From: a virus
Length of the DNA stretch: 38,896 nucleotides
IMG/VR virus record: IMGVR_UViG_3300034198_010576
Location: 1-38,896 of that record
Reading direction: 5' to 3' (one strand)
Shown here: piece after piece, positions 1 to 38,896 of the stretch
How positions within the stretch are numbered: position 1 is the first letter of the stretch
Layout: the number at the start of each line of letters is the position of its first letter
Notes under the pieces: model-generated
The model's input: only the letters and a program-made list of their open reading frames with translations
Databases searched by the model: none
What the model was told of the DNA's origin: nothing
Position numbers and translations under genes: made by a program

Positions 1-87
1 ACCTACCTGGTCACCGAGTTCGGGCAGCCGTTTTCGCTGGCTGGGTTCGGCAATTGGTTCCGCGACCGCTGCAACGAGGCGGGGCTG
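1..87. repeat. Terminal direct repeat, left copy (circular overlap)
   Basis: These 87 bases are identical to 38810-38896. They lie in the middle of the integrase reading frame, and the frame is kept when the two copies are merged. This is what is expected from an assembled circular molecule opened at an arbitrary point. A true terminal redundancy or a cos end would not be expected inside int. Confidence 0.95.
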
Positions 88-285
88 CGTGATGTGTCCG
101 CGCACGGGCTGCGTAAGGCGGCCGCTCGGCGTCTGGCCGAGAGCGGATGCTCGGCGCATGAGATCATGGCAATCACTGGCCACCGGAGCCTTGCAGAGGT
201 CGAGCGATACACGCGGGCGGCCAGCCAAGAGCGCCTGGCGAAACAAGCTGCAACCGGGCTGAAACGTGAACCCGGCGTTGGCTAA
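1..285 (+). CDS. int: Tyrosine recombinase integrase, C-terminal part (gene continues from window end)
   Basis: This is the catalytic end of a phage integrase whose first 277 codons lie at 38066-38896. Bases 1-87 duplicate 38810-38896, so the joined protein is 342 residues. The segment carries the HxxR box (H283-G-L-R286), the TGH box (H309) and the nucleophile Y318 in E-R-Y-T-R, all in the spacing usual for phage integrases. With R200 and K223 in the other part, the full R-K-HxxR-H-Y set is present, so the enzyme looks active. It should recombine attP with a host attB site and, with an excision factor, reverse this. The stop codon lies inside the first copy of the TTGGCTAAC repeat, and attP-like DNA follows at once. 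Confidence 0.95.
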   Translation, partial: TYLVTEFGQPFSLAGFGNWFRDRCNEAGLRDVSAHGLRKAAARRLAESGCSAHEIMAITGHRSLAEVERYTRAASQERLAKQAATGLKREPGVG

Positions 286-310
286 CATTTGAGCCTGTTA
301 GCCAATTTTT
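278..310 (+). terminator. Rho-independent terminator of the rightward operon
   Basis: TTGGCTAAC (278-286) and its exact reverse complement GTTAGCCAA (297-305) form a 9-bp stem with a 10-base loop, followed directly by five T (306-310). The stem starts inside the last codons of int, so it should end the rightward transcript that includes int. The same 9-mer is repeated as probable integrase arm sites, so the hairpin may have two jobs. Confidence 0.7.
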
Positions 311-328
311 CACCTAAGCTATTGATTC

Positions 329-347
329 CCCAAAATAAATTTTTGGG
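329..347. repeat. 7-bp inverted repeat, candidate integrase core site
   Basis: CCCAAAA, five bases (TAAAT), then TTTTGGG. It sits between the outer TTGGCTAAC copies, where the strand-exchange core of attP should lie. The arm length and spacer are in the range used by tyrosine recombinases. It could also be an unrelated hairpin. Confidence 0.4.
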
Positions 348-552
348 ATGGTGAGCCCAGTTGGAGCCGGGAAACCCTGTAGAATCAACGCCTTGCGTTG
401 GCTAACGCCGAATCCGACCCCATTGATTTTATTGGCAAATTTAGGATTTGGCTAACGCACTGAACCCTAGACTCGTGGCGCTTCAAACGAAGCGGCCCCG
501 CCCCGGACGGCAATCCGGAAGCGAGGCCTAACCCAAACACATGAGGATAGTC

Positions 553-672
553 ATGCGTCGAGCTGTGCGCTCCATAGCAATTTCAATTTACATAGTCACG
601 GTGCTGTTGCTGGACTTGGCAATGGCGCTGATCGTGCTGGCCGGGGTCGCGATTGCGGTTGGCACGCCATGA
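553..672 (+). CDS. Small single-pass membrane protein (39 aa)
   Basis: A 39-codon gene with ATG at 553, preceded by GAGGA six bases upstream; an in-frame ATG at 541 lacks such a site. The product starts with a short basic stretch (M-R-R-A-V-R) followed by about 28 hydrophobic residues to the end, so it should insert as one membrane helix. Its stop overlaps the next start in ATGA (669-672), which supports translation of both. It lies just past attP on the int strand but after the int terminator, so it needs its own promoter, and none is clear. Lysogenic conversion or a role in lysis are possible; the function is unknown. Confidence 0.55.
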   Translation: MRRAVRSIAISIYIVTVLLLDLAMALIVLAGVAIAVGTP

Positions 673-854
673 GCCGGGTCGCCCTGAAAAGGCCAAAGCA
701 CGGCTGGGCTCGCACCCGCCAGGAGCAATTTGATGACGCCCTGAATAGCGGGATCGTCTGGTGCATCGGGCTCTGCTTTTTCGCAACCGTGTCGATCAGC
801 ATGATCGGGGCCACGATCACGACAATCGAGCACGCGCTGGCCTGGTTCGCCTAG
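669..854 (+). CDS. Small membrane protein (61 aa), coupled to 553-672
   Basis: The start overlaps the stop of the preceding 39-codon gene (ATGA). The N-terminal third is basic and polar (K8, R9, K11, R15, R17). Residues about 29-50 form one hydrophobic helix with two cysteines (C32, C36), and the tail is short. The stop TAG at 852-854 shares the palindrome CTAG with the stop of the opposite-strand Rz1 gene, so the two convergent genes abut with no spare base. Function not recognised. Its place next to attP fits an accessory gene expressed in the lysogen, but this is inference. Confidence 0.55.
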   Translation: MSRVALKRPKHGWARTRQEQFDDALNSGIVWCIGLCFFATVSISMIGATITTIEHALAWFA

Positions 855-1129
855 TTGCCGGGGGCGGGCCAGCCGCACTGCGTCCGCCCCCATGCCTGCA
901 GCCTCGCATAGCGGCTGCGCTGGATCTCGTAGAGCTGGATATGGTTCAGCCAGGTGGCAATCGCCTCGCCCTGCGTCAGCGGCCCCGGCCGGATTGCCGG
1001 CAGCCTCTCAGGAGTCACCAGAAGCTCGCCGGCAGGCACTGGGCACTGGGTAGGCGCAGGCTCAGGAGTGTGGGCACAGCCCGCCAGCAGGGCTGCTGTG
1101 AGCCCCAGCACGGCCGCCCTACTTCTCAT
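851..1129 (-). CDS. Rz1-like outer-membrane spanin lipoprotein
   Basis: 92 residues beginning with a lipoprotein signal: basic start (M-R-S-R), hydrophobic helix, and lipobox L-L-A-G-C with the lipidated cysteine at residue 18. The part after it is rich in proline at first (T-P-E-P-A-P), as in Rz1 proteins. It starts 11 bases inside the end of the Rz gene in another frame, the classic overlapping spanin arrangement. It would sit in the outer membrane and join Rz across the periplasm to disrupt the outer membrane in the last step of lysis. It is longer than lambda Rz1 and is the last gene of the leftward transcript. Confidence 0.85.
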   Translation of the reverse strand: MRSRAAVLGLTAALLAGCAHTPEPAPTQCPVPAGELLVTPERLPAIRPGPLTQGEAIATWLNHIQLYEIQRSRYARLQAWGRTQCGWPAPGN

Positions 1130-1472
1130 GGCCCATCGCCCGGTTGAGGGTTGAGGCTACCTCCGGCGGGAAATCGCATTCGGGCCTCGGCTTGAGGTCA
1201 AGGCCCTCCTGCAGGTCGCGGATCCGGGCCTCGAGTTCCGCCTCCCGCTGGTCGCCATCCGCGGCATCGGTTGCCCGAGCCCGATCGGCCGCACGCCTGG
1301 CGTCGACCTCGGCCTTGAGCGCAGCTGCCATGCTGGCATTGAGCGCCTCCAGCCGATCGGCCTCGAGCGCCCGGCCCCGCCAGCTCGCCACCTGCCAGCC
1401 GGCCATCAACAAGATGACGGCGGCTGTGATGCCGCCGCCAAGTTTCAGCCAGCCCATCGGGTTCGTGGGCAC
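1119..1472 (-). CDS. Rz-like inner-membrane spanin
   Basis: 117 residues with one N-terminal membrane helix (about residues 10-28) and a long alanine/arginine/glutamate-rich region (about 35-92) that should form a periplasmic coiled coil. The C-terminal segment (P-P-E-V-A-S-T-L-N-R) resembles that of many Rz proteins. It acts with the Rz1 lipoprotein as the i-spanin. Its 3' end overlaps the Rz1 start by 11 bases, and it follows the holin-like gene by two bases. Together with endolysin and holin candidates this completes a Gram-negative lysis cassette. Confidence 0.85.
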   Translation of the reverse strand: MPTNPMGWLKLGGGITAAVILLMAGWQVASWRGRALEADRLEALNASMAAALKAEVDARRAADRARATDAADGDQREAELEARIRDLQEGLDLKPRPECDFPPEVASTLNRAMGHEK

Positions 1473-1474
1473 GT

Positions 1475-2080
1475 CTAACCCGGCGGGCTGCTGGTTGCCG
1501 GAGGAGTGGCCGGCAATATCGTCTGGCGCACGGCTCTCTTAACCCGTGCAGCTGGCGCTGCAGCTGGTGCAGTCGCCGGCAAGTGTGTCTCGACCCAGTC
1601 AATGACGCCGTTGTCGTCGGCATCGATCCACCGGACGACCTCGGGATACTGGCTCGTCAAAAACCGCATCGCGTATTGCAGCACCTGGCTCTTGACCTGC
1701 ACATTGCGCAGCTCATCCACCGACGTGCCGGTACGCTGCAGTGCATAGGACAGCGCCTTGTCAACGGCGAGCCTGGCGTAATCTTCCATCTGCAGGTCAC
1801 GGGCCACGCCGTCGAGCGCAATGCGTCCGTGCGTCCAGCGCGAAATCTGAGCCGACAACCACCCGGCCGCCGCCGTGACGATCGCCAGCAATGCGGCGAT
1901 CAGCGTGTCGCGCAGGATTGTCAGATACGGGGTAACGTCAGCACCGTCAGCAACCGATGCCGCAGGTGTCGGTGCCGCCAGAAATTGCTGCTCGGTCAGC
2001 GGCAATTCCTGGCCAAACGCCCAGCTCGGCCACGCCGCAAGCACCAAGGCAATGAATGTCAGCAGTCTGATTCGTGACAT
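1475..2080 (-). CDS. Holin-like membrane protein with EF-hand loop
   Basis: 201 residues from ATG at 2080, which has GAGG five bases upstream; a GTG at 2086 is the less likely start. A signal-like hydrophobic segment (about 6-24) is followed by a second membrane helix (about 57-78) and a soluble, largely helical region. The organisation and location between endolysin and spanins suggest a holin or holin-like protein, perhaps of the Holin_LLH type, but the family is not certain. Near residue 155 the segment D-A-D-D-N-G-V-I-D-W-V-E fits a canonical EF-hand calcium loop at every liganding position. The C-terminal tail is rich in alanine and proline. Confidence 0.6.
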   Translation of the reverse strand: MSRIRLLTFIALVLAAWPSWAFGQELPLTEQQFLAAPTPAASVADGADVTPYLTILRDTLIAALLAIVTAAAGWLSAQISRWTHGRIALDGVARDLQMEDYARLAVDKALSYALQRTGTSVDELRNVQVKSQVLQYAMRFLTSQYPEVVRWIDADDNGVIDWVETHLPATAPAAAPAARVKRAVRQTILPATPPATSSPPG

Positions 2081-2212
2081 GTGCACCTCATCATTGGTGC
2101 ACGGAGCCAGCGATAACGGCCGCGGATAAAGAGGGGGGATGCGTGACCCGTGTCGGCAACGGCCCCGTGCCGAGACACACTGGAGCCAGCCTGACTCGCG
2201 CGCGACAAACCC
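2081..2212. other. Intergenic leader of the holin/spanin genes
   Basis: About 130 bases with no gene on either strand, between the stop of 2213-2479 and the holin-like start. It contains one copy of the leftward motif GCGCGAGTCA at 2192-2201, so it may hold the promoter for the last lysis genes. No clear sigma70 boxes or T-run hairpin were found. Confidence 0.5.
2192..2201 (-). promoter_or_regulatory. Late motif GCGCGAGTCA, site 4 (lysis)
   Basis: Leftward-strand copy of the four-site motif, read as CGC-GCGCGAGTCA-GG. It lies in an intergenic gap 112 bases before the holin-like start. It matches site 3, before the capsid gene, over GCGCGCGAGTCAGG. Confidence 0.5.
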
Positions 2213-2479
2213 TCAGTTGCCGAACAGCTCCTGCAAAACCCTGAAATCAAGGGCCTTGTTCATGAGCAGCAGCACGATGATGATGAGCAGCAACCGCTGC
2301 GTGCCGTGCAGATTGGCCTGCGCTTCCGTTATCGCGTGCATTAGCAACGCATATCGTTTGGTGCATTGCCGCACGTGCAATGCCAGATCCTTCGCCTCTT
2401 TCTCGTCGGGCGTCGCCATGGGGTCGGAGGCCGGATCATAATGCGGCGCCTTGCCAAACAGGGCGTCAAACAAGCTCAC
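2213..2479 (-). CDS. Small membrane protein of the lysis cassette, possible holin
   Basis: 88 residues from GTG at 2479, chosen because GGAGG lies seven bases upstream; a TTG at 2485 is too close to that site. The N-terminal two thirds is polar and helical. The only membrane helix is near the C-terminus (about residues 65-76, L-L-L-I-I-I-V-L-L-L-M), followed by a short tail. It directly follows the endolysin gene, whose stop it overlaps or abuts, and precedes the holin-like gene. A tail-anchored protein in this place could be a holin, an antiholin or a virion-associated membrane protein. No family was recognised. Confidence 0.65.
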   Translation of the reverse strand: MSLFDALFGKAPHYDPASDPMATPDEKEAKDLALHVRQCTKRYALLMHAITEAQANLHGTQRLLLIIIVLLLMNKALDFRVLQELFGN

Positions 2480-2481
2480 GA

Positions 2482-2985
2482 TCAATCCTCCCGAATACTG
2501 ATTGCGTTACTGATGACTGGCAGCGGCCCAACCCATTCGGGGATCAGTGCCTCGCCGGCCGGCCAGCGATAGCCAAGCACGCGGTCGAGCGAAAAGCTCG
2601 CAATCGACACCGCGTCCGACTGGTTGCCGCCGATGATTTGCACCAGCCGGCGCGCCCGATCCGTGCCCAGGTAAAACCCGACATGCCCCTGCCATGCATG
2701 CGGCGGGCGCGACAGAACGACCACGCACCCAAGAGCCGGCGAGTTCAGCCGGCGGCCCCATGTCTCATAGCTGCGCGCATTGGCCTTGCCCGATCCAGTC
2801 TGCCGGCCACGCGCCAGCATCGCGCCAACAAAGGCCGCACACCACGGCACCTCGTCCTGCCCGTCCGCGACATTTGCGAGGCCGGCATCCGACCAGTAGC
2901 GAATGATCCGCGGGTTGTCGGGCGTGCCGGCAAACTCCTGCACCCCCAGTTCGCCCCGCGCATTGCTCAGCCACAACGGATCCAT
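2482..2985 (-). CDS. Endolysin, TIGR02594/CHAP-like cysteine peptidase or amidase
   Basis: 167 residues with the layout of the TIGR02594 family of NlpC/P60- or CHAP-like peptidoglycan hydrolases. W-C-A-A-F-V gives the catalytic Cys49, G-H-V-G-F-Y gives His101, and G-G-N-Q-S-D gives a likely third residue, Asn121. The end (L-G-Y-R-W-P) is also typical. It should cleave peptide crosslinks or an amide bond in the host wall during lysis. There is no signal peptide or membrane helix, so release depends on a holin. It lies upstream of the holin candidates and spanins in one leftward cassette. A virion-associated role is less likely. Confidence 0.85.
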   Translation of the reverse strand: MDPLWLSNARGELGVQEFAGTPDNPRIIRYWSDAGLANVADGQDEVPWCAAFVGAMLARGRQTGSGKANARSYETWGRRLNSPALGCVVVLSRPPHAWQGHVGFYLGTDRARRLVQIIGGNQSDAVSIASFSLDRVLGYRWPAGEALIPEWVGPLPVISNAISIRED

Positions 2986-2986
2986 A

Positions 2987-3538
2987 TCAACCCCACATCA
3001 GGACGACATAGCCGCCCTGCGCCATCGTCACGCCGAGGCCGCCACCACCGCCCGGCTCGATGCCCTCCTGCCCGTCGCCACCCGGCAGGCCTGCAGCTCC
3101 TGGCTGACCGTCGCCCGGATTAGCAGCCTCGCCCGAGAACCCGTCGGCATTGATCGTGCCGCCCGATGCCGTGCCCCCCGTTCCGCCGATCGCCTTCTTG
3201 CCGCCACCGCCCGTCAACGTAATCGATGCCCCGTTGAGGGTGCCGCTCACACTGGACGCCTGCCCGTCTGCTGACGAAACAGCCGACCCTGCCGTGACAG
3301 TGATCGATGTTCCCCACTCCGCTGGCAGAACGGCAACGTCGTGATAAACGAACCCGCCACCCCCACCGCCGTCGTCCCAGTCAAGCGCCGTCGGCGCGTG
3401 GTAATACTGCCGCCCTGCCCCGCCCGCGCCCTGCACCCAAACCATGAGCCGAGAAACGTCGGCCGGCACCGTAACACTGCCAGAAAACCCTGCCTCGTAC
3501 AGCACGCGCGGCGGTATGTAGTTGACCACCGTGCTCAT
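2987..3538 (-). CDS. Glycine-rich tail-tip or adhesin protein
   Basis: 183 residues. The start at 3538 is set by the ATGA overlap with the stop of the tail fibre gene; the longer frame upstream only shadows that gene. The N-terminal half looks like a beta-sandwich. The rest holds glycine-rich stretches (G-G-G-G-G-G-F, G-G-G-G-K-K, E-P-G-G-G-G-G) like the polyglycine helix bundles of phage adhesins. Coupling to the fibre gene suggests that it caps the fibre or sits next to it and contacts the host surface. The exact partner is inferred from position only. Confidence 0.65.
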   Translation of the reverse strand: MSTVVNYIPPRVLYEAGFSGSVTVPADVSRLMVWVQGAGGAGRQYYHAPTALDWDDGGGGGGFVYHDVAVLPAEWGTSITVTAGSAVSSADGQASSVSGTLNGASITLTGGGGKKAIGGTGGTASGGTINADGFSGEAANPGDGQPGAAGLPGGDGQEGIEPGGGGGLGVTMAQGGYVVLMWG

Positions 3539-6537
3539 GACCTGTAGCCCACAAGGGTGCACTTCCACGCCGTGGCATTTGTCGTCGCCGTCGTTGCCGC
3601 TGAGGCCGAACAAAAAATGCCGATCAGTGATCCGCTTGCTATAACCACCGCACCCGGCGTCGCCGTTTGCAGGATCGTGCCGCTGGCAGATGTAAATCCG
3701 CTTGTCACCAGAGACGTGCCACCCGTCACGCCACCGCCATTGCTGGTCGCGGCCGAGCAGCCGTAACGCACATCCATCGTCAGCGTTACGCCCGATGCGT
3801 TGCGTCCGAGTGTGCTTTGAATCTGCGTCACAGTGAAAGCATACGGCAGGTGCATGGACGCCTTGGCCGCCAGCGTGGTGCCAAGAACGAGAAAACTCAG
3901 CTCAGGACTGATTGCCAGCGTGATAAATTCCAACGGCCGCACGTCACGCATCAGCACGCGCCGTGCCGAGGTTGTCGAGTTGTCAAATGTCAGGATCGAG
4001 TCAGCGTTCGCGTCCGGGGCCGTGTCCTGCGTCAGGTTTGCGAGACCTCGCAGGAGCTGCTCCGTCGTGACATAAGCCGCCTTGCTTCCAGTTGCCGCTG
4101 ATGTGTCCCACAACGGCAGGCGATCATCTGTGGCCGGTGCCGCACCAAGCGCCGCGCCGCCGCCAAACAGGTTTTCGGTCGTCAGCTGCCGATGCGCGGT
4201 GCCGTCGTGCAACAGCAGCGCATGGGCGCCCGTGTGCGTCGTGTTGGCCGTCAGCGATGGCACGTCGATCGCCGCCGTGATGTTTCCGCCAGCACCGGCA
4301 TCCGTCAGGGCAATGCCTGCCCCAGCCGTGAGGTATCGCTCGCCCGTCAGGTCGGCGTCGGCGGTGCCGCCAACGAGGACGTAACGGGATGCGGCAGGGG
4401 CGCCCCCGCCCCCACCGCCGCCCGCGCCCCACGCAAGCCCGTTTGGCGCCGCCGAGCTTGCCGTCAGAACCTGTCCGTCAGTACCAACCGACAGCGAGGC
4501 CCAGGTGGCCGTCGCCGTGCCGACAAGCAGCATGCCCTTGGCCGGCGTGATCGCCGCCGCATCCGTCAGCCTGGCACTGTAGGCCTGCACGTCGGTGCCG
4601 ATTGCAACCCCGAGATTGGTGCGTGCGGCCGCATTGGTGGCTGATCCCAGGAGCGTGAATATGTTGGCGCTCGAGGTGAGCGCTTCAGGCGCCCCGGCCA
4701 AGGCCGTCGAGCGTGCCAGGATCTGATACTGGTTGACGTTCGCCAGCTTCGCTAGCGTGACAGCACCGTCGGCGATACCGGCCGTCGCAATCGTACCGAA
4801 CCCGATCGTCGACCCGCTCTCGCGCAGCACGGCACCGCTCGCCGCAGTCGCCGCGATGTCAGCCACGTTGCCGGTGGAATTGGCCGAGCGGCCGATCAGG
4901 CTCAAAGCGCCAGCCTGGCGCAATTGCGTGTTGCCGACACTGTTGGCGACAATGTTGCCCGTCACCTGACCGGCCGTTGCCCAGTCCCAGGATACGGTCG
5001 CGCTGTCTGCCACGACACGCTCGGCGGAAAGGCCGGCATCAGCCGTACGCACAAGGTAATCAACTGTCGATGGCGCGCCGCCTCCCGAAGCCGTGGCCCA
5101 GCGCACGCCGGCGCCCGACGCGCTGTCGGCCTGCAAGAATTGGCCATCGGTGCCGACGCCCACCGTCGTCCAGGCGGTGCCGTTGGCCGCGATGATGTTG
5201 CCCTTGGTGCGGGTCGTGCCGGCCAGATCCGAGAGCTGACTGGCGAAGGCCTGCACGTTTGTCCCAATGGTCAGCCCCAGTGTCGTGCGTGCCGCCGTGG
5301 CATCTGCGTCGTCGATCAGCGAGCGGCCGAAAGACGTGCACGTGATCTCTTCGACATCGCCCGCGCCGGCCGTGGCACGGCCCAGCAACAGATCGGTTGC
5401 AGAGACGTTCTGCAGCTTGGCGTAGGTCACGGCATCATCGGCGATGCCGGCAGTCGCGATCGTGCCGAACCCGATGGTCGATCCACTCTCTCGCAGGACG
5501 GCGCCGCTGGCTGCGGTCGCAGCAATATCGGCGAGGTTGCCCGTCGAGTTGGCCGAGCGCCCCACCAGCGACAGTGCTCCGCCCTGCCTGAGCTGAGTGT
5601 TGCCGACGCTGTTGGTGACGATGTTGGCGCGTGCCTGCCCGGCGGTTGCCCAGTCAAACGAGATCGTCACCGTGTCAGTGACCACACGCTCGGCACTGAG
5701 CGAACCGTTTGCCGTGCGCACCAGGTAGTCGCCATCACTCGGTGCACCGCCACCGCCGCCGCCGGCCACAACCGCCCAGACGCCGTCGCCCCTGAGATAT
5801 TTTCCCTCATCGCCTGCAACCGGCTGCGGCACGATCCCGCGCGAGCCTGATGATCCAGCCGTCGCGCCGCCGAAGGACGGCAGGATCGCGTTGACCTGCG
5901 TGCCGTTCAGGTCAGCCGGCGCGCCGGTGCCGGATCCGCTCTCGCGGCCCTTGATCGTCGCCTGCGCCATCGAGGCCAGCAGCGTGTTCGAGACGCTGCC
6001 AGGCGTCAGGCTCGCGCCCTCGAGCTGGGACAGCGTCGCCGTCGAGACTGTCGGCTGACCGCTGGCATCGAACGCCAGCACCTTGTTGGCGCGCGTGATG
6101 GAGGACGGCAGATCGTTGACGGCCGGATCAGAGCGCCGCGCTCGCAGCACCCGGTCAAGCGCATCTGCCGTGTACTGCGTGCCAATCGCCAGCGTGTCGA
6201 GGCCGCCCTCGAGGGTTGCCGGAACGATTGTCGAGCCACTGGTGTAGTCGGCCGTCTGCAGCGTCGGTGTATTGCGGATGATGTGGATCTGTTGCGTAGC
6301 CGGCGGCGCCGCGGCAAACGTGATTGTCGCGCTCGAGAAGCCGCCGGTTCCGTCGTCTGTGACGGCGGTAATCGCATAATCTGCCGGCGCAGCCTGAACG
6401 CTCTCGGCCCCTGTGGCAATCGTTCGCAAGATCACAACGAGATCGCTTGACGAGCGGAATGGATACGGGAACGCAAACGCGGTTGTTATTGCGTTGCCCG
6501 TGTAGCTGATCCGGTTCTGCATCGTCGCGACTGTCAT
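3535..6537 (-). CDS. Tail fibre protein with duplicated shaft repeats
   Basis: 1000 residues from ATG at 6537, with GGAGG seven bases upstream. The reading frame stays open for 66 more codons upstream, but these only shadow two small genes. The N-terminus (M-T-V-A-T-M-Q-N-R-I-S-Y-T-G-N, to about residue 130) is homologous to the start of the tailspike at 6870-10148 and is probably the virion-anchoring domain of podoviral fibres. A long shaft of Ser/Thr/Ala/Gly-rich repeats follows, with a 115-residue unit present twice (about 263-377 and 486-600). The C-terminal quarter probably forms the receptor-binding head. No intramolecular chaperone motif was seen. It is translationally coupled to the glycine-rich protein downstream. 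Confidence 0.85.
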   Translation of the reverse strand: MTVATMQNRISYTGNAITTAFAFPYPFRSSSDLVVILRTIATGAESVQAAPADYAITAVTDDGTGGFSSATITFAAAPPATQQIHIIRNTPTLQTADYTSGSTIVPATLEGGLDTLAIGTQYTADALDRVLRARRSDPAVNDLPSSITRANKVLAFDASGQPTVSTATLSQLEGASLTPGSVSNTLLASMAQATIKGRESGSGTGAPADLNGTQVNAILPSFGGATAGSSGSRGIVPQPVAGDEGKYLRGDGVWAVVAGGGGGGAPSDGDYLVRTANGSLSAERVVTDTVTISFDWATAGQARANIVTNSVGNTQLRQGGALSLVGRSANSTGNLADIAATAASGAVLRESGSTIGFGTIATAGIADDAVTYAKLQNVSATDLLLGRATAGAGDVEEITCTSFGRSLIDDADATAARTTLGLTIGTNVQAFASQLSDLAGTTRTKGNIIAANGTAWTTVGVGTDGQFLQADSASGAGVRWATASGGGAPSTVDYLVRTADAGLSAERVVADSATVSWDWATAGQVTGNIVANSVGNTQLRQAGALSLIGRSANSTGNVADIAATAASGAVLRESGSTIGFGTIATAGIADGAVTLAKLANVNQYQILARSTALAGAPEALTSSANIFTLLGSATNAAARTNLGVAIGTDVQAYSARLTDAAAITPAKGMLLVGTATATWASLSVGTDGQVLTASSAAPNGLAWGAGGGGGGGAPAASRYVLVGGTADADLTGERYLTAGAGIALTDAGAGGNITAAIDVPSLTANTTHTGAHALLLHDGTAHRQLTTENLFGGGAALGAAPATDDRLPLWDTSAATGSKAAYVTTEQLLRGLANLTQDTAPDANADSILTFDNSTTSARRVLMRDVRPLEFITLAISPELSFLVLGTTLAAKASMHLPYAFTVTQIQSTLGRNASGVTLTMDVRYGCSAATSNGGGVTGGTSLVTSGFTSASGTILQTATPGAVVIASGSLIGIFCSASAATTATTNATAWKCTLVGYRS
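4737..5082 (-). repeat. Internal tail-fibre duplication, copy 2
   Basis: About 345 bases closely similar to 5406-5751 at a constant offset of 669 bases (223 codons), so both copies are in frame. They encode the shaft unit containing R-S-A-N-S-T-G-N and G-F-G-T-I-A-T-A-G-I-A-D. Many third-position differences show that the duplication is old or recombining slowly. Confidence 0.8.
5406..5751 (-). repeat. Internal tail-fibre duplication, copy 1
   Basis: Partner of the repeat at 4737-5082. Both copies run from the L-V-R-T-A motif through to the A-K-L motif of the fibre shaft. They could support length variation by recombination between copies. Confidence 0.8.
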
Positions 6538-6539
6538 GT

Positions 6540-6716
6540 CTAAGCCTCCGGCTCGACCGCCTCGGGCGGCACAAGTCGCTTCAGTGTGTTCACTTTGTCT
6601 TCGAGCACCTTGATGCGGCGCTCGGCTGCCGCGAGCTGCGCGCCAGCAATAGCCGCCTGGTTCAACGCGACATTGCGCTGCTCGGAGATCGCATTGAGGA
6701 GATCGGCTTGATCCAT
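6540..6716 (-). CDS. Small coiled-coil protein (58 aa) upstream of the tail fibre
   Basis: A 58-codon gene starting M-D-Q-A-D-L-L and ending V-E-P-E-A. Most of it (about residues 5-48) is a single amphipathic helix with heptad spacing of A, I, L and V, so a coiled-coil oligomer is likely. Its ATG overlaps the stop of the gene before it (TGATG), and its own stop is two bases before the tail fibre ATG, with the fibre's ribosome site inside its last codons. Tight coupling suggests an adaptor or accessory protein for fibre assembly. No family was recognised. Confidence 0.7.
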   Translation of the reverse strand: MDQADLLNAISEQRNVALNQAAIAGAQLAAAERRIKVLEDKVNTLKRLVPPEAVEPEA

Positions 6717-6868
6717 CAGACGGGCTCCACCTCATGGAACGCCACGACGACCTTCACGCCGTCCACGTCGAGCCAGACTTGTGACGAGCCGTGGACGGGG
6801 TTCAAGTCGATGACGGTGGCGATCTGGCCAAAGAATGGGCCGTCTTCGGTGATGCGGACTTCTGTCAT
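6716..6868 (-). CDS. Small beta-rich protein (50 aa) between tailspike and fibre genes
   Basis: A 50-codon gene beginning M-T-E-V-R-I-T-E-D-G. It starts one base after the tailspike stop and overlaps the next gene in TGATG. Alternating hydrophobic and polar residues (Q-I-A-T-V-I-D-L, V-W-L-D-V-D-G-V-K-V-V-V-A-F) suggest a small beta barrel. The compact position between two host-recognition genes points to a virion or assembly role. The function is unknown. Confidence 0.6.
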   Translation of the reverse strand: MTEVRITEDGPFFGQIATVIDLNPVHGSSQVWLDVDGVKVVVAFHEVEPV

Positions 6869-6869
6869 G

Positions 6870-9800
6870 TTACCCCGTTATGGCGCTGAAGACAGGAACA
6901 TAATAGGCGGTCGTGCCGATATAAATTTTGATGAAGCCGCTGCTGTCGCGCGACGTTGCGCCCTTGAACTTGATCGTGCCCGTGCCTGTCGAATTGGCGG
7001 TGACGTCGCTGGTGCCCGTCAGGGTGTTATGGCTGGCTTGCCCGCCTGCGTCGCCCGAGATGCGCAGTTCAACGCTTGTCTTGAGGTGGGTGCTGATGGA
7101 GCGCAAGGTTTCGACGTTGGCCGATGCCAGGGCAATTTCGTTGGTGCCGACGTTGCCGATGCCCGTGTTGTTGTTGCCAAGCGCCACGAACGAGGTGAAC
7201 CCCGTCGCACCCGGTGCGTCGTTGGCGCTGCCGATGGCGATGTTGCCCGTATCCATGACGCGCATGCGGCGCGTGCCGCCCGTGGTGAACGCGATGTTGT
7301 CGGCGGCGGGGTAGAAGACACCGGTATTGGTGTCGCCCTTTGTTGTCAGTGTGGGCGCGGTGGCGCTGCCTGCGTTGGTTTCTACGATCGGCAATTGCGT
7401 GTTGATCGTGTTCGGCAGGCTGGCGACAATCGAAAGGCTGTTGGCGTTTGACGTAATGTCTAGCGCCGACACCCCGTTTCCAGTCAAATCGGCACCCGCT
7501 ATGGCAACGTTCGCGCCGTCTGCGATGCGCACGCCGTAGCTTTGAGCGGTGCCGGAAGTGTTGCCACAGCGCACCCCCGTGATCGACGCGCGACCCGCGA
7601 CGATGTATATGCCGTTTCGACGGCCTGCGGATGCCGCCTGCCCGTTGTTATCGCAGCGGCACCCGGACACAACGCTTGACGTCGCCGACAGCGCAATCCC
7701 ATCTAGTGAATTTTCGTAAGCGTGCACGTTGTTGACGATGACGCCAGTGTTGTTCGTTGTAACCTCAAGCCCCGAACCTGTGCCAGATGCCGCCGTCGTC
7801 AGTGTGGGCCCTGTCGCATCCCGTCCGGTGCGCTCCAGAAAACAGTTTTGAATGAGGTGTTGATCGCCATAGGTATCAACGTAAATCGCGCTATTTGCGT
7901 CCGATCCGTAAAAACCGCCCAGAACGCGCGCATCATAGATCGGAACTCCAACGCTGCCCAAAAAGCCCACACCGACGCCAGAGTTGGCGAAGGTCGCGCA
8001 CATTTTCAGCGGCCCGACGATCATGCCGGAAGGGCCTGACTGCGACTGGTAGAAAAAGCCGCGTGCGCCATTCATCTGGGCGAGGGTGTTGGTGATGTTC
8101 CACTGGCACGCGGTTGACGTTGCCGCAGCAGTATTCTTGTTGCGGACATAGATCCCGTTGTTGATGTTTTGCTGCGCAATACAGTCCAGCACCTCACTCC
8201 AATCGGTGGAACTGAGGGCAAAACCGTCCCATTGCTTTTCGACCAGCAGGAATTGAAACCGCGTTTGCCCAACAACCTTGTTGGTGAGATCAATACCGTT
8301 AGCGCCGCTTGTGGCTGTAACGCTGCGCGTGAGCCTGAAAGACTCGAGCACGGTGTTGTTCAAGAACTCCGTTATTGTGAACATCGGCAGCGTCGTGCTG
8401 TTCGACTTCACGATGGCGGCATTGAACCCGTCGCCGTACCACCGCTGGCCGTCAAGTGTGACTGTGATGGTGCCGCTGATAAGGTATGTGCCAGGCGGGA
8501 TGTAAACACTTTTCGACCACGCTGCCGCGCCTTGAAAGGCTGACAGCGTCGTTGCCGCGTTTGTATCGTTGTTGTACGCGCCAAACTGCAAAACGCTGGC
8601 ATCGTTTGATGCTAGTTCCCAAATAACTGCGCCGCTGTTGGAGGTGATGCGCGGCGTGCCCGCGCCTGTCGCACCCGACGCCACACGCTTGTAAAGCGCC
8701 CCGCCACCGTCCCCGTTGGCGTAATAGCCAGCCGTGCGGCAATGGTTGACGGTGCTGTCGATGGTGGCCGCATTGACGGCGGCGACGGTATCAAACGCCC
8801 CCAGCGTCTGCTGCTGGGCCAGCGTCGTCGCGTCGTCAACGAGCGCGCGACCTGCCGCCGTGAACGTCGCCAGTGCCGCCGTGCCGGAACCCGTGAAATA
8901 GGGCAGCCTGTCGGCGGCGCTTGTCAGCCCGGCAATGGCCGTTAGTTCAGCGTCATTGACGGCGATGGTCGGGTTGCCCGCGACACCGTCGCCATTAGTG
9001 ACGCCAATGGCCGTGCCGCCCGTGATGGTGCGCCCAGCAAAGGTGTCCGCCGCCGTCTGTGTCAGAAGGCCGTTCGTTGAATACGCAGCAAGCGCCGTCA
9101 GGGTGGCATCGGCTGCTTGAAGGCCGGTTGCCGCAATCGTCGGGTTGCCCGCCGCCCCGTCGCCGTTTGTGATGCTGATGTTGCTGCCAGCCGTCAGCGC
9201 CCGCACCGCTGCCGTGCCTGCGCCTGTCCGGGCAATCATGCCGTTCGCAGACAGTGCCGCAAGCGCGGCCAGATCGGCATCATAGGCTTGCACGTCGGTG
9301 CCAATGACAAGGCCAAGGGTCGCCCGCTGATCCGTTGTACTGGCATCGCCAATGAGGTTTCGGCCGGCCGCCGTGCACGCAATCGTTTCAACGTCACCCG
9401 TTCCGGCAGTTGAACGCCCGAGCAGCGTGTTCGTGGCGACGTGAGCCAACTTGCCAATCGTCACCGCCTGGTGGGCGATCTTGGCCGTTGTTACCGCGAG
9501 GCCGTCAATCTTGCTTGTAGTTACGGCATTGTCGGCAAGGGCTGTCGATGTCACCGCGCCGGCGTCAATTGTCCACGTGGCGCCGCCACCACTGACTGTG
9601 ATGTCGCCCTTGTCGCCGTCCGCCACGCCGCCGCCCGCAGCCACGGACAGCTCGTAGGCCGTACCGCTGGCGTTGACGGTAAGAGCCTTCGCCGCATCTG
9701 CCGCCCTCGGCTCGGGCAGGATAAGGCTCCGGTTCGCCGCCGTCCGCGGCTGCAGGAGCGTGCGCTCGAACCGGCTGTCGAGCTCCTGGACGATCTGGGT

Positions 9801-10148
9801 GAGCTTGTCGAGCGATCCCTCGATCGAGGACGGGGGGATGCCGTCGCCGGCCACGTAATCCGTCGCCTGCGTGCGCGTGACAACCCTGTCGATATGCACC
9901 TGCTGGGCCGCGGTCGGGGCGACGGTGAACGTCACGGTGCCGGAAGCAAAGCCGCCCGCATCGCTCGTCGGCGTGCCTGACACGGTGTAGTTGACGCCCT
10001 CGACCTGCAGGCTCTCGGCCCCGGTCGCGATGGTGCGCAGGGTGACCATTAGGTCAGAGCTGGCGCGGTAGGGGTTTGGGAACGGGAACGCTGTCGTCGT
10101 ACCGTTGCCGATATAGCTTTCGCGGTTCGTCGTTGACGCAACAGTCAC
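6870..10148 (-). CDS. Tailspike with parallel beta-helix, probable polysaccharide depolymerase
   Basis: 1092 residues from a GTG start. The N-terminal 130 residues match those of the fibre at 3535-6537 ([30 protein letters not shown]), marking a shared virion-attachment domain. Shaft repeats follow (for example [11 protein letters not shown]). From about residue 480 the pattern changes to that of a pectate-lyase-like right-handed beta-helix: an opening [13 protein letters not shown] motif, then short turns rich in N, G and V to about residue 930. Such domains bind or cut capsule or O-antigen. The catalytic residues cannot be assigned by eye. The helix region is visibly less GC-rich than its surroundings, which suggests exchange. 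Confidence 0.85.
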
Positions 10149-10155
10149 GGTGGGG

Positions 10156-10181
10156 GCCCCGGCGTTATAACGCTCTGGGGC
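10156..10181 (-). promoter_or_regulatory. Hairpin just before the tailspike start
   Basis: The perfect 12-bp palindrome GCGTTATAACGC (10162-10173) is nested between GCCCC (10156-10160) and GGGGC (10177-10181). It lies between late motif site 1 and the GTG start at 10148. It could be a transcript-stabilising hairpin, an attenuator or a protein site. It has no T-run, so a simple terminator is unlikely. Confidence 0.4.
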
Positions 10182-10191
10182 TACCGCACTG

Positions 10192-10207
10192 GTGACTCGC
10201 GCTTAAT
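10192..10207 (-). promoter_or_regulatory. Late motif GCGCGAGTCA, site 1 (tailspike)
   Basis: On the leftward strand ATTAAGCGCGAGTCAC, an exact 16-base match to 28060-28075, with further partial match on both sides. It starts in the stop codon of the large internal virion protein and lies 45 bases before the tailspike start. Confidence 0.55.
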
Positions 10208-12707
10208 TCACGACCTCGCTGGGCGGCAGGATGAACTCCTGCCCCTGTTCCTTCTTCAGGCGCTGCTCCATCCGCCGCAACGACCCCGGATTAAGCGCCT
10301 CCTGAATGTGGTACAGGATCAGGTAATCGACGGCCGCGCGCGTGTAGAACAAATTGATGAACGGCGTGTTCCCCTTCACGAAATTGAAGGCCTCGACATC
10401 CGGCGCATCATCTGACTGCCCGGTCGCATAGTCGCGCGTCTTGCTCCACAGGTCGCCCGCAGCCGAGACGTCTCCAAAAAGCGGGCCCATGGCGGTATCG
10501 AAAAAGCCACCGCCAAAACGATTGGTGCGCGCCAGCAGGAAGTCGGCATAAATGCCGAACCCGCCACCCTGCAGCATCGCCGCCTGCATGGTGTCGAGCC
10601 GCATCGGATCGCGCGGCTCGCGCCCCTTGGCTATGTCCTTGGCCGCCATCGACAAGTAACCCAGCCCCGTCAGGGTCACGATCAGCTGGCCCATCTGTGC
10701 CGCCTCAGAGGCCGGCATCTTGAACACGCTGCCCGGTATCGACCAAAAGCGATCCTCTTGCGTGTAGCGCCCGATCACCTTCTGCACAAACGAGATGCCG
10801 TAGCTCTTGAACTGCATGATGAAACGGATCGCCTCACCCATGCCCGTGCCGGCCTGAGCAGCCTGCGTGACGTAGAGCTTTTCACGGCTGCCGCCCTGCA
10901 ACACAGCCACCGCCGATCGGTCGGAAAAATAGGCGCGGATCTTGGCTTCGACCGCGCGCGCCTGGCGCTCGTCAATCCCGCCCTCCCGCAGCTTCTCCGG
11001 GCTCACATAGACCCGCCCCTCGAACTCTTCCATCGCATTGAACCGGATCAGATCCCAGTCGCTGGATGTCACGTTGTACAGCTCGAGCACCTGGCGCAAC
11101 CGGGGCGGTAGGCGATCGAACCCATCGGCCCGCAGCCGACCGAGCGTCGCGGACATGATCTCGCTTACCGCTCGCTCGCCGGCCGTCGTCCACTGGCTAA
11201 GCAGGTTCAGCTTGAAGAATGCCGTGTTGAGCTTGTTGATCGTGCTGCCTGCATTGTCGGCCACCGTCACCCGGCTCGCCACGTCACGCAGGATCGAGTC
11301 AATGCCGACACCCACAAGATCCGCCGCCTCGCGCTGCGCCCGGCTGCCGGCAACCTGAGCCAGCATGCCGCCCAGCTGCTCACCCAAGGCACCCAGGAAG
11401 TTGCGCCCCTGAAACTGCAGCTCGCTGGCCGCCGTTGCAACGTCTGGAAACGAAGCCAGCACCGCGCCGCCGAGGCTCGACTGCACCTGGAGCGCCCTTG
11501 CCGCCGCCGAGCGCTGGGCAATCGTGACGTTCGATGGGATGTCTATGCTGCCGTCGACCACCGACATCAGCCGCTCGGGAAAGCTTGACATCAGCCGCGT
11601 GCGAACATTGTCGGGGGCGTTGCGGGATCGCTCCCTCAGATCCGACAGAACCCGCTCGAACATGGCGCCCGGATTCGTGCCAAGCCGCTCGAGCAATGCC
11701 GTCGTGTTGGCCGCCCGCCGCAGGCCTGATGCCACCGCCTCCATCAGGCTGCCGGTGCCATAGGCGTCGTTGTACTTGACGAAAGCATCCGAGTCCTTGA
11801 AGTGCAGCACGCGCGCCGCGCTTGCTTTCTTCGCAAGGTTGGCCGGGCCCTTGAACCCTATCAGCGGCGCCTCGTTGTCGGCCTTCAGGAAATTGCCCGT
11901 GCGCAGCTCGTCGTAGATGAACCCAAGGAACTCATCGATCGAACGCGTGTCGACCGCCTCGTCGCCCGTCAATTGCACGTCACCAAACATCCGCTCGGAC
12001 AACAGGGGCTTGACGTCCTGAATCCACTTTTCCTTGCCCGCCCGATCAATCCGAAACATGTCGTGGCTTTGGCTCACAATGTAGCCATCGATCCGGCGGA
12101 TAAAGGCCCCGTGCGCGTTCTGATCCTGCCGCGCAAGCTCCTGGTATTTGTTTATGATCGTCGCAATCTCGCGCGCTTCCTTCGACCCGCTCGACCCCGG
12201 CGTGCCACCCTCGCGCAACTCCCACAGCTCGCGCGCAATCTTGTCGTCGAGCAGGCCCTTGCCAAAACCCATGAACCGCGCCTGCACGTATTGCAGCAGG
12301 TTTGCCTTTCTCAGATCATGCACCAGCCCGCCGAAATACTTGCTCTCATAGCTGCGGGTCAGCGCATCGACCGAAAGCCTCGCACCCTCGACGCGCCTGT
12401 TGGATCCAGCCAGCATGGCCTCGATGCCGGCTGCATCGTCGCCAAAATTGCCGATGTCATCCATGAGCTGGCGGTAAACCACCTGGTTCAGCTTGGCATT
12501 GCGCCGCTCGATCTTGGCCGCCAACTCCAGATCCTCGGCCACCGCATCTGCGTCCTTTTGCGTCGCGCGGGCCTCGTCGGTGCCCCGACCCCGCGCCTGC
12601 CGCCGGCGCCTCTTGGCCTCCAGGTCAGCCAACACCTCGTCAATCTCGTCATCGGTGCGGCTGCCTGCATCCTCAAGCACACCGCGCACGCATTCTCGCC
12701 GTCCCAT
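10203..12707 (-). CDS. Large internal virion protein, T7 gp16-like position
   Basis: 834 residues. The N-terminal 120 residues are charged and helical; the rest is mostly helical with several hydrophobic patches (for example G-Q-L-I-V-T-L-T-G-L-G-Y-L). The C-terminal segment (F-I-N-L-F-Y-T-R-A-A-V-D-Y-L) resembles the ends of large podoviral internal or ejection proteins. It is the last of four consecutive genes (17271 down to 10203) in the T7 order gp13-14-15-16 and directly precedes the tailspike. Such proteins leave the capsid with the DNA and build a channel across the cell envelope. No lytic transglycosylase motif was seen, unlike T7 gp16. Only four bases separate it from the preceding gene. 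Confidence 0.7.
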   Translation of the reverse strand: MGRRECVRGVLEDAGSRTDDEIDEVLADLEAKRRRRQARGRGTDEARATQKDADAVAEDLELAAKIERRNAKLNQVVYRQLMDDIGNFGDDAAGIEAMLAGSNRRVEGARLSVDALTRSYESKYFGGLVHDLRKANLLQYVQARFMGFGKGLLDDKIARELWELREGGTPGSSGSKEAREIATIINKYQELARQDQNAHGAFIRRIDGYIVSQSHDMFRIDRAGKEKWIQDVKPLLSERMFGDVQLTGDEAVDTRSIDEFLGFIYDELRTGNFLKADNEAPLIGFKGPANLAKKASAARVLHFKDSDAFVKYNDAYGTGSLMEAVASGLRRAANTTALLERLGTNPGAMFERVLSDLRERSRNAPDNVRTRLMSSFPERLMSVVDGSIDIPSNVTIAQRSAAARALQVQSSLGGAVLASFPDVATAASELQFQGRNFLGALGEQLGGMLAQVAGSRAQREAADLVGVGIDSILRDVASRVTVADNAGSTINKLNTAFFKLNLLSQWTTAGERAVSEIMSATLGRLRADGFDRLPPRLRQVLELYNVTSSDWDLIRFNAMEEFEGRVYVSPEKLREGGIDERQARAVEAKIRAYFSDRSAVAVLQGGSREKLYVTQAAQAGTGMGEAIRFIMQFKSYGISFVQKVIGRYTQEDRFWSIPGSVFKMPASEAAQMGQLIVTLTGLGYLSMAAKDIAKGREPRDPMRLDTMQAAMLQGGGFGIYADFLLARTNRFGGGFFDTAMGPLFGDVSAAGDLWSKTRDYATGQSDDAPDVEAFNFVKGNTPFINLFYTRAAVDYLILYHIQEALNPGSLRRMEQRLKKEQGQEFILPPSEVVN

Positions 12708-12711
12708 TGCC

Positions 12712-14457
12712 TTACTCCATCATGCAGACGGCAGCAGCCCGGTACATGGCGGCCTTGCCCTCAAGCTCCTGCGCCTTCAATTCACCAGGCTTCAACGCAG
12801 CCTCATCCGCGGCGTCCCACATGCCGCGCGCCTTCAGGCCATCGATCTGCGCATCGATGAACCCGACATCATCGGCTACCTGCGCAAGGTCGGCCTCGCC
12901 CCGGCTCACGGCCGCATCGGCGATCCGGCTGAACTCGGCCTGCTCCAATTCCCAATTGTCGATCCCCTCGACGCGCTCGAAACGTGCAAGCATTTCGTCG
13001 GTCACGGGCTGCGCCAACGGATCTTCCTCGCCCGGCTCACGCCAGATGATCTCGTCCGGCTCAAAGTCAGGATCGTCAAAGCGGTTGCGCTGCAAGCTTG
13101 CTCGGTACTCGGCCACCTTGATCGCAGCCGCAGCGACCGTGTCATCCTTCGTCACGCCGGCAAGATTCAGCTCCTCGCGCGCGTGGCCCTTCATGCGAAG
13201 GCCGGGCGTCTCGCCATACGGCATCACCCGCTCGCCGCGTGCCGCCCGATCGATCATGTCGTAGAAATCAGTCAGCTCTGTCTCGCCGGCATCACGCGAC
13301 TTGAACCAGCCGTCCTCTGTAAGGCTCTCGCGGATGTAGTCAGGTGGCCGGCCAGACTTGTTGTTGATCAAGCCCGGATACTTGATGTCCTGCAGGACGG
13401 CCATGATCTCGGCGCCTTCGCGCGTCAGGTTATTGTCAGCCCCCCGCACCTTGATGCCGCCCATCTGCTTGATGAGATACAAGAGGCTGGGCGTCGCGAC
13501 CTTCTCGTCTTCGCCGGCGCGACCCATGACAACCGTCTCGCGCGCCGCCCTGATCGTCTCGTCGTCGAAATCAGGCGCCCGGTGCAGGAACTCCGCATCC
13601 GTCACGCCGTTGCGCCGCTGGGCTTCCGCGAAGAATGCCGTGTCGGCGTTGACGGCCCTGTCTTCCTCAAGCGCCCGAACGGATCGCTCGAGCGCGTCCA
13701 TCTTCACGGGATCCGGTGCGGTGCCAGCGTAATCGCGCAGCCGCGTCGGGTATGCCAGATCCAGTGCCGCACCACCGATCGAGTGCAGCCCGCCGCCCAT
13801 GACGCTGCCAAACACAATGTTGATGAACGAGTCGGCCGCCGTGTAGTCGAGCTGCGCATCCGTTGCGCCCACATAGATCAGGGGCTCAAGGACGGCAGCA
13901 CCTACCCCGCCTTCAAGCGCCCCGACGCCAGCACGAACGCCAGCGCGCGCCCATGGTGATGCCGCCTGCTTCAGCCAGGCCGCATAACGCGCCTCGCCCA
14001 CCACGGGTATGAAAGCCGAGGCGATGTTGATGGGGTCGGCAAAAGATCCAACCAGGCCGCCCGCCAGGGACGCCGCACCGGCAACAAGCCCCCTCGACCG
14101 CTCGATCGCCTGGTTCTGCTGCGCCTCCCGACGCTTCAGATACTTGACGGTGTTCAGCTCGTAGCGCGAGATCCCGCCATCCTGCACCTCGATGTCGAGG
14201 CCCGTCTCTTCGACCTCCTTGCGCGCAGTCGCCGCGTCCACCCAGTCCGTCGCGCCAATGATCCCCTTCATGTCCTCGTCGAGGAATGAATAGCTGCGCA
14301 CAACGCTGGGCAATGCGTTCGTGTCGAGCGCGCGCTCGAGGCCGCTTGCAAATGCCTCGCCCGTCGATGCCTCGTAGTCGTAGATCGTCCCCAAATCCTC
14401 GACGATCGGCGGGCCGACCAGCTGAAACAGGTTTGGCGTCTCGGGGTTATTTGCCAT
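12712..14457 (-). CDS. Internal virion protein
   Basis: 581 residues from ATG at 14457 (M-A-N-N-P-E-T-P-N-L-F), 11 bases inside the end of the preceding gene. A longer upstream frame only shadows that gene. After a polar start there is a hydrophobic, glycine/alanine-rich stretch (about residues 120-215: G-A-A-S-L-A-G-G-L-V-G-S-F-A-D-P, G-V-G-A-L-E-G-G-V-G-A) that could be membrane-active. The rest is charged and helical. The place between gp15-like and gp16-like genes and the split across several open frames suggest part of a podoviral ejection complex. Its own family was not identified. Confidence 0.65.
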   Translation of the reverse strand: MANNPETPNLFQLVGPPIVEDLGTIYDYEASTGEAFASGLERALDTNALPSVVRSYSFLDEDMKGIIGATDWVDAATARKEVEETGLDIEVQDGGISRYELNTVKYLKRREAQQNQAIERSRGLVAGAASLAGGLVGSFADPINIASAFIPVVGEARYAAWLKQAASPWARAGVRAGVGALEGGVGAAVLEPLIYVGATDAQLDYTAADSFINIVFGSVMGGGLHSIGGAALDLAYPTRLRDYAGTAPDPVKMDALERSVRALEEDRAVNADTAFFAEAQRRNGVTDAEFLHRAPDFDDETIRAARETVVMGRAGEDEKVATPSLLYLIKQMGGIKVRGADNNLTREGAEIMAVLQDIKYPGLINNKSGRPPDYIRESLTEDGWFKSRDAGETELTDFYDMIDRAARGERVMPYGETPGLRMKGHAREELNLAGVTKDDTVAAAAIKVAEYRASLQRNRFDDPDFEPDEIIWREPGEEDPLAQPVTDEMLARFERVEGIDNWELEQAEFSRIADAAVSRGEADLAQVADDVGFIDAQIDGLKARGMWDAADEAALKPGELKAQELEGKAAMYRAAAVCMME

Positions 14458-16804
14458 CTGGTTTTCTGCCTGGCTGCGGCCGGCGCTCGCGGCCCAGTCG
14501 CACCAGCTCGTCGCTGATGCGCTGTCGTTGCGCATCGGTCATGGGCTGCGGCGCCGCCTGCTCTGCAGCTGCGCGCTCGGCGGCAGCAATCAGGTCGGCC
14601 TCGCGCACCGGCTCCATCTGGCCATCGGGCCCTGTTGCTATTGGCGCCGGCTGCGTGACTGTTGGGCGCCGTGGCGGCTGGGCAGGTGGCGTCGCGGGGC
14701 GCGGGGCATCTGCCGGCGGTGTCGTCTTGCGTGGCACGGCATTCATTGGAACGCCGACCTTGCCCGACACGTAGCTATTGCTGATCGGCCGCGGGCTTTC
14801 CCGGTTGATCTTCAGCAGGTCATCCCACGTGAAGCGCACAGGCTTGCCGTCCACCATGACCGGGACATTGCGCTCGTTCATGAGCTGGATGCCGCCGCCG
14901 CCCTCGTAGTTTGTCCAGTAGCCGTTTCGCTTGATTGCCGAATGGTAGCTATTGGCCTGCACCTTCGGGTCAACGGTTCGGTCGATCGCCGGCAGCGTCA
15001 GCCGTGATGGATCAATGTTCGCAATGGCAATGCTCGCGCCGCTTGCTATGTCGCCGACACGCCCGCGATATTTCTGGCCGGGCACGGCAAAGGGGCGGCT
15101 GTTGGTGTAGCCAAATTCGTACCGATCATTGACGATCGCCTTGACAGCAGAACCGACCGGGTCGCCGTCACCCAGCGTGACCGCACGGCCAAGTGCCAGA
15201 ACCTCGGCCGCATTGATGATCTCGGCAGTCAGCCTGGCACCACCAAGCCCAAAGGACTGACCAAGCGCCTTGATGTCGCTGTTCGCCTCAACGTCGGTGC
15301 GGATCGTCTTTGCGCTGTCGCCTGCCGCGCGCTTGAGGCTGTCGATCGACTGGCGGCTTGACTGGATCATGATCGACGCATTGATCGGATCGTCGATTGT
15401 CGCCGCAACCTTGTAGGCCGCCGGCAGATCCTGTGACATTTGTGACAGCACCGACGGCCAGAGCGGCCCAAAATCCGATGCCAGCCCCTTCATCGTCTTG
15501 TAAGCCTGCTCAGGTGCGGCGCCGGTAATCGTTTGCGCATAGCTCTTTGCCAGGGACACCGGCAACGGTTTGCGTGCGGCAGCCGGAATGCCGGCAGACG
15601 CTTGGGCGCTGAAGTTGGCCCGGACGGCCGCCTGCAAATCAGCCGGCGCCTGCGTGCTCTCAAACTTCTGCCACGCCTGCTGAACGGCCGGGAACGTCTG
15701 GCGTGCATAAGAACCCGGATCAGACGCGCGAGCCGCGAGCACGTCGTCACCCTTCTTGCGCATTGCGTTGTACAGGTCAGCCTGCTCGGCATAGTTCGCC
15801 TGACCCGGCTGCGGCTTGGCGGCCTCGATGCGTGCCAGCATGCCCTGCGGCGGCAGGGTCGGCAGGTCAGCCGTCGCCTTGTAGAACTCGTCAGCCTGCG
15901 CCTGCTTGCGCTGATGCCTTGCAGCCTCATCTGGCTTCAGCACCGCCGCCAAATCGACGCCAGGCGGGGGCTCCACGCCCCGACCTGTCTCGCTTCGGCT
16001 GCGCAGATCGTCCTGCACCCATTCGCTTACCGACACCATGGCCTCTTGTCGCAAGAGTTGTGCGTCGGCCTTGGCCTGCGCCTCGCGTCGCTTGATCTCT
16101 GTCTGCGCCGCGTTGACGGCCTGCAACCTTACGTTGGCGTCCAGATCGCCAAACTCACCCTTGTTCAGCCGATCGAGCATGGCCTGCGGGTTGCGCTCCA
16201 GTTCGCCAAAGACGGCCGACCGTGCGAGGGCGCCGAGCGCTGTCGTCCTGAGCTTGCCGGCCTCGACCGGATCAAATCCCCCGGCATCCAGAGAGGCTTG
16301 CACATCGGTGCGTGCGCCCTCATAGGCGCCCAAATCCATCTGAACAATGGTCGACAGCTTGTTGATGCTCTCGCCAAAATTCTGCGCGCGCAATGCCTGG
16401 CGTGCGGCTGTCTCCCACTGGACGGCTGATCCCGCGACCGACGCCCGCACCTCGGGCAGCCGGGAGCGCACAAACTCGGCCGCGCGCGGATTTTCGATGC
16501 CTTTCAGGAACTCATCAGAGGCCTTGTCGAAGTCCTGCAGCGCGACGGGCGTAAACCCATCCGGCGTCTTGACGGTCGTCTGCAGCTCGGCCAGTCGCTG
16601 CGACTGCACGGCCTTGAAGTCAGCCATGCGGTTCAGCCCCTCGACCGCCGCATCCTGCTCGGCAATCTTCGTGAGGTAGGCCTCGGCATCGGTCGCAACC
16701 GCCTCAAGCGTGCGGCCGGCCATGCCGCCCGTGCGCTGCTGCGGCAGGCTCGAAACGCCAAGGCCGGGGCCGACCTGCGGCGCCGTGATCGGGATATTGC
16801 CCAT
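14447..16804 (-). CDS. Internal virion protein, T7 gp15-like position
   Basis: 785 residues, mainly helical and rich in Ala, Gln, Arg and Glu, as usual for gp15-type core proteins. The last 120 residues change to a proline-rich linker (P-R-K-T-T-P-P-A-D-A-P-R-P) and a charged tail. The segment about 575-665 (Y-H-S-A-I-K-R-N-G-Y-W-T-N-Y-E-G-G-G-G) is a compact globular part. It starts in TGATG overlap with the gp14-like gene. It probably forms part of the core inside the head over the portal and is ejected with DNA. Assignment rests on order and composition, not on a recognised motif. Confidence 0.65.
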   Translation of the reverse strand: MGNIPITAPQVGPGLGVSSLPQQRTGGMAGRTLEAVATDAEAYLTKIAEQDAAVEGLNRMADFKAVQSQRLAELQTTVKTPDGFTPVALQDFDKASDEFLKGIENPRAAEFVRSRLPEVRASVAGSAVQWETAARQALRAQNFGESINKLSTIVQMDLGAYEGARTDVQASLDAGGFDPVEAGKLRTTALGALARSAVFGELERNPQAMLDRLNKGEFGDLDANVRLQAVNAAQTEIKRREAQAKADAQLLRQEAMVSVSEWVQDDLRSRSETGRGVEPPPGVDLAAVLKPDEAARHQRKQAQADEFYKATADLPTLPPQGMLARIEAAKPQPGQANYAEQADLYNAMRKKGDDVLAARASDPGSYARQTFPAVQQAWQKFESTQAPADLQAAVRANFSAQASAGIPAAARKPLPVSLAKSYAQTITGAAPEQAYKTMKGLASDFGPLWPSVLSQMSQDLPAAYKVAATIDDPINASIMIQSSRQSIDSLKRAAGDSAKTIRTDVEANSDIKALGQSFGLGGARLTAEIINAAEVLALGRAVTLGDGDPVGSAVKAIVNDRYEFGYTNSRPFAVPGQKYRGRVGDIASGASIAIANIDPSRLTLPAIDRTVDPKVQANSYHSAIKRNGYWTNYEGGGGIQLMNERNVPVMVDGKPVRFTWDDLLKINRESPRPISNSYVSGKVGVPMNAVPRKTTPPADAPRPATPPAQPPRRPTVTQPAPIATGPDGQMEPVREADLIAAAERAAAEQAAPQPMTDAQRQRISDELVRLGRERRPQPGRKPDGK

Positions 16805-17271
16805 CAGTAACCCCCTGCCGTCGGCTTGCGCTGCCGCCTGGCATCCTCGCCCCAGCTGGTCAGCATCTTCGATCCCGCCCCGGACAAGCCCGCATATAGC
16901 TTCTGCCGGCCCTCATAAGCCGCCATCTTGGCCTGCGCCTTCAGCCCTGCCCGCTCGATGTCCCCGCGGTAGCGCAGTGTCAGCGCATCCATCTCGGCGG
17001 ACTCGGCGTTCTGCCGGATCACGTCCACGATCGAGCCCGACGGGGCAATGCCGCGGCTGCCGACCTCGGCCACCTGCGCGGCCAGCTCCTGGCGCTGCTG
17101 GCGCCGGAGGTTTGCCTCCTCCATGCCGGCGTTCGTTGCCACCTGCCGGGCCTGCGCGTTCAGCACCTTGGCATTGTACTTGCCGGCCTGCATCTCGCCG
17201 TAACCCTCGAGCGCCTTGCCGCCGGCGCTGATGGCCTGAGAGGCCTTGATGATCTCCTCAATTCCAGCCAT
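16804..17271 (-). CDS. Internal virion protein, T7 gp14-like position
   Basis: 155 residues from ATG at 17271, with AGGGG upstream; the frame continues to 17325 but would deeply overlap the gene before. The protein is almost wholly helical. A glycine/alanine-rich start is followed by a long Q/A/E/R-rich helix (about 45-85), a turn around G-I-A-P-S-G-S-I, then another helix. This profile (M-A-G...Y-N-A-K-V-L-N-A-Q-A-R...) is seen in small core proteins of T7-like and related podoviruses, where gp14 forms the outer-membrane part of the ejection channel. Confidence 0.75.
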   Translation of the reverse strand: MAGIEEIIKASQAISAGGKALEGYGEMQAGKYNAKVLNAQARQVATNAGMEEANLRRQQRQELAAQVAEVGSRGIAPSGSIVDVIRQNAESAEMDALTLRYRGDIERAGLKAQAKMAAYEGRQKLYAGLSGAGSKMLTSWGEDARRQRKPTAGGY

Positions 17272-17698
17272 GGCCGGATCCCCTCGAATAAATTGCATAG
17301 GTGCGCGTTGCACCATCCCTGCCATCGACCTTGACGGCTCCCGTCCACGTCGCGCCGATCAGCTGCGCCATCCGGTGCCCTTGCGGGAAACCCTGCTGCA
17401 CCATGAAGTCGACGCGCTCATAGGGGCAGGCCTTGAGCTTGTCGCGGATCGCATGCACCACCCGGATGAAATGCCGGGGCCCGATGTCGCCCGAGATGTA
17501 CATCCACCCCAGTGCCAGGTGCGGCTTGAGCGCGAAGTAGCCACCACAGGCCAGAACGTCCTCGCCCCGCATCAGGCTCCATGCCGGCCCTAGCCCGAGC
17601 GCAAGCTCCGCGCCCTCCTGGCTCACACCCTCGTGCGCCTGCGCGCTTTGCAGGCGGATCGTGGCGAGGTGCGCCGGCGTGAACTCCATCAGCTGCAT
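17258..17698 (-). CDS. GNAT-like internal virion protein, T7 gp13-like position
   Basis: 146 residues from ATG at 17698, coupled in TGATG with the tail tube gene; a GTG three bases upstream is possible. The fold pattern suggests a GNAT acetyltransferase: N-terminal strand-helix, central strands (W-S-L-M-R-G-E-D-V-L-A-C-G-G-Y), then W-M-Y-I-S and a helix, and a late G-A-T-W-T-G-A strand. Podoviruses often carry such a gene between the gp12-like nozzle and gp14-like core genes. Whether it acetylates anything or only uses the fold is unknown. It overlaps the next gene by 14 bases. Confidence 0.65.
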   Translation of the reverse strand: MQLMEFTPAHLATIRLQSAQAHEGVSQEGAELALGLGPAWSLMRGEDVLACGGYFALKPHLALGWMYISGDIGPRHFIRVVHAIRDKLKACPYERVDFMVQQGFPQGHRMAQLIGATWTGAVKVDGRDGATRTYAIYSRGSGHGWN

Positions 17699-20433
17699 CA
17701 CACCACCTCGACCGTCGGCCAGACGCCGACCACGCAGAAGGGATAAGGCAGATCCTGCTCGAGGCAGACATAGGCGTCACTGTCGGCTGCCGGGCTGTTG
17801 AAATCGAATGTCTTGTCGCCGTCCAGCAAGGGCACCGGCTGGTCGATCGGATCCGTCGTGCGCCTGAAGTTGACGCGCGCCATAATCGAGAAGTCGGGCC
17901 CAAACTTCAGGTTGTTGGTGTTGAGAAGGCGTGCCGTCACCTTCTTGACCTGCTTTGTCTTGCCTTGAGCCGAGCCGTTGGGCTGTGGCAGCTCGGGCCG
18001 CATGAGCTGCAGTCGGCCCGCATAGGGCAGTCCCACATGCACGGTCGATGCCGCATAGTCGAGGGTGATGGAGCCGGCGGCTGACACCGTGCGGACAGGG
18101 TGCACCTTGCCGTCGGCAAGGATCGTGACCGCCTGCCCGATCAGCCAGGTCAGCCCCGAGATCGTCGTGGCCGGCGCGCCCGAATAAGTCAGGCCTCCAT
18201 CAACGAAATACCCGGAGGCGACCGTCGAGCCTCGAACCCAGCGCGGTTGCAGAACCTCGACGTGCCGACGCACGGCGCCATTGATCCAGCGGTTGACGAT
18301 CACATAAAGATCATTGCTCGAGCCGTCGGCACTCGGCACCTGGCAGACGCTCTCGACGATCGGCGGCGCCGTGCCGGCCGCGTTCGAGAAGCCGCCCAGC
18401 TTGTGCCGGCACCAAGCAAAGACGGACTGCTCTTTCTGGTAGGTGAAGGAAAGCAGCGTGCCGTCCGAGCGGGTGGCCCAGAGGATCGCGTCAGGCTCCT
18501 GGCACCAGTCCATCGATACGATGCCGTATTGTGCGAGCAGATGCTCGGCCCTGACCGTCACGTCGTTCGATGCATACCCGGTGTCGTCGCGAATGAACTC
18601 TCGCAGCTTGCGTGAGCCGCGCTGCACGAACATGACAGCATTGCCGACGCGGACAGGCCGGACATCGCTCGATCCGTAGTTCGACAGCGGCACGGCGCGC
18701 ACGTTGTTGGGCCCAAGCGGCTCGTTCGTGGTGGCCTGCTGTATCGATCCCTCGCTGTCGGCCGTGAACACGATCAGCCCGTCAGGCGTACCCTGCAGCG
18801 CCTCGATCTTGTTCACCTCGCCCGACGACAGGGTTGCCGTGATGGCATTGGCGGCGGTGATCTGGTTGGCGTCGCGCGTAAGGAAACTCTCGTAACTCGA
18901 CGCCTCGCTCATCCAGATCGTATCGGGATCCGATGTCGTTGCCGCGAAGCACAGCCTGTCCTGGTAGAAGGTGACGGCCGACGGGTAGCCACGCGCCGCC
19001 GACAACGCGCCTAGCGCCCATTTCCACGTCGAGTATCGGTTGACGGATCCGCCGCCCGTCCACGTTGACGGGGCCGTCGAGCCTGTCAGGTCGAACGTAT
19101 TCGTCGTGACGTTCCTGATCTGCCAGTCACCGTTAGCCTGCGTGGCGCCGTTCACCCCGGCAACCGTGACATAATCGCCGTCGCTGTAGCCATGAGCTGG
19201 CACGGTAAGACGAACGCGCGCGGCAGCATCGCCAGAGTTGGCCACGCCCGTCACGGACTTCGCCGCCGTCGCCAGCCCGTTGCACAGATAGGTGACGATC
19301 GTGCCGCTCATGGCACGGCTTGATGTAAACGTGCTCAGCCTGATGATGGCCCAGCGTGAATGGAGGTAACGCCATTTCGTGCACTCGCCGCTTGCACCCG
19401 CCTCGTTGATGCCGTCCCAGCAGTCGCCCGTGGCATGGGTCACCTGTATGTTACCGGTGAACCCACCCCGGCTTTCAAGATAGGTGTACACATTGCCGTC
19501 GCTTGAGACTTGCTTGCCGACACTGCCCGATGGGTGATTTGGCTCCCAAGGCGCGACGTTGATCTGGTCGAGGTAGATCTCCTCAAGGAACATCAGTGTG
19601 CCGGCGTGCCCCGCTTCGAAGATGTCGGTGTTTGCCTGAATGGATACGGGAGAGCCCGGCTGATAACCGGAAGGCACACCAAGCAAAACGCGCTTGGCTT
19701 CGTCCCCGTTGGGGGTTGTGAACGGGCCACTTTGCAGATCAACGACGCTCAGCGTCCATGCCGTGTTTGAGCTTCGGGTCAGCTTGCGCGGCGCATAGTT
19801 GGGGTGCACCAGGTACAACGTGTCAGCCGACTGCGCATAGGACAGCTGCAGCCGGCCCGCGCTGTCAAAGAGATCGGCCTGCGTATACGGCGTGGCCACC
19901 TCGATGATCTTGGCCACCGTCCCGCCAGACGTGAACGTGCCGAAGGTCGACGTGTTCTCGCCCCAGCTGAACTGCGTCGTGCTGGTGACCGTGACCGTCA
20001 CCTCGCGGTTGTTCAGCTCGACCATGCCGCCAATGCCGGCCAGCATCACCTTGTCGCCCGTCACCAGCCCGTGCGCGGCCGATGTCGTGATGACGCCGGG
20101 GTTGGCCTTGGTAATGGACTGGATGGCGACAGGCGTCGCCGTGATGATTGCCTGGTTGCGGTAAAACCGGAAATATTGATCGCCAACCTCGATCGCATAG
20201 GCCTGCGTCAGGCCAAACTGAAACCGGATCAGCGCCGTGCGCTTCGTCGCATCCCTGACCGCCTTGATGTACTGGAAGCCAGAACGCATGGCAGCCGGGC
20301 CCTGCGTCAGGGGGATCATGTTCTCGCAGAACTTGAGGCCGACCCCGTAAAAGTCCTTGTCGACACGCGCCTCGAGCAGCGGCGTCAGCTCGCCCGCGTT
20401 CATGGCCGTGACAGCGTGCGCGATCTTCACCAT
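17698..20433 (-). CDS. Tail tubular protein B, T7 gp12-like nozzle
   Basis: 911 residues from ATG at 20433, one base after the gp11-like stop. The start M-V-K-I-A-H-A-V, N-A-G-E-L-T-P-L-L-E-A-R-V-D, followed by C-E-N-M-I-P-L-T-Q-G-P-A-A-M-R-S-G, is the family signature of podoviral gp12-type tail nozzle or stabilisation proteins. The rest is beta-rich, as in the six-bladed propeller of the T7 nozzle. It forms the lower tail tube that closes the virion and carries fibres or spikes. Length is a little above that of T7 gp12, consistent with non-T7 podoviruses. Confidence 0.9.
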   Translation of the reverse strand: MVKIAHAVTAMNAGELTPLLEARVDKDFYGVGLKFCENMIPLTQGPAAMRSGFQYIKAVRDATKRTALIRFQFGLTQAYAIEVGDQYFRFYRNQAIITATPVAIQSITKANPGVITTSAAHGLVTGDKVMLAGIGGMVELNNREVTVTVTSTTQFSWGENTSTFGTFTSGGTVAKIIEVATPYTQADLFDSAGRLQLSYAQSADTLYLVHPNYAPRKLTRSSNTAWTLSVVDLQSGPFTTPNGDEAKRVLLGVPSGYQPGSPVSIQANTDIFEAGHAGTLMFLEEIYLDQINVAPWEPNHPSGSVGKQVSSDGNVYTYLESRGGFTGNIQVTHATGDCWDGINEAGASGECTKWRYLHSRWAIIRLSTFTSSRAMSGTIVTYLCNGLATAAKSVTGVANSGDAAARVRLTVPAHGYSDGDYVTVAGVNGATQANGDWQIRNVTTNTFDLTGSTAPSTWTGGGSVNRYSTWKWALGALSAARGYPSAVTFYQDRLCFAATTSDPDTIWMSEASSYESFLTRDANQITAANAITATLSSGEVNKIEALQGTPDGLIVFTADSEGSIQQATTNEPLGPNNVRAVPLSNYGSSDVRPVRVGNAVMFVQRGSRKLREFIRDDTGYASNDVTVRAEHLLAQYGIVSMDWCQEPDAILWATRSDGTLLSFTYQKEQSVFAWCRHKLGGFSNAAGTAPPIVESVCQVPSADGSSNDLYVIVNRWINGAVRRHVEVLQPRWVRGSTVASGYFVDGGLTYSGAPATTISGLTWLIGQAVTILADGKVHPVRTVSAAGSITLDYAASTVHVGLPYAGRLQLMRPELPQPNGSAQGKTKQVKKVTARLLNTNNLKFGPDFSIMARVNFRRTTDPIDQPVPLLDGDKTFDFNSPAADSDAYVCLEQDLPYPFCVVGVWPTVEVV

Positions 20434-20434
20434 A

Positions 20435-21010
20435 CTAAAACCTCGCGTTGAGCCAGTCGCCGTCAGGCAGCTCCTCAGAGGCATTGGCCTGCGCGTCCGC
20501 ACGCTTGGCCTGGCTCACGAGCTTCATGTAGATGGCCCACAGCTGGTCGGGCGTCACGCGGCTCTCGACCACGTTGCAGATCTCGAATGCCCAGCGCGCC
20601 GCCAGGGCCGCGACAAAGGTCGGGCTGTACCTGCTGGTATCGGCGACCCGCGCAATGTAGCGGATGTTGAGGGGGCCCTCGTCGTCTACCAGTATCTTGT
20701 CACCCTCGAGCTGGTAATCGACCTTGCGCGCCTCGATCGACAGAAAGCGCAGGCAATCCGCCGGCAGCGTGTACTGATAGCTAAAGCCCCACGACGGGGT
20801 TGCAATGTCGGCGGCGAGCTGCGCGCGCTTCGTGCAGAAGTTCCAGGGATGCATCTCCTGAACCTCGTCGCGGATCATTTCGTAAGTGCGGTTCAGCGCC
20901 TGGCCGGCAATGGTGCTGTCGGATGCCAGATCCGTCAGATAGCCGGAACCCGGCCCCAGTTTGCTGAGAGCCAGGTTCGCAATCTGCGTGACCGTGATCG
21001 TCGAGGCCAT
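20435..21010 (-). CDS. Tail tubular protein A, T7 gp11-like adaptor
   Basis: 191 residues. The N-terminal helix V-T-Q-I-A-N-L-A-L-S-K-L-G, the motif M-H-P-W-N-F-C-T-K-R and the strand Y-Q-Y-T-L-P-A-D-C-L-R are hallmarks of the gp11-type adaptor family. Twelve copies normally bind the portal ring and join it to the nozzle protein encoded next. It is linked to gp12 by a one-base gap and lies downstream of the capsid genes, the standard podoviral order. Confidence 0.9.
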   Translation of the reverse strand: MASTITVTQIANLALSKLGPGSGYLTDLASDSTIAGQALNRTYEMIRDEVQEMHPWNFCTKRAQLAADIATPSWGFSYQYTLPADCLRFLSIEARKVDYQLEGDKILVDDEGPLNIRYIARVADTSRYSPTFVAALAARWAFEICNVVESRVTPDQLWAIYMKLVSQAKRADAQANASEELPDGDWLNARF

Positions 21011-21022
21011 GAACTAGCCCCG

Positions 21023-21223
21023 TTACGGCAGGTTGACGGACTGAATTATCTTGTCCCGGAAAAGCTGCAGCGCCACAAGGATCTCGTCCTTGTTGGTGGC
21101 GTTGGCAATGTTCATCTCGATGGTCGCCGTCGGGGCCGCACCGCCGGTGGCCTCGGTAACGCGAACACCGGATCCGCCGTCAAACGTAGAGCCGCGGCTC
21201 CAGCCAAGCTGTACAGTTGGCAT
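21023..21223 (-). CDS. Small virion-region protein (66 aa)
   Basis: 66 residues starting M-P-T-V-Q-L-G-W with a good ribosome site (CAGGAG, seven bases before ATG). A glycine-rich first half is followed by a beta stretch (T-A-T-I-E-M-N-I-A) and a C-terminal amphipathic helix (D-E-I-L-V-A-L-Q-L-F-R-D-K-I-I-Q). Its place between the head decoration-like gene and the tail adaptor suggests a head-completion or decoration role, but no family was recognised. Confidence 0.65.
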   Translation of the reverse strand: MPTVQLGWSRGSTFDGGSGVRVTEATGGAAPTATIEMNIANATNKDEILVALQLFRDKIIQSVNLP

Positions 21224-21247
21224 TGATCAATCTCCTGTTGGGGGGAA

Positions 21248-21272
21248 GCGGGCCCCGACTTGCAGAGCCCGC
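21248..21272 (-). other. GC-rich hairpin between decoration-like and small virion genes
   Basis: GCGGGC at 21248-21253 and GCCCGC at 21267-21272 form a 6-bp stem in the 58-base gap after the gene at 21282-21785. A weak terminator or processing hairpin after the capsid block is a known podoviral arrangement. There is no T-run, so its effect is uncertain. Confidence 0.3.
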
Positions 21273-21281
21273 CCTTGCTCA

Positions 21282-21785
21282 TCACGGTATGCGGCTTACA
21301 ACCAGATACCCGCGCAGGATCGCCCCGTCGGGGATCGTGCCGCCAGCGACGGTGGCGACGATTGCGGCGCCGTCAGTGTTGGAGCTTCCGCCAACCAGCA
21401 CATCGACGCCGATGGAGTCGGCAGCCGAAAGATCCGAGCCCATCGCTGCGCCACCGGCTGCCGACACGTCAACATTGTCGTCAAACCGGTTGTCCGCAAG
21501 CGCTACAGCCGAGCCATCCTCGGCCGTGTAGGCACTGATGCCGATGTCCAAAACGCGCGAGGCGCCGAAGGCCGTCCAATTGATGAAGGACAGCTTTGGA
21601 TAAATGCGGTATCGCCCTTTTTGCAGGACAAGAAGGGTTGCCGTCGATCCCGCATTGCCGGCACCAGACTGCGTAAAGGTGAAGGGCAGAGCCTCCATCT
21701 CGCGCAAATAGGCCGGCGAAACGTTTCCGTTGGCACGAGGATCGCGTACCCGCAATGCCTCGGTAGAAAACTGAGCAGTGGTCAT
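21282..21785 (-). CDS. Probable head decoration or structural protein
   Basis: 167 residues encoded directly after the major capsid gene. The composition is that of a beta-sandwich virion protein: little lysine, many A, G, S, T and V, and regular strands (S-T-A-T-L-L-V-L-Q, Y-R-I-Y-P-K-L-S-F, G-A-I-L-R-G-Y-L-V-V-S). High expression with the capsid is expected from the position. A decoration or head-fibre protein is the best guess; the family was not recognised. Confidence 0.6.
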   Translation of the reverse strand: MTTAQFSTEALRVRDPRANGNVSPAYLREMEALPFTFTQSGAGNAGSTATLLVLQKGRYRIYPKLSFINWTAFGASRVLDIGISAYTAEDGSAVALADNRFDDNVDVSAAGGAAMGSDLSAADSIGVDVLVGGSSNTDGAAIVATVAGGTIPDGAILRGYLVVSRIP

Positions 21786-21799
21786 GAGTTATCTCCCAA

Positions 21800-22687
21800 T
21801 TACGTGGTAACGAGGACTTGCACGATCTTGCTCTCGTGCGTCCTGGTGGCCCCGAACGTCGCCTGAGCGTACGTCTGGTAAGGCATGCCGCGCAGATCTG
21901 TGCGCTGCGTGACGTTGGTCACGATGTCTTCCCACACGCAGAGGTGGATCGCCGACTTGACGAACACCGGGCAACGGAAGTGCGTAGCCGTATCAAGCCG
22001 CTCGCAGTAGACAAAATTGATCCCGAGATAGGAATCGATCCGGCCTTCCTTGAGCACCATCGAGTCATTGTATTCACGGCCGATGATCTGCGCTTCCTTC
22101 AGCAGGTCGTCGATCATCTTCGAGTTGACGACGCAGTAGACAGGATCGCGATCCAGGTCGTTCTGTGCCGCCCTGAGCTTGCGCAGAGCACCGCGCAGCT
22201 TGGCAACGGTCAAACCCGTGTTTGCGGCTGCCTCATAGTTCACGGCGATCTGGAAGTTCGTCGTGTCAAACGAGGTCGATGTCGCGCCGCTCTCGCCGGT
22301 GTAGGCCGTGCCAAACATGGCCGTGATGATTTCATCGTCCATTTCGCGGCCGATGGCATTCACGGCATTCTGCACCTTTACCGAGCTTGGGTCGTTCAGC
22401 ATCTTAAGCTGGTCAAAGTGATCGACCATCTGCGTCACGTCGTACGACACCGGCTGCACCCAGCGGCGCGTGACGGCGGCGTTGACCGGAACAACAGGCT
22501 GAAGCTGGCCCGTAACAATCGAGGCCTCGATGGCTTCTTCGCGCTCAACGGCCACTTTCTGCTTGGCGCCAGACGTGGTCGAGGTGGTGACAAAGGGCCG
22601 GAGCTTGGAGCCCATCTGCTGCAGGCCAAGCTCAAGGCTCGCCCGGAAATCCTGTGCGAACAGAGTGGGGTTGTAGTTGAGTGACAT
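21800..22687 (-). CDS. Major capsid protein
   Basis: 295 residues. The start (Y-N-P-T-L-F-A-Q-D-F), the conserved V-D-H-F-D-Q-L-K-M-L-N-D-P region, A-V-N-A-I-G-R-E-M-D-D-E-I and the end (Y-A-Q-A-T-F-G-A-T-R) fit the Phage_capsid_2-like major capsid proteins of HK97 fold found in many podoviruses. It lies downstream of portal and scaffold genes, with AGAGG before ATG. Its 140-base leader includes hairpins and late motif site 3 at its upstream edge, consistent with separate strong expression. No pro-domain is evident, in line with a separate scaffold gene. Confidence 0.9.
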   Translation of the reverse strand: MSLNYNPTLFAQDFRASLELGLQQMGSKLRPFVTTSTTSGAKQKVAVEREEAIEASIVTGQLQPVVPVNAAVTRRWVQPVSYDVTQMVDHFDQLKMLNDPSSVKVQNAVNAIGREMDDEIITAMFGTAYTGESGATSTSFDTTNFQIAVNYEAAANTGLTVAKLRGALRKLRAAQNDLDRDPVYCVVNSKMIDDLLKEAQIIGREYNDSMVLKEGRIDSYLGINFVYCERLDTATHFRCPVFVKSAIHLCVWEDIVTNVTQRTDLRGMPYQTYAQATFGATRTHESKIVQVLVTT

Positions 22688-22831
22688 TGTGTGTCTGCCT
22701 CTTTCAAAGGTTGATCTGCTCCGCGATCAGGGCCGCGGGGCCTTCCCTCGAATGAGCGCTTGTCTGCAGGCTTGGTGGCGGGTTCCCTTCAGGGACTTGT
22801 CCGCGCGGCCGTCGCAGGTCGTGCATTCAGG
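22688..22831. other. Leader region of the major capsid gene
   Basis: 144 bases without a gene. It holds a short hairpin TCCCT-TC-AGGGA (22784-22795) and a CCGCG/CGCGG stem nearer to the capsid ATG. Together with the motif copy at 22851-22860 it is a natural place for a promoter and 5' leader. No sigma70 -10/-35 pair stands out. Confidence 0.4.
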
Positions 22832-23044
22832 CTAGAATGTTTCGTCGCCCTGACTCGCGCGCAATCTGCCGACCGACTTCATGACGTTGCGCGATGTCTT
22901 GGACTCCGGGGCCGGGGCTTCCGATGCCCATGCCCACAGCCGATCGGCCGTCGCCATGATCTGCACAGGGTCATAGTTGGGCGCATTGAGGCCTGCCGCC
23001 ATCTCGAGCGTCTTGAGCCTGAGTGCAATGCGATCCTCGCTCAT
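22832..23044 (-). CDS. Small protein (70 aa) between scaffold and capsid genes
   Basis: 70 residues from ATG at 23044, which overlaps the scaffold stop as ATGA; the longer frame shadows the scaffold gene. Residues 1-40 form helices (M-S-E-D-R-I-A-L-R-L-K-T-L-E-M-A, D-R-L-W-A-W-A), and the tail is basic and polar. Small helical genes in this slot are common in podoviruses and may assist head assembly. Its last codons contain late motif site 3, so its C-terminal sequence may be constrained by that DNA signal. Confidence 0.65.
   Translation of the reverse strand: MSEDRIALRLKTLEMAAGLNAPNYDPVQIMATADRLWAWASEAPAPESKTSRNVMKSVGRLRASQGDETF
22851..22860 (-). promoter_or_regulatory. Late motif GCGCGAGTCA, site 3 (capsid)
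   Basis: Leftward-strand copy preceded by GATTGC and followed by GG. It lies in the last codons of the 70-residue gene, 164 bases before the capsid ATG. Unlike the other three sites it is in coding sequence, which slightly weakens its case. Confidence 0.45.
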
Positions 23045-23883
23045 TGCTCGGCAATCCGTCGGAGCTGCGTCCACTCGCTCAGCACGGCCGCATGGTTCGG
23101 ATGGTCGCGGGTGATCAGCGCCTGGTATTTGGCCGGATCGCCTTTCAACCCGGTCATGGCCGCCCGCGCCTGATCCTTCGTCAGGCCGCGCTGTTGACCG
23201 TCGGATGTAATGAACCCGGCCTCGACCTTGCTTTCGCCGATCAGGTGAGCCAGTGCCAGCATCTCGCGCGTGCCGATTGCCCGCTCGAGCGCATCGATCT
23301 TGTCGTCCGTCAGCTTGAGCGCCTGGCGCACATGGTTGAACCCGCGCATCGCGAGGTCATGAAAGGCCGGCCACTTCTCGCCCATCTCGGCCTTCATGCG
23401 CTCGGCTGCCTTCTCGCTGGCCTGCACGTAGGCCTCATGCTGCTGCGCCTGTTGCGCCTCGGCCTGCGCCGTCACGTGGCCAACCAGCTTTGCCGCCTGG
23501 TCGTTGGACAGGCCCAGCTGATGAAACACCCCACCCCATTCCTTGACCGCCTCGGGCTTCAAGGCCTTGCCGGCATCGCCCAGGTCATACTTGTCGGCCG
23601 CCTCAGGCACGCCCATCGCAGCCTTGATCTTGGCCCAGCCAGCCTGATCCTCGGCCTTGGGCGGCTCAAACTGCCGGGACGATAGCGCGCGCTCGGCGTT
23701 GATGTAGGCTTCCGCCAGTGCCGCCGGGCCCTTAAACCCCTTGGACTGCACGTAGCTCGAGATCTCGGGCTTTGCGTCGGTGCCAAGCCACGACGTATCG
23801 ACAGCCGGTGCCGACGGCGTTGTCGCCGCGGGCTGGCCGGCAAGGGCTGCGGTCGCAGGGGCGGGGGCAGTCGTCTCAGTCAT
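23041..23883 (-). CDS. Scaffolding protein for head assembly
   Basis: 280 residues from ATG at 23883; a GTG at 23889 is an alternative. A Pro/Ala-rich disordered start (about 1-30) is followed by mainly helical sequence, with Y-V-Q-S-K-G-F-K-G-P-A-A-L-A-E-A-Y and a middle coiled region rich in A, E, Q and K (about 140-185). This composition and the place between portal and capsid genes are typical of podoviral scaffolds (T7 gp9 type). It guides capsid subunits into the procapsid and leaves on DNA packaging. It overlaps its neighbours by 8 and 4 bases. Confidence 0.8.
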   Translation of the reverse strand: MTETTAPAPATAALAGQPAATTPSAPAVDTSWLGTDAKPEISSYVQSKGFKGPAALAEAYINAERALSSRQFEPPKAEDQAGWAKIKAAMGVPEAADKYDLGDAGKALKPEAVKEWGGVFHQLGLSNDQAAKLVGHVTAQAEAQQAQQHEAYVQASEKAAERMKAEMGEKWPAFHDLAMRGFNHVRQALKLTDDKIDALERAIGTREMLALAHLIGESKVEAGFITSDGQQRGLTKDQARAAMTGLKGDPAKYQALITRDHPNHAAVLSEWTQLRRIAEQ

Positions 23884-24163
23884 CGTCACGCATCAGCTCC
23901 ATGATTTGGCTTTCGTCGAACTTCAAAAGGCGCAGGATCCGGTTCACCGTCTCGCGCCGCACCGCAAGGATCAGCGTCCTGTCGTGGTCGCCGGGCACAT
24001 AACCCACATCCATGTACTGGCTCTGGCGCATCAGGCTGCGCAGCAAGACGCGGCCATCGGCGTGCAGGTTGCCCTTCTCGTCGAGCAGCGCGCGGCGCCA
24101 GGCATTGGCCTCGCGGCGTTTGGCACTGACAAATTCACGTATGCGCTCGAGCCGATCGCTCAT
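23876..24163 (-). CDS. Small helical protein (95 aa) between portal and scaffold genes
   Basis: 95 residues starting M-S-D-R-L-E-R-I-R-E-F and ending with an acidic tail (E-L-M-R-D-D-D). It is helical and strongly charged, with R-E-T-V-N-R-I-L-R-L-L-K-F as an amphipathic helix. The start overlaps the portal stop (TGATG) and the end overlaps the scaffold start. A head-assembly accessory role is suggested by context only. Confidence 0.65.
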   Translation of the reverse strand: MSDRLERIREFVSAKRREANAWRRALLDEKGNLHADGRVLLRSLMRQSQYMDVGYVPGDHDRTLILAVRRETVNRILRLLKFDESQIMELMRDDD

Positions 24164-25791
24164 CAGCCACCGCGTGCGATGGCCCCGGCCTCGGCCACGT
24201 TCTTGACGGCAGCCGAAAGATCAGGGGCGGCAGCGGCCGCCTGTTGTGCAGCCTGCGCCTGGGCGCGTGCCTGGCGCTGGGCTGCCATCGTGTCGCGGTT
24301 GGCTAGGATCTTCTCGGGCACGCCCATGACACGGGCGCGGTGGCGGGCCAGCTCGTCGGTATCCACGTTGTCGACAATGTCGGGCGCGAGCTGCACCAGC
24401 GGTGCAATGCCCTGCAGCCACACGTCGACGGCCTGCACTTCCTCGATCTTCTGCAGCCGATTGAGCGGGCTGTCGTACTCGATGCGGTACTCGCCTTGTG
24501 CCTCGATAAGCGCGTCGGGCATCGGGGGCAGCATGTTTTGCCGGGCGAGGATGTCAATCTCCCGGTCGATCAGGCGGCCGAGGAACTCGGACTGTGCCCG
24601 GCCGACGGTCGGGGCAATCAGCTGCCCTTTCTCCTGCATGCGTGCGCGCACTTCGGTGGCCGTCATCTGCGGCGCATCGACCAGGATCTGGAACAGGTTA
24701 ATCAGGGCCGCGTCATTGATGGTGCCCTGCATCGCCCGGATCATCTCGAGCCCGATGTCGATGCGCGCCCCCGTCACCAGCGGCTGGATCAGGGGACGGC
24801 CGTCCTCGCTGATCCCGTAATAGTTCAGTCCGCCCGGTGTCAGGTCAGGGGTCAGGCCCTTGCCGTGCGTGCCGACAGACATGCCGCCGTCATCGTGCAG
24901 CAGCAGCGGCGGGTTCACGACCTTCTCGGCGCCCTTGATGATCGCCTTGCGCGCGGCGTTCAGCATCTTGATTTCGGGCAGCACCTGGCAGGCCCAGCCC
25001 CGGCCGTACCACTCGCCAGGCGCGATCTGGTAGCGGTAGACAGGGATAGGCCACGAGGCATAGCCACCCTGCCGCAGCATCGTGCGCGGCTCGAGCGCGA
25101 TCTCGTAGCTCAGGAACCGCCACGGATTGCGCGGGTTCACGTCAGGGTTCGGCCGGATGCAGTGCAGAAACTTGAACTTGCGAAGCGGGTTCTTTTCGGC
25201 CTCGGTCACAATCTGACCCGGCAGGGCTTCGCCGTAACGCTGCACGGCCGCGCGGGCCGTCAGCTCGAACTGCCGGTGCACCGTGTCGACCAGCCCCCAC
25301 GCGTCGACGGCAAAGTAAAGTTCGTTCAAGGGCACGGAGCGATAGCGCAACCCACCGCCGACCCTGTCCTCGACGAACAAGGCCGCGTTGCCGAACACAC
25401 CGCCCGAGAGGTAGACGTCATGCACCTGGCCGGCGAAGTCGGCGCCGGGAGAGTAGCGCTCTCGAAACAGGATCTCCTCGACCCGGTCAAAATACTCGCG
25501 TACCTCGTCGTCATCGTTCAGGTCGGTAATCGAGGCGGTAATCCGGTGCCACTTGGACGCGCGCGGCGTCATCAGGCTGTCGATTGCCGAGGCGTGGCGC
25601 TCGGCGGCGATCATGGCAGTGCTGTCGTATTGTCGCTGCGTGCGCTTCTCGCCCTGCGTGACCTGCTGGTTCTGAAACCAGCCGTGGTCGGGCAGCACGC
25701 GCTCGGCCACCTCTTGCCACATCAAATTGAAATTCGAGCGCTCGGCCTCGAGCTGGGCATGGTGCCGTAGGATGTCCTCGAGGTTGAGCAC
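24163..25791 (-). CDS. Portal protein (head-to-tail connector)
   Basis: 542 residues from a GTG start; AAGGA lies about nine bases upstream in the end of the previous gene. The protein matches the head-tail connector family of T7-like phages: an N-terminal helical stretch with W-Q-E-V-A-E-R-V-L-P, then Y-D-S-T-A, G-V-F-G-N-A-A-L-F-V-E, the conserved Y-G-R-G-W-A-C-Q-V-L-P-E-I-K-M-L-N, and M-T-A-T-E-V-R-A-R-M-Q-E-K. The last 50 residues are Ala/Gln-rich. Twelve copies form the vertex ring through which DNA is packaged by the terminase and ejected. The length is normal for the family. Confidence 0.93.
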   Translation of the reverse strand: MLNLEDILRHHAQLEAERSNFNLMWQEVAERVLPDHGWFQNQQVTQGEKRTQRQYDSTAMIAAERHASAIDSLMTPRASKWHRITASITDLNDDDEVREYFDRVEEILFRERYSPGADFAGQVHDVYLSGGVFGNAALFVEDRVGGGLRYRSVPLNELYFAVDAWGLVDTVHRQFELTARAAVQRYGEALPGQIVTEAEKNPLRKFKFLHCIRPNPDVNPRNPWRFLSYEIALEPRTMLRQGGYASWPIPVYRYQIAPGEWYGRGWACQVLPEIKMLNAARKAIIKGAEKVVNPPLLLHDDGGMSVGTHGKGLTPDLTPGGLNYYGISEDGRPLIQPLVTGARIDIGLEMIRAMQGTINDAALINLFQILVDAPQMTATEVRARMQEKGQLIAPTVGRAQSEFLGRLIDREIDILARQNMLPPMPDALIEAQGEYRIEYDSPLNRLQKIEEVQAVDVWLQGIAPLVQLAPDIVDNVDTDELARHRARVMGVPEKILANRDTMAAQRQARAQAQAAQQAAAAAPDLSAAVKNVAEAGAIARGG

Positions 25792-25797
25792 GCGCGT

Positions 25798-25980
25798 CTA
25801 TCCTTTGGGGTTCAGGGCCAGCCACTCGGCCTCGTAAGTGTCGGCATAAGCCTGCAGCATTGCGTTCAGGGGCACGCCTGTCAGGCTGGAGACAATCAAC
25901 TGATGAAACGACTGAGCGCCAAAAACAACCTGCACCCCGTAGTACGGTGCGGCCGGCTCGACGATCTCGGCCGTCGCCAT
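25798..25980 (-). CDS. Small protein (60 aa) upstream of the portal gene
   Basis: 60 residues from ATG at 25980 in TGATG overlap with the gene before. The sequence M-A-T-A-E-I-V-E-P, then Y-Y-G-V-Q-V-V-F-G-A-Q-S-F, followed by a helix ending A-D-T-Y-E-A-E-W-L-A-L-N, suggests a small mixed fold. It is six bases from the portal start and should be translated with it. Function unknown. Confidence 0.55.
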   Translation of the reverse strand: MATAEIVEPAAPYYGVQVVFGAQSFHQLIVSSLTGVPLNAMLQAYADTYEAEWLALNPKG

Positions 25981-27251
25981 CACACCGTCCTCGACAGCTT
26001 GACCTTGACCTGACCTGCAGCCACTGCCGTCGTGTCCGCATCTGCGACACCGCCCGTAATCGCGATGCCAAGGCCGAGCGCAAACCGGTAGCCGTTGAAT
26101 CCAGGCGTCAGCTCTGCCACCCCAGGAACGCCCGAAACAGCGGCAGGCACAGGAATAATCATTTCAGGCACATCGGTGCCGACCGTCGGAGCCGTCGCCT
26201 TGTTGTAAAGCTTGACAAACGCAGCCGATGCTCCGGTGTTGGTCGCGTAGAAAGCCTGAAGGCCCGACGTACCTGTCAGCACCAGCGCACCGTTCGTGCT
26301 CGCTGCCGAGTTCACAAAGTAAGGCGTCGCCGGGGCGGCCGGCGTGCCGGCGGTCGTAACAGTTGTGAGGGCCGTCACCGTCGAAACCGTCGTCACAACG
26401 CCGTTGGTGACGGAGACGGGGAACGCCTTCGAGGCGTCCGTCGTGCCAGGCGAACGCGGCGAGATGTCGAAGCGCGCGGCATCCAGGATGTTCACCATGT
26501 GAACACGCCAGTCGGTTGTCGACGCCGGCGACGTGCCGCCATTCTCGACAATGATGTACAGCTTGAATTTCTTGTTCGGGTGCACATACAAGCGATCGTA
26601 GGCAAACTGCCCGCCCGTATTCGTCAGCGAGTTCTGCCCCCATGCGCGGGCATTGATGCGATCGCGCTCGACCTGCATGCTGTATGTCGTGGCCGCGATC
26701 CAATTGGGGCCGGTGCCAGTTGCCACGCTCGTGAAGCCAGCGCCAAAGGCGTTAGCAAGCACGTCGAGGGCAGAGCCTGCCGCGCGGACGTGGAGCTGGG
26801 CCGTCGTCGCCGTTACGCCGTCATGGCTGTGCAGAATGGCGTTTCGCGCGCCAAGCACGTCGGGCACGGTCGAATAGGCCGTGCTGGTAATCAGGTTGCC
26901 TTCGTCGTCAACCTCGAGGAAACCGATCCTGAGCTGGTTGTTGGCAATGCGCTGCGAGGCAGAGATCTGATACCGAAGCTCAAGCGGCATCGAAAAGATG
27001 GCACGAGAGCGAATAATGGTTTTTGAGCTGGCCGTGGTGCCGGAAGCAATATTGATATAGGGCGACGCACCGGCGGCCGCGCCACCGAGCGGGCCGGTAA
27101 TTGTCATGCCCGAGCCTGTCTGCACAGTCTCCCACGTGCCAGAGTCGAAGTCGTGGAAGTTATCGAAAAACTTCTCGCGCGCCGTGCCTACAACGAGCTT
27201 CTCGTTGGCCGAATCGTAGCCGGCCACCATGCCTGAAACCACAGAACTCAT
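25980..27251 (-). CDS. Structural protein with lectin-like domain
   Basis: 423 residues, beta-rich throughout and low in lysine, typical of an extracellular virion protein. Residues about 25-245 (F-F-D-N-F-H-D-F-D, strands around L-E-L-R-Y-Q-I-S-A-S-Q-R and F-K-L-Y-I-I-V-E-N-G-G) resemble a concanavalin-like jelly roll. The C-terminal part has Thr/Val-rich strands and glycine turns (F-N-G-Y-R-F-A-L-G-L-G-I-A-I). Located before the portal, it may be a head fibre or a capsid-attached carbohydrate-binding protein. The fold assignment is by eye and uncertain. Confidence 0.55.
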   Translation of the reverse strand: MSSVVSGMVAGYDSANEKLVVGTAREKFFDNFHDFDSGTWETVQTGSGMTITGPLGGAAAGASPYINIASGTTASSKTIIRSRAIFSMPLELRYQISASQRIANNQLRIGFLEVDDEGNLITSTAYSTVPDVLGARNAILHSHDGVTATTAQLHVRAAGSALDVLANAFGAGFTSVATGTGPNWIAATTYSMQVERDRINARAWGQNSLTNTGGQFAYDRLYVHPNKKFKLYIIVENGGTSPASTTDWRVHMVNILDAARFDISPRSPGTTDASKAFPVSVTNGVVTTVSTVTALTTVTTAGTPAAPATPYFVNSAASTNGALVLTGTSGLQAFYATNTGASAAFVKLYNKATAPTVGTDVPEMIIPVPAAVSGVPGVAELTPGFNGYRFALGLGIAITGGVADADTTAVAAGQVKVKLSRTV

Positions 27252-27538
27252 GCGCGCACACTCACCAGGTTGGAGTAAAGGCCAGAGGGCACCCCGCCGT
27301 TGACAGCCACACGCACGCGCGCGCCGTCGGCGATCACGACATCAATGAACCCATTGCTGCTTAGTGCGGCGCCCACAACGTTGATCGCGGTTCCGTTCGG
27401 GCCTTGGGCCTGCAGCTGAAGCGTCGCGCCGCCGAAGGTTCCCTCGGCCGCAAAGATGTAGCGCCCGCCAATCGCATCGAACCAGGCTGTTGGGCCGGTT
27501 GTCGATCCGTTGACGATGAAATCGAGCTTTTGGGACAT
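27248..27538 (-). CDS. Small beta-rich virion protein (96 aa)
   Basis: 96 residues from ATG at 27538, in TGATG overlap with the Ala/Gly-rich gene; it ends in ATGA overlap with the lectin-like gene. The pattern of strands (K-L-D-F-I-V-N-G-S, A-T-L-Q-L-Q-A, I-D-V-V-I-A-D-G-A-R-V-R-V-A-V-N) is that of a small beta-sandwich. The four-gene overlap chain with virion genes suggests a structural role. Not recognised. Confidence 0.6.
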   Translation of the reverse strand: MSQKLDFIVNGSTTGPTAWFDAIGGRYIFAAEGTFGGATLQLQAQGPNGTAINVVGAALSSNGFIDVVIADGARVRVAVNGGVPSGLYSNLVSVRA

Positions 27539-28050
27539 CAACCGGTTCCTGTCAGGCTCGGGGCTCCGAGCGTTGGCGATGAAGTCACACCCGCCGGCGA
27601 CGTGAGCAGGGTTGCCGCGCGGCCGCGCCGCTTGAGCATCATGGACTGCCGGTCGGCAGCCGCGCGCGCGTCATCGCGGGTCGGGGCCTTGGGTATGTCA
27701 AGCGATGGGGCCTCGCTCAGGAGCTGAGCACCGGCACCTGCCAGGCTGGATCCTGCCGCAACAAGCTCGGCCGTCGTCAGGCCCGCTGCCGCCGGCGCCG
27801 CAAAGCCAGAAGCCACGCCGGCGCCTGCCAATGCCTCGGCCGTACCGCCGGCAATGCCTGCCACCTGAGCCGCCGTCAACCCGGCACCTGCAGCTCCTGC
27901 AGCACCGGCCGCGCCTGCAGCTCCTGCTGCTGTTGCCGCCGTCGTGCCTGCTGCCGCCGCCGTCGTGCCGGCAGCCGCCGTGCCTGCGGTCGTGAGGCCC
28001 GTGTAAATAGATGCGAGAAGGGTTTCGATTCCGCTCATGCTGCTGCGCAT
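27538..28050 (-). CDS. Alanine/glycine-rich structural protein
   Basis: 170 residues from ATG at 28050 with AAGGGGG directly upstream; an ATG at 28038 is possible. Residues about 16-90 are an Ala/Gly/Thr low-complexity stretch with repeated A-A-G units, hydrophobic enough to enter a membrane or form glycine-zipper-like helices. The C-terminal third is basic and polar, with S-P-A-G-V-T-S-S-P-T near the end. It is the first gene after the large terminase and lies 11 bases after late motif site 2. A minor virion or ejection protein is a reasonable guess. Confidence 0.6.
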   Translation of the reverse strand: MRSSMSGIETLLASIYTGLTTAGTAAAGTTAAAAGTTAATAAGAAGAAGAAGAAGAGLTAAQVAGIAGGTAEALAGAGVASGFAAPAAAGLTTAELVAAGSSLAGAGAQLLSEAPSLDIPKAPTRDDARAAADRQSMMLKRRGRAATLLTSPAGVTSSPTLGAPSLTGTG

Positions 28051-28059
28051 ATCCCCCTT

Positions 28060-28075
28060 GTGACTCGCGCTTAAT
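28060..28075 (-). promoter_or_regulatory. Late motif GCGCGAGTCA, site 2 (start of structural block)
   Basis: Leftward strand ATTAAGCGCGAGTCAC, identical to 10192-10207, then AAGGGGGA. It covers the terminase stop codon and sits 11 bases before the next start codon, so a transcript starting just downstream would have a very short leader. Confidence 0.55.
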
Positions 28076-29366
28076 CCATCCTTGCGGTTGTGGGACGGCG
28101 CCCATCGTCGATGTAGCGCGGCACGCCCATCACCCACTCGACCTCTGCCGGCCGTGCCGTGTAGGCGCCGTACCGAAACGCATCGGCGCCATGGCTTGTC
28201 CAGTCGTGCAGAGGCCGGTTCGCGAACGCCTTCAGCTTGTCGCTCCACTCGCGCCTGTACTGCCGCAGGGCCTCGATGCCGCGGGCGCAGCGGGTGCGAT
28301 CGAACCAGCAGCGAGGCAGGATCGCACGCACCTGGTTGATCCCGTCCTCGACGTCGTGCGAGCGGCACACCTTGCCCTTGATGCCGAGGCCAGCAAGAAA
28401 GGCCCAGCGGCTCTTGCCCGTCGACAGCTCGCGCACCTCGACGTCATGCGGCAGCACGTGCTGACCGTAGACGTATTCGCGCTCCTTCAGCACACGCGCG
28501 TAATGTTCGAGGCCGACACCTGAGTTTTCGTAGTAGTCGATCAGCCGGATCTCGCGGCCGATCATTTGCGCAAACCAGATCGCCGTCGAGTCGTCGATGC
28601 CGAGATCCCACCATGTGTGCACCGGCACGCCCGGCTCCCAGGCAACATTGCAGATGCGCCCATCCTGCTCGGCGCGCTCGATCAGCTTGCCGTAGTAGCC
28701 GCCGACAACGGCCGCGTCGAACGAGCACTCCCACTCCTGATTGTATTGATCCTCAGACATGGCAGCGCGCGCGTCGGCCAGCTCCTGGGCGTCGACCAGG
28801 CCCGAGGTCGATGCGCGCAGCATCAGGCTGAACCATTCGTCGGGCTTGCTCGTCGCCTGATCCCAGATCGTCTGGAAATGGTTGCGGCCCTTGGGCGTGC
28901 CGATAAAGATGCCCCAGCCCTTGCGATCAGCCAGCGCCGGCCGGATGACTTCGACCCACGCGCGCGGATCCATATCACCGAACTCATCGAGCACCACGCC
29001 GTCGAGATAGATCCCGCGCAGCCGCTCGTAGTTGTCGGCACCATACAGCCGCACGCGCGCCCCGTTCGGAAAGTCAACGCGCAGCTCCTGCTCGTGGGCG
29101 ACGGCACCTGGCACGGGGCCGGCAAAGCGCTTGAGGTAATGCCACGCAACGTCCTTGGCCTGAGCATAGTACGGCGCGATATACGCAAAGCGCCCGTCTG
29201 GGCAGTCACAACGCAATGCCGCATCGATCAGGTCGTTGACGCACGCGACCGTCTTGCCGGCGCGACGATGGGCCACGATCACGCCCCAGCGCTGCGTGCG
29301 CAGGTGGAGCGGCTCGAATTGGGGTCGGGCTTCGTAGCCAGTTTCAATCACGTGCGCGCTTGACAC
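28071..29366 (-). CDS. terL: Terminase large subunit
   Basis: 431 residues if it starts at GTG 29366; TTG at 29375 and GTG at 29351 are alternatives, all overlapping the small subunit gene. The ATPase domain shows Walker A (A-H-R-R-A-G-K-T, near residue 35) and Walker B (G-V-V-L-D-E-F-G, near residue 125). The nuclease domain has W-D-L-G-I-D-D-S-T and a late H-G-A-D-A-F-R-Y-G aspartate. It is the motor that cuts concatemers and pumps DNA through the portal. It is shorter than T7 gp19 but normal for terminases of this type. The packaging mode cannot be read directly from the sequence. Confidence 0.93.
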   Translation of the reverse strand: MSSAHVIETGYEARPQFEPLHLRTQRWGVIVAHRRAGKTVACVNDLIDAALRCDCPDGRFAYIAPYYAQAKDVAWHYLKRFAGPVPGAVAHEQELRVDFPNGARVRLYGADNYERLRGIYLDGVVLDEFGDMDPRAWVEVIRPALADRKGWGIFIGTPKGRNHFQTIWDQATSKPDEWFSLMLRASTSGLVDAQELADARAAMSEDQYNQEWECSFDAAVVGGYYGKLIERAEQDGRICNVAWEPGVPVHTWWDLGIDDSTAIWFAQMIGREIRLIDYYENSGVGLEHYARVLKEREYVYGQHVLPHDVEVRELSTGKSRWAFLAGLGIKGKVCRSHDVEDGINQVRAILPRCWFDRTRCARGIEALRQYRREWSDKLKAFANRPLHDWTSHGADAFRYGAYTARPAEVEWVMGVPRYIDDGRRPTTARMD

Positions 29367-29631
29367 CGGTAACAATCACCATCTGCAAGGGTTGATCGGG
29401 ATCCGTCTGGATTGCCTGCGCCGGCTTGCCGTCCAGCCGATCGCCAATTTCTTTGATTGCCTGCATGTCGCCCTCAAGCGCCTTCTCAACGCATCGCTGT
29501 GCAATGCGGGTCAGGTACGGGCGCGGATCGTCGTCGCCGGCACGCTTGATTGCCACCGCCAGAGCATCGCGCCACAGCTTGTCAGGCTTGCCGCCGGCAC
29601 TTGGTGTTTTTCTGATATTGTGCGCGCCCAT
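29344..29631 (-). CDS. terS: Terminase small subunit-like protein
   Basis: 95 residues. The body L-W-R-D-A-L-A-V-A-I-K-R through E-K-A-L-E-G-D-M-Q-A-I-K-E-I-G-D-R-L-D-G-K-P-A-Q matches the conserved core of DUF5681-like small proteins encoded upstream of phage terminases. A basic N-terminus (I-R-K-T-P-S-A-G-G-K) could contact DNA. Overlap with the large subunit gene by about 23 bases supports the role as the DNA-recognition subunit. Confidence 0.8.
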   Translation of the reverse strand: MGAHNIRKTPSAGGKPDKLWRDALAVAIKRAGDDDPRPYLTRIAQRCVEKALEGDMQAIKEIGDRLDGKPAQAIQTDPDQPLQMVIVTGVKRARD

Positions 29632-29633
29632 GT

Positions 29634-29927
29634 TTACTGCCTAACCCATTGCGATTCTTCCACAATTCTTATTGTGCGCCGGTTGCGCCCAATGCGCTGC
29701 ACCTCGATCCGGCCAAGTAGCTCTAGCGCTCGCACGATGACCGTGCCGGCTTCGGGTTTCCGGCTGCGCAATCCGCGCACGCGGTCGTGCGGCTGGTAGC
29801 GCTGCTCGCCCATGCCGATCGCGATTGCCAGCTGGTAGTTCGTCGGCGCCGGCCAGCCGCGATCAGCGTGAAGTCGGATCAAAGCAAAGCCACGCGCCAG
29901 GCGTTCGGCTGTCACGGCGACGGTCAT
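29634..29927 (-). CDS. Small winged-helix-like protein in the late-regulator position
   Basis: 97 residues, ATGA-coupled to the loader-like gene and two bases before the small terminase gene. P-T-N-Y-Q-L-A-I-A-I-G-M could be a helix-turn-helix, followed by a basic stretch (R-V-R-G-L-R-S-R-K) and a helix-strand pair (V-R-A-L-E-L-L-G-R-I-E-V-Q-R-I-G-R-N-R-R-T-I-R-I), which reads like a winged-helix wing. Its position between replication and packaging genes is where lambdoid phages keep their late regulator. A DNA-binding regulator is an inference; no family was recognised. Confidence 0.55.
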   Translation of the reverse strand: MTVAVTAERLARGFALIRLHADRGWPAPTNYQLAIAIGMGEQRYQPHDRVRGLRSRKPEAGTVIVRALELLGRIEVQRIGRNRRTIRIVEESQWVRQ

Positions 29928-30517
29928 GGCCCCTGCTCCCGTGCCTTGATTGCCTGCACGGCGCGCGACGCCAGCAGCGCCTCGCTCGCCCCTGCCTGGC
30001 TGGCCGGGCGCACCTCGCGGGCAGGCCCGTCTTCGGCCAGCAGCCGATCGAACCCGGCCTGCTGCTTCCAGCGCTTCAGCTGCTCGGCACGATGCGCCTG
30101 CTCTTCGGCTTCGGTTCGCCCCTCGCGTGCGAACTCATTGGCCTCGCCCCTGTACCGACCGCGCCCCGTCAACGTGTCAATCGCTGCAACCGTCTCGCGC
30201 CGCTGGCTTGCGACGTGCCCGTGAATCTCGGCGATGGTCGGCCAAAACTTCGAGGTCTTGATGGCCTCGGAGACTGCACGATGCAGGTGCTCCGGCGACT
30301 GCCCGGTAAACGCTTCAGCCCACTCGCGCAGCAGCAGGCCGCGTTGCTCAGGTGTCGCGATGCGGCTGTCGCCAAAGGCAGCAGCCAGCCTCGCAATCTG
30401 GCGCAACAAGTCAGCCTGGGAAGTTGTCCTGGTCAGCTCCTGCCTCTGCGTCTGCAGCCATTCGGGCGAGTTCGCGGAGCGTATCGCCGGCAGAGTTTCG
30501 TCGTGATCGTGCGTCAT
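29924..30517 (-). CDS. Probable helicase loader (lambda P-like position)
   Basis: 197 residues. The central part (L-L-L-R-E-W-A-E-A-F, H-L-H-R-A-V-S-E-A-I, K-F-W-P-T-I-A-E-I) resembles phage replication proteins that load the host helicase, where an F-P-T-I-A-E/D-I box is usual. The C-terminal half is charged and helical. It directly follows the DUF1376 initiator gene and overlaps it by 107 bases if the ATG at 30517 is used. TTG codons at 30406-30409, just after the initiator stop, would remove the overlap. The role is inferred from order and motif. Confidence 0.6.
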   Translation of the reverse strand: MTHDHDETLPAIRSANSPEWLQTQRQELTRTTSQADLLRQIARLAAAFGDSRIATPEQRGLLLREWAEAFTGQSPEHLHRAVSEAIKTSKFWPTIAEIHGHVASQRRETVAAIDTLTGRGRYRGEANEFAREGRTEAEEQAHRAEQLKRWKQQAGFDRLLAEDGPAREVRPASQAGASEALLASRAVQAIKAREQGP

Positions 30518-31226
30518 CTGGTTTTTCCTTCAAGGCCCAGTTGTTCCATTTCGCTTGAAATTCCGCCGTCGTTCGCGGGTTCGCGGTGTCCGCGGCGTAG
30601 AAATTCGCGAACATGCGCGCCGAAATCTGCAGATCGATCGGCGGCAAGCCGGCCAGGCGTCGCTGCTCGGCAGCCAGGCGGATCCAGTTTTCGGGAACTA
30701 CGGCATCAGGCGGCCAGCAGTTTCGCGCGTGCCCCCTCTCACTAGCTTTAGCTAGTGAATGTGGTTGTGATTGTGGTTGGCATTCCTCAAGCACTCCTCG
30801 AGCATTGCTTGGCGCATGCTTGGGCAATGCTTGCGGCATGCTTGGGGCATGCTTGGAGCATGCTTGAGCATTGCTTGCAGCATGCTCCTGCTTTGCCCAT
30901 CGCTTTGCGGCTGCGACCCGCGCGCGCTCGACCTTGGCCTCGTGCTGCTCCGTTGCCTTGGCCAGCTCGCGCTCGACCCTCCCGTGCACAAGCTGGTCGC
31001 CGGCCTCAAAGAAGGCCAGCACCGCCGGCTTGACCTCGGCCCACTCCCTGGAGCTGCAGCGCGCGATCCGCGCCAGCTTCGCGTCGTTGTTGTCGAGCGG
31101 CCCACCAGCCCGCCAATAGGCCATCAGCAACAGCAAATAGGCGCCGTGCTCGGTTGCCGTCAGGTGTGCCGTGTCGGCCAAGTAGTCGCCAATGTATAAT
31201 GGCATCCAGCTGTCAGGCCTGCCCAT
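30411..31226 (-). CDS. DUF1376 replication initiator-like protein with internal origin repeats
   Basis: 271 residues. Residues about 8-75 are a DUF1376 (YdaU-type) domain: P-L-Y-I-G-D-Y-L-A-D-T, L-T-A-T-E-H-G-A-Y-L-L-L, W-R-A-G-G-P-L, then a winged-helix-like remainder. A basic helix follows (about 90-112). Residues 113-142 are encoded by eight exact-period 11-bp repeats and are low-complexity. The C-terminal part (W-P-P-D-A-V-V-P-E-N-W, F-A-N-F-Y-A-A-D, F-Q-A-K-W-N-N-W) is the conserved end seen in phage replication proteins. By analogy with lambda O it would bind the repeats in its own gene and recruit the loader encoded next. Confidence 0.8.
   Translation of the reverse strand: MGRPDSWMPLYIGDYLADTAHLTATEHGAYLLLLMAYWRAGGPLDNNDAKLARIARCSSREWAEVKPAVLAFFEAGDQLVHGRVERELAKATEQHEAKVERARVAAAKRWAKQEHAASNAQACSKHAPSMPQALPKHAPSNARGVLEECQPQSQPHSLAKASERGHARNCWPPDAVVPENWIRLAAEQRRLAGLPPIDLQISARMFANFYAADTANPRTTAEFQAKWNNWALKEKPDDARSRRNSAGDTLRELARMAADAEAGADQDNFPG
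30740..30757. repeat. Perfect 8-bp inverted repeat beside the iterons
   Basis: CACTAGCT, TT, AGCTAGTG. It is followed by two copies of TGTGGTTG at 30760-30767 and 30772-30779. With the eight iterons starting 23 bases further on, this looks like the remainder of an origin: a hairpin or protein site plus a second direct repeat. Confidence 0.6.
30803..30890. repeat. Eight tandem 11-bp iterons, probable replication origin
   Basis: Eight units with a constant 11-base period, consensus GCATGCTTGGG on the + strand; TGCTT (TGCTC in the last unit) recurs at 30806, 30817, 30828, 30839, 30850, 30861, 30872 and 30883. Because 11 is not a multiple of three, the unit is read in all three frames, so selection on protein does not explain the repeat. 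One unit per helical turn would put all binding sites on one DNA face. It lies in the middle of the initiator gene, as in lambda O. Confidence 0.75.
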
Positions 31227-31629
31227 GGCGCACCTCCCCGATCTTCCTGAAACTGTCGCGCGGCCAGAAAATCATGCCGCCCTTTTTGGGATTGTCGCCC
31301 GCCCACACGCGGCCGTCCTGATCTCGGCCGATCGTGCGCGCCAGCAGCTCGCCGCTGATTTGTTCGTAGATCACCAGCTCGACCTCGGCGCCGGTCACCT
31401 GCGCCAGCGCCTGGAACTCACGAAACAGGCTCAGGTTGATGCCGTGTTCGAGAGTGTTCGTGATCCGGTGCAACGTGGGCGCGGCCTTGGCCTTCACCTC
31501 GACCCACCGCAGCGCTGCCCGATCAGGATCCTCGTCCATCACATAGGCCGCAAACGCACTGTCCGCGCCGTAGCTTGGCAGCACCTCGAACCCGCGCGCC
31601 GTGAACCACTCCTGCACCGCCTGGCTCAT
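31213..31629 (-). CDS. Probable PD-(D/E)XK nuclease
   Basis: 138 residues. After an N-terminal helix (E-W-F-T-A-R-G-F-E-V) and a D at residue 23 comes R-W-V-E-V-K-A-K, a typical E-x-K strand of the PD-(D/E)XK nuclease fold. A long helix follows (L-F-R-E-F-Q-A-L-A-Q-V-T-G) and a strand with E-V-E-L-V-I-Y. This is close to the layout of VRR-type or Holliday-junction-resolving nucleases. It overlaps the initiator gene by 14 bases and the DUF1064 gene in ATGA. It probably processes replication or recombination intermediates. Confidence 0.6.
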   Translation of the reverse strand: MSQAVQEWFTARGFEVLPSYGADSAFAAYVMDEDPDRAALRWVEVKAKAAPTLHRITNTLEHGINLSLFREFQALAQVTGAEVELVIYEQISGELLARTIGRDQDGRVWAGDNPKKGGMIFWPRDSFRKIGEVRHGQA

Positions 31630-31946
31630 AGGATCTCGACCTCGATGTTGTAGATCGCGCGCATCAACCTCGCCTTGATCTTAAACTCCGGCGTCAGCAC
31701 CCCCTTGCTGTCGGCCACGATCCGCTTGTTGCCCTCGAAAAAAACCGCGTCGGCGATGTACCGCGTGATCAGCTGACCGTTGACTGTCAGGTCGAAGGAA
31801 ACCTGGCGCTCGAGCCTACTGATGTGGCCGAGCTTCTCTTTCAGCTTTAGCGCGCACCAGTCCGCGTATTCCTTTTTGGACGCGAACCGCCCCTCCTCGG
31901 TCACCACCGGCTGCGCGCGGTATTTGTTTTTGTAAGCCTTCTTCAT
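31626..31946 (-). CDS. DUF1064 family nuclease-like protein
   Basis: 106 residues from ATG at 31946, ATGA-coupled to the DnaA-like gene; a longer frame is a shadow. Y-R-A-Q-P, G-R-F-A-S-K-K-E-Y-A-D-W, I-S-R-L-E-R-Q-V-S-F-D-L, then R-Y-I-A-D-A-V-F-F and I-V-A-D-S-K-G-V follow the order of DUF1064 proteins, which belong to the restriction-endonuclease-like fold (D and the D-x-K near the end as metal and catalytic residues). Such genes are common in phage replication modules; a structure-specific nuclease is likely. Confidence 0.8.
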   Translation of the reverse strand: MKKAYKNKYRAQPVVTEEGRFASKKEYADWCALKLKEKLGHISRLERQVSFDLTVNGQLITRYIADAVFFEGNKRIVADSKGVLTPEFKIKARLMRAIYNIEVEIL

Positions 31947-32383
31947 CGCAGTACCCGCGCGATCGCGGCGAACAGCCGGCCCATGACGAGGCCATCGATG
32001 CGCGCATCGAGGCTGTAGCTCTTGAGATTGTAGCTGCGCGGTGGCGCGCCGCACTTCTGCAACGAGTGCATGATTGTCGTGTGATCGCGGCCGCCGAATA
32101 TCTTGCCCAGCCGCGGCAGGCTCAGCCACGGCCATCTTAGCGAAACCTCGTAGACTGCCTGGTCGCGCGCCCGCACGATGCGTTGCTCGCGCCGTTTGCT
32201 CACGATGTCGAGCGGTGTCACGTTGTGCTCAAGCGCCACGCGATCGATGACGGCCTGTATCTCGGCGCGCGGCGACAGCATCTTGCGTGCACTGGGGACA
32301 GGATGACTACCTGCCCCGGTCGTCACAGCATTAGGGTTATCCGCATTTGTTGAGCCAACGCAGGGACGGCTTGAGCTGTCCAT
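31943..32383 (-). CDS. Stand-alone DnaA domain IV (DnaA-box-binding) protein
   Basis: 146 residues. Residues about 42-112 match the C-terminal DNA-binding domain of the bacterial initiator DnaA, including the signature G-G-R-D-H-T-T-I-M-H-S (about 97-107) and the basic helix before it (S-K-R-R-E-Q-R-I-V-R-A-R). The ATPase domain is missing; the N-terminus is a polar tail of 35-40 residues, and an internal ATG at 32281 could remove most of it. It should bind DnaA boxes and either help phage replication or interfere with host initiation. It is the second gene of the leftward early operon, three bases after cro. Confidence 0.85.
   Translation of the reverse strand: MDSSSRPCVGSTNADNPNAVTTGAGSHPVPSARKMLSPRAEIQAVIDRVALEHNVTPLDIVSKRREQRIVRARDQAVYEVSLRWPWLSLPRLGKIFGGRDHTTIMHSLQKCGAPPRSYNLKSYSLDARIDGLVMGRLFAAIARVLR
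32337..32345 (+). other. DnaA-box-like 9-mer
   Basis: TTATCCGCA, one base from the consensus box TTATCCACA, inside the 5' part of the DnaA-domain gene. It may be a site for that protein or for host DnaA, such as for autoregulation. One such match could also be chance. Confidence 0.3.
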
Positions 32384-32386
32384 GGA

Positions 32387-32620
32387 TTACTCCGCTGCCT
32401 GGTTATCGTTTGTCGGATACAGATCGGGCCGCAGCTGATGCCGCGTGACATGACCTTGCGTGGCTTGCTCCAGTGGAATGCACCATTCCGCCGGCACTTT
32501 CCGGCCGTGGCGCGCCATCCAGTTGACGGAGGGCTGCTTGACGCCGACCACGCGTGCGGTCGCGCTCTGACTCCCGAGTATTTGGATGGCCTCCCGGAGG
32601 GCCTCGATGCCTGTGCTCAT
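32387..32620 (-). CDS. cro: YdaS-type Cro-like regulator
   Basis: 77 residues. Q-S-A-T-A-R-V-V-G-V-K-Q-P-S-V-N-W-M forms a helix-turn-helix typical of the YdaS/Cro-like family, with R-H-G-R-K-V-P-A-E-W-C-I-P-L-E-Q-A-T after it. Divergent to cI across a short operator region, it should be the Cro counterpart that turns down cI and commits to lytic growth. The best promoter places transcription start at or next to the A of its ATG, so the message is predicted to be leaderless. It heads the leftward replication operon. Confidence 0.85.
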   Translation of the reverse strand: MSTGIEALREAIQILGSQSATARVVGVKQPSVNWMARHGRKVPAEWCIPLEQATQGHVTRHQLRPDLYPTNDNQAAE

Positions 32621-32626
32621 GCGCTG

Positions 32627-32654
32627 ATGATAGGTATTCCTATTACCATGTCAA
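32627..32654 (-). promoter_or_regulatory. Leftward early promoter (PR-like) for cro
   Basis: On the leftward strand TTGACA (32654-32649), 16 bases, TATCAT (32632-32627): a strong sigma70 promoter. The start point falls about seven bases past the -10, at or near the cro ATG. Operator 1 overlaps the -10 and operator 2 overlaps one base of the -35, so repressor binding would block it. Confidence 0.75.
32630..32643. promoter_or_regulatory. Repressor operator OR-a
   Basis: ATAGGTATTCCTAT, an almost perfect palindrome of the form ATAG-N6-CTAT. It overlaps the cro promoter -10. Four similar sites occur at 32654, 32679, 33749 and 33773. Confidence 0.75.
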
Positions 32655-32667
32655 TAGAAACACCTAT
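32654..32667. promoter_or_regulatory. Repressor operator OR-b
   Basis: ATAGAAACACCTAT, the same ATAG-N6-CTAT form, centred 24 bases from OR-a. It touches the -35 of the cro promoter and could also activate the cI promoter from upstream. Confidence 0.75.
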
Positions 32668-32677
32668 GCAGCAGGGG

Positions 32678-32695
32678 TATAACACCGCCTATAGA
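32678..32695 (+). promoter_or_regulatory. Probable cI promoter (PRM-like) -10 region
   Basis: Two candidate -10 boxes, TATAAC (32678-32683) and TATAGA (32690-32695), precede the cI ATG at 32704. No good -35 is present, only TAGAAA at 32655-32660 for the first. A weak -35 is normal for a promoter that needs activation by CI bound at a neighbouring operator. No ribosome site is visible. Confidence 0.45.
32679..32692. promoter_or_regulatory. Repressor operator OR-c
   Basis: ATAACACCGCCTAT, one base from the ATAG-N6-CTAT form and centred 25 bases from OR-b. It lies over the likely cI promoter, so it may serve for negative control of cI by Cro or by excess CI. Confidence 0.6.
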
Positions 32696-32703
32696 CTGCC
32701 GGC

Positions 32704-33378
32704 ATGAGTCTAGGCACACGCATGAAGCAGGCGCGCGAAGCGGCCGGCATGAGCCAGGGGAAGCTGGCCGAGGCCGTTGGCATGCGGCAGCCGTCAATTC
32801 AGGCGATCGAGAAGGGCGAGGTGCGGGGAACCAAGCACCTGCTGGCCATTGCCCGCGCGCTTGGGGTCGATCCCGACTGGCTCGAGACAGGCCGCGCCCA
32901 CGGCACGCCAGCCGCCCGCCACGCCCCAGCTGCGGCCAGCATCATTGAGATCGAGGGGGACACCTATGCTCGCCTGCCCCTTTACGACATCAGGGCACAG
33001 GCCGGCCGCGGCTCACTCGCCTACGACGGAGAGCCGATCGGCTGGCGCGTGTTCGATTTGAACTGGATCAAGTCCGTCAGCCGCGCGCCGATCGACCAGC
33101 TGAAGGTCGTTGAAGTGTCGGGAGATTCGATGGAGCCGACCTTGTACAAAGGCGATCACGTCCTGGTCGATCTTGGCAACAAGGCTATTGCTCAGCACGG
33201 GCTGTTTGTCTTGCGGCTTGACGAAAGCCTGATGGTGAAACGGGTTCAGAAGCTATTCGCCACGGGCACCGTCCGCATCATTAGCGACAATCCCAAGTAT
33301 GACGCGGAAGAGATCGGCGAAGACGGCCGGCTTGATGTCATCGGCCGCGTCGTCTGGATCGGCCGCAACGTCGGTTAG
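32704..33378 (+). CDS. cI: CI-like repressor with S24/LexA autoprotease domain
   Basis: 224 residues. The N-terminal helix-turn-helix (about 5-62: M-S-Q-G-K-L-A-E-A-V-G-M-R-Q-P-S-I-Q-A-I) binds DNA. The C-terminal half is a peptidase S24 domain with Ser142 in G-D-S-M-E-P-T-L, Lys179 in M-V-K-R, and a probable self-cleavage site Ala100-Gly101 (R-A-Q-A-G-R-G). RecA-stimulated cleavage after DNA damage should therefore induce the prophage. It is divergent from cro across three operators and ends tail-to-tail with a membrane protein gene (shared TTAG). Confidence 0.95.
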   Translation: MSLGTRMKQAREAAGMSQGKLAEAVGMRQPSIQAIEKGEVRGTKHLLAIARALGVDPDWLETGRAHGTPAARHAPAAASIIEIEGDTYARLPLYDIRAQAGRGSLAYDGEPIGWRVFDLNWIKSVSRAPIDQLKVVEVSGDSMEPTLYKGDHVLVDLGNKAIAQHGLFVLRLDESLMVKRVQKLFATGTVRIISDNPKYDAEEIGEDGRLDVIGRVVWIGRNVG

Positions 33379-33698
33379 CTTAGCAGCCAGGCAATCGCAC
33401 CGGCCAGCGATCCAACAGCAACCGTCTTGATCAGCACTGACCCCAGGCTTGTCGTCAGGCTTTGCTGAAGCTCGACTTGCATCCACGCGCGAGCGATCGC
33501 CAGCATTAACGGCATCAGCCACACCAAGTGCAGCACATGGAACAAGCCAGCTGCGGCTGCCGCAATCAGCAGCCACCAGCAAGCCATGGCGGCTACCGTC
33601 GACACAAGGCGCATGCGCGGGTTCCCGATCAGCCCTAGCGTCCAAGTGGCCGAAAAGAACAACGCCAGCCCCCACGCCACGTAAACAATCTCCTGCAT
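33375..33698 (-). CDS. Membrane protein next to cI, possible exclusion factor
   Basis: 107 residues from ATG at 33698, with GGGGAGGG six bases upstream. About four hydrophobic segments (near residues 4-24, 32-50, 50-66 and 80-105) mark a small multi-span inner-membrane protein. Its stop overlaps the cI stop on the other strand. Its upstream side faces the second operator pair, so CI could control it. Genes next to the repressor are often expressed in the lysogen (rex-type, superinfection exclusion), but the function here is not recognised. Confidence 0.65.
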   Translation of the reverse strand: MQEIVYVAWGLALFFSATWTLGLIGNPRMRLVSTVAAMACWWLLIAAAAAGLFHVLHLVWLMPLMLAIARAWMQVELQQSLTTSLGSVLIKTVAVGSLAGAIAWLLS

Positions 33699-33748
33699 GC
33701 GCCGCCCTCCCCTTGCCAAAAGTGGCGCAAAACCGCCGCTTGCGCATG

Positions 33749-33762
33749 ATAGTTTTTTCTAT
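33749..33762. promoter_or_regulatory. Repressor operator OL-a
   Basis: ATAGTTTTTTCTAT, an exact ATAG-N6-CTAT palindrome, abutting the -35 of the rightward promoter. It is centred 24 bases from OL-b, the same spacing as in the cro/cI region. Confidence 0.75.
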
Positions 33763-33789
33763 TGACTGATACATAGATTTGCCTATGAT
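33762..33789 (+). promoter_or_regulatory. Rightward early promoter (PL-like)
   Basis: TTGACT (33762-33767), 16 bases, TATGAT (33784-33789). The layout is the same as in the cro promoter, including operator positions. Transcription would start near 33796, leaving a leader of about 23 bases with GAGGA before the ATG at 33819. Confidence 0.75.
33773..33786. promoter_or_regulatory. Repressor operator OL-b
   Basis: ATAGATTTGCCTAT, an exact ATAG-N6-CTAT palindrome, overlapping the -10 of the rightward promoter. Occupancy should silence the operon from 33819 to int. Confidence 0.75.
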
Positions 33790-33818
33790 CGGCTGCATCA
33801 AACGAGGAATGCAGCCCA

Positions 33819-34106
33819 ATGACCCCCACCATTACCGTCACGAACGACGACCGCCCTGGCAGCACACGCCAATGGCTGCGCGCTCAGATCCAAACCGACA
33901 AGCGCCTGTCGTTCGACGTGGCGCAGGCCACGATCGACCAGCTGGCGCGCGAACTCGCCGATGACGGCTGGCAATTCGCTGGCAGCTCGGCCGGTTGGGG
34001 CCGCGTGCCCAACACCTACACGATCGAAGTGCACGCGATGCGCGGCCGCGGCGCGCCGACGGCATGGGAACTCGAAATGCAATCCCTAGTTACGGGGAGG
34101 GACTAA
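33819..34106 (+). CDS. First gene of the rightward early operon, unknown (95 aa)
   Basis: 95 residues beginning M-T-P-T-I-T-V-T-N-D-D. A helix (about 29-50: F-D-V-A-Q-A-T-I-D-Q-L-A-R-E-L) is followed by a Trp/Gly-rich part (W-Q-F-A-G-S-S-A-G-W-G) and a strand (Y-T-I-E-V-H-A-M). It would be the first product made on induction or infection from the OL-type promoter, the place where phages often keep host-takeover or defence-blocking genes. The family was not recognised. Confidence 0.7.
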   Translation: MTPTITVTNDDRPGSTRQWLRAQIQTDKRLSFDVAQATIDQLARELADDGWQFAGSSAGWGRVPNTYTIEVHAMRGRGAPTAWELEMQSLVTGRD

Positions 34107-34108
34107 CG

Positions 34109-34543
34109 ATGAGCACTTTGCTTTTAAAGGAATCGCAAAAAGAGCGCGCCGAGCGTCTTGCCTGGCACGTCACGCAGGCGGTCGAAGATTTGAAAAGGCT
34201 GCTGACACTAAGCCCGCGCATCGACTTCAGCAGCATCGAGGCCGATCTCGAGCAGGCGGTCGACGTGCTGCAGGACGCACTCGAACTCGCATCGTTCCAC
34301 CGCCGCATGGCCGAATTAGACGGCAAGGTTGCCGAGATGCTGGGCGACAAATACACGCGCCTGGCACTGGTCGAGGAACACGCTCAGCGCATCGACCTGC
34401 GTGACCAGCTTGAAGCCATTATGCACGCGGCTGCACTTGAGGCTGCGTATCAGGCAGCGACATCACCCAGCTCGCGCCTCGCGTGGCTCGCCAGCGCCGC
34501 CGGCGCCGACGCCGAGGAACACTTCTTCGACAGGTGGAATTGA
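34109..34543 (+). CDS. Unknown helical early protein (144 aa)
   Basis: 144 residues from ATG at 34109, with GGGAGGGA upstream; longer frames shadow the previous gene. It is nearly all helix with strong coiled-coil character (A-E-R-L-A-W-H-V-T-Q-A-V-E-D-L-K-R-L-L, A-D-L-E-Q-A-V-D-V-L-Q-D-A-L). No metal-binding or catalytic motif is seen. It is two bases after 33819-34106 and one base before the next gene, so it belongs to one operon. Confidence 0.7.
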   Translation: MSTLLLKESQKERAERLAWHVTQAVEDLKRLLTLSPRIDFSSIEADLEQAVDVLQDALELASFHRRMAELDGKVAEMLGDKYTRLALVEEHAQRIDLRDQLEAIMHAAALEAAYQAATSPSSRLAWLASAAGADAEEHFFDRWN

Positions 34544-34544
34544 T

Positions 34545-34727
34545 ATGCGCGACATCATCCTCGCTGCGTACCTGCAGCGCGCTTACGAAAACGATCAGTA
34601 CGAGTTCAGGCGCCACTTCAGCCGCCAGCAATGGCTGCACTCCATCGACGGCTGCTGGGCCGCAGGTCGCTTTGATCGGCTGTGGCCGACCTACTGGGTC
34701 GCGCGTCACCCCGAGGTGGCGGCATGA
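34545..34727 (+). CDS. Unknown small early protein (60 aa)
   Basis: 60 residues starting M-R-D-I-I-L-A-A-Y-L-Q-R and rich in aromatic and basic residues (Y-E-F-R-R-H-F-S-R-Q-Q-W-L-H, R-L-W-P-T-Y-W-V-A-R-H-P). One base separates it from the gene before, and it overlaps the next in ATGA. The basic, aromatic composition could suit nucleic-acid or protein binding. Not recognised. Confidence 0.6.
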   Translation: MRDIILAAYLQRAYENDQYEFRRHFSRQQWLHSIDGCWAAGRFDRLWPTYWVARHPEVAA

Positions 34728-34900
34728 CCCCGACAGAGATCGCATCAGCCTGCGCTGTCCTCTGCGCCTGCACCCTGCTGGCCGCCGCGTGCGGCTACGC
34801 CAAGGGCTACGCCGATGCCAGCACGGTCGCGGCGGCCCAGGCAGCACAGACACGCTGCGTCTACGTCCACCGACTTCCATTCAAGGGGTCGCTGCCGTGA
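34724..34900 (+). CDS. Small protein with N-terminal membrane or signal segment (58 aa)
   Basis: 58 residues. Residues about 6-23 (A-S-A-C-A-V-L-C-A-C-T-L-L-A-A-A-C-G) are hydrophobic with four cysteines, and L-A-A-A-C-G resembles a lipobox, so a membrane anchor or lipoprotein is possible. ATGA and TGATG overlaps tie it to both neighbours. Function unknown. Confidence 0.55.
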   Translation: MTPTEIASACAVLCACTLLAAACGYAKGYADASTVAAAQAAQTRCVYVHRLPFKGSLP

Positions 34901-35076
34901 TGCGAGAGGCAAACCGTGACGCCATCCGCGGCGTCCTCGTCGCCCACACACGCGGCCAGATCAGCCGCGCCGAAACCGAGCGCGCTTTGCGCCTGGCCGG
35001 CTGGCAGGAAAGCAGCATCAAGCGATTGCTCGACGCCTGCGCCGTCAATTTGAAAAACATAGGAGCGAACCAGTGA
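34900..35076 (+). CDS. Unknown small helical protein (58 aa)
   Basis: 58 residues: M-R-E-A-N-R-D-A-I-R-G-V-L-V-A-H-T-R-G-Q-I-S-R-A-E-T-E-R-type helices with a second helix A-G-W-Q-E-S-S-I-K-R-L-L. The pattern of two or three short basic helices could be a small helix-turn-helix-like fold. It overlaps the genes on both sides (TGATG and GTGA). Not recognised. Confidence 0.6.
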   Translation: MREANRDAIRGVLVAHTRGQISRAETERALRLAGWQESSIKRLLDACAVNLKNIGANQ

Positions 35077-35282
35077 GCAACCTGATTGAGTTTCCAACAA
35101 GCGCACCACATGCCGGCGAGGCTGCCCTGCGCGAGCAGATCCGCCGGCAGCTCGGCGCTGTCGTCGGCCTGTATTTGCGTCAGCCCGATGCGCTCGAAAC
35201 GCTGCAAGCGATCAATGAGCTGAACACCGCGGTCGCACTGATGCGCGCCCATTTTGCGATGACGTGCGATGAACCAGTTTGA
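35073..35282 (+). CDS. Unknown small protein (69 aa)
   Basis: 69 residues from a GTG start with AGGAG seven bases upstream, overlapping the previous stop (GTGA). After S-N-L-I-E-F-P-T it forms two helices (E-A-A-L-R-E-Q-I-R-R-Q-L, D-A-L-E-T-L-Q-A-I-N-E-L-N). It precedes and overlaps by 14 bases the RecB-like nuclease, so it may be an accessory protein of the recombination module. Confidence 0.65.
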   Translation: MSNLIEFPTSAPHAGEAALREQIRRQLGAVVGLYLRQPDALETLQAINELNTAVALMRAHFAMTCDEPV

Positions 35283-36012
35283 GCGGCACAAAATCCGTCA
35301 CCTGAGCCCGTCGGCACTGAACCTCTGGGCGAACGAGCCGGCGCTGTATGTGCTGAAGTACCTGCACGGCATCAAGGAAGAGATGGGCGCAGCAGCCAAG
35401 CGCGGCACGGCGGTCGAGGCCGGGCTCGACGTGTTCCTCATGAACCGTCAGGCCTCGGTCGAGGACTGCACGCAGGTGGCGATCGACAACTACCGGCTCA
35501 ACACCGGCGGCCTTGCCGATGACGAGCACGAGAAAGAGGCGGGGCTCATCGCGCCCATGCTCACGCAAGCTATTGGTGCCATGCGCTCTGCGCCGTCAAT
35601 GATCGCCAGGCAGCTTTCGATCGAGACGTGGATCGACGGAATCCCGGTGCCCGTCATCGGGTTCCTTGATTACGTGTTCGAGGACGGATCGATCGTCGAT
35701 TTGAAAACCACGGCCCGGCTGCCGAGCGCCCCGCGACCGGATCACCTGCGGCAGGTGTCGATCTATGCCCACGCCCGCCAGGCGCCAGTGTCGCTCTTGT
35801 ACGTCACGCCGCAGAAGCACGCACGCTATCACGCCAGCGCCGACCAGGTGGCCGAGGGCCTCGCCGACATTACGCGGGTCGCCCGCTCGCTCGCCCGCAC
35901 ACTGGCCGTTAGCGAGACGGCCGCCGACGTGGCCGAGTTTGTCTCGCCGAAATTCGACTCGTTCTACTGGACTGAAGAAACCATCAACGCTGCAAGGAGC
36001 ATATGGAAATGA
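35269..36012 (+). CDS. RecB/Cas4-like PD-(D/E)XK exonuclease
   Basis: 247 residues. The start S-P-S-A-L-N-L-W-A-N-E-P-A-L-Y matches the N-terminal box of PDDEXK_1 nucleases. The catalytic core is G-F-L-D-Y-V-F-E-D-G-S-I-V-D-L-K-T-T (about residues 130-147), giving the aspartate and the D-x-K, and Q-V-S-I-Y-A (about 162-167) is the Q-x-x-x-Y motif of RecB-type enzymes. No cluster of cysteines for an iron-sulphur site is obvious. It probably resects DNA ends for phage recombination or repair. Its stop overlaps the SSB-like start (ATGA). Confidence 0.85.
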   Translation: MNQFERHKIRHLSPSALNLWANEPALYVLKYLHGIKEEMGAAAKRGTAVEAGLDVFLMNRQASVEDCTQVAIDNYRLNTGGLADDEHEKEAGLIAPMLTQAIGAMRSAPSMIARQLSIETWIDGIPVPVIGFLDYVFEDGSIVDLKTTARLPSAPRPDHLRQVSIYAHARQAPVSLLYVTPQKHARYHASADQVAEGLADITRVARSLARTLAVSETAADVAEFVSPKFDSFYWTEETINAARSIWK

Positions 36013-36608
36013 GACTGCCCCAGAAATCAGGCGCCGACTTCGCCCCCGCCCCCGCCGGCACGCACATCGCCGTCTGCATCAAGGTTGTCGATCTCGGCAC
36101 GCAGGCCGTCGAGTGGCAGGGTCAAACAAAACACCAGCACAAGGTCATGCTTAGCTGGGAGCTGCCGTTCGAGCCGATGGACGACGGCCGGCCGCACATC
36201 ATCAGCCAGCGCTACACGTTCTCCGTCAGCGAAAAGGCGACGTTCAGGAAGCACCTGGAGGGCTGGCGCGGCAAGAAGTTCACCGATGCCGACTTTGGCC
36301 CCGATGGGTTCGACGTGCGCAATGTGCTGGGCAAACCGTGCAGCCTGATCGTCTCGCACCGCGCGGTCGCTGACAAGATCTACGCCAACATTGAGGGCAT
36401 CGGGCCGGTGCCACGCGGCACGCAGGCGCCCAAGCCGATCAACCAGCTCGTCTACTTCTCGCTCGATGCCTTCGACCCGACCGTGTTTGCCAGCCTGTCG
36501 GCAGGGCTGCAGGCCACCATCATGAAGGCGCCCGAGTACCTGACAGCCGTCAGCGGCGACCACCACGAAAGCAACGGCGACGATGCCGGCGGCGACATTC
36601 CGTTCTGA
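36009..36608 (+). CDS. SSB-like DNA-binding protein with DIPF C-terminal tip
   Basis: 199 residues if the start is ATG 36009, nine bases after AAGGAG and overlapping the nuclease stop; ATG 36003 is an alternative. Strands such as H-I-A-V-C-I-K-V-V-D-L-G and H-K-V-M-L-S-W-E-L, then G-K-P-C-S-L-I-V-S-H, suggest an OB-like single-strand-binding fold common in phage recombination modules. The acidic tail ends D-D-A-G-G-D-I-P-F, matching the DIPF tip with which bacterial SSB recruits host replication and repair enzymes. It probably protects single strands made by the exonuclease encoded just before it. Confidence 0.75.
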   Translation: MRLPQKSGADFAPAPAGTHIAVCIKVVDLGTQAVEWQGQTKHQHKVMLSWELPFEPMDDGRPHIISQRYTFSVSEKATFRKHLEGWRGKKFTDADFGPDGFDVRNVLGKPCSLIVSHRAVADKIYANIEGIGPVPRGTQAPKPINQLVYFSLDAFDPTVFASLSAGLQATIMKAPEYLTAVSGDHHESNGDDAGGDIPF

Positions 36609-36619
36609 AGGGAGACTGC

Positions 36620-36967
36620 ATGAAGATCCACGCCATGCCAACCAACCAGCGGCCGCAGTCCGAGATCTATCGGGAGGCGGCACTGCGTTGGAACGATCTC
36701 GATGCAGCTGCCCGGCTGCTCGAGGATACCAAGTCGGCCGTTCTGGCTGAGCGGATCAGTCAGCTCCTGGGAGAGTTCCCGCACTACTCGGCGGCCAAGG
36801 CTGAAACCAAGGTGAAGGCCTCGGATGCCTGGCGGGACTTCTTGGAGAAGTGCGTCAGGGCCCGCACCGCCGCGAACCGCGCCAAAATCGAGGTTGATTT
36901 TCAGCGCATGAAACACTGGGAGGCGACGCAGGATCGGGCCGACGAACGGTTTGCGACGCGCCTGTGA
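36620..36967 (+). CDS. Unknown helical protein of the recombination operon (115 aa)
   Basis: 115 residues starting M-K-I-H-A-M-P-T-N-Q with a good ribosome site (GGGAG). It is helical and highly charged (Y-R-E-A-A-L-R-W-N-D-L-D-A-A-A, K-A-E-T-K-V-K-A-S-D-A-W). It follows the SSB-like gene by 11 bases and overlaps the next gene in GTGA. A helper of DNA metabolism is possible; the family was not recognised. Confidence 0.7.
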   Translation: MKIHAMPTNQRPQSEIYREAALRWNDLDAAARLLEDTKSAVLAERISQLLGEFPHYSAAKAETKVKASDAWRDFLEKCVRARTAANRAKIEVDFQRMKHWEATQDRADERFATRL

Positions 36968-37173
36968 CGCAGCGACTCGACCCCGTCATTGTCAGGTATC
37001 GCGCCAGAGGGTGGCCCAGCCCCTGGCGGGATCACTGGGAAGAGAGAGCGGCCATCATGGAATACGACGGCGGCCTGCCGCGCGATGAGGCTGAGTGGCA
37101 GGCTTACTTATTGGTCAGTGAAATGATGACGAAGGAAAGGGGCCCGCATGACAAAATACGCTTTGCGCTCTGA
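36964..37173 (+). CDS. Unknown small protein (69 aa)
   Basis: 69 residues from GTG overlapping the previous stop. It is notable for tryptophans and arginines (R-Y-R-A-R-G-W-P-S-P-W-R-D-H-W-E-E-R) and for an acidic middle. It overlaps the next gene by 26 bases. Function unknown. Confidence 0.6.
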   Translation: MTQRLDPVIVRYRARGWPSPWRDHWEERAAIMEYDGGLPRDEAEWQAYLLVSEMMTKERGPHDKIRFAL

Positions 37174-37450
37174 CACATGGGCGCGCATTGCCGCCGCAGA
37201 AAAATGCAAATCCCTGCAACAGGCTTGCGAAGCCGTTGGCATGAGATGGCAAAAGCCTGCCCGATATTATTGGGTTGGAACCATAGACGGGACAGACGTG
37301 AAATTTGAATATTGGCCTTCGACGGGCAAGTACCGGCATTTGCAAATTGTGTATGCTGGCACGCCCGCAAAAGTTGCAGAATACATCAGCGATATGGTTT
37401 CGCTGGACGCCAAACAAACCCGATCGCAATGGCTGAAGGACGCGCACTAA
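37148..37450 (+). CDS. Unknown protein (100 aa) of different base composition
   Basis: 100 residues from ATG with GAAAGGGG upstream. A helix-turn-helix-like stretch (C-K-S-L-Q-Q-A-C-E-A-V-G-M-R-W) is followed by strands (Y-Y-W-V-G-T-I-D-G-T-D-V-K-F-E-Y-W) and a helix with K-V-A-E-Y-I. The gene is visibly more AT-rich and uses more A/T third bases than the genes around it, which suggests recent acquisition. It starts inside the previous gene and ends in TAATG overlap with the next. Confidence 0.65.
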   Translation: MTKYALRSDTWARIAAAEKCKSLQQACEAVGMRWQKPARYYWVGTIDGTDVKFEYWPSTGKYRHLQIVYAGTPAKVAEYISDMVSLDAKQTRSQWLKDAH

Positions 37451-37905
37451 TGAGCAGCACAAAGAACATCGACCGTCGTTTCTGGCGTACCGACTACGAC
37501 GCCTGCAAGCTGATTAAATCGAAAGCAAAGCTGCGGGCCTTGCCAGATTACGCCTTGCAAGGCGATGCGATCGACACCAAGAAGCTCGACGAGTTGATCT
37601 CGGAGAACGTCGCGTTTGCAATTCGTGAGTTTTGGTCGACAGTCGAGGTCATGTTTGTCGGCGCCGATCTGTCGGTGCAGCCCGATACTGATTACTTGGA
37701 TTTGCTGGGCGACAAGAAGTGGCGGAAATTGCTACGCCCGTCGAAGGTGTTGGAAGATACGCTGGAGCCGAAGGGTGTCGTCTGGCTCGACGGCGCGGCA
37801 GAATACGACCGTGCCGAGCGCGAGTTGCGCCGGTGCCTCGCGATCCTGCAGCGATCGAGGGCGGCGTACTTGAAAGAGCACCCGCCTGGCGAGGCCGATG
37901 AATGA
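37450..37905 (+). CDS. Unknown protein (151 aa)
   Basis: 151 residues from ATG in TAATG overlap; the frame continues upstream only as a shadow. Motifs such as R-R-F-W-R-T-D-Y-D-A-C-K-L-I-K-S-K-A, F-A-I-R-E-F-W-S-T-V-E-V-M-F-V-G-A-D and a charged C-terminal helix (R-A-E-R-E-L-R-R-C-L-A-I-L-Q-R) show a soluble mixed alpha/beta protein. It stands two genes before int. Function not recognised. Confidence 0.65.
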   Translation: MSSTKNIDRRFWRTDYDACKLIKSKAKLRALPDYALQGDAIDTKKLDELISENVAFAIREFWSTVEVMFVGADLSVQPDTDYLDLLGDKKWRKLLRPSKVLEDTLEPKGVVWLDGAAEYDRAERELRRCLAILQRSRAAYLKEHPPGEADE

Positions 37906-38066
37906 GCAATCGCCGCCCCGCCTATTCCGAGGCCGATCTGCGACGCGCGCTAAAAGCCGCGAAAAAGGAGGGGTTCCGCGTCGTGGAGTTGACGCCGACC
38001 CCGAACGGGCTGAAGGTCGTCGCCCGGCTGGACGAGGAGCCGGCGCCGATCGAGAAGCTGGACTAA
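37902..38066 (+). CDS. Small protein (54 aa) directly before integrase
   Basis: 54 residues starting M-S-N-R-R-P-A-Y-S-E-A-D-L-R-R-A-L and continuing F-R-V-V-E-L-T-P-T, L-K-V-V-A-R-L: one basic helix, then a two-stranded hairpin. It overlaps its neighbours as ATGA and TAATG, so it is made with integrase. Short genes of this type often sit before phage int genes. A recombination directionality (excisionase) role is possible from the position and basic helix but is not proven. Confidence 0.7.
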   Translation: MSNRRPAYSEADLRRALKAAKKEGFRVVELTPTPNGLKVVARLDEEPAPIEKLD

Positions 38067-38896
38067 TGCCGCGACGCACGTTTCGCAATGTCTCACAATT
38101 TATCGACGCCCGCGGCAAGCCGCGCTGGCGATACAGGGTCAAGGGGCAGCGCGCCATCTATCTGCCCGGCCCCTATGGGTCGCCCGCATTCGTGGCCGCC
38201 TACGAGGCCGCAGTCGCCGGGCGGCCGCAGCACGCCAGCCAGCGTGTCCTGCCAGGCACGATCGAGGTGCTCGTCGTCGGCTACCTGTCGTCGGCCGATT
38301 ACCGGCTGCTCGCCGAGAACACGCGACGCCTGTACCGCTATCACCTGGAAAGGTTCCGGCGCGCGAACGGCACCAAGTCGGTGCGCTCGATCACGGCACA
38401 GAATTTGCGCGACAAGATCGACACGATGGCGCATCAGCCGGCAACCGCGAACATCTTTTTGAAAATCATCCGCGCGCTCTGTCGCTACGGGGTCGAGCGC
38501 GGCATGTTGCCGGTCAACCCGGCCGTCAGTGTCAAGCGCCTGCGGGATCGCACCGATGGCATTGCCACGTGGAGCGACGCGCAGATTGCGCAGTTCGAGC
38601 GCCGGCATCCGGTCGGCACCAAAGCCAACCTCGCCCTGCGCCTGTTGCTCTACACGGCCCAGCGCCGATCAGACGTGGTCAGGCTTGGCCGGCAGCATGA
38701 GCGCGAGGGATCGATCAGGATGCGCCAGCACAAGACGGGCGCGTGGCTGGTGCTCCCGATCGTGCCCGAGCTGCGGGCGGCGCTGGACGCCACCGAGGTC
38801 GGCAATCTCACCTACCTGGTCACCGAGTTCGGGCAGCCGTTTTCGCTGGCTGGGTTCGGCAATTGGTTCCGCGACCGCTGCAACGAGGCGGGGCTG
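38066..38896 (+). CDS. int: Tyrosine recombinase integrase, N-terminal part (continues at window start)
   Basis: The first 277 codons of the 342-residue integrase; the window ends at a codon boundary and the frame resumes at base 88. Residues 1-55 look like an arm-binding domain (W-R-Y-R-V-K-G-Q-R-A). About 60-160 form the core-binding helical domain, and the catalytic domain begins near 165, with R200 in Q-R-R-S-D and K223 in Q-H-K-T-G. It is the last gene of the rightward operon controlled by the OL-type promoter, in TAATG overlap with a 54-residue gene. This gives expression after infection or induction, while the lysogen's CI should keep it off. Confidence 0.95.
   Translation, partial: MPRRTFRNVSQFIDARGKPRWRYRVKGQRAIYLPGPYGSPAFVAAYEAAVAGRPQHASQRVLPGTIEVLVVGYLSSADYRLLAENTRRLYRYHLERFRRANGTKSVRSITAQNLRDKIDTMAHQPATANIFLKIIRALCRYGVERGMLPVNPAVSVKRLRDRTDGIATWSDAQIAQFERRHPVGTKANLALRLLLYTAQRRSDVVRLGRQHEREGSIRMRQHKTGAWLVLPIVPELRAALDATEVGNLTYLVTEFGQPFSLAGFGNWFRDRCNEAGL
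38810..38896. repeat. Terminal direct repeat, right copy (circular overlap)
   Basis: Exact copy of bases 1-87, within int. Removing one copy gives a circle of 38,809 bases with int intact. Confidence 0.95.

Follow-up and report, generated by a model that had tools for sequence, protein, structure and literature searches.

We propose that the ten-base box GCGCGAGTCA is the activator site of phage late promoters and that it is bound by the product of gene 29634-29927, acting with host sigma70 RNA polymerase; we give this reading a probability of about 0.7. The positions of the box, its conservation, its geometry and its co-occurrence with that gene were all observed directly. How late genes are activated in temperate T7-like phages that lack a polymerase of their own is, to our knowledge, mostly not understood.

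The window, by which we mean the whole stretch of 38,896 nucleotides that was analysed, carries an 87-bp terminal direct repeat, and the record is therefore probably a complete genome. The record encodes a temperate podovirus. Searching its main ORFs against PHROG and Pfam, we found a portal, tail tube and internal virion proteins of T7-like type, as well as a terminase, a primosomal protein, a Holliday junction resolvase, CI, YdaS/Cro-like regulators and an exonuclease; an integrase gene, read from the sequence, spans the record ends. Beside the integrase gene, at 277-460, lie four copies of GTTAGCCAA on both strands, together with a cluster of GANTC sites; these repeats look like the integrase arm sites of attP. 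The small protein encoded at 31943-32383 (minus strand) has as its sole recognised domain the DnaA C-terminal DNA-binding domain (PF08299, E 3e-16). Prophage relatives that might point to the host were sought in genome scans, and none was found.

Four copies of a ten-base box ahead of late genes

The window holds exactly four copies of GCGCGAGTCA (2192-2201, 10193-10202, 22851-22860 and 28061-28070), all on the minus strand, as an earlier note on this DNA had claimed, and there are none elsewhere. In order of position they stand ahead of the distal lysis block, the tailspike gene, the capsid gene and the first post-terminase gene. By our reading of the translations, the site at 2192 has the lysozyme-like gene 2482-2985 on its upstream side and, downstream, genes for a membrane protein and spanin-like proteins. 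The 22851 copy falls within the last codons of ORF 22832-23074, where it is also protein-coding. The copies at 28061 and 10193 share a 16-base match, ATTAAGCGCGAGTCAC, which that note had also reported. One-mismatch variants of the box are no more frequent in the window than chance predicts.

The chance argument of the earlier note held in part: any given 10-mer is indeed expected only 0.36 times in the window, but the argument was incomplete, as 187-195 10-mers reach at least four copies in this GC-rich DNA. Because about 190 others match it, the copy number of GCGCGAGTCA carries little weight, and we rejected it, taken alone, as a measure of significance. The unusual part is placement: intergenic DNA makes up 2.9% of the window, and GCGCGAGTCA is the sole repeated 10-mer with three of its four copies wholly intergenic (expected, 0.019). 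A literature search for the 10-mer returned only incidental matches in unrelated papers. We also rejected CI/Cro operators as the source of the box. The perfectly palindrome-like ATAGGTATTCCTAT at 32630-32643, between the Cro-like and CI genes, is likely a repressor operator; it differs from the box, and the relatives do not share the repressor.

Relatives were collected by IMG/VR searches with portal, capsid, terminase and virion-protein queries. We found that the box is kept at the same places in related phages, 10/10 at homologous sites, an outcome on which the earlier note had staked its motif. Between two clades the box is 10/10 identical and the adjoining spacer 37% identical (37/100), and in G001, a near-complete relative, the box occurs four times on the same strand and nowhere else. 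A DNA-only pattern scan of IMG/VR returned 45 stretches, among which one contig outside the known clade, G023, was alone in having more than two copies and the regulator gene. Its five copies, all on one strand within 22 kb, precede the terminase small subunit, the MSG gene, the portal, another gene and the capsid. The other matches outside the clade had one or two copies and no regulator homologue; they are apparently chance occurrences or unrelated repeats, as in L142 and L166. In these two isolate-derived virus contigs, which have no regulator gene, GCGCGAGTCAAAATTACTATA forms part of a repeat, about 60-70 bp long and dispersed (L142:3043; L166:2238 and 3808).

Geometry of the predicted promoters

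Aligning 18 sites from five lineages, we found that within about 60 nt no column is invariant except those of GCGAGTCA and an A exactly 11 nt on. A weighted profile of 22 sites similarly gave three peaks: a T or TT upstream, the box, and a TA 10-11 nt downstream in which the A is invariant. The upstream T, at index -3 from the box start region, occurs in 15 of these 18 sites; of the five G023 sites, three have it. The A at +11 was first seen in the clade of the window and then in all five G023 sites, where only it and the box are invariant (P about 3e-4, an approximate value given the small number and partial relatedness of the sites). If this A is taken as -11, the T falls at -35, the spacer is 17 nt and the box occupies about -31 to -22. 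As judged from these alignments, the spacing of T(-35) and A(-11) is that of a sigma70 promoter. The gap from box to TA is 9 nt; beyond A(-11) the -10 is weak, and so is the -35 beyond its T. Scanning sites A and B for consensus promoters gave nothing, a result expected for activator-dependent promoters and equally for no promoter at all. The same element stands ahead of several late blocks, on the coding strand and at a fixed distance from the core elements, as in activator-dependent late promoters.

All four predicted promoters lie on the minus strand. Promoter A (28039-28074) has T(-35)T, the box at 28061-28070, TA at 28050-28051 (-12/-11) and a predicted start at about 28039; its target would be the first post-terminase gene (27538-28038, MSGIETLL...), which begins at 28038. 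It is kept in L005, L006, L007, L008, L010, L011 and G023, and is shifted in L038. Promoter B (22829-22864), ahead of the major capsid gene, has TT at -35/-34, the box at 22851-22860 and the A at 22840, and is kept in L006, L007, L009, L011-L013, L016, L018 and L019 (ten contigs with the window). Promoter C (10171-10206; box 10193-10202, TA 10182-10183) precedes the tailspike/tail gene 6870-10148 and is kept in L024, L025 and L033. Promoter D (2170-2205; box 2192-2201, A 2181) precedes the distal lysis block, made up of 1475-2086 and spanin-like genes, and is kept in L024/L034 and L033.

The near-identical sites in multiple copies, together with the resemblance of ATTAAGCGCGAGTCAC to T7 TAATACGACTCAC, would suit promoters of a phage single-subunit RNA polymerase. 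The earlier note had found no gene for such an enzyme, and none was seen among the main ORFs in our PHROG and Pfam scans; a direct PF00940 search gave no match, but its controls gave none either. With no gene seen in a probably complete genome, and only the box and one A fixed in place of a continuous 20-nt block, we regard this explanation as extremely improbable.

At site A and at three of the G023 sites (those of the MSG gene, the portal, and the box at 12745, which has an ATG 26 nt after it), the ATG follows the predicted start by 1-5 nt. Some late mRNAs, including the transcript from site A, may therefore be leaderless. Caulobacter and Sinorhizobium reportedly use leaderless mRNAs. Downstream of promoter B stands a capsid 5' leader (22688-22850, minus strand) with nested helices that is conserved in ten contigs. 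Five of its 26 predicted pairs keep pairing through two-sided changes, and the leader has no Rfam match. When the leaders of C and D were folded, unusual stability appeared only in C of the window: the hairpin of this tailspike leader (10140-10192, minus strand; z -3.7) is not kept in L033.

The earlier note had left three options: the site of an activator of host polymerase, a promoter type not yet described, or an RNA processing site. Of these, the first and second amount to one option here, and it is supported by the conservation of the motif at matching places in relatives, its fixed promoter geometry and its co-occurrence with the gene at 29634. The third belongs to a wider reading in which the motif is recognised in RNA, for processing, antitermination or translation control, and the position of the sites in leaders at gene junctions and the conserved structured leader after promoter B would agree with it. 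Nevertheless, the start codon follows at anything between 22 nt and about 160 nt, the spacing of the fixed T and A on either side agrees with that of a promoter, and the linked protein has a DNA-binding fold; recognition at the RNA level is in our view very unlikely. RNA processing in particular is disfavoured because the downstream A is fixed, the upstream T is semi-fixed and the motif moves with the downstream gene.

A candidate regulator gene that accompanies the box

The candidate cognate late regulator is encoded at 29634-29927 on the minus strand, directly upstream of the terminase genes; it is a protein of 97 amino acids with a LexA-type winged helix and no peptidase domain. We found that this is the only regulator-like gene common to all motif lineages that cover its place: it is present in the window, L005, L006, L008, L011, L028 and G023, while the neighbouring early genes differ. 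Of the two proteins that the earlier note had put forward as binders, this one does co-occur with the motif. The other, the YdaS/Cro-like product of the gene at 32387, is not favoured: no homologue of it was found in motif-bearing relatives, including L028, which extends 10 kb upstream of the regulator.

All seven other contigs that bear the gene have the motif, or a shifted version of it, near late genes. A regulator profile built from six members and run against 80 terminase relatives matched only the diverged L038 and L005, which belongs to the known clade; in the 78 relatives that do not carry the gene, GCGAGTCA was absent from up to 1.5 kb downstream of TerL. The L038 regulator is 47% identical, and the G023 homologue, which protein scans had missed, is 54% identical. 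L038 does not contain the exact 10-mer. Instead, at its single visible site, it has a shifted box, CAGCGAGTCA, in which two of ten bases differ; the N9-TAT layout is the same, and the box lies 21 nt before the homologous gene, even though an extra gene separates that gene from TerL. L038 thus offers a diverged pair of box and protein that vary together. The G023 portal is 44% identical to that of the window, no nearer than the portals of MW202898 (44%) and BUCT708 (43%), neither of which has the regulator gene; the box therefore tracks the regulator gene and not general kinship. This linkage to one gene across distant phages also bears on whether the sites, which do fall at borders of gene blocks, are a recombination linker between modules or mere chance. 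Since they are, in addition, on one strand only and have an A fixed 11 nt away, we hold linker or chance to be highly improbable.

None of the six regulator members matched Pfam, and the likeness to known regulators is at the level of fold only. The regulator profile had no match among solved-structure sequences, and no homologues were found in GenBank phages and plasmids. AlphaFold models show a winged helix (pLDDT 76 and 78), with loop 43-56, the site of the family's most characteristic residues, modelled poorly and unreliably. Foldseek against the PDB placed LexA repressors on top (best E 0.02, prob 1.00), and VIA gave Z 8.3 over 70 residues (rmsd 2.7, 30% identity), a Z of about 8 being modest. 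LexA heads both structure lists at about 28-31% identity, which agrees with a LexA N-terminal fold.

The LexA fold raises the possibility that the same protein and box form a repressor system, in which a LexA-like protein would cover the spacer between -35 and -10 and keep the late genes off until its removal. The box is indeed located where a bound protein would obstruct polymerase. Against this, repression would hardly be needed with a -10 and a -35 as poor as these, the gene sits in the leftward lytic operon and not next to CI, and the box is stricter than the core elements, as in a positive element. We therefore consider repression unlikely.

Proposed mechanism and known systems

In the activator model that we favour, each promoter would have a -35 of host type that is weak, in most cases a T or TT, followed by the invariant box and by a weak -10 with a fixed A(-11), usually as TA. 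The product of gene 29634-29927 would be made alongside the lytic and replication genes; this small winged-helix protein would bind the box and contact host sigma70 RNA polymerase, and the terminase-proximal, capsid, tailspike and lysis blocks would be turned on jointly late in infection. DNA binding, activation over repression, the use of sigma70, the start sites and the timing are what we infer from the arrangement described above. A monomeric activator is favoured because the box is non-palindromic and lies in the spacer, the core is poor, the box is strict and the gene belongs to the lytic operon. As the box is non-palindromic, unlike LexA and gp6 sites, binding as a monomer must be assumed. 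If the model is right, an invariant box and a 97-residue protein make up a late-gene switch found as a full, testable pair from sequence alone, and could offer a compact promoter/activator part.

The box includes GAGTC, a CcrM site. GANTC is scarce in the window (38 sites against 113 expected) and is the most depleted palindrome of its type in motif-bearing contigs, at 0.27-0.44 of expectation. Among the TerL relatives L038-L116 it ranges from 0 to about 1 of expectation; we rejected its depletion as a marker of the motif, for it occurs in TerL relatives without the box as well. Because many of these box-less relatives show it too, the depletion marks a host group, and its pattern suggests that the hosts are probably CcrM-bearing alphaproteobacteria. 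The variation among relatives could be used for host inference. About half of the pelagiphages studied show similar GANTC depletion (PMC9516812). The box might double as a methylation switch, with late promoters set by full, half or no methylation of phage DNA, which would couple late transcription either to the host cell cycle or to replication of the phage; we think this quite unlikely.

In the GcrA/CcrM promoters of alphaproteobacteria, GANTC likewise lies between -35 and -10 of sigma70 promoters (PMC3667746, PMC7987155), which raises the question of whether host GcrA, a sigma70 partner, acts here via CcrM-methylated GAGTC. That sequence is present in both the box and the shifted box of L038, the GANTC depletion of motif-bearing contigs points to suitable hosts, and the GcrA footprint at ctrAP1 covers -35 to -10 (PMC3667746). 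However, CGAGTCA / TGACTCG fits the Caulobacter motif YGAKTCK on neither strand (PMC7987155), TerL relatives that lack the box show GANTC depletion just as often, and GcrA accounts neither for ten invariant bases nor for the tie to a phage gene. We judge this explanation very improbable.

The activator model has counterparts among phages. T4 middle promoters, which use MotA and AsiA, likewise place a non-palindromic box at about -30, ahead of a host -10 (PMC2988021), and the proposed likeness extends to a small activator that binds as a monomer and replaces the need for a good -35. The MotA box (TGCTTtA), however, tolerates changes and is separated by 12 +/- 1 bp from a near-consensus -10, whereas the box here is almost invariant and stands 9 nt from a weak -10; neither AsiA nor MotA was identified. 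Phage Mu provides another parallel to the model: its late promoters lys, I, P and mom have poor core elements, and all four depend on a single activator, C (PMC4461284). As compared by description, C differs in binding a different site, upstream of -35.

In the temperate phage GIL01, gp6 is a small protein equivalent to a LexA DNA-binding domain, and it works with host polymerase in late activation, at promoter P3 (PMC6182141). Its site at P3 is palindromic (GaCACAC GTGTGaC) and has its centre at -43.5; here, again as compared by description, a non-palindromic 10-mer at -31 to -22, in the -35/-10 spacer, would serve four or five promoters, and the box is not a gp6-type palindrome centred near -43.5. 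Together with GIL01, these findings suggest that phages infecting unrelated hosts have adopted LexA-type DNA-binding domains as late activators.
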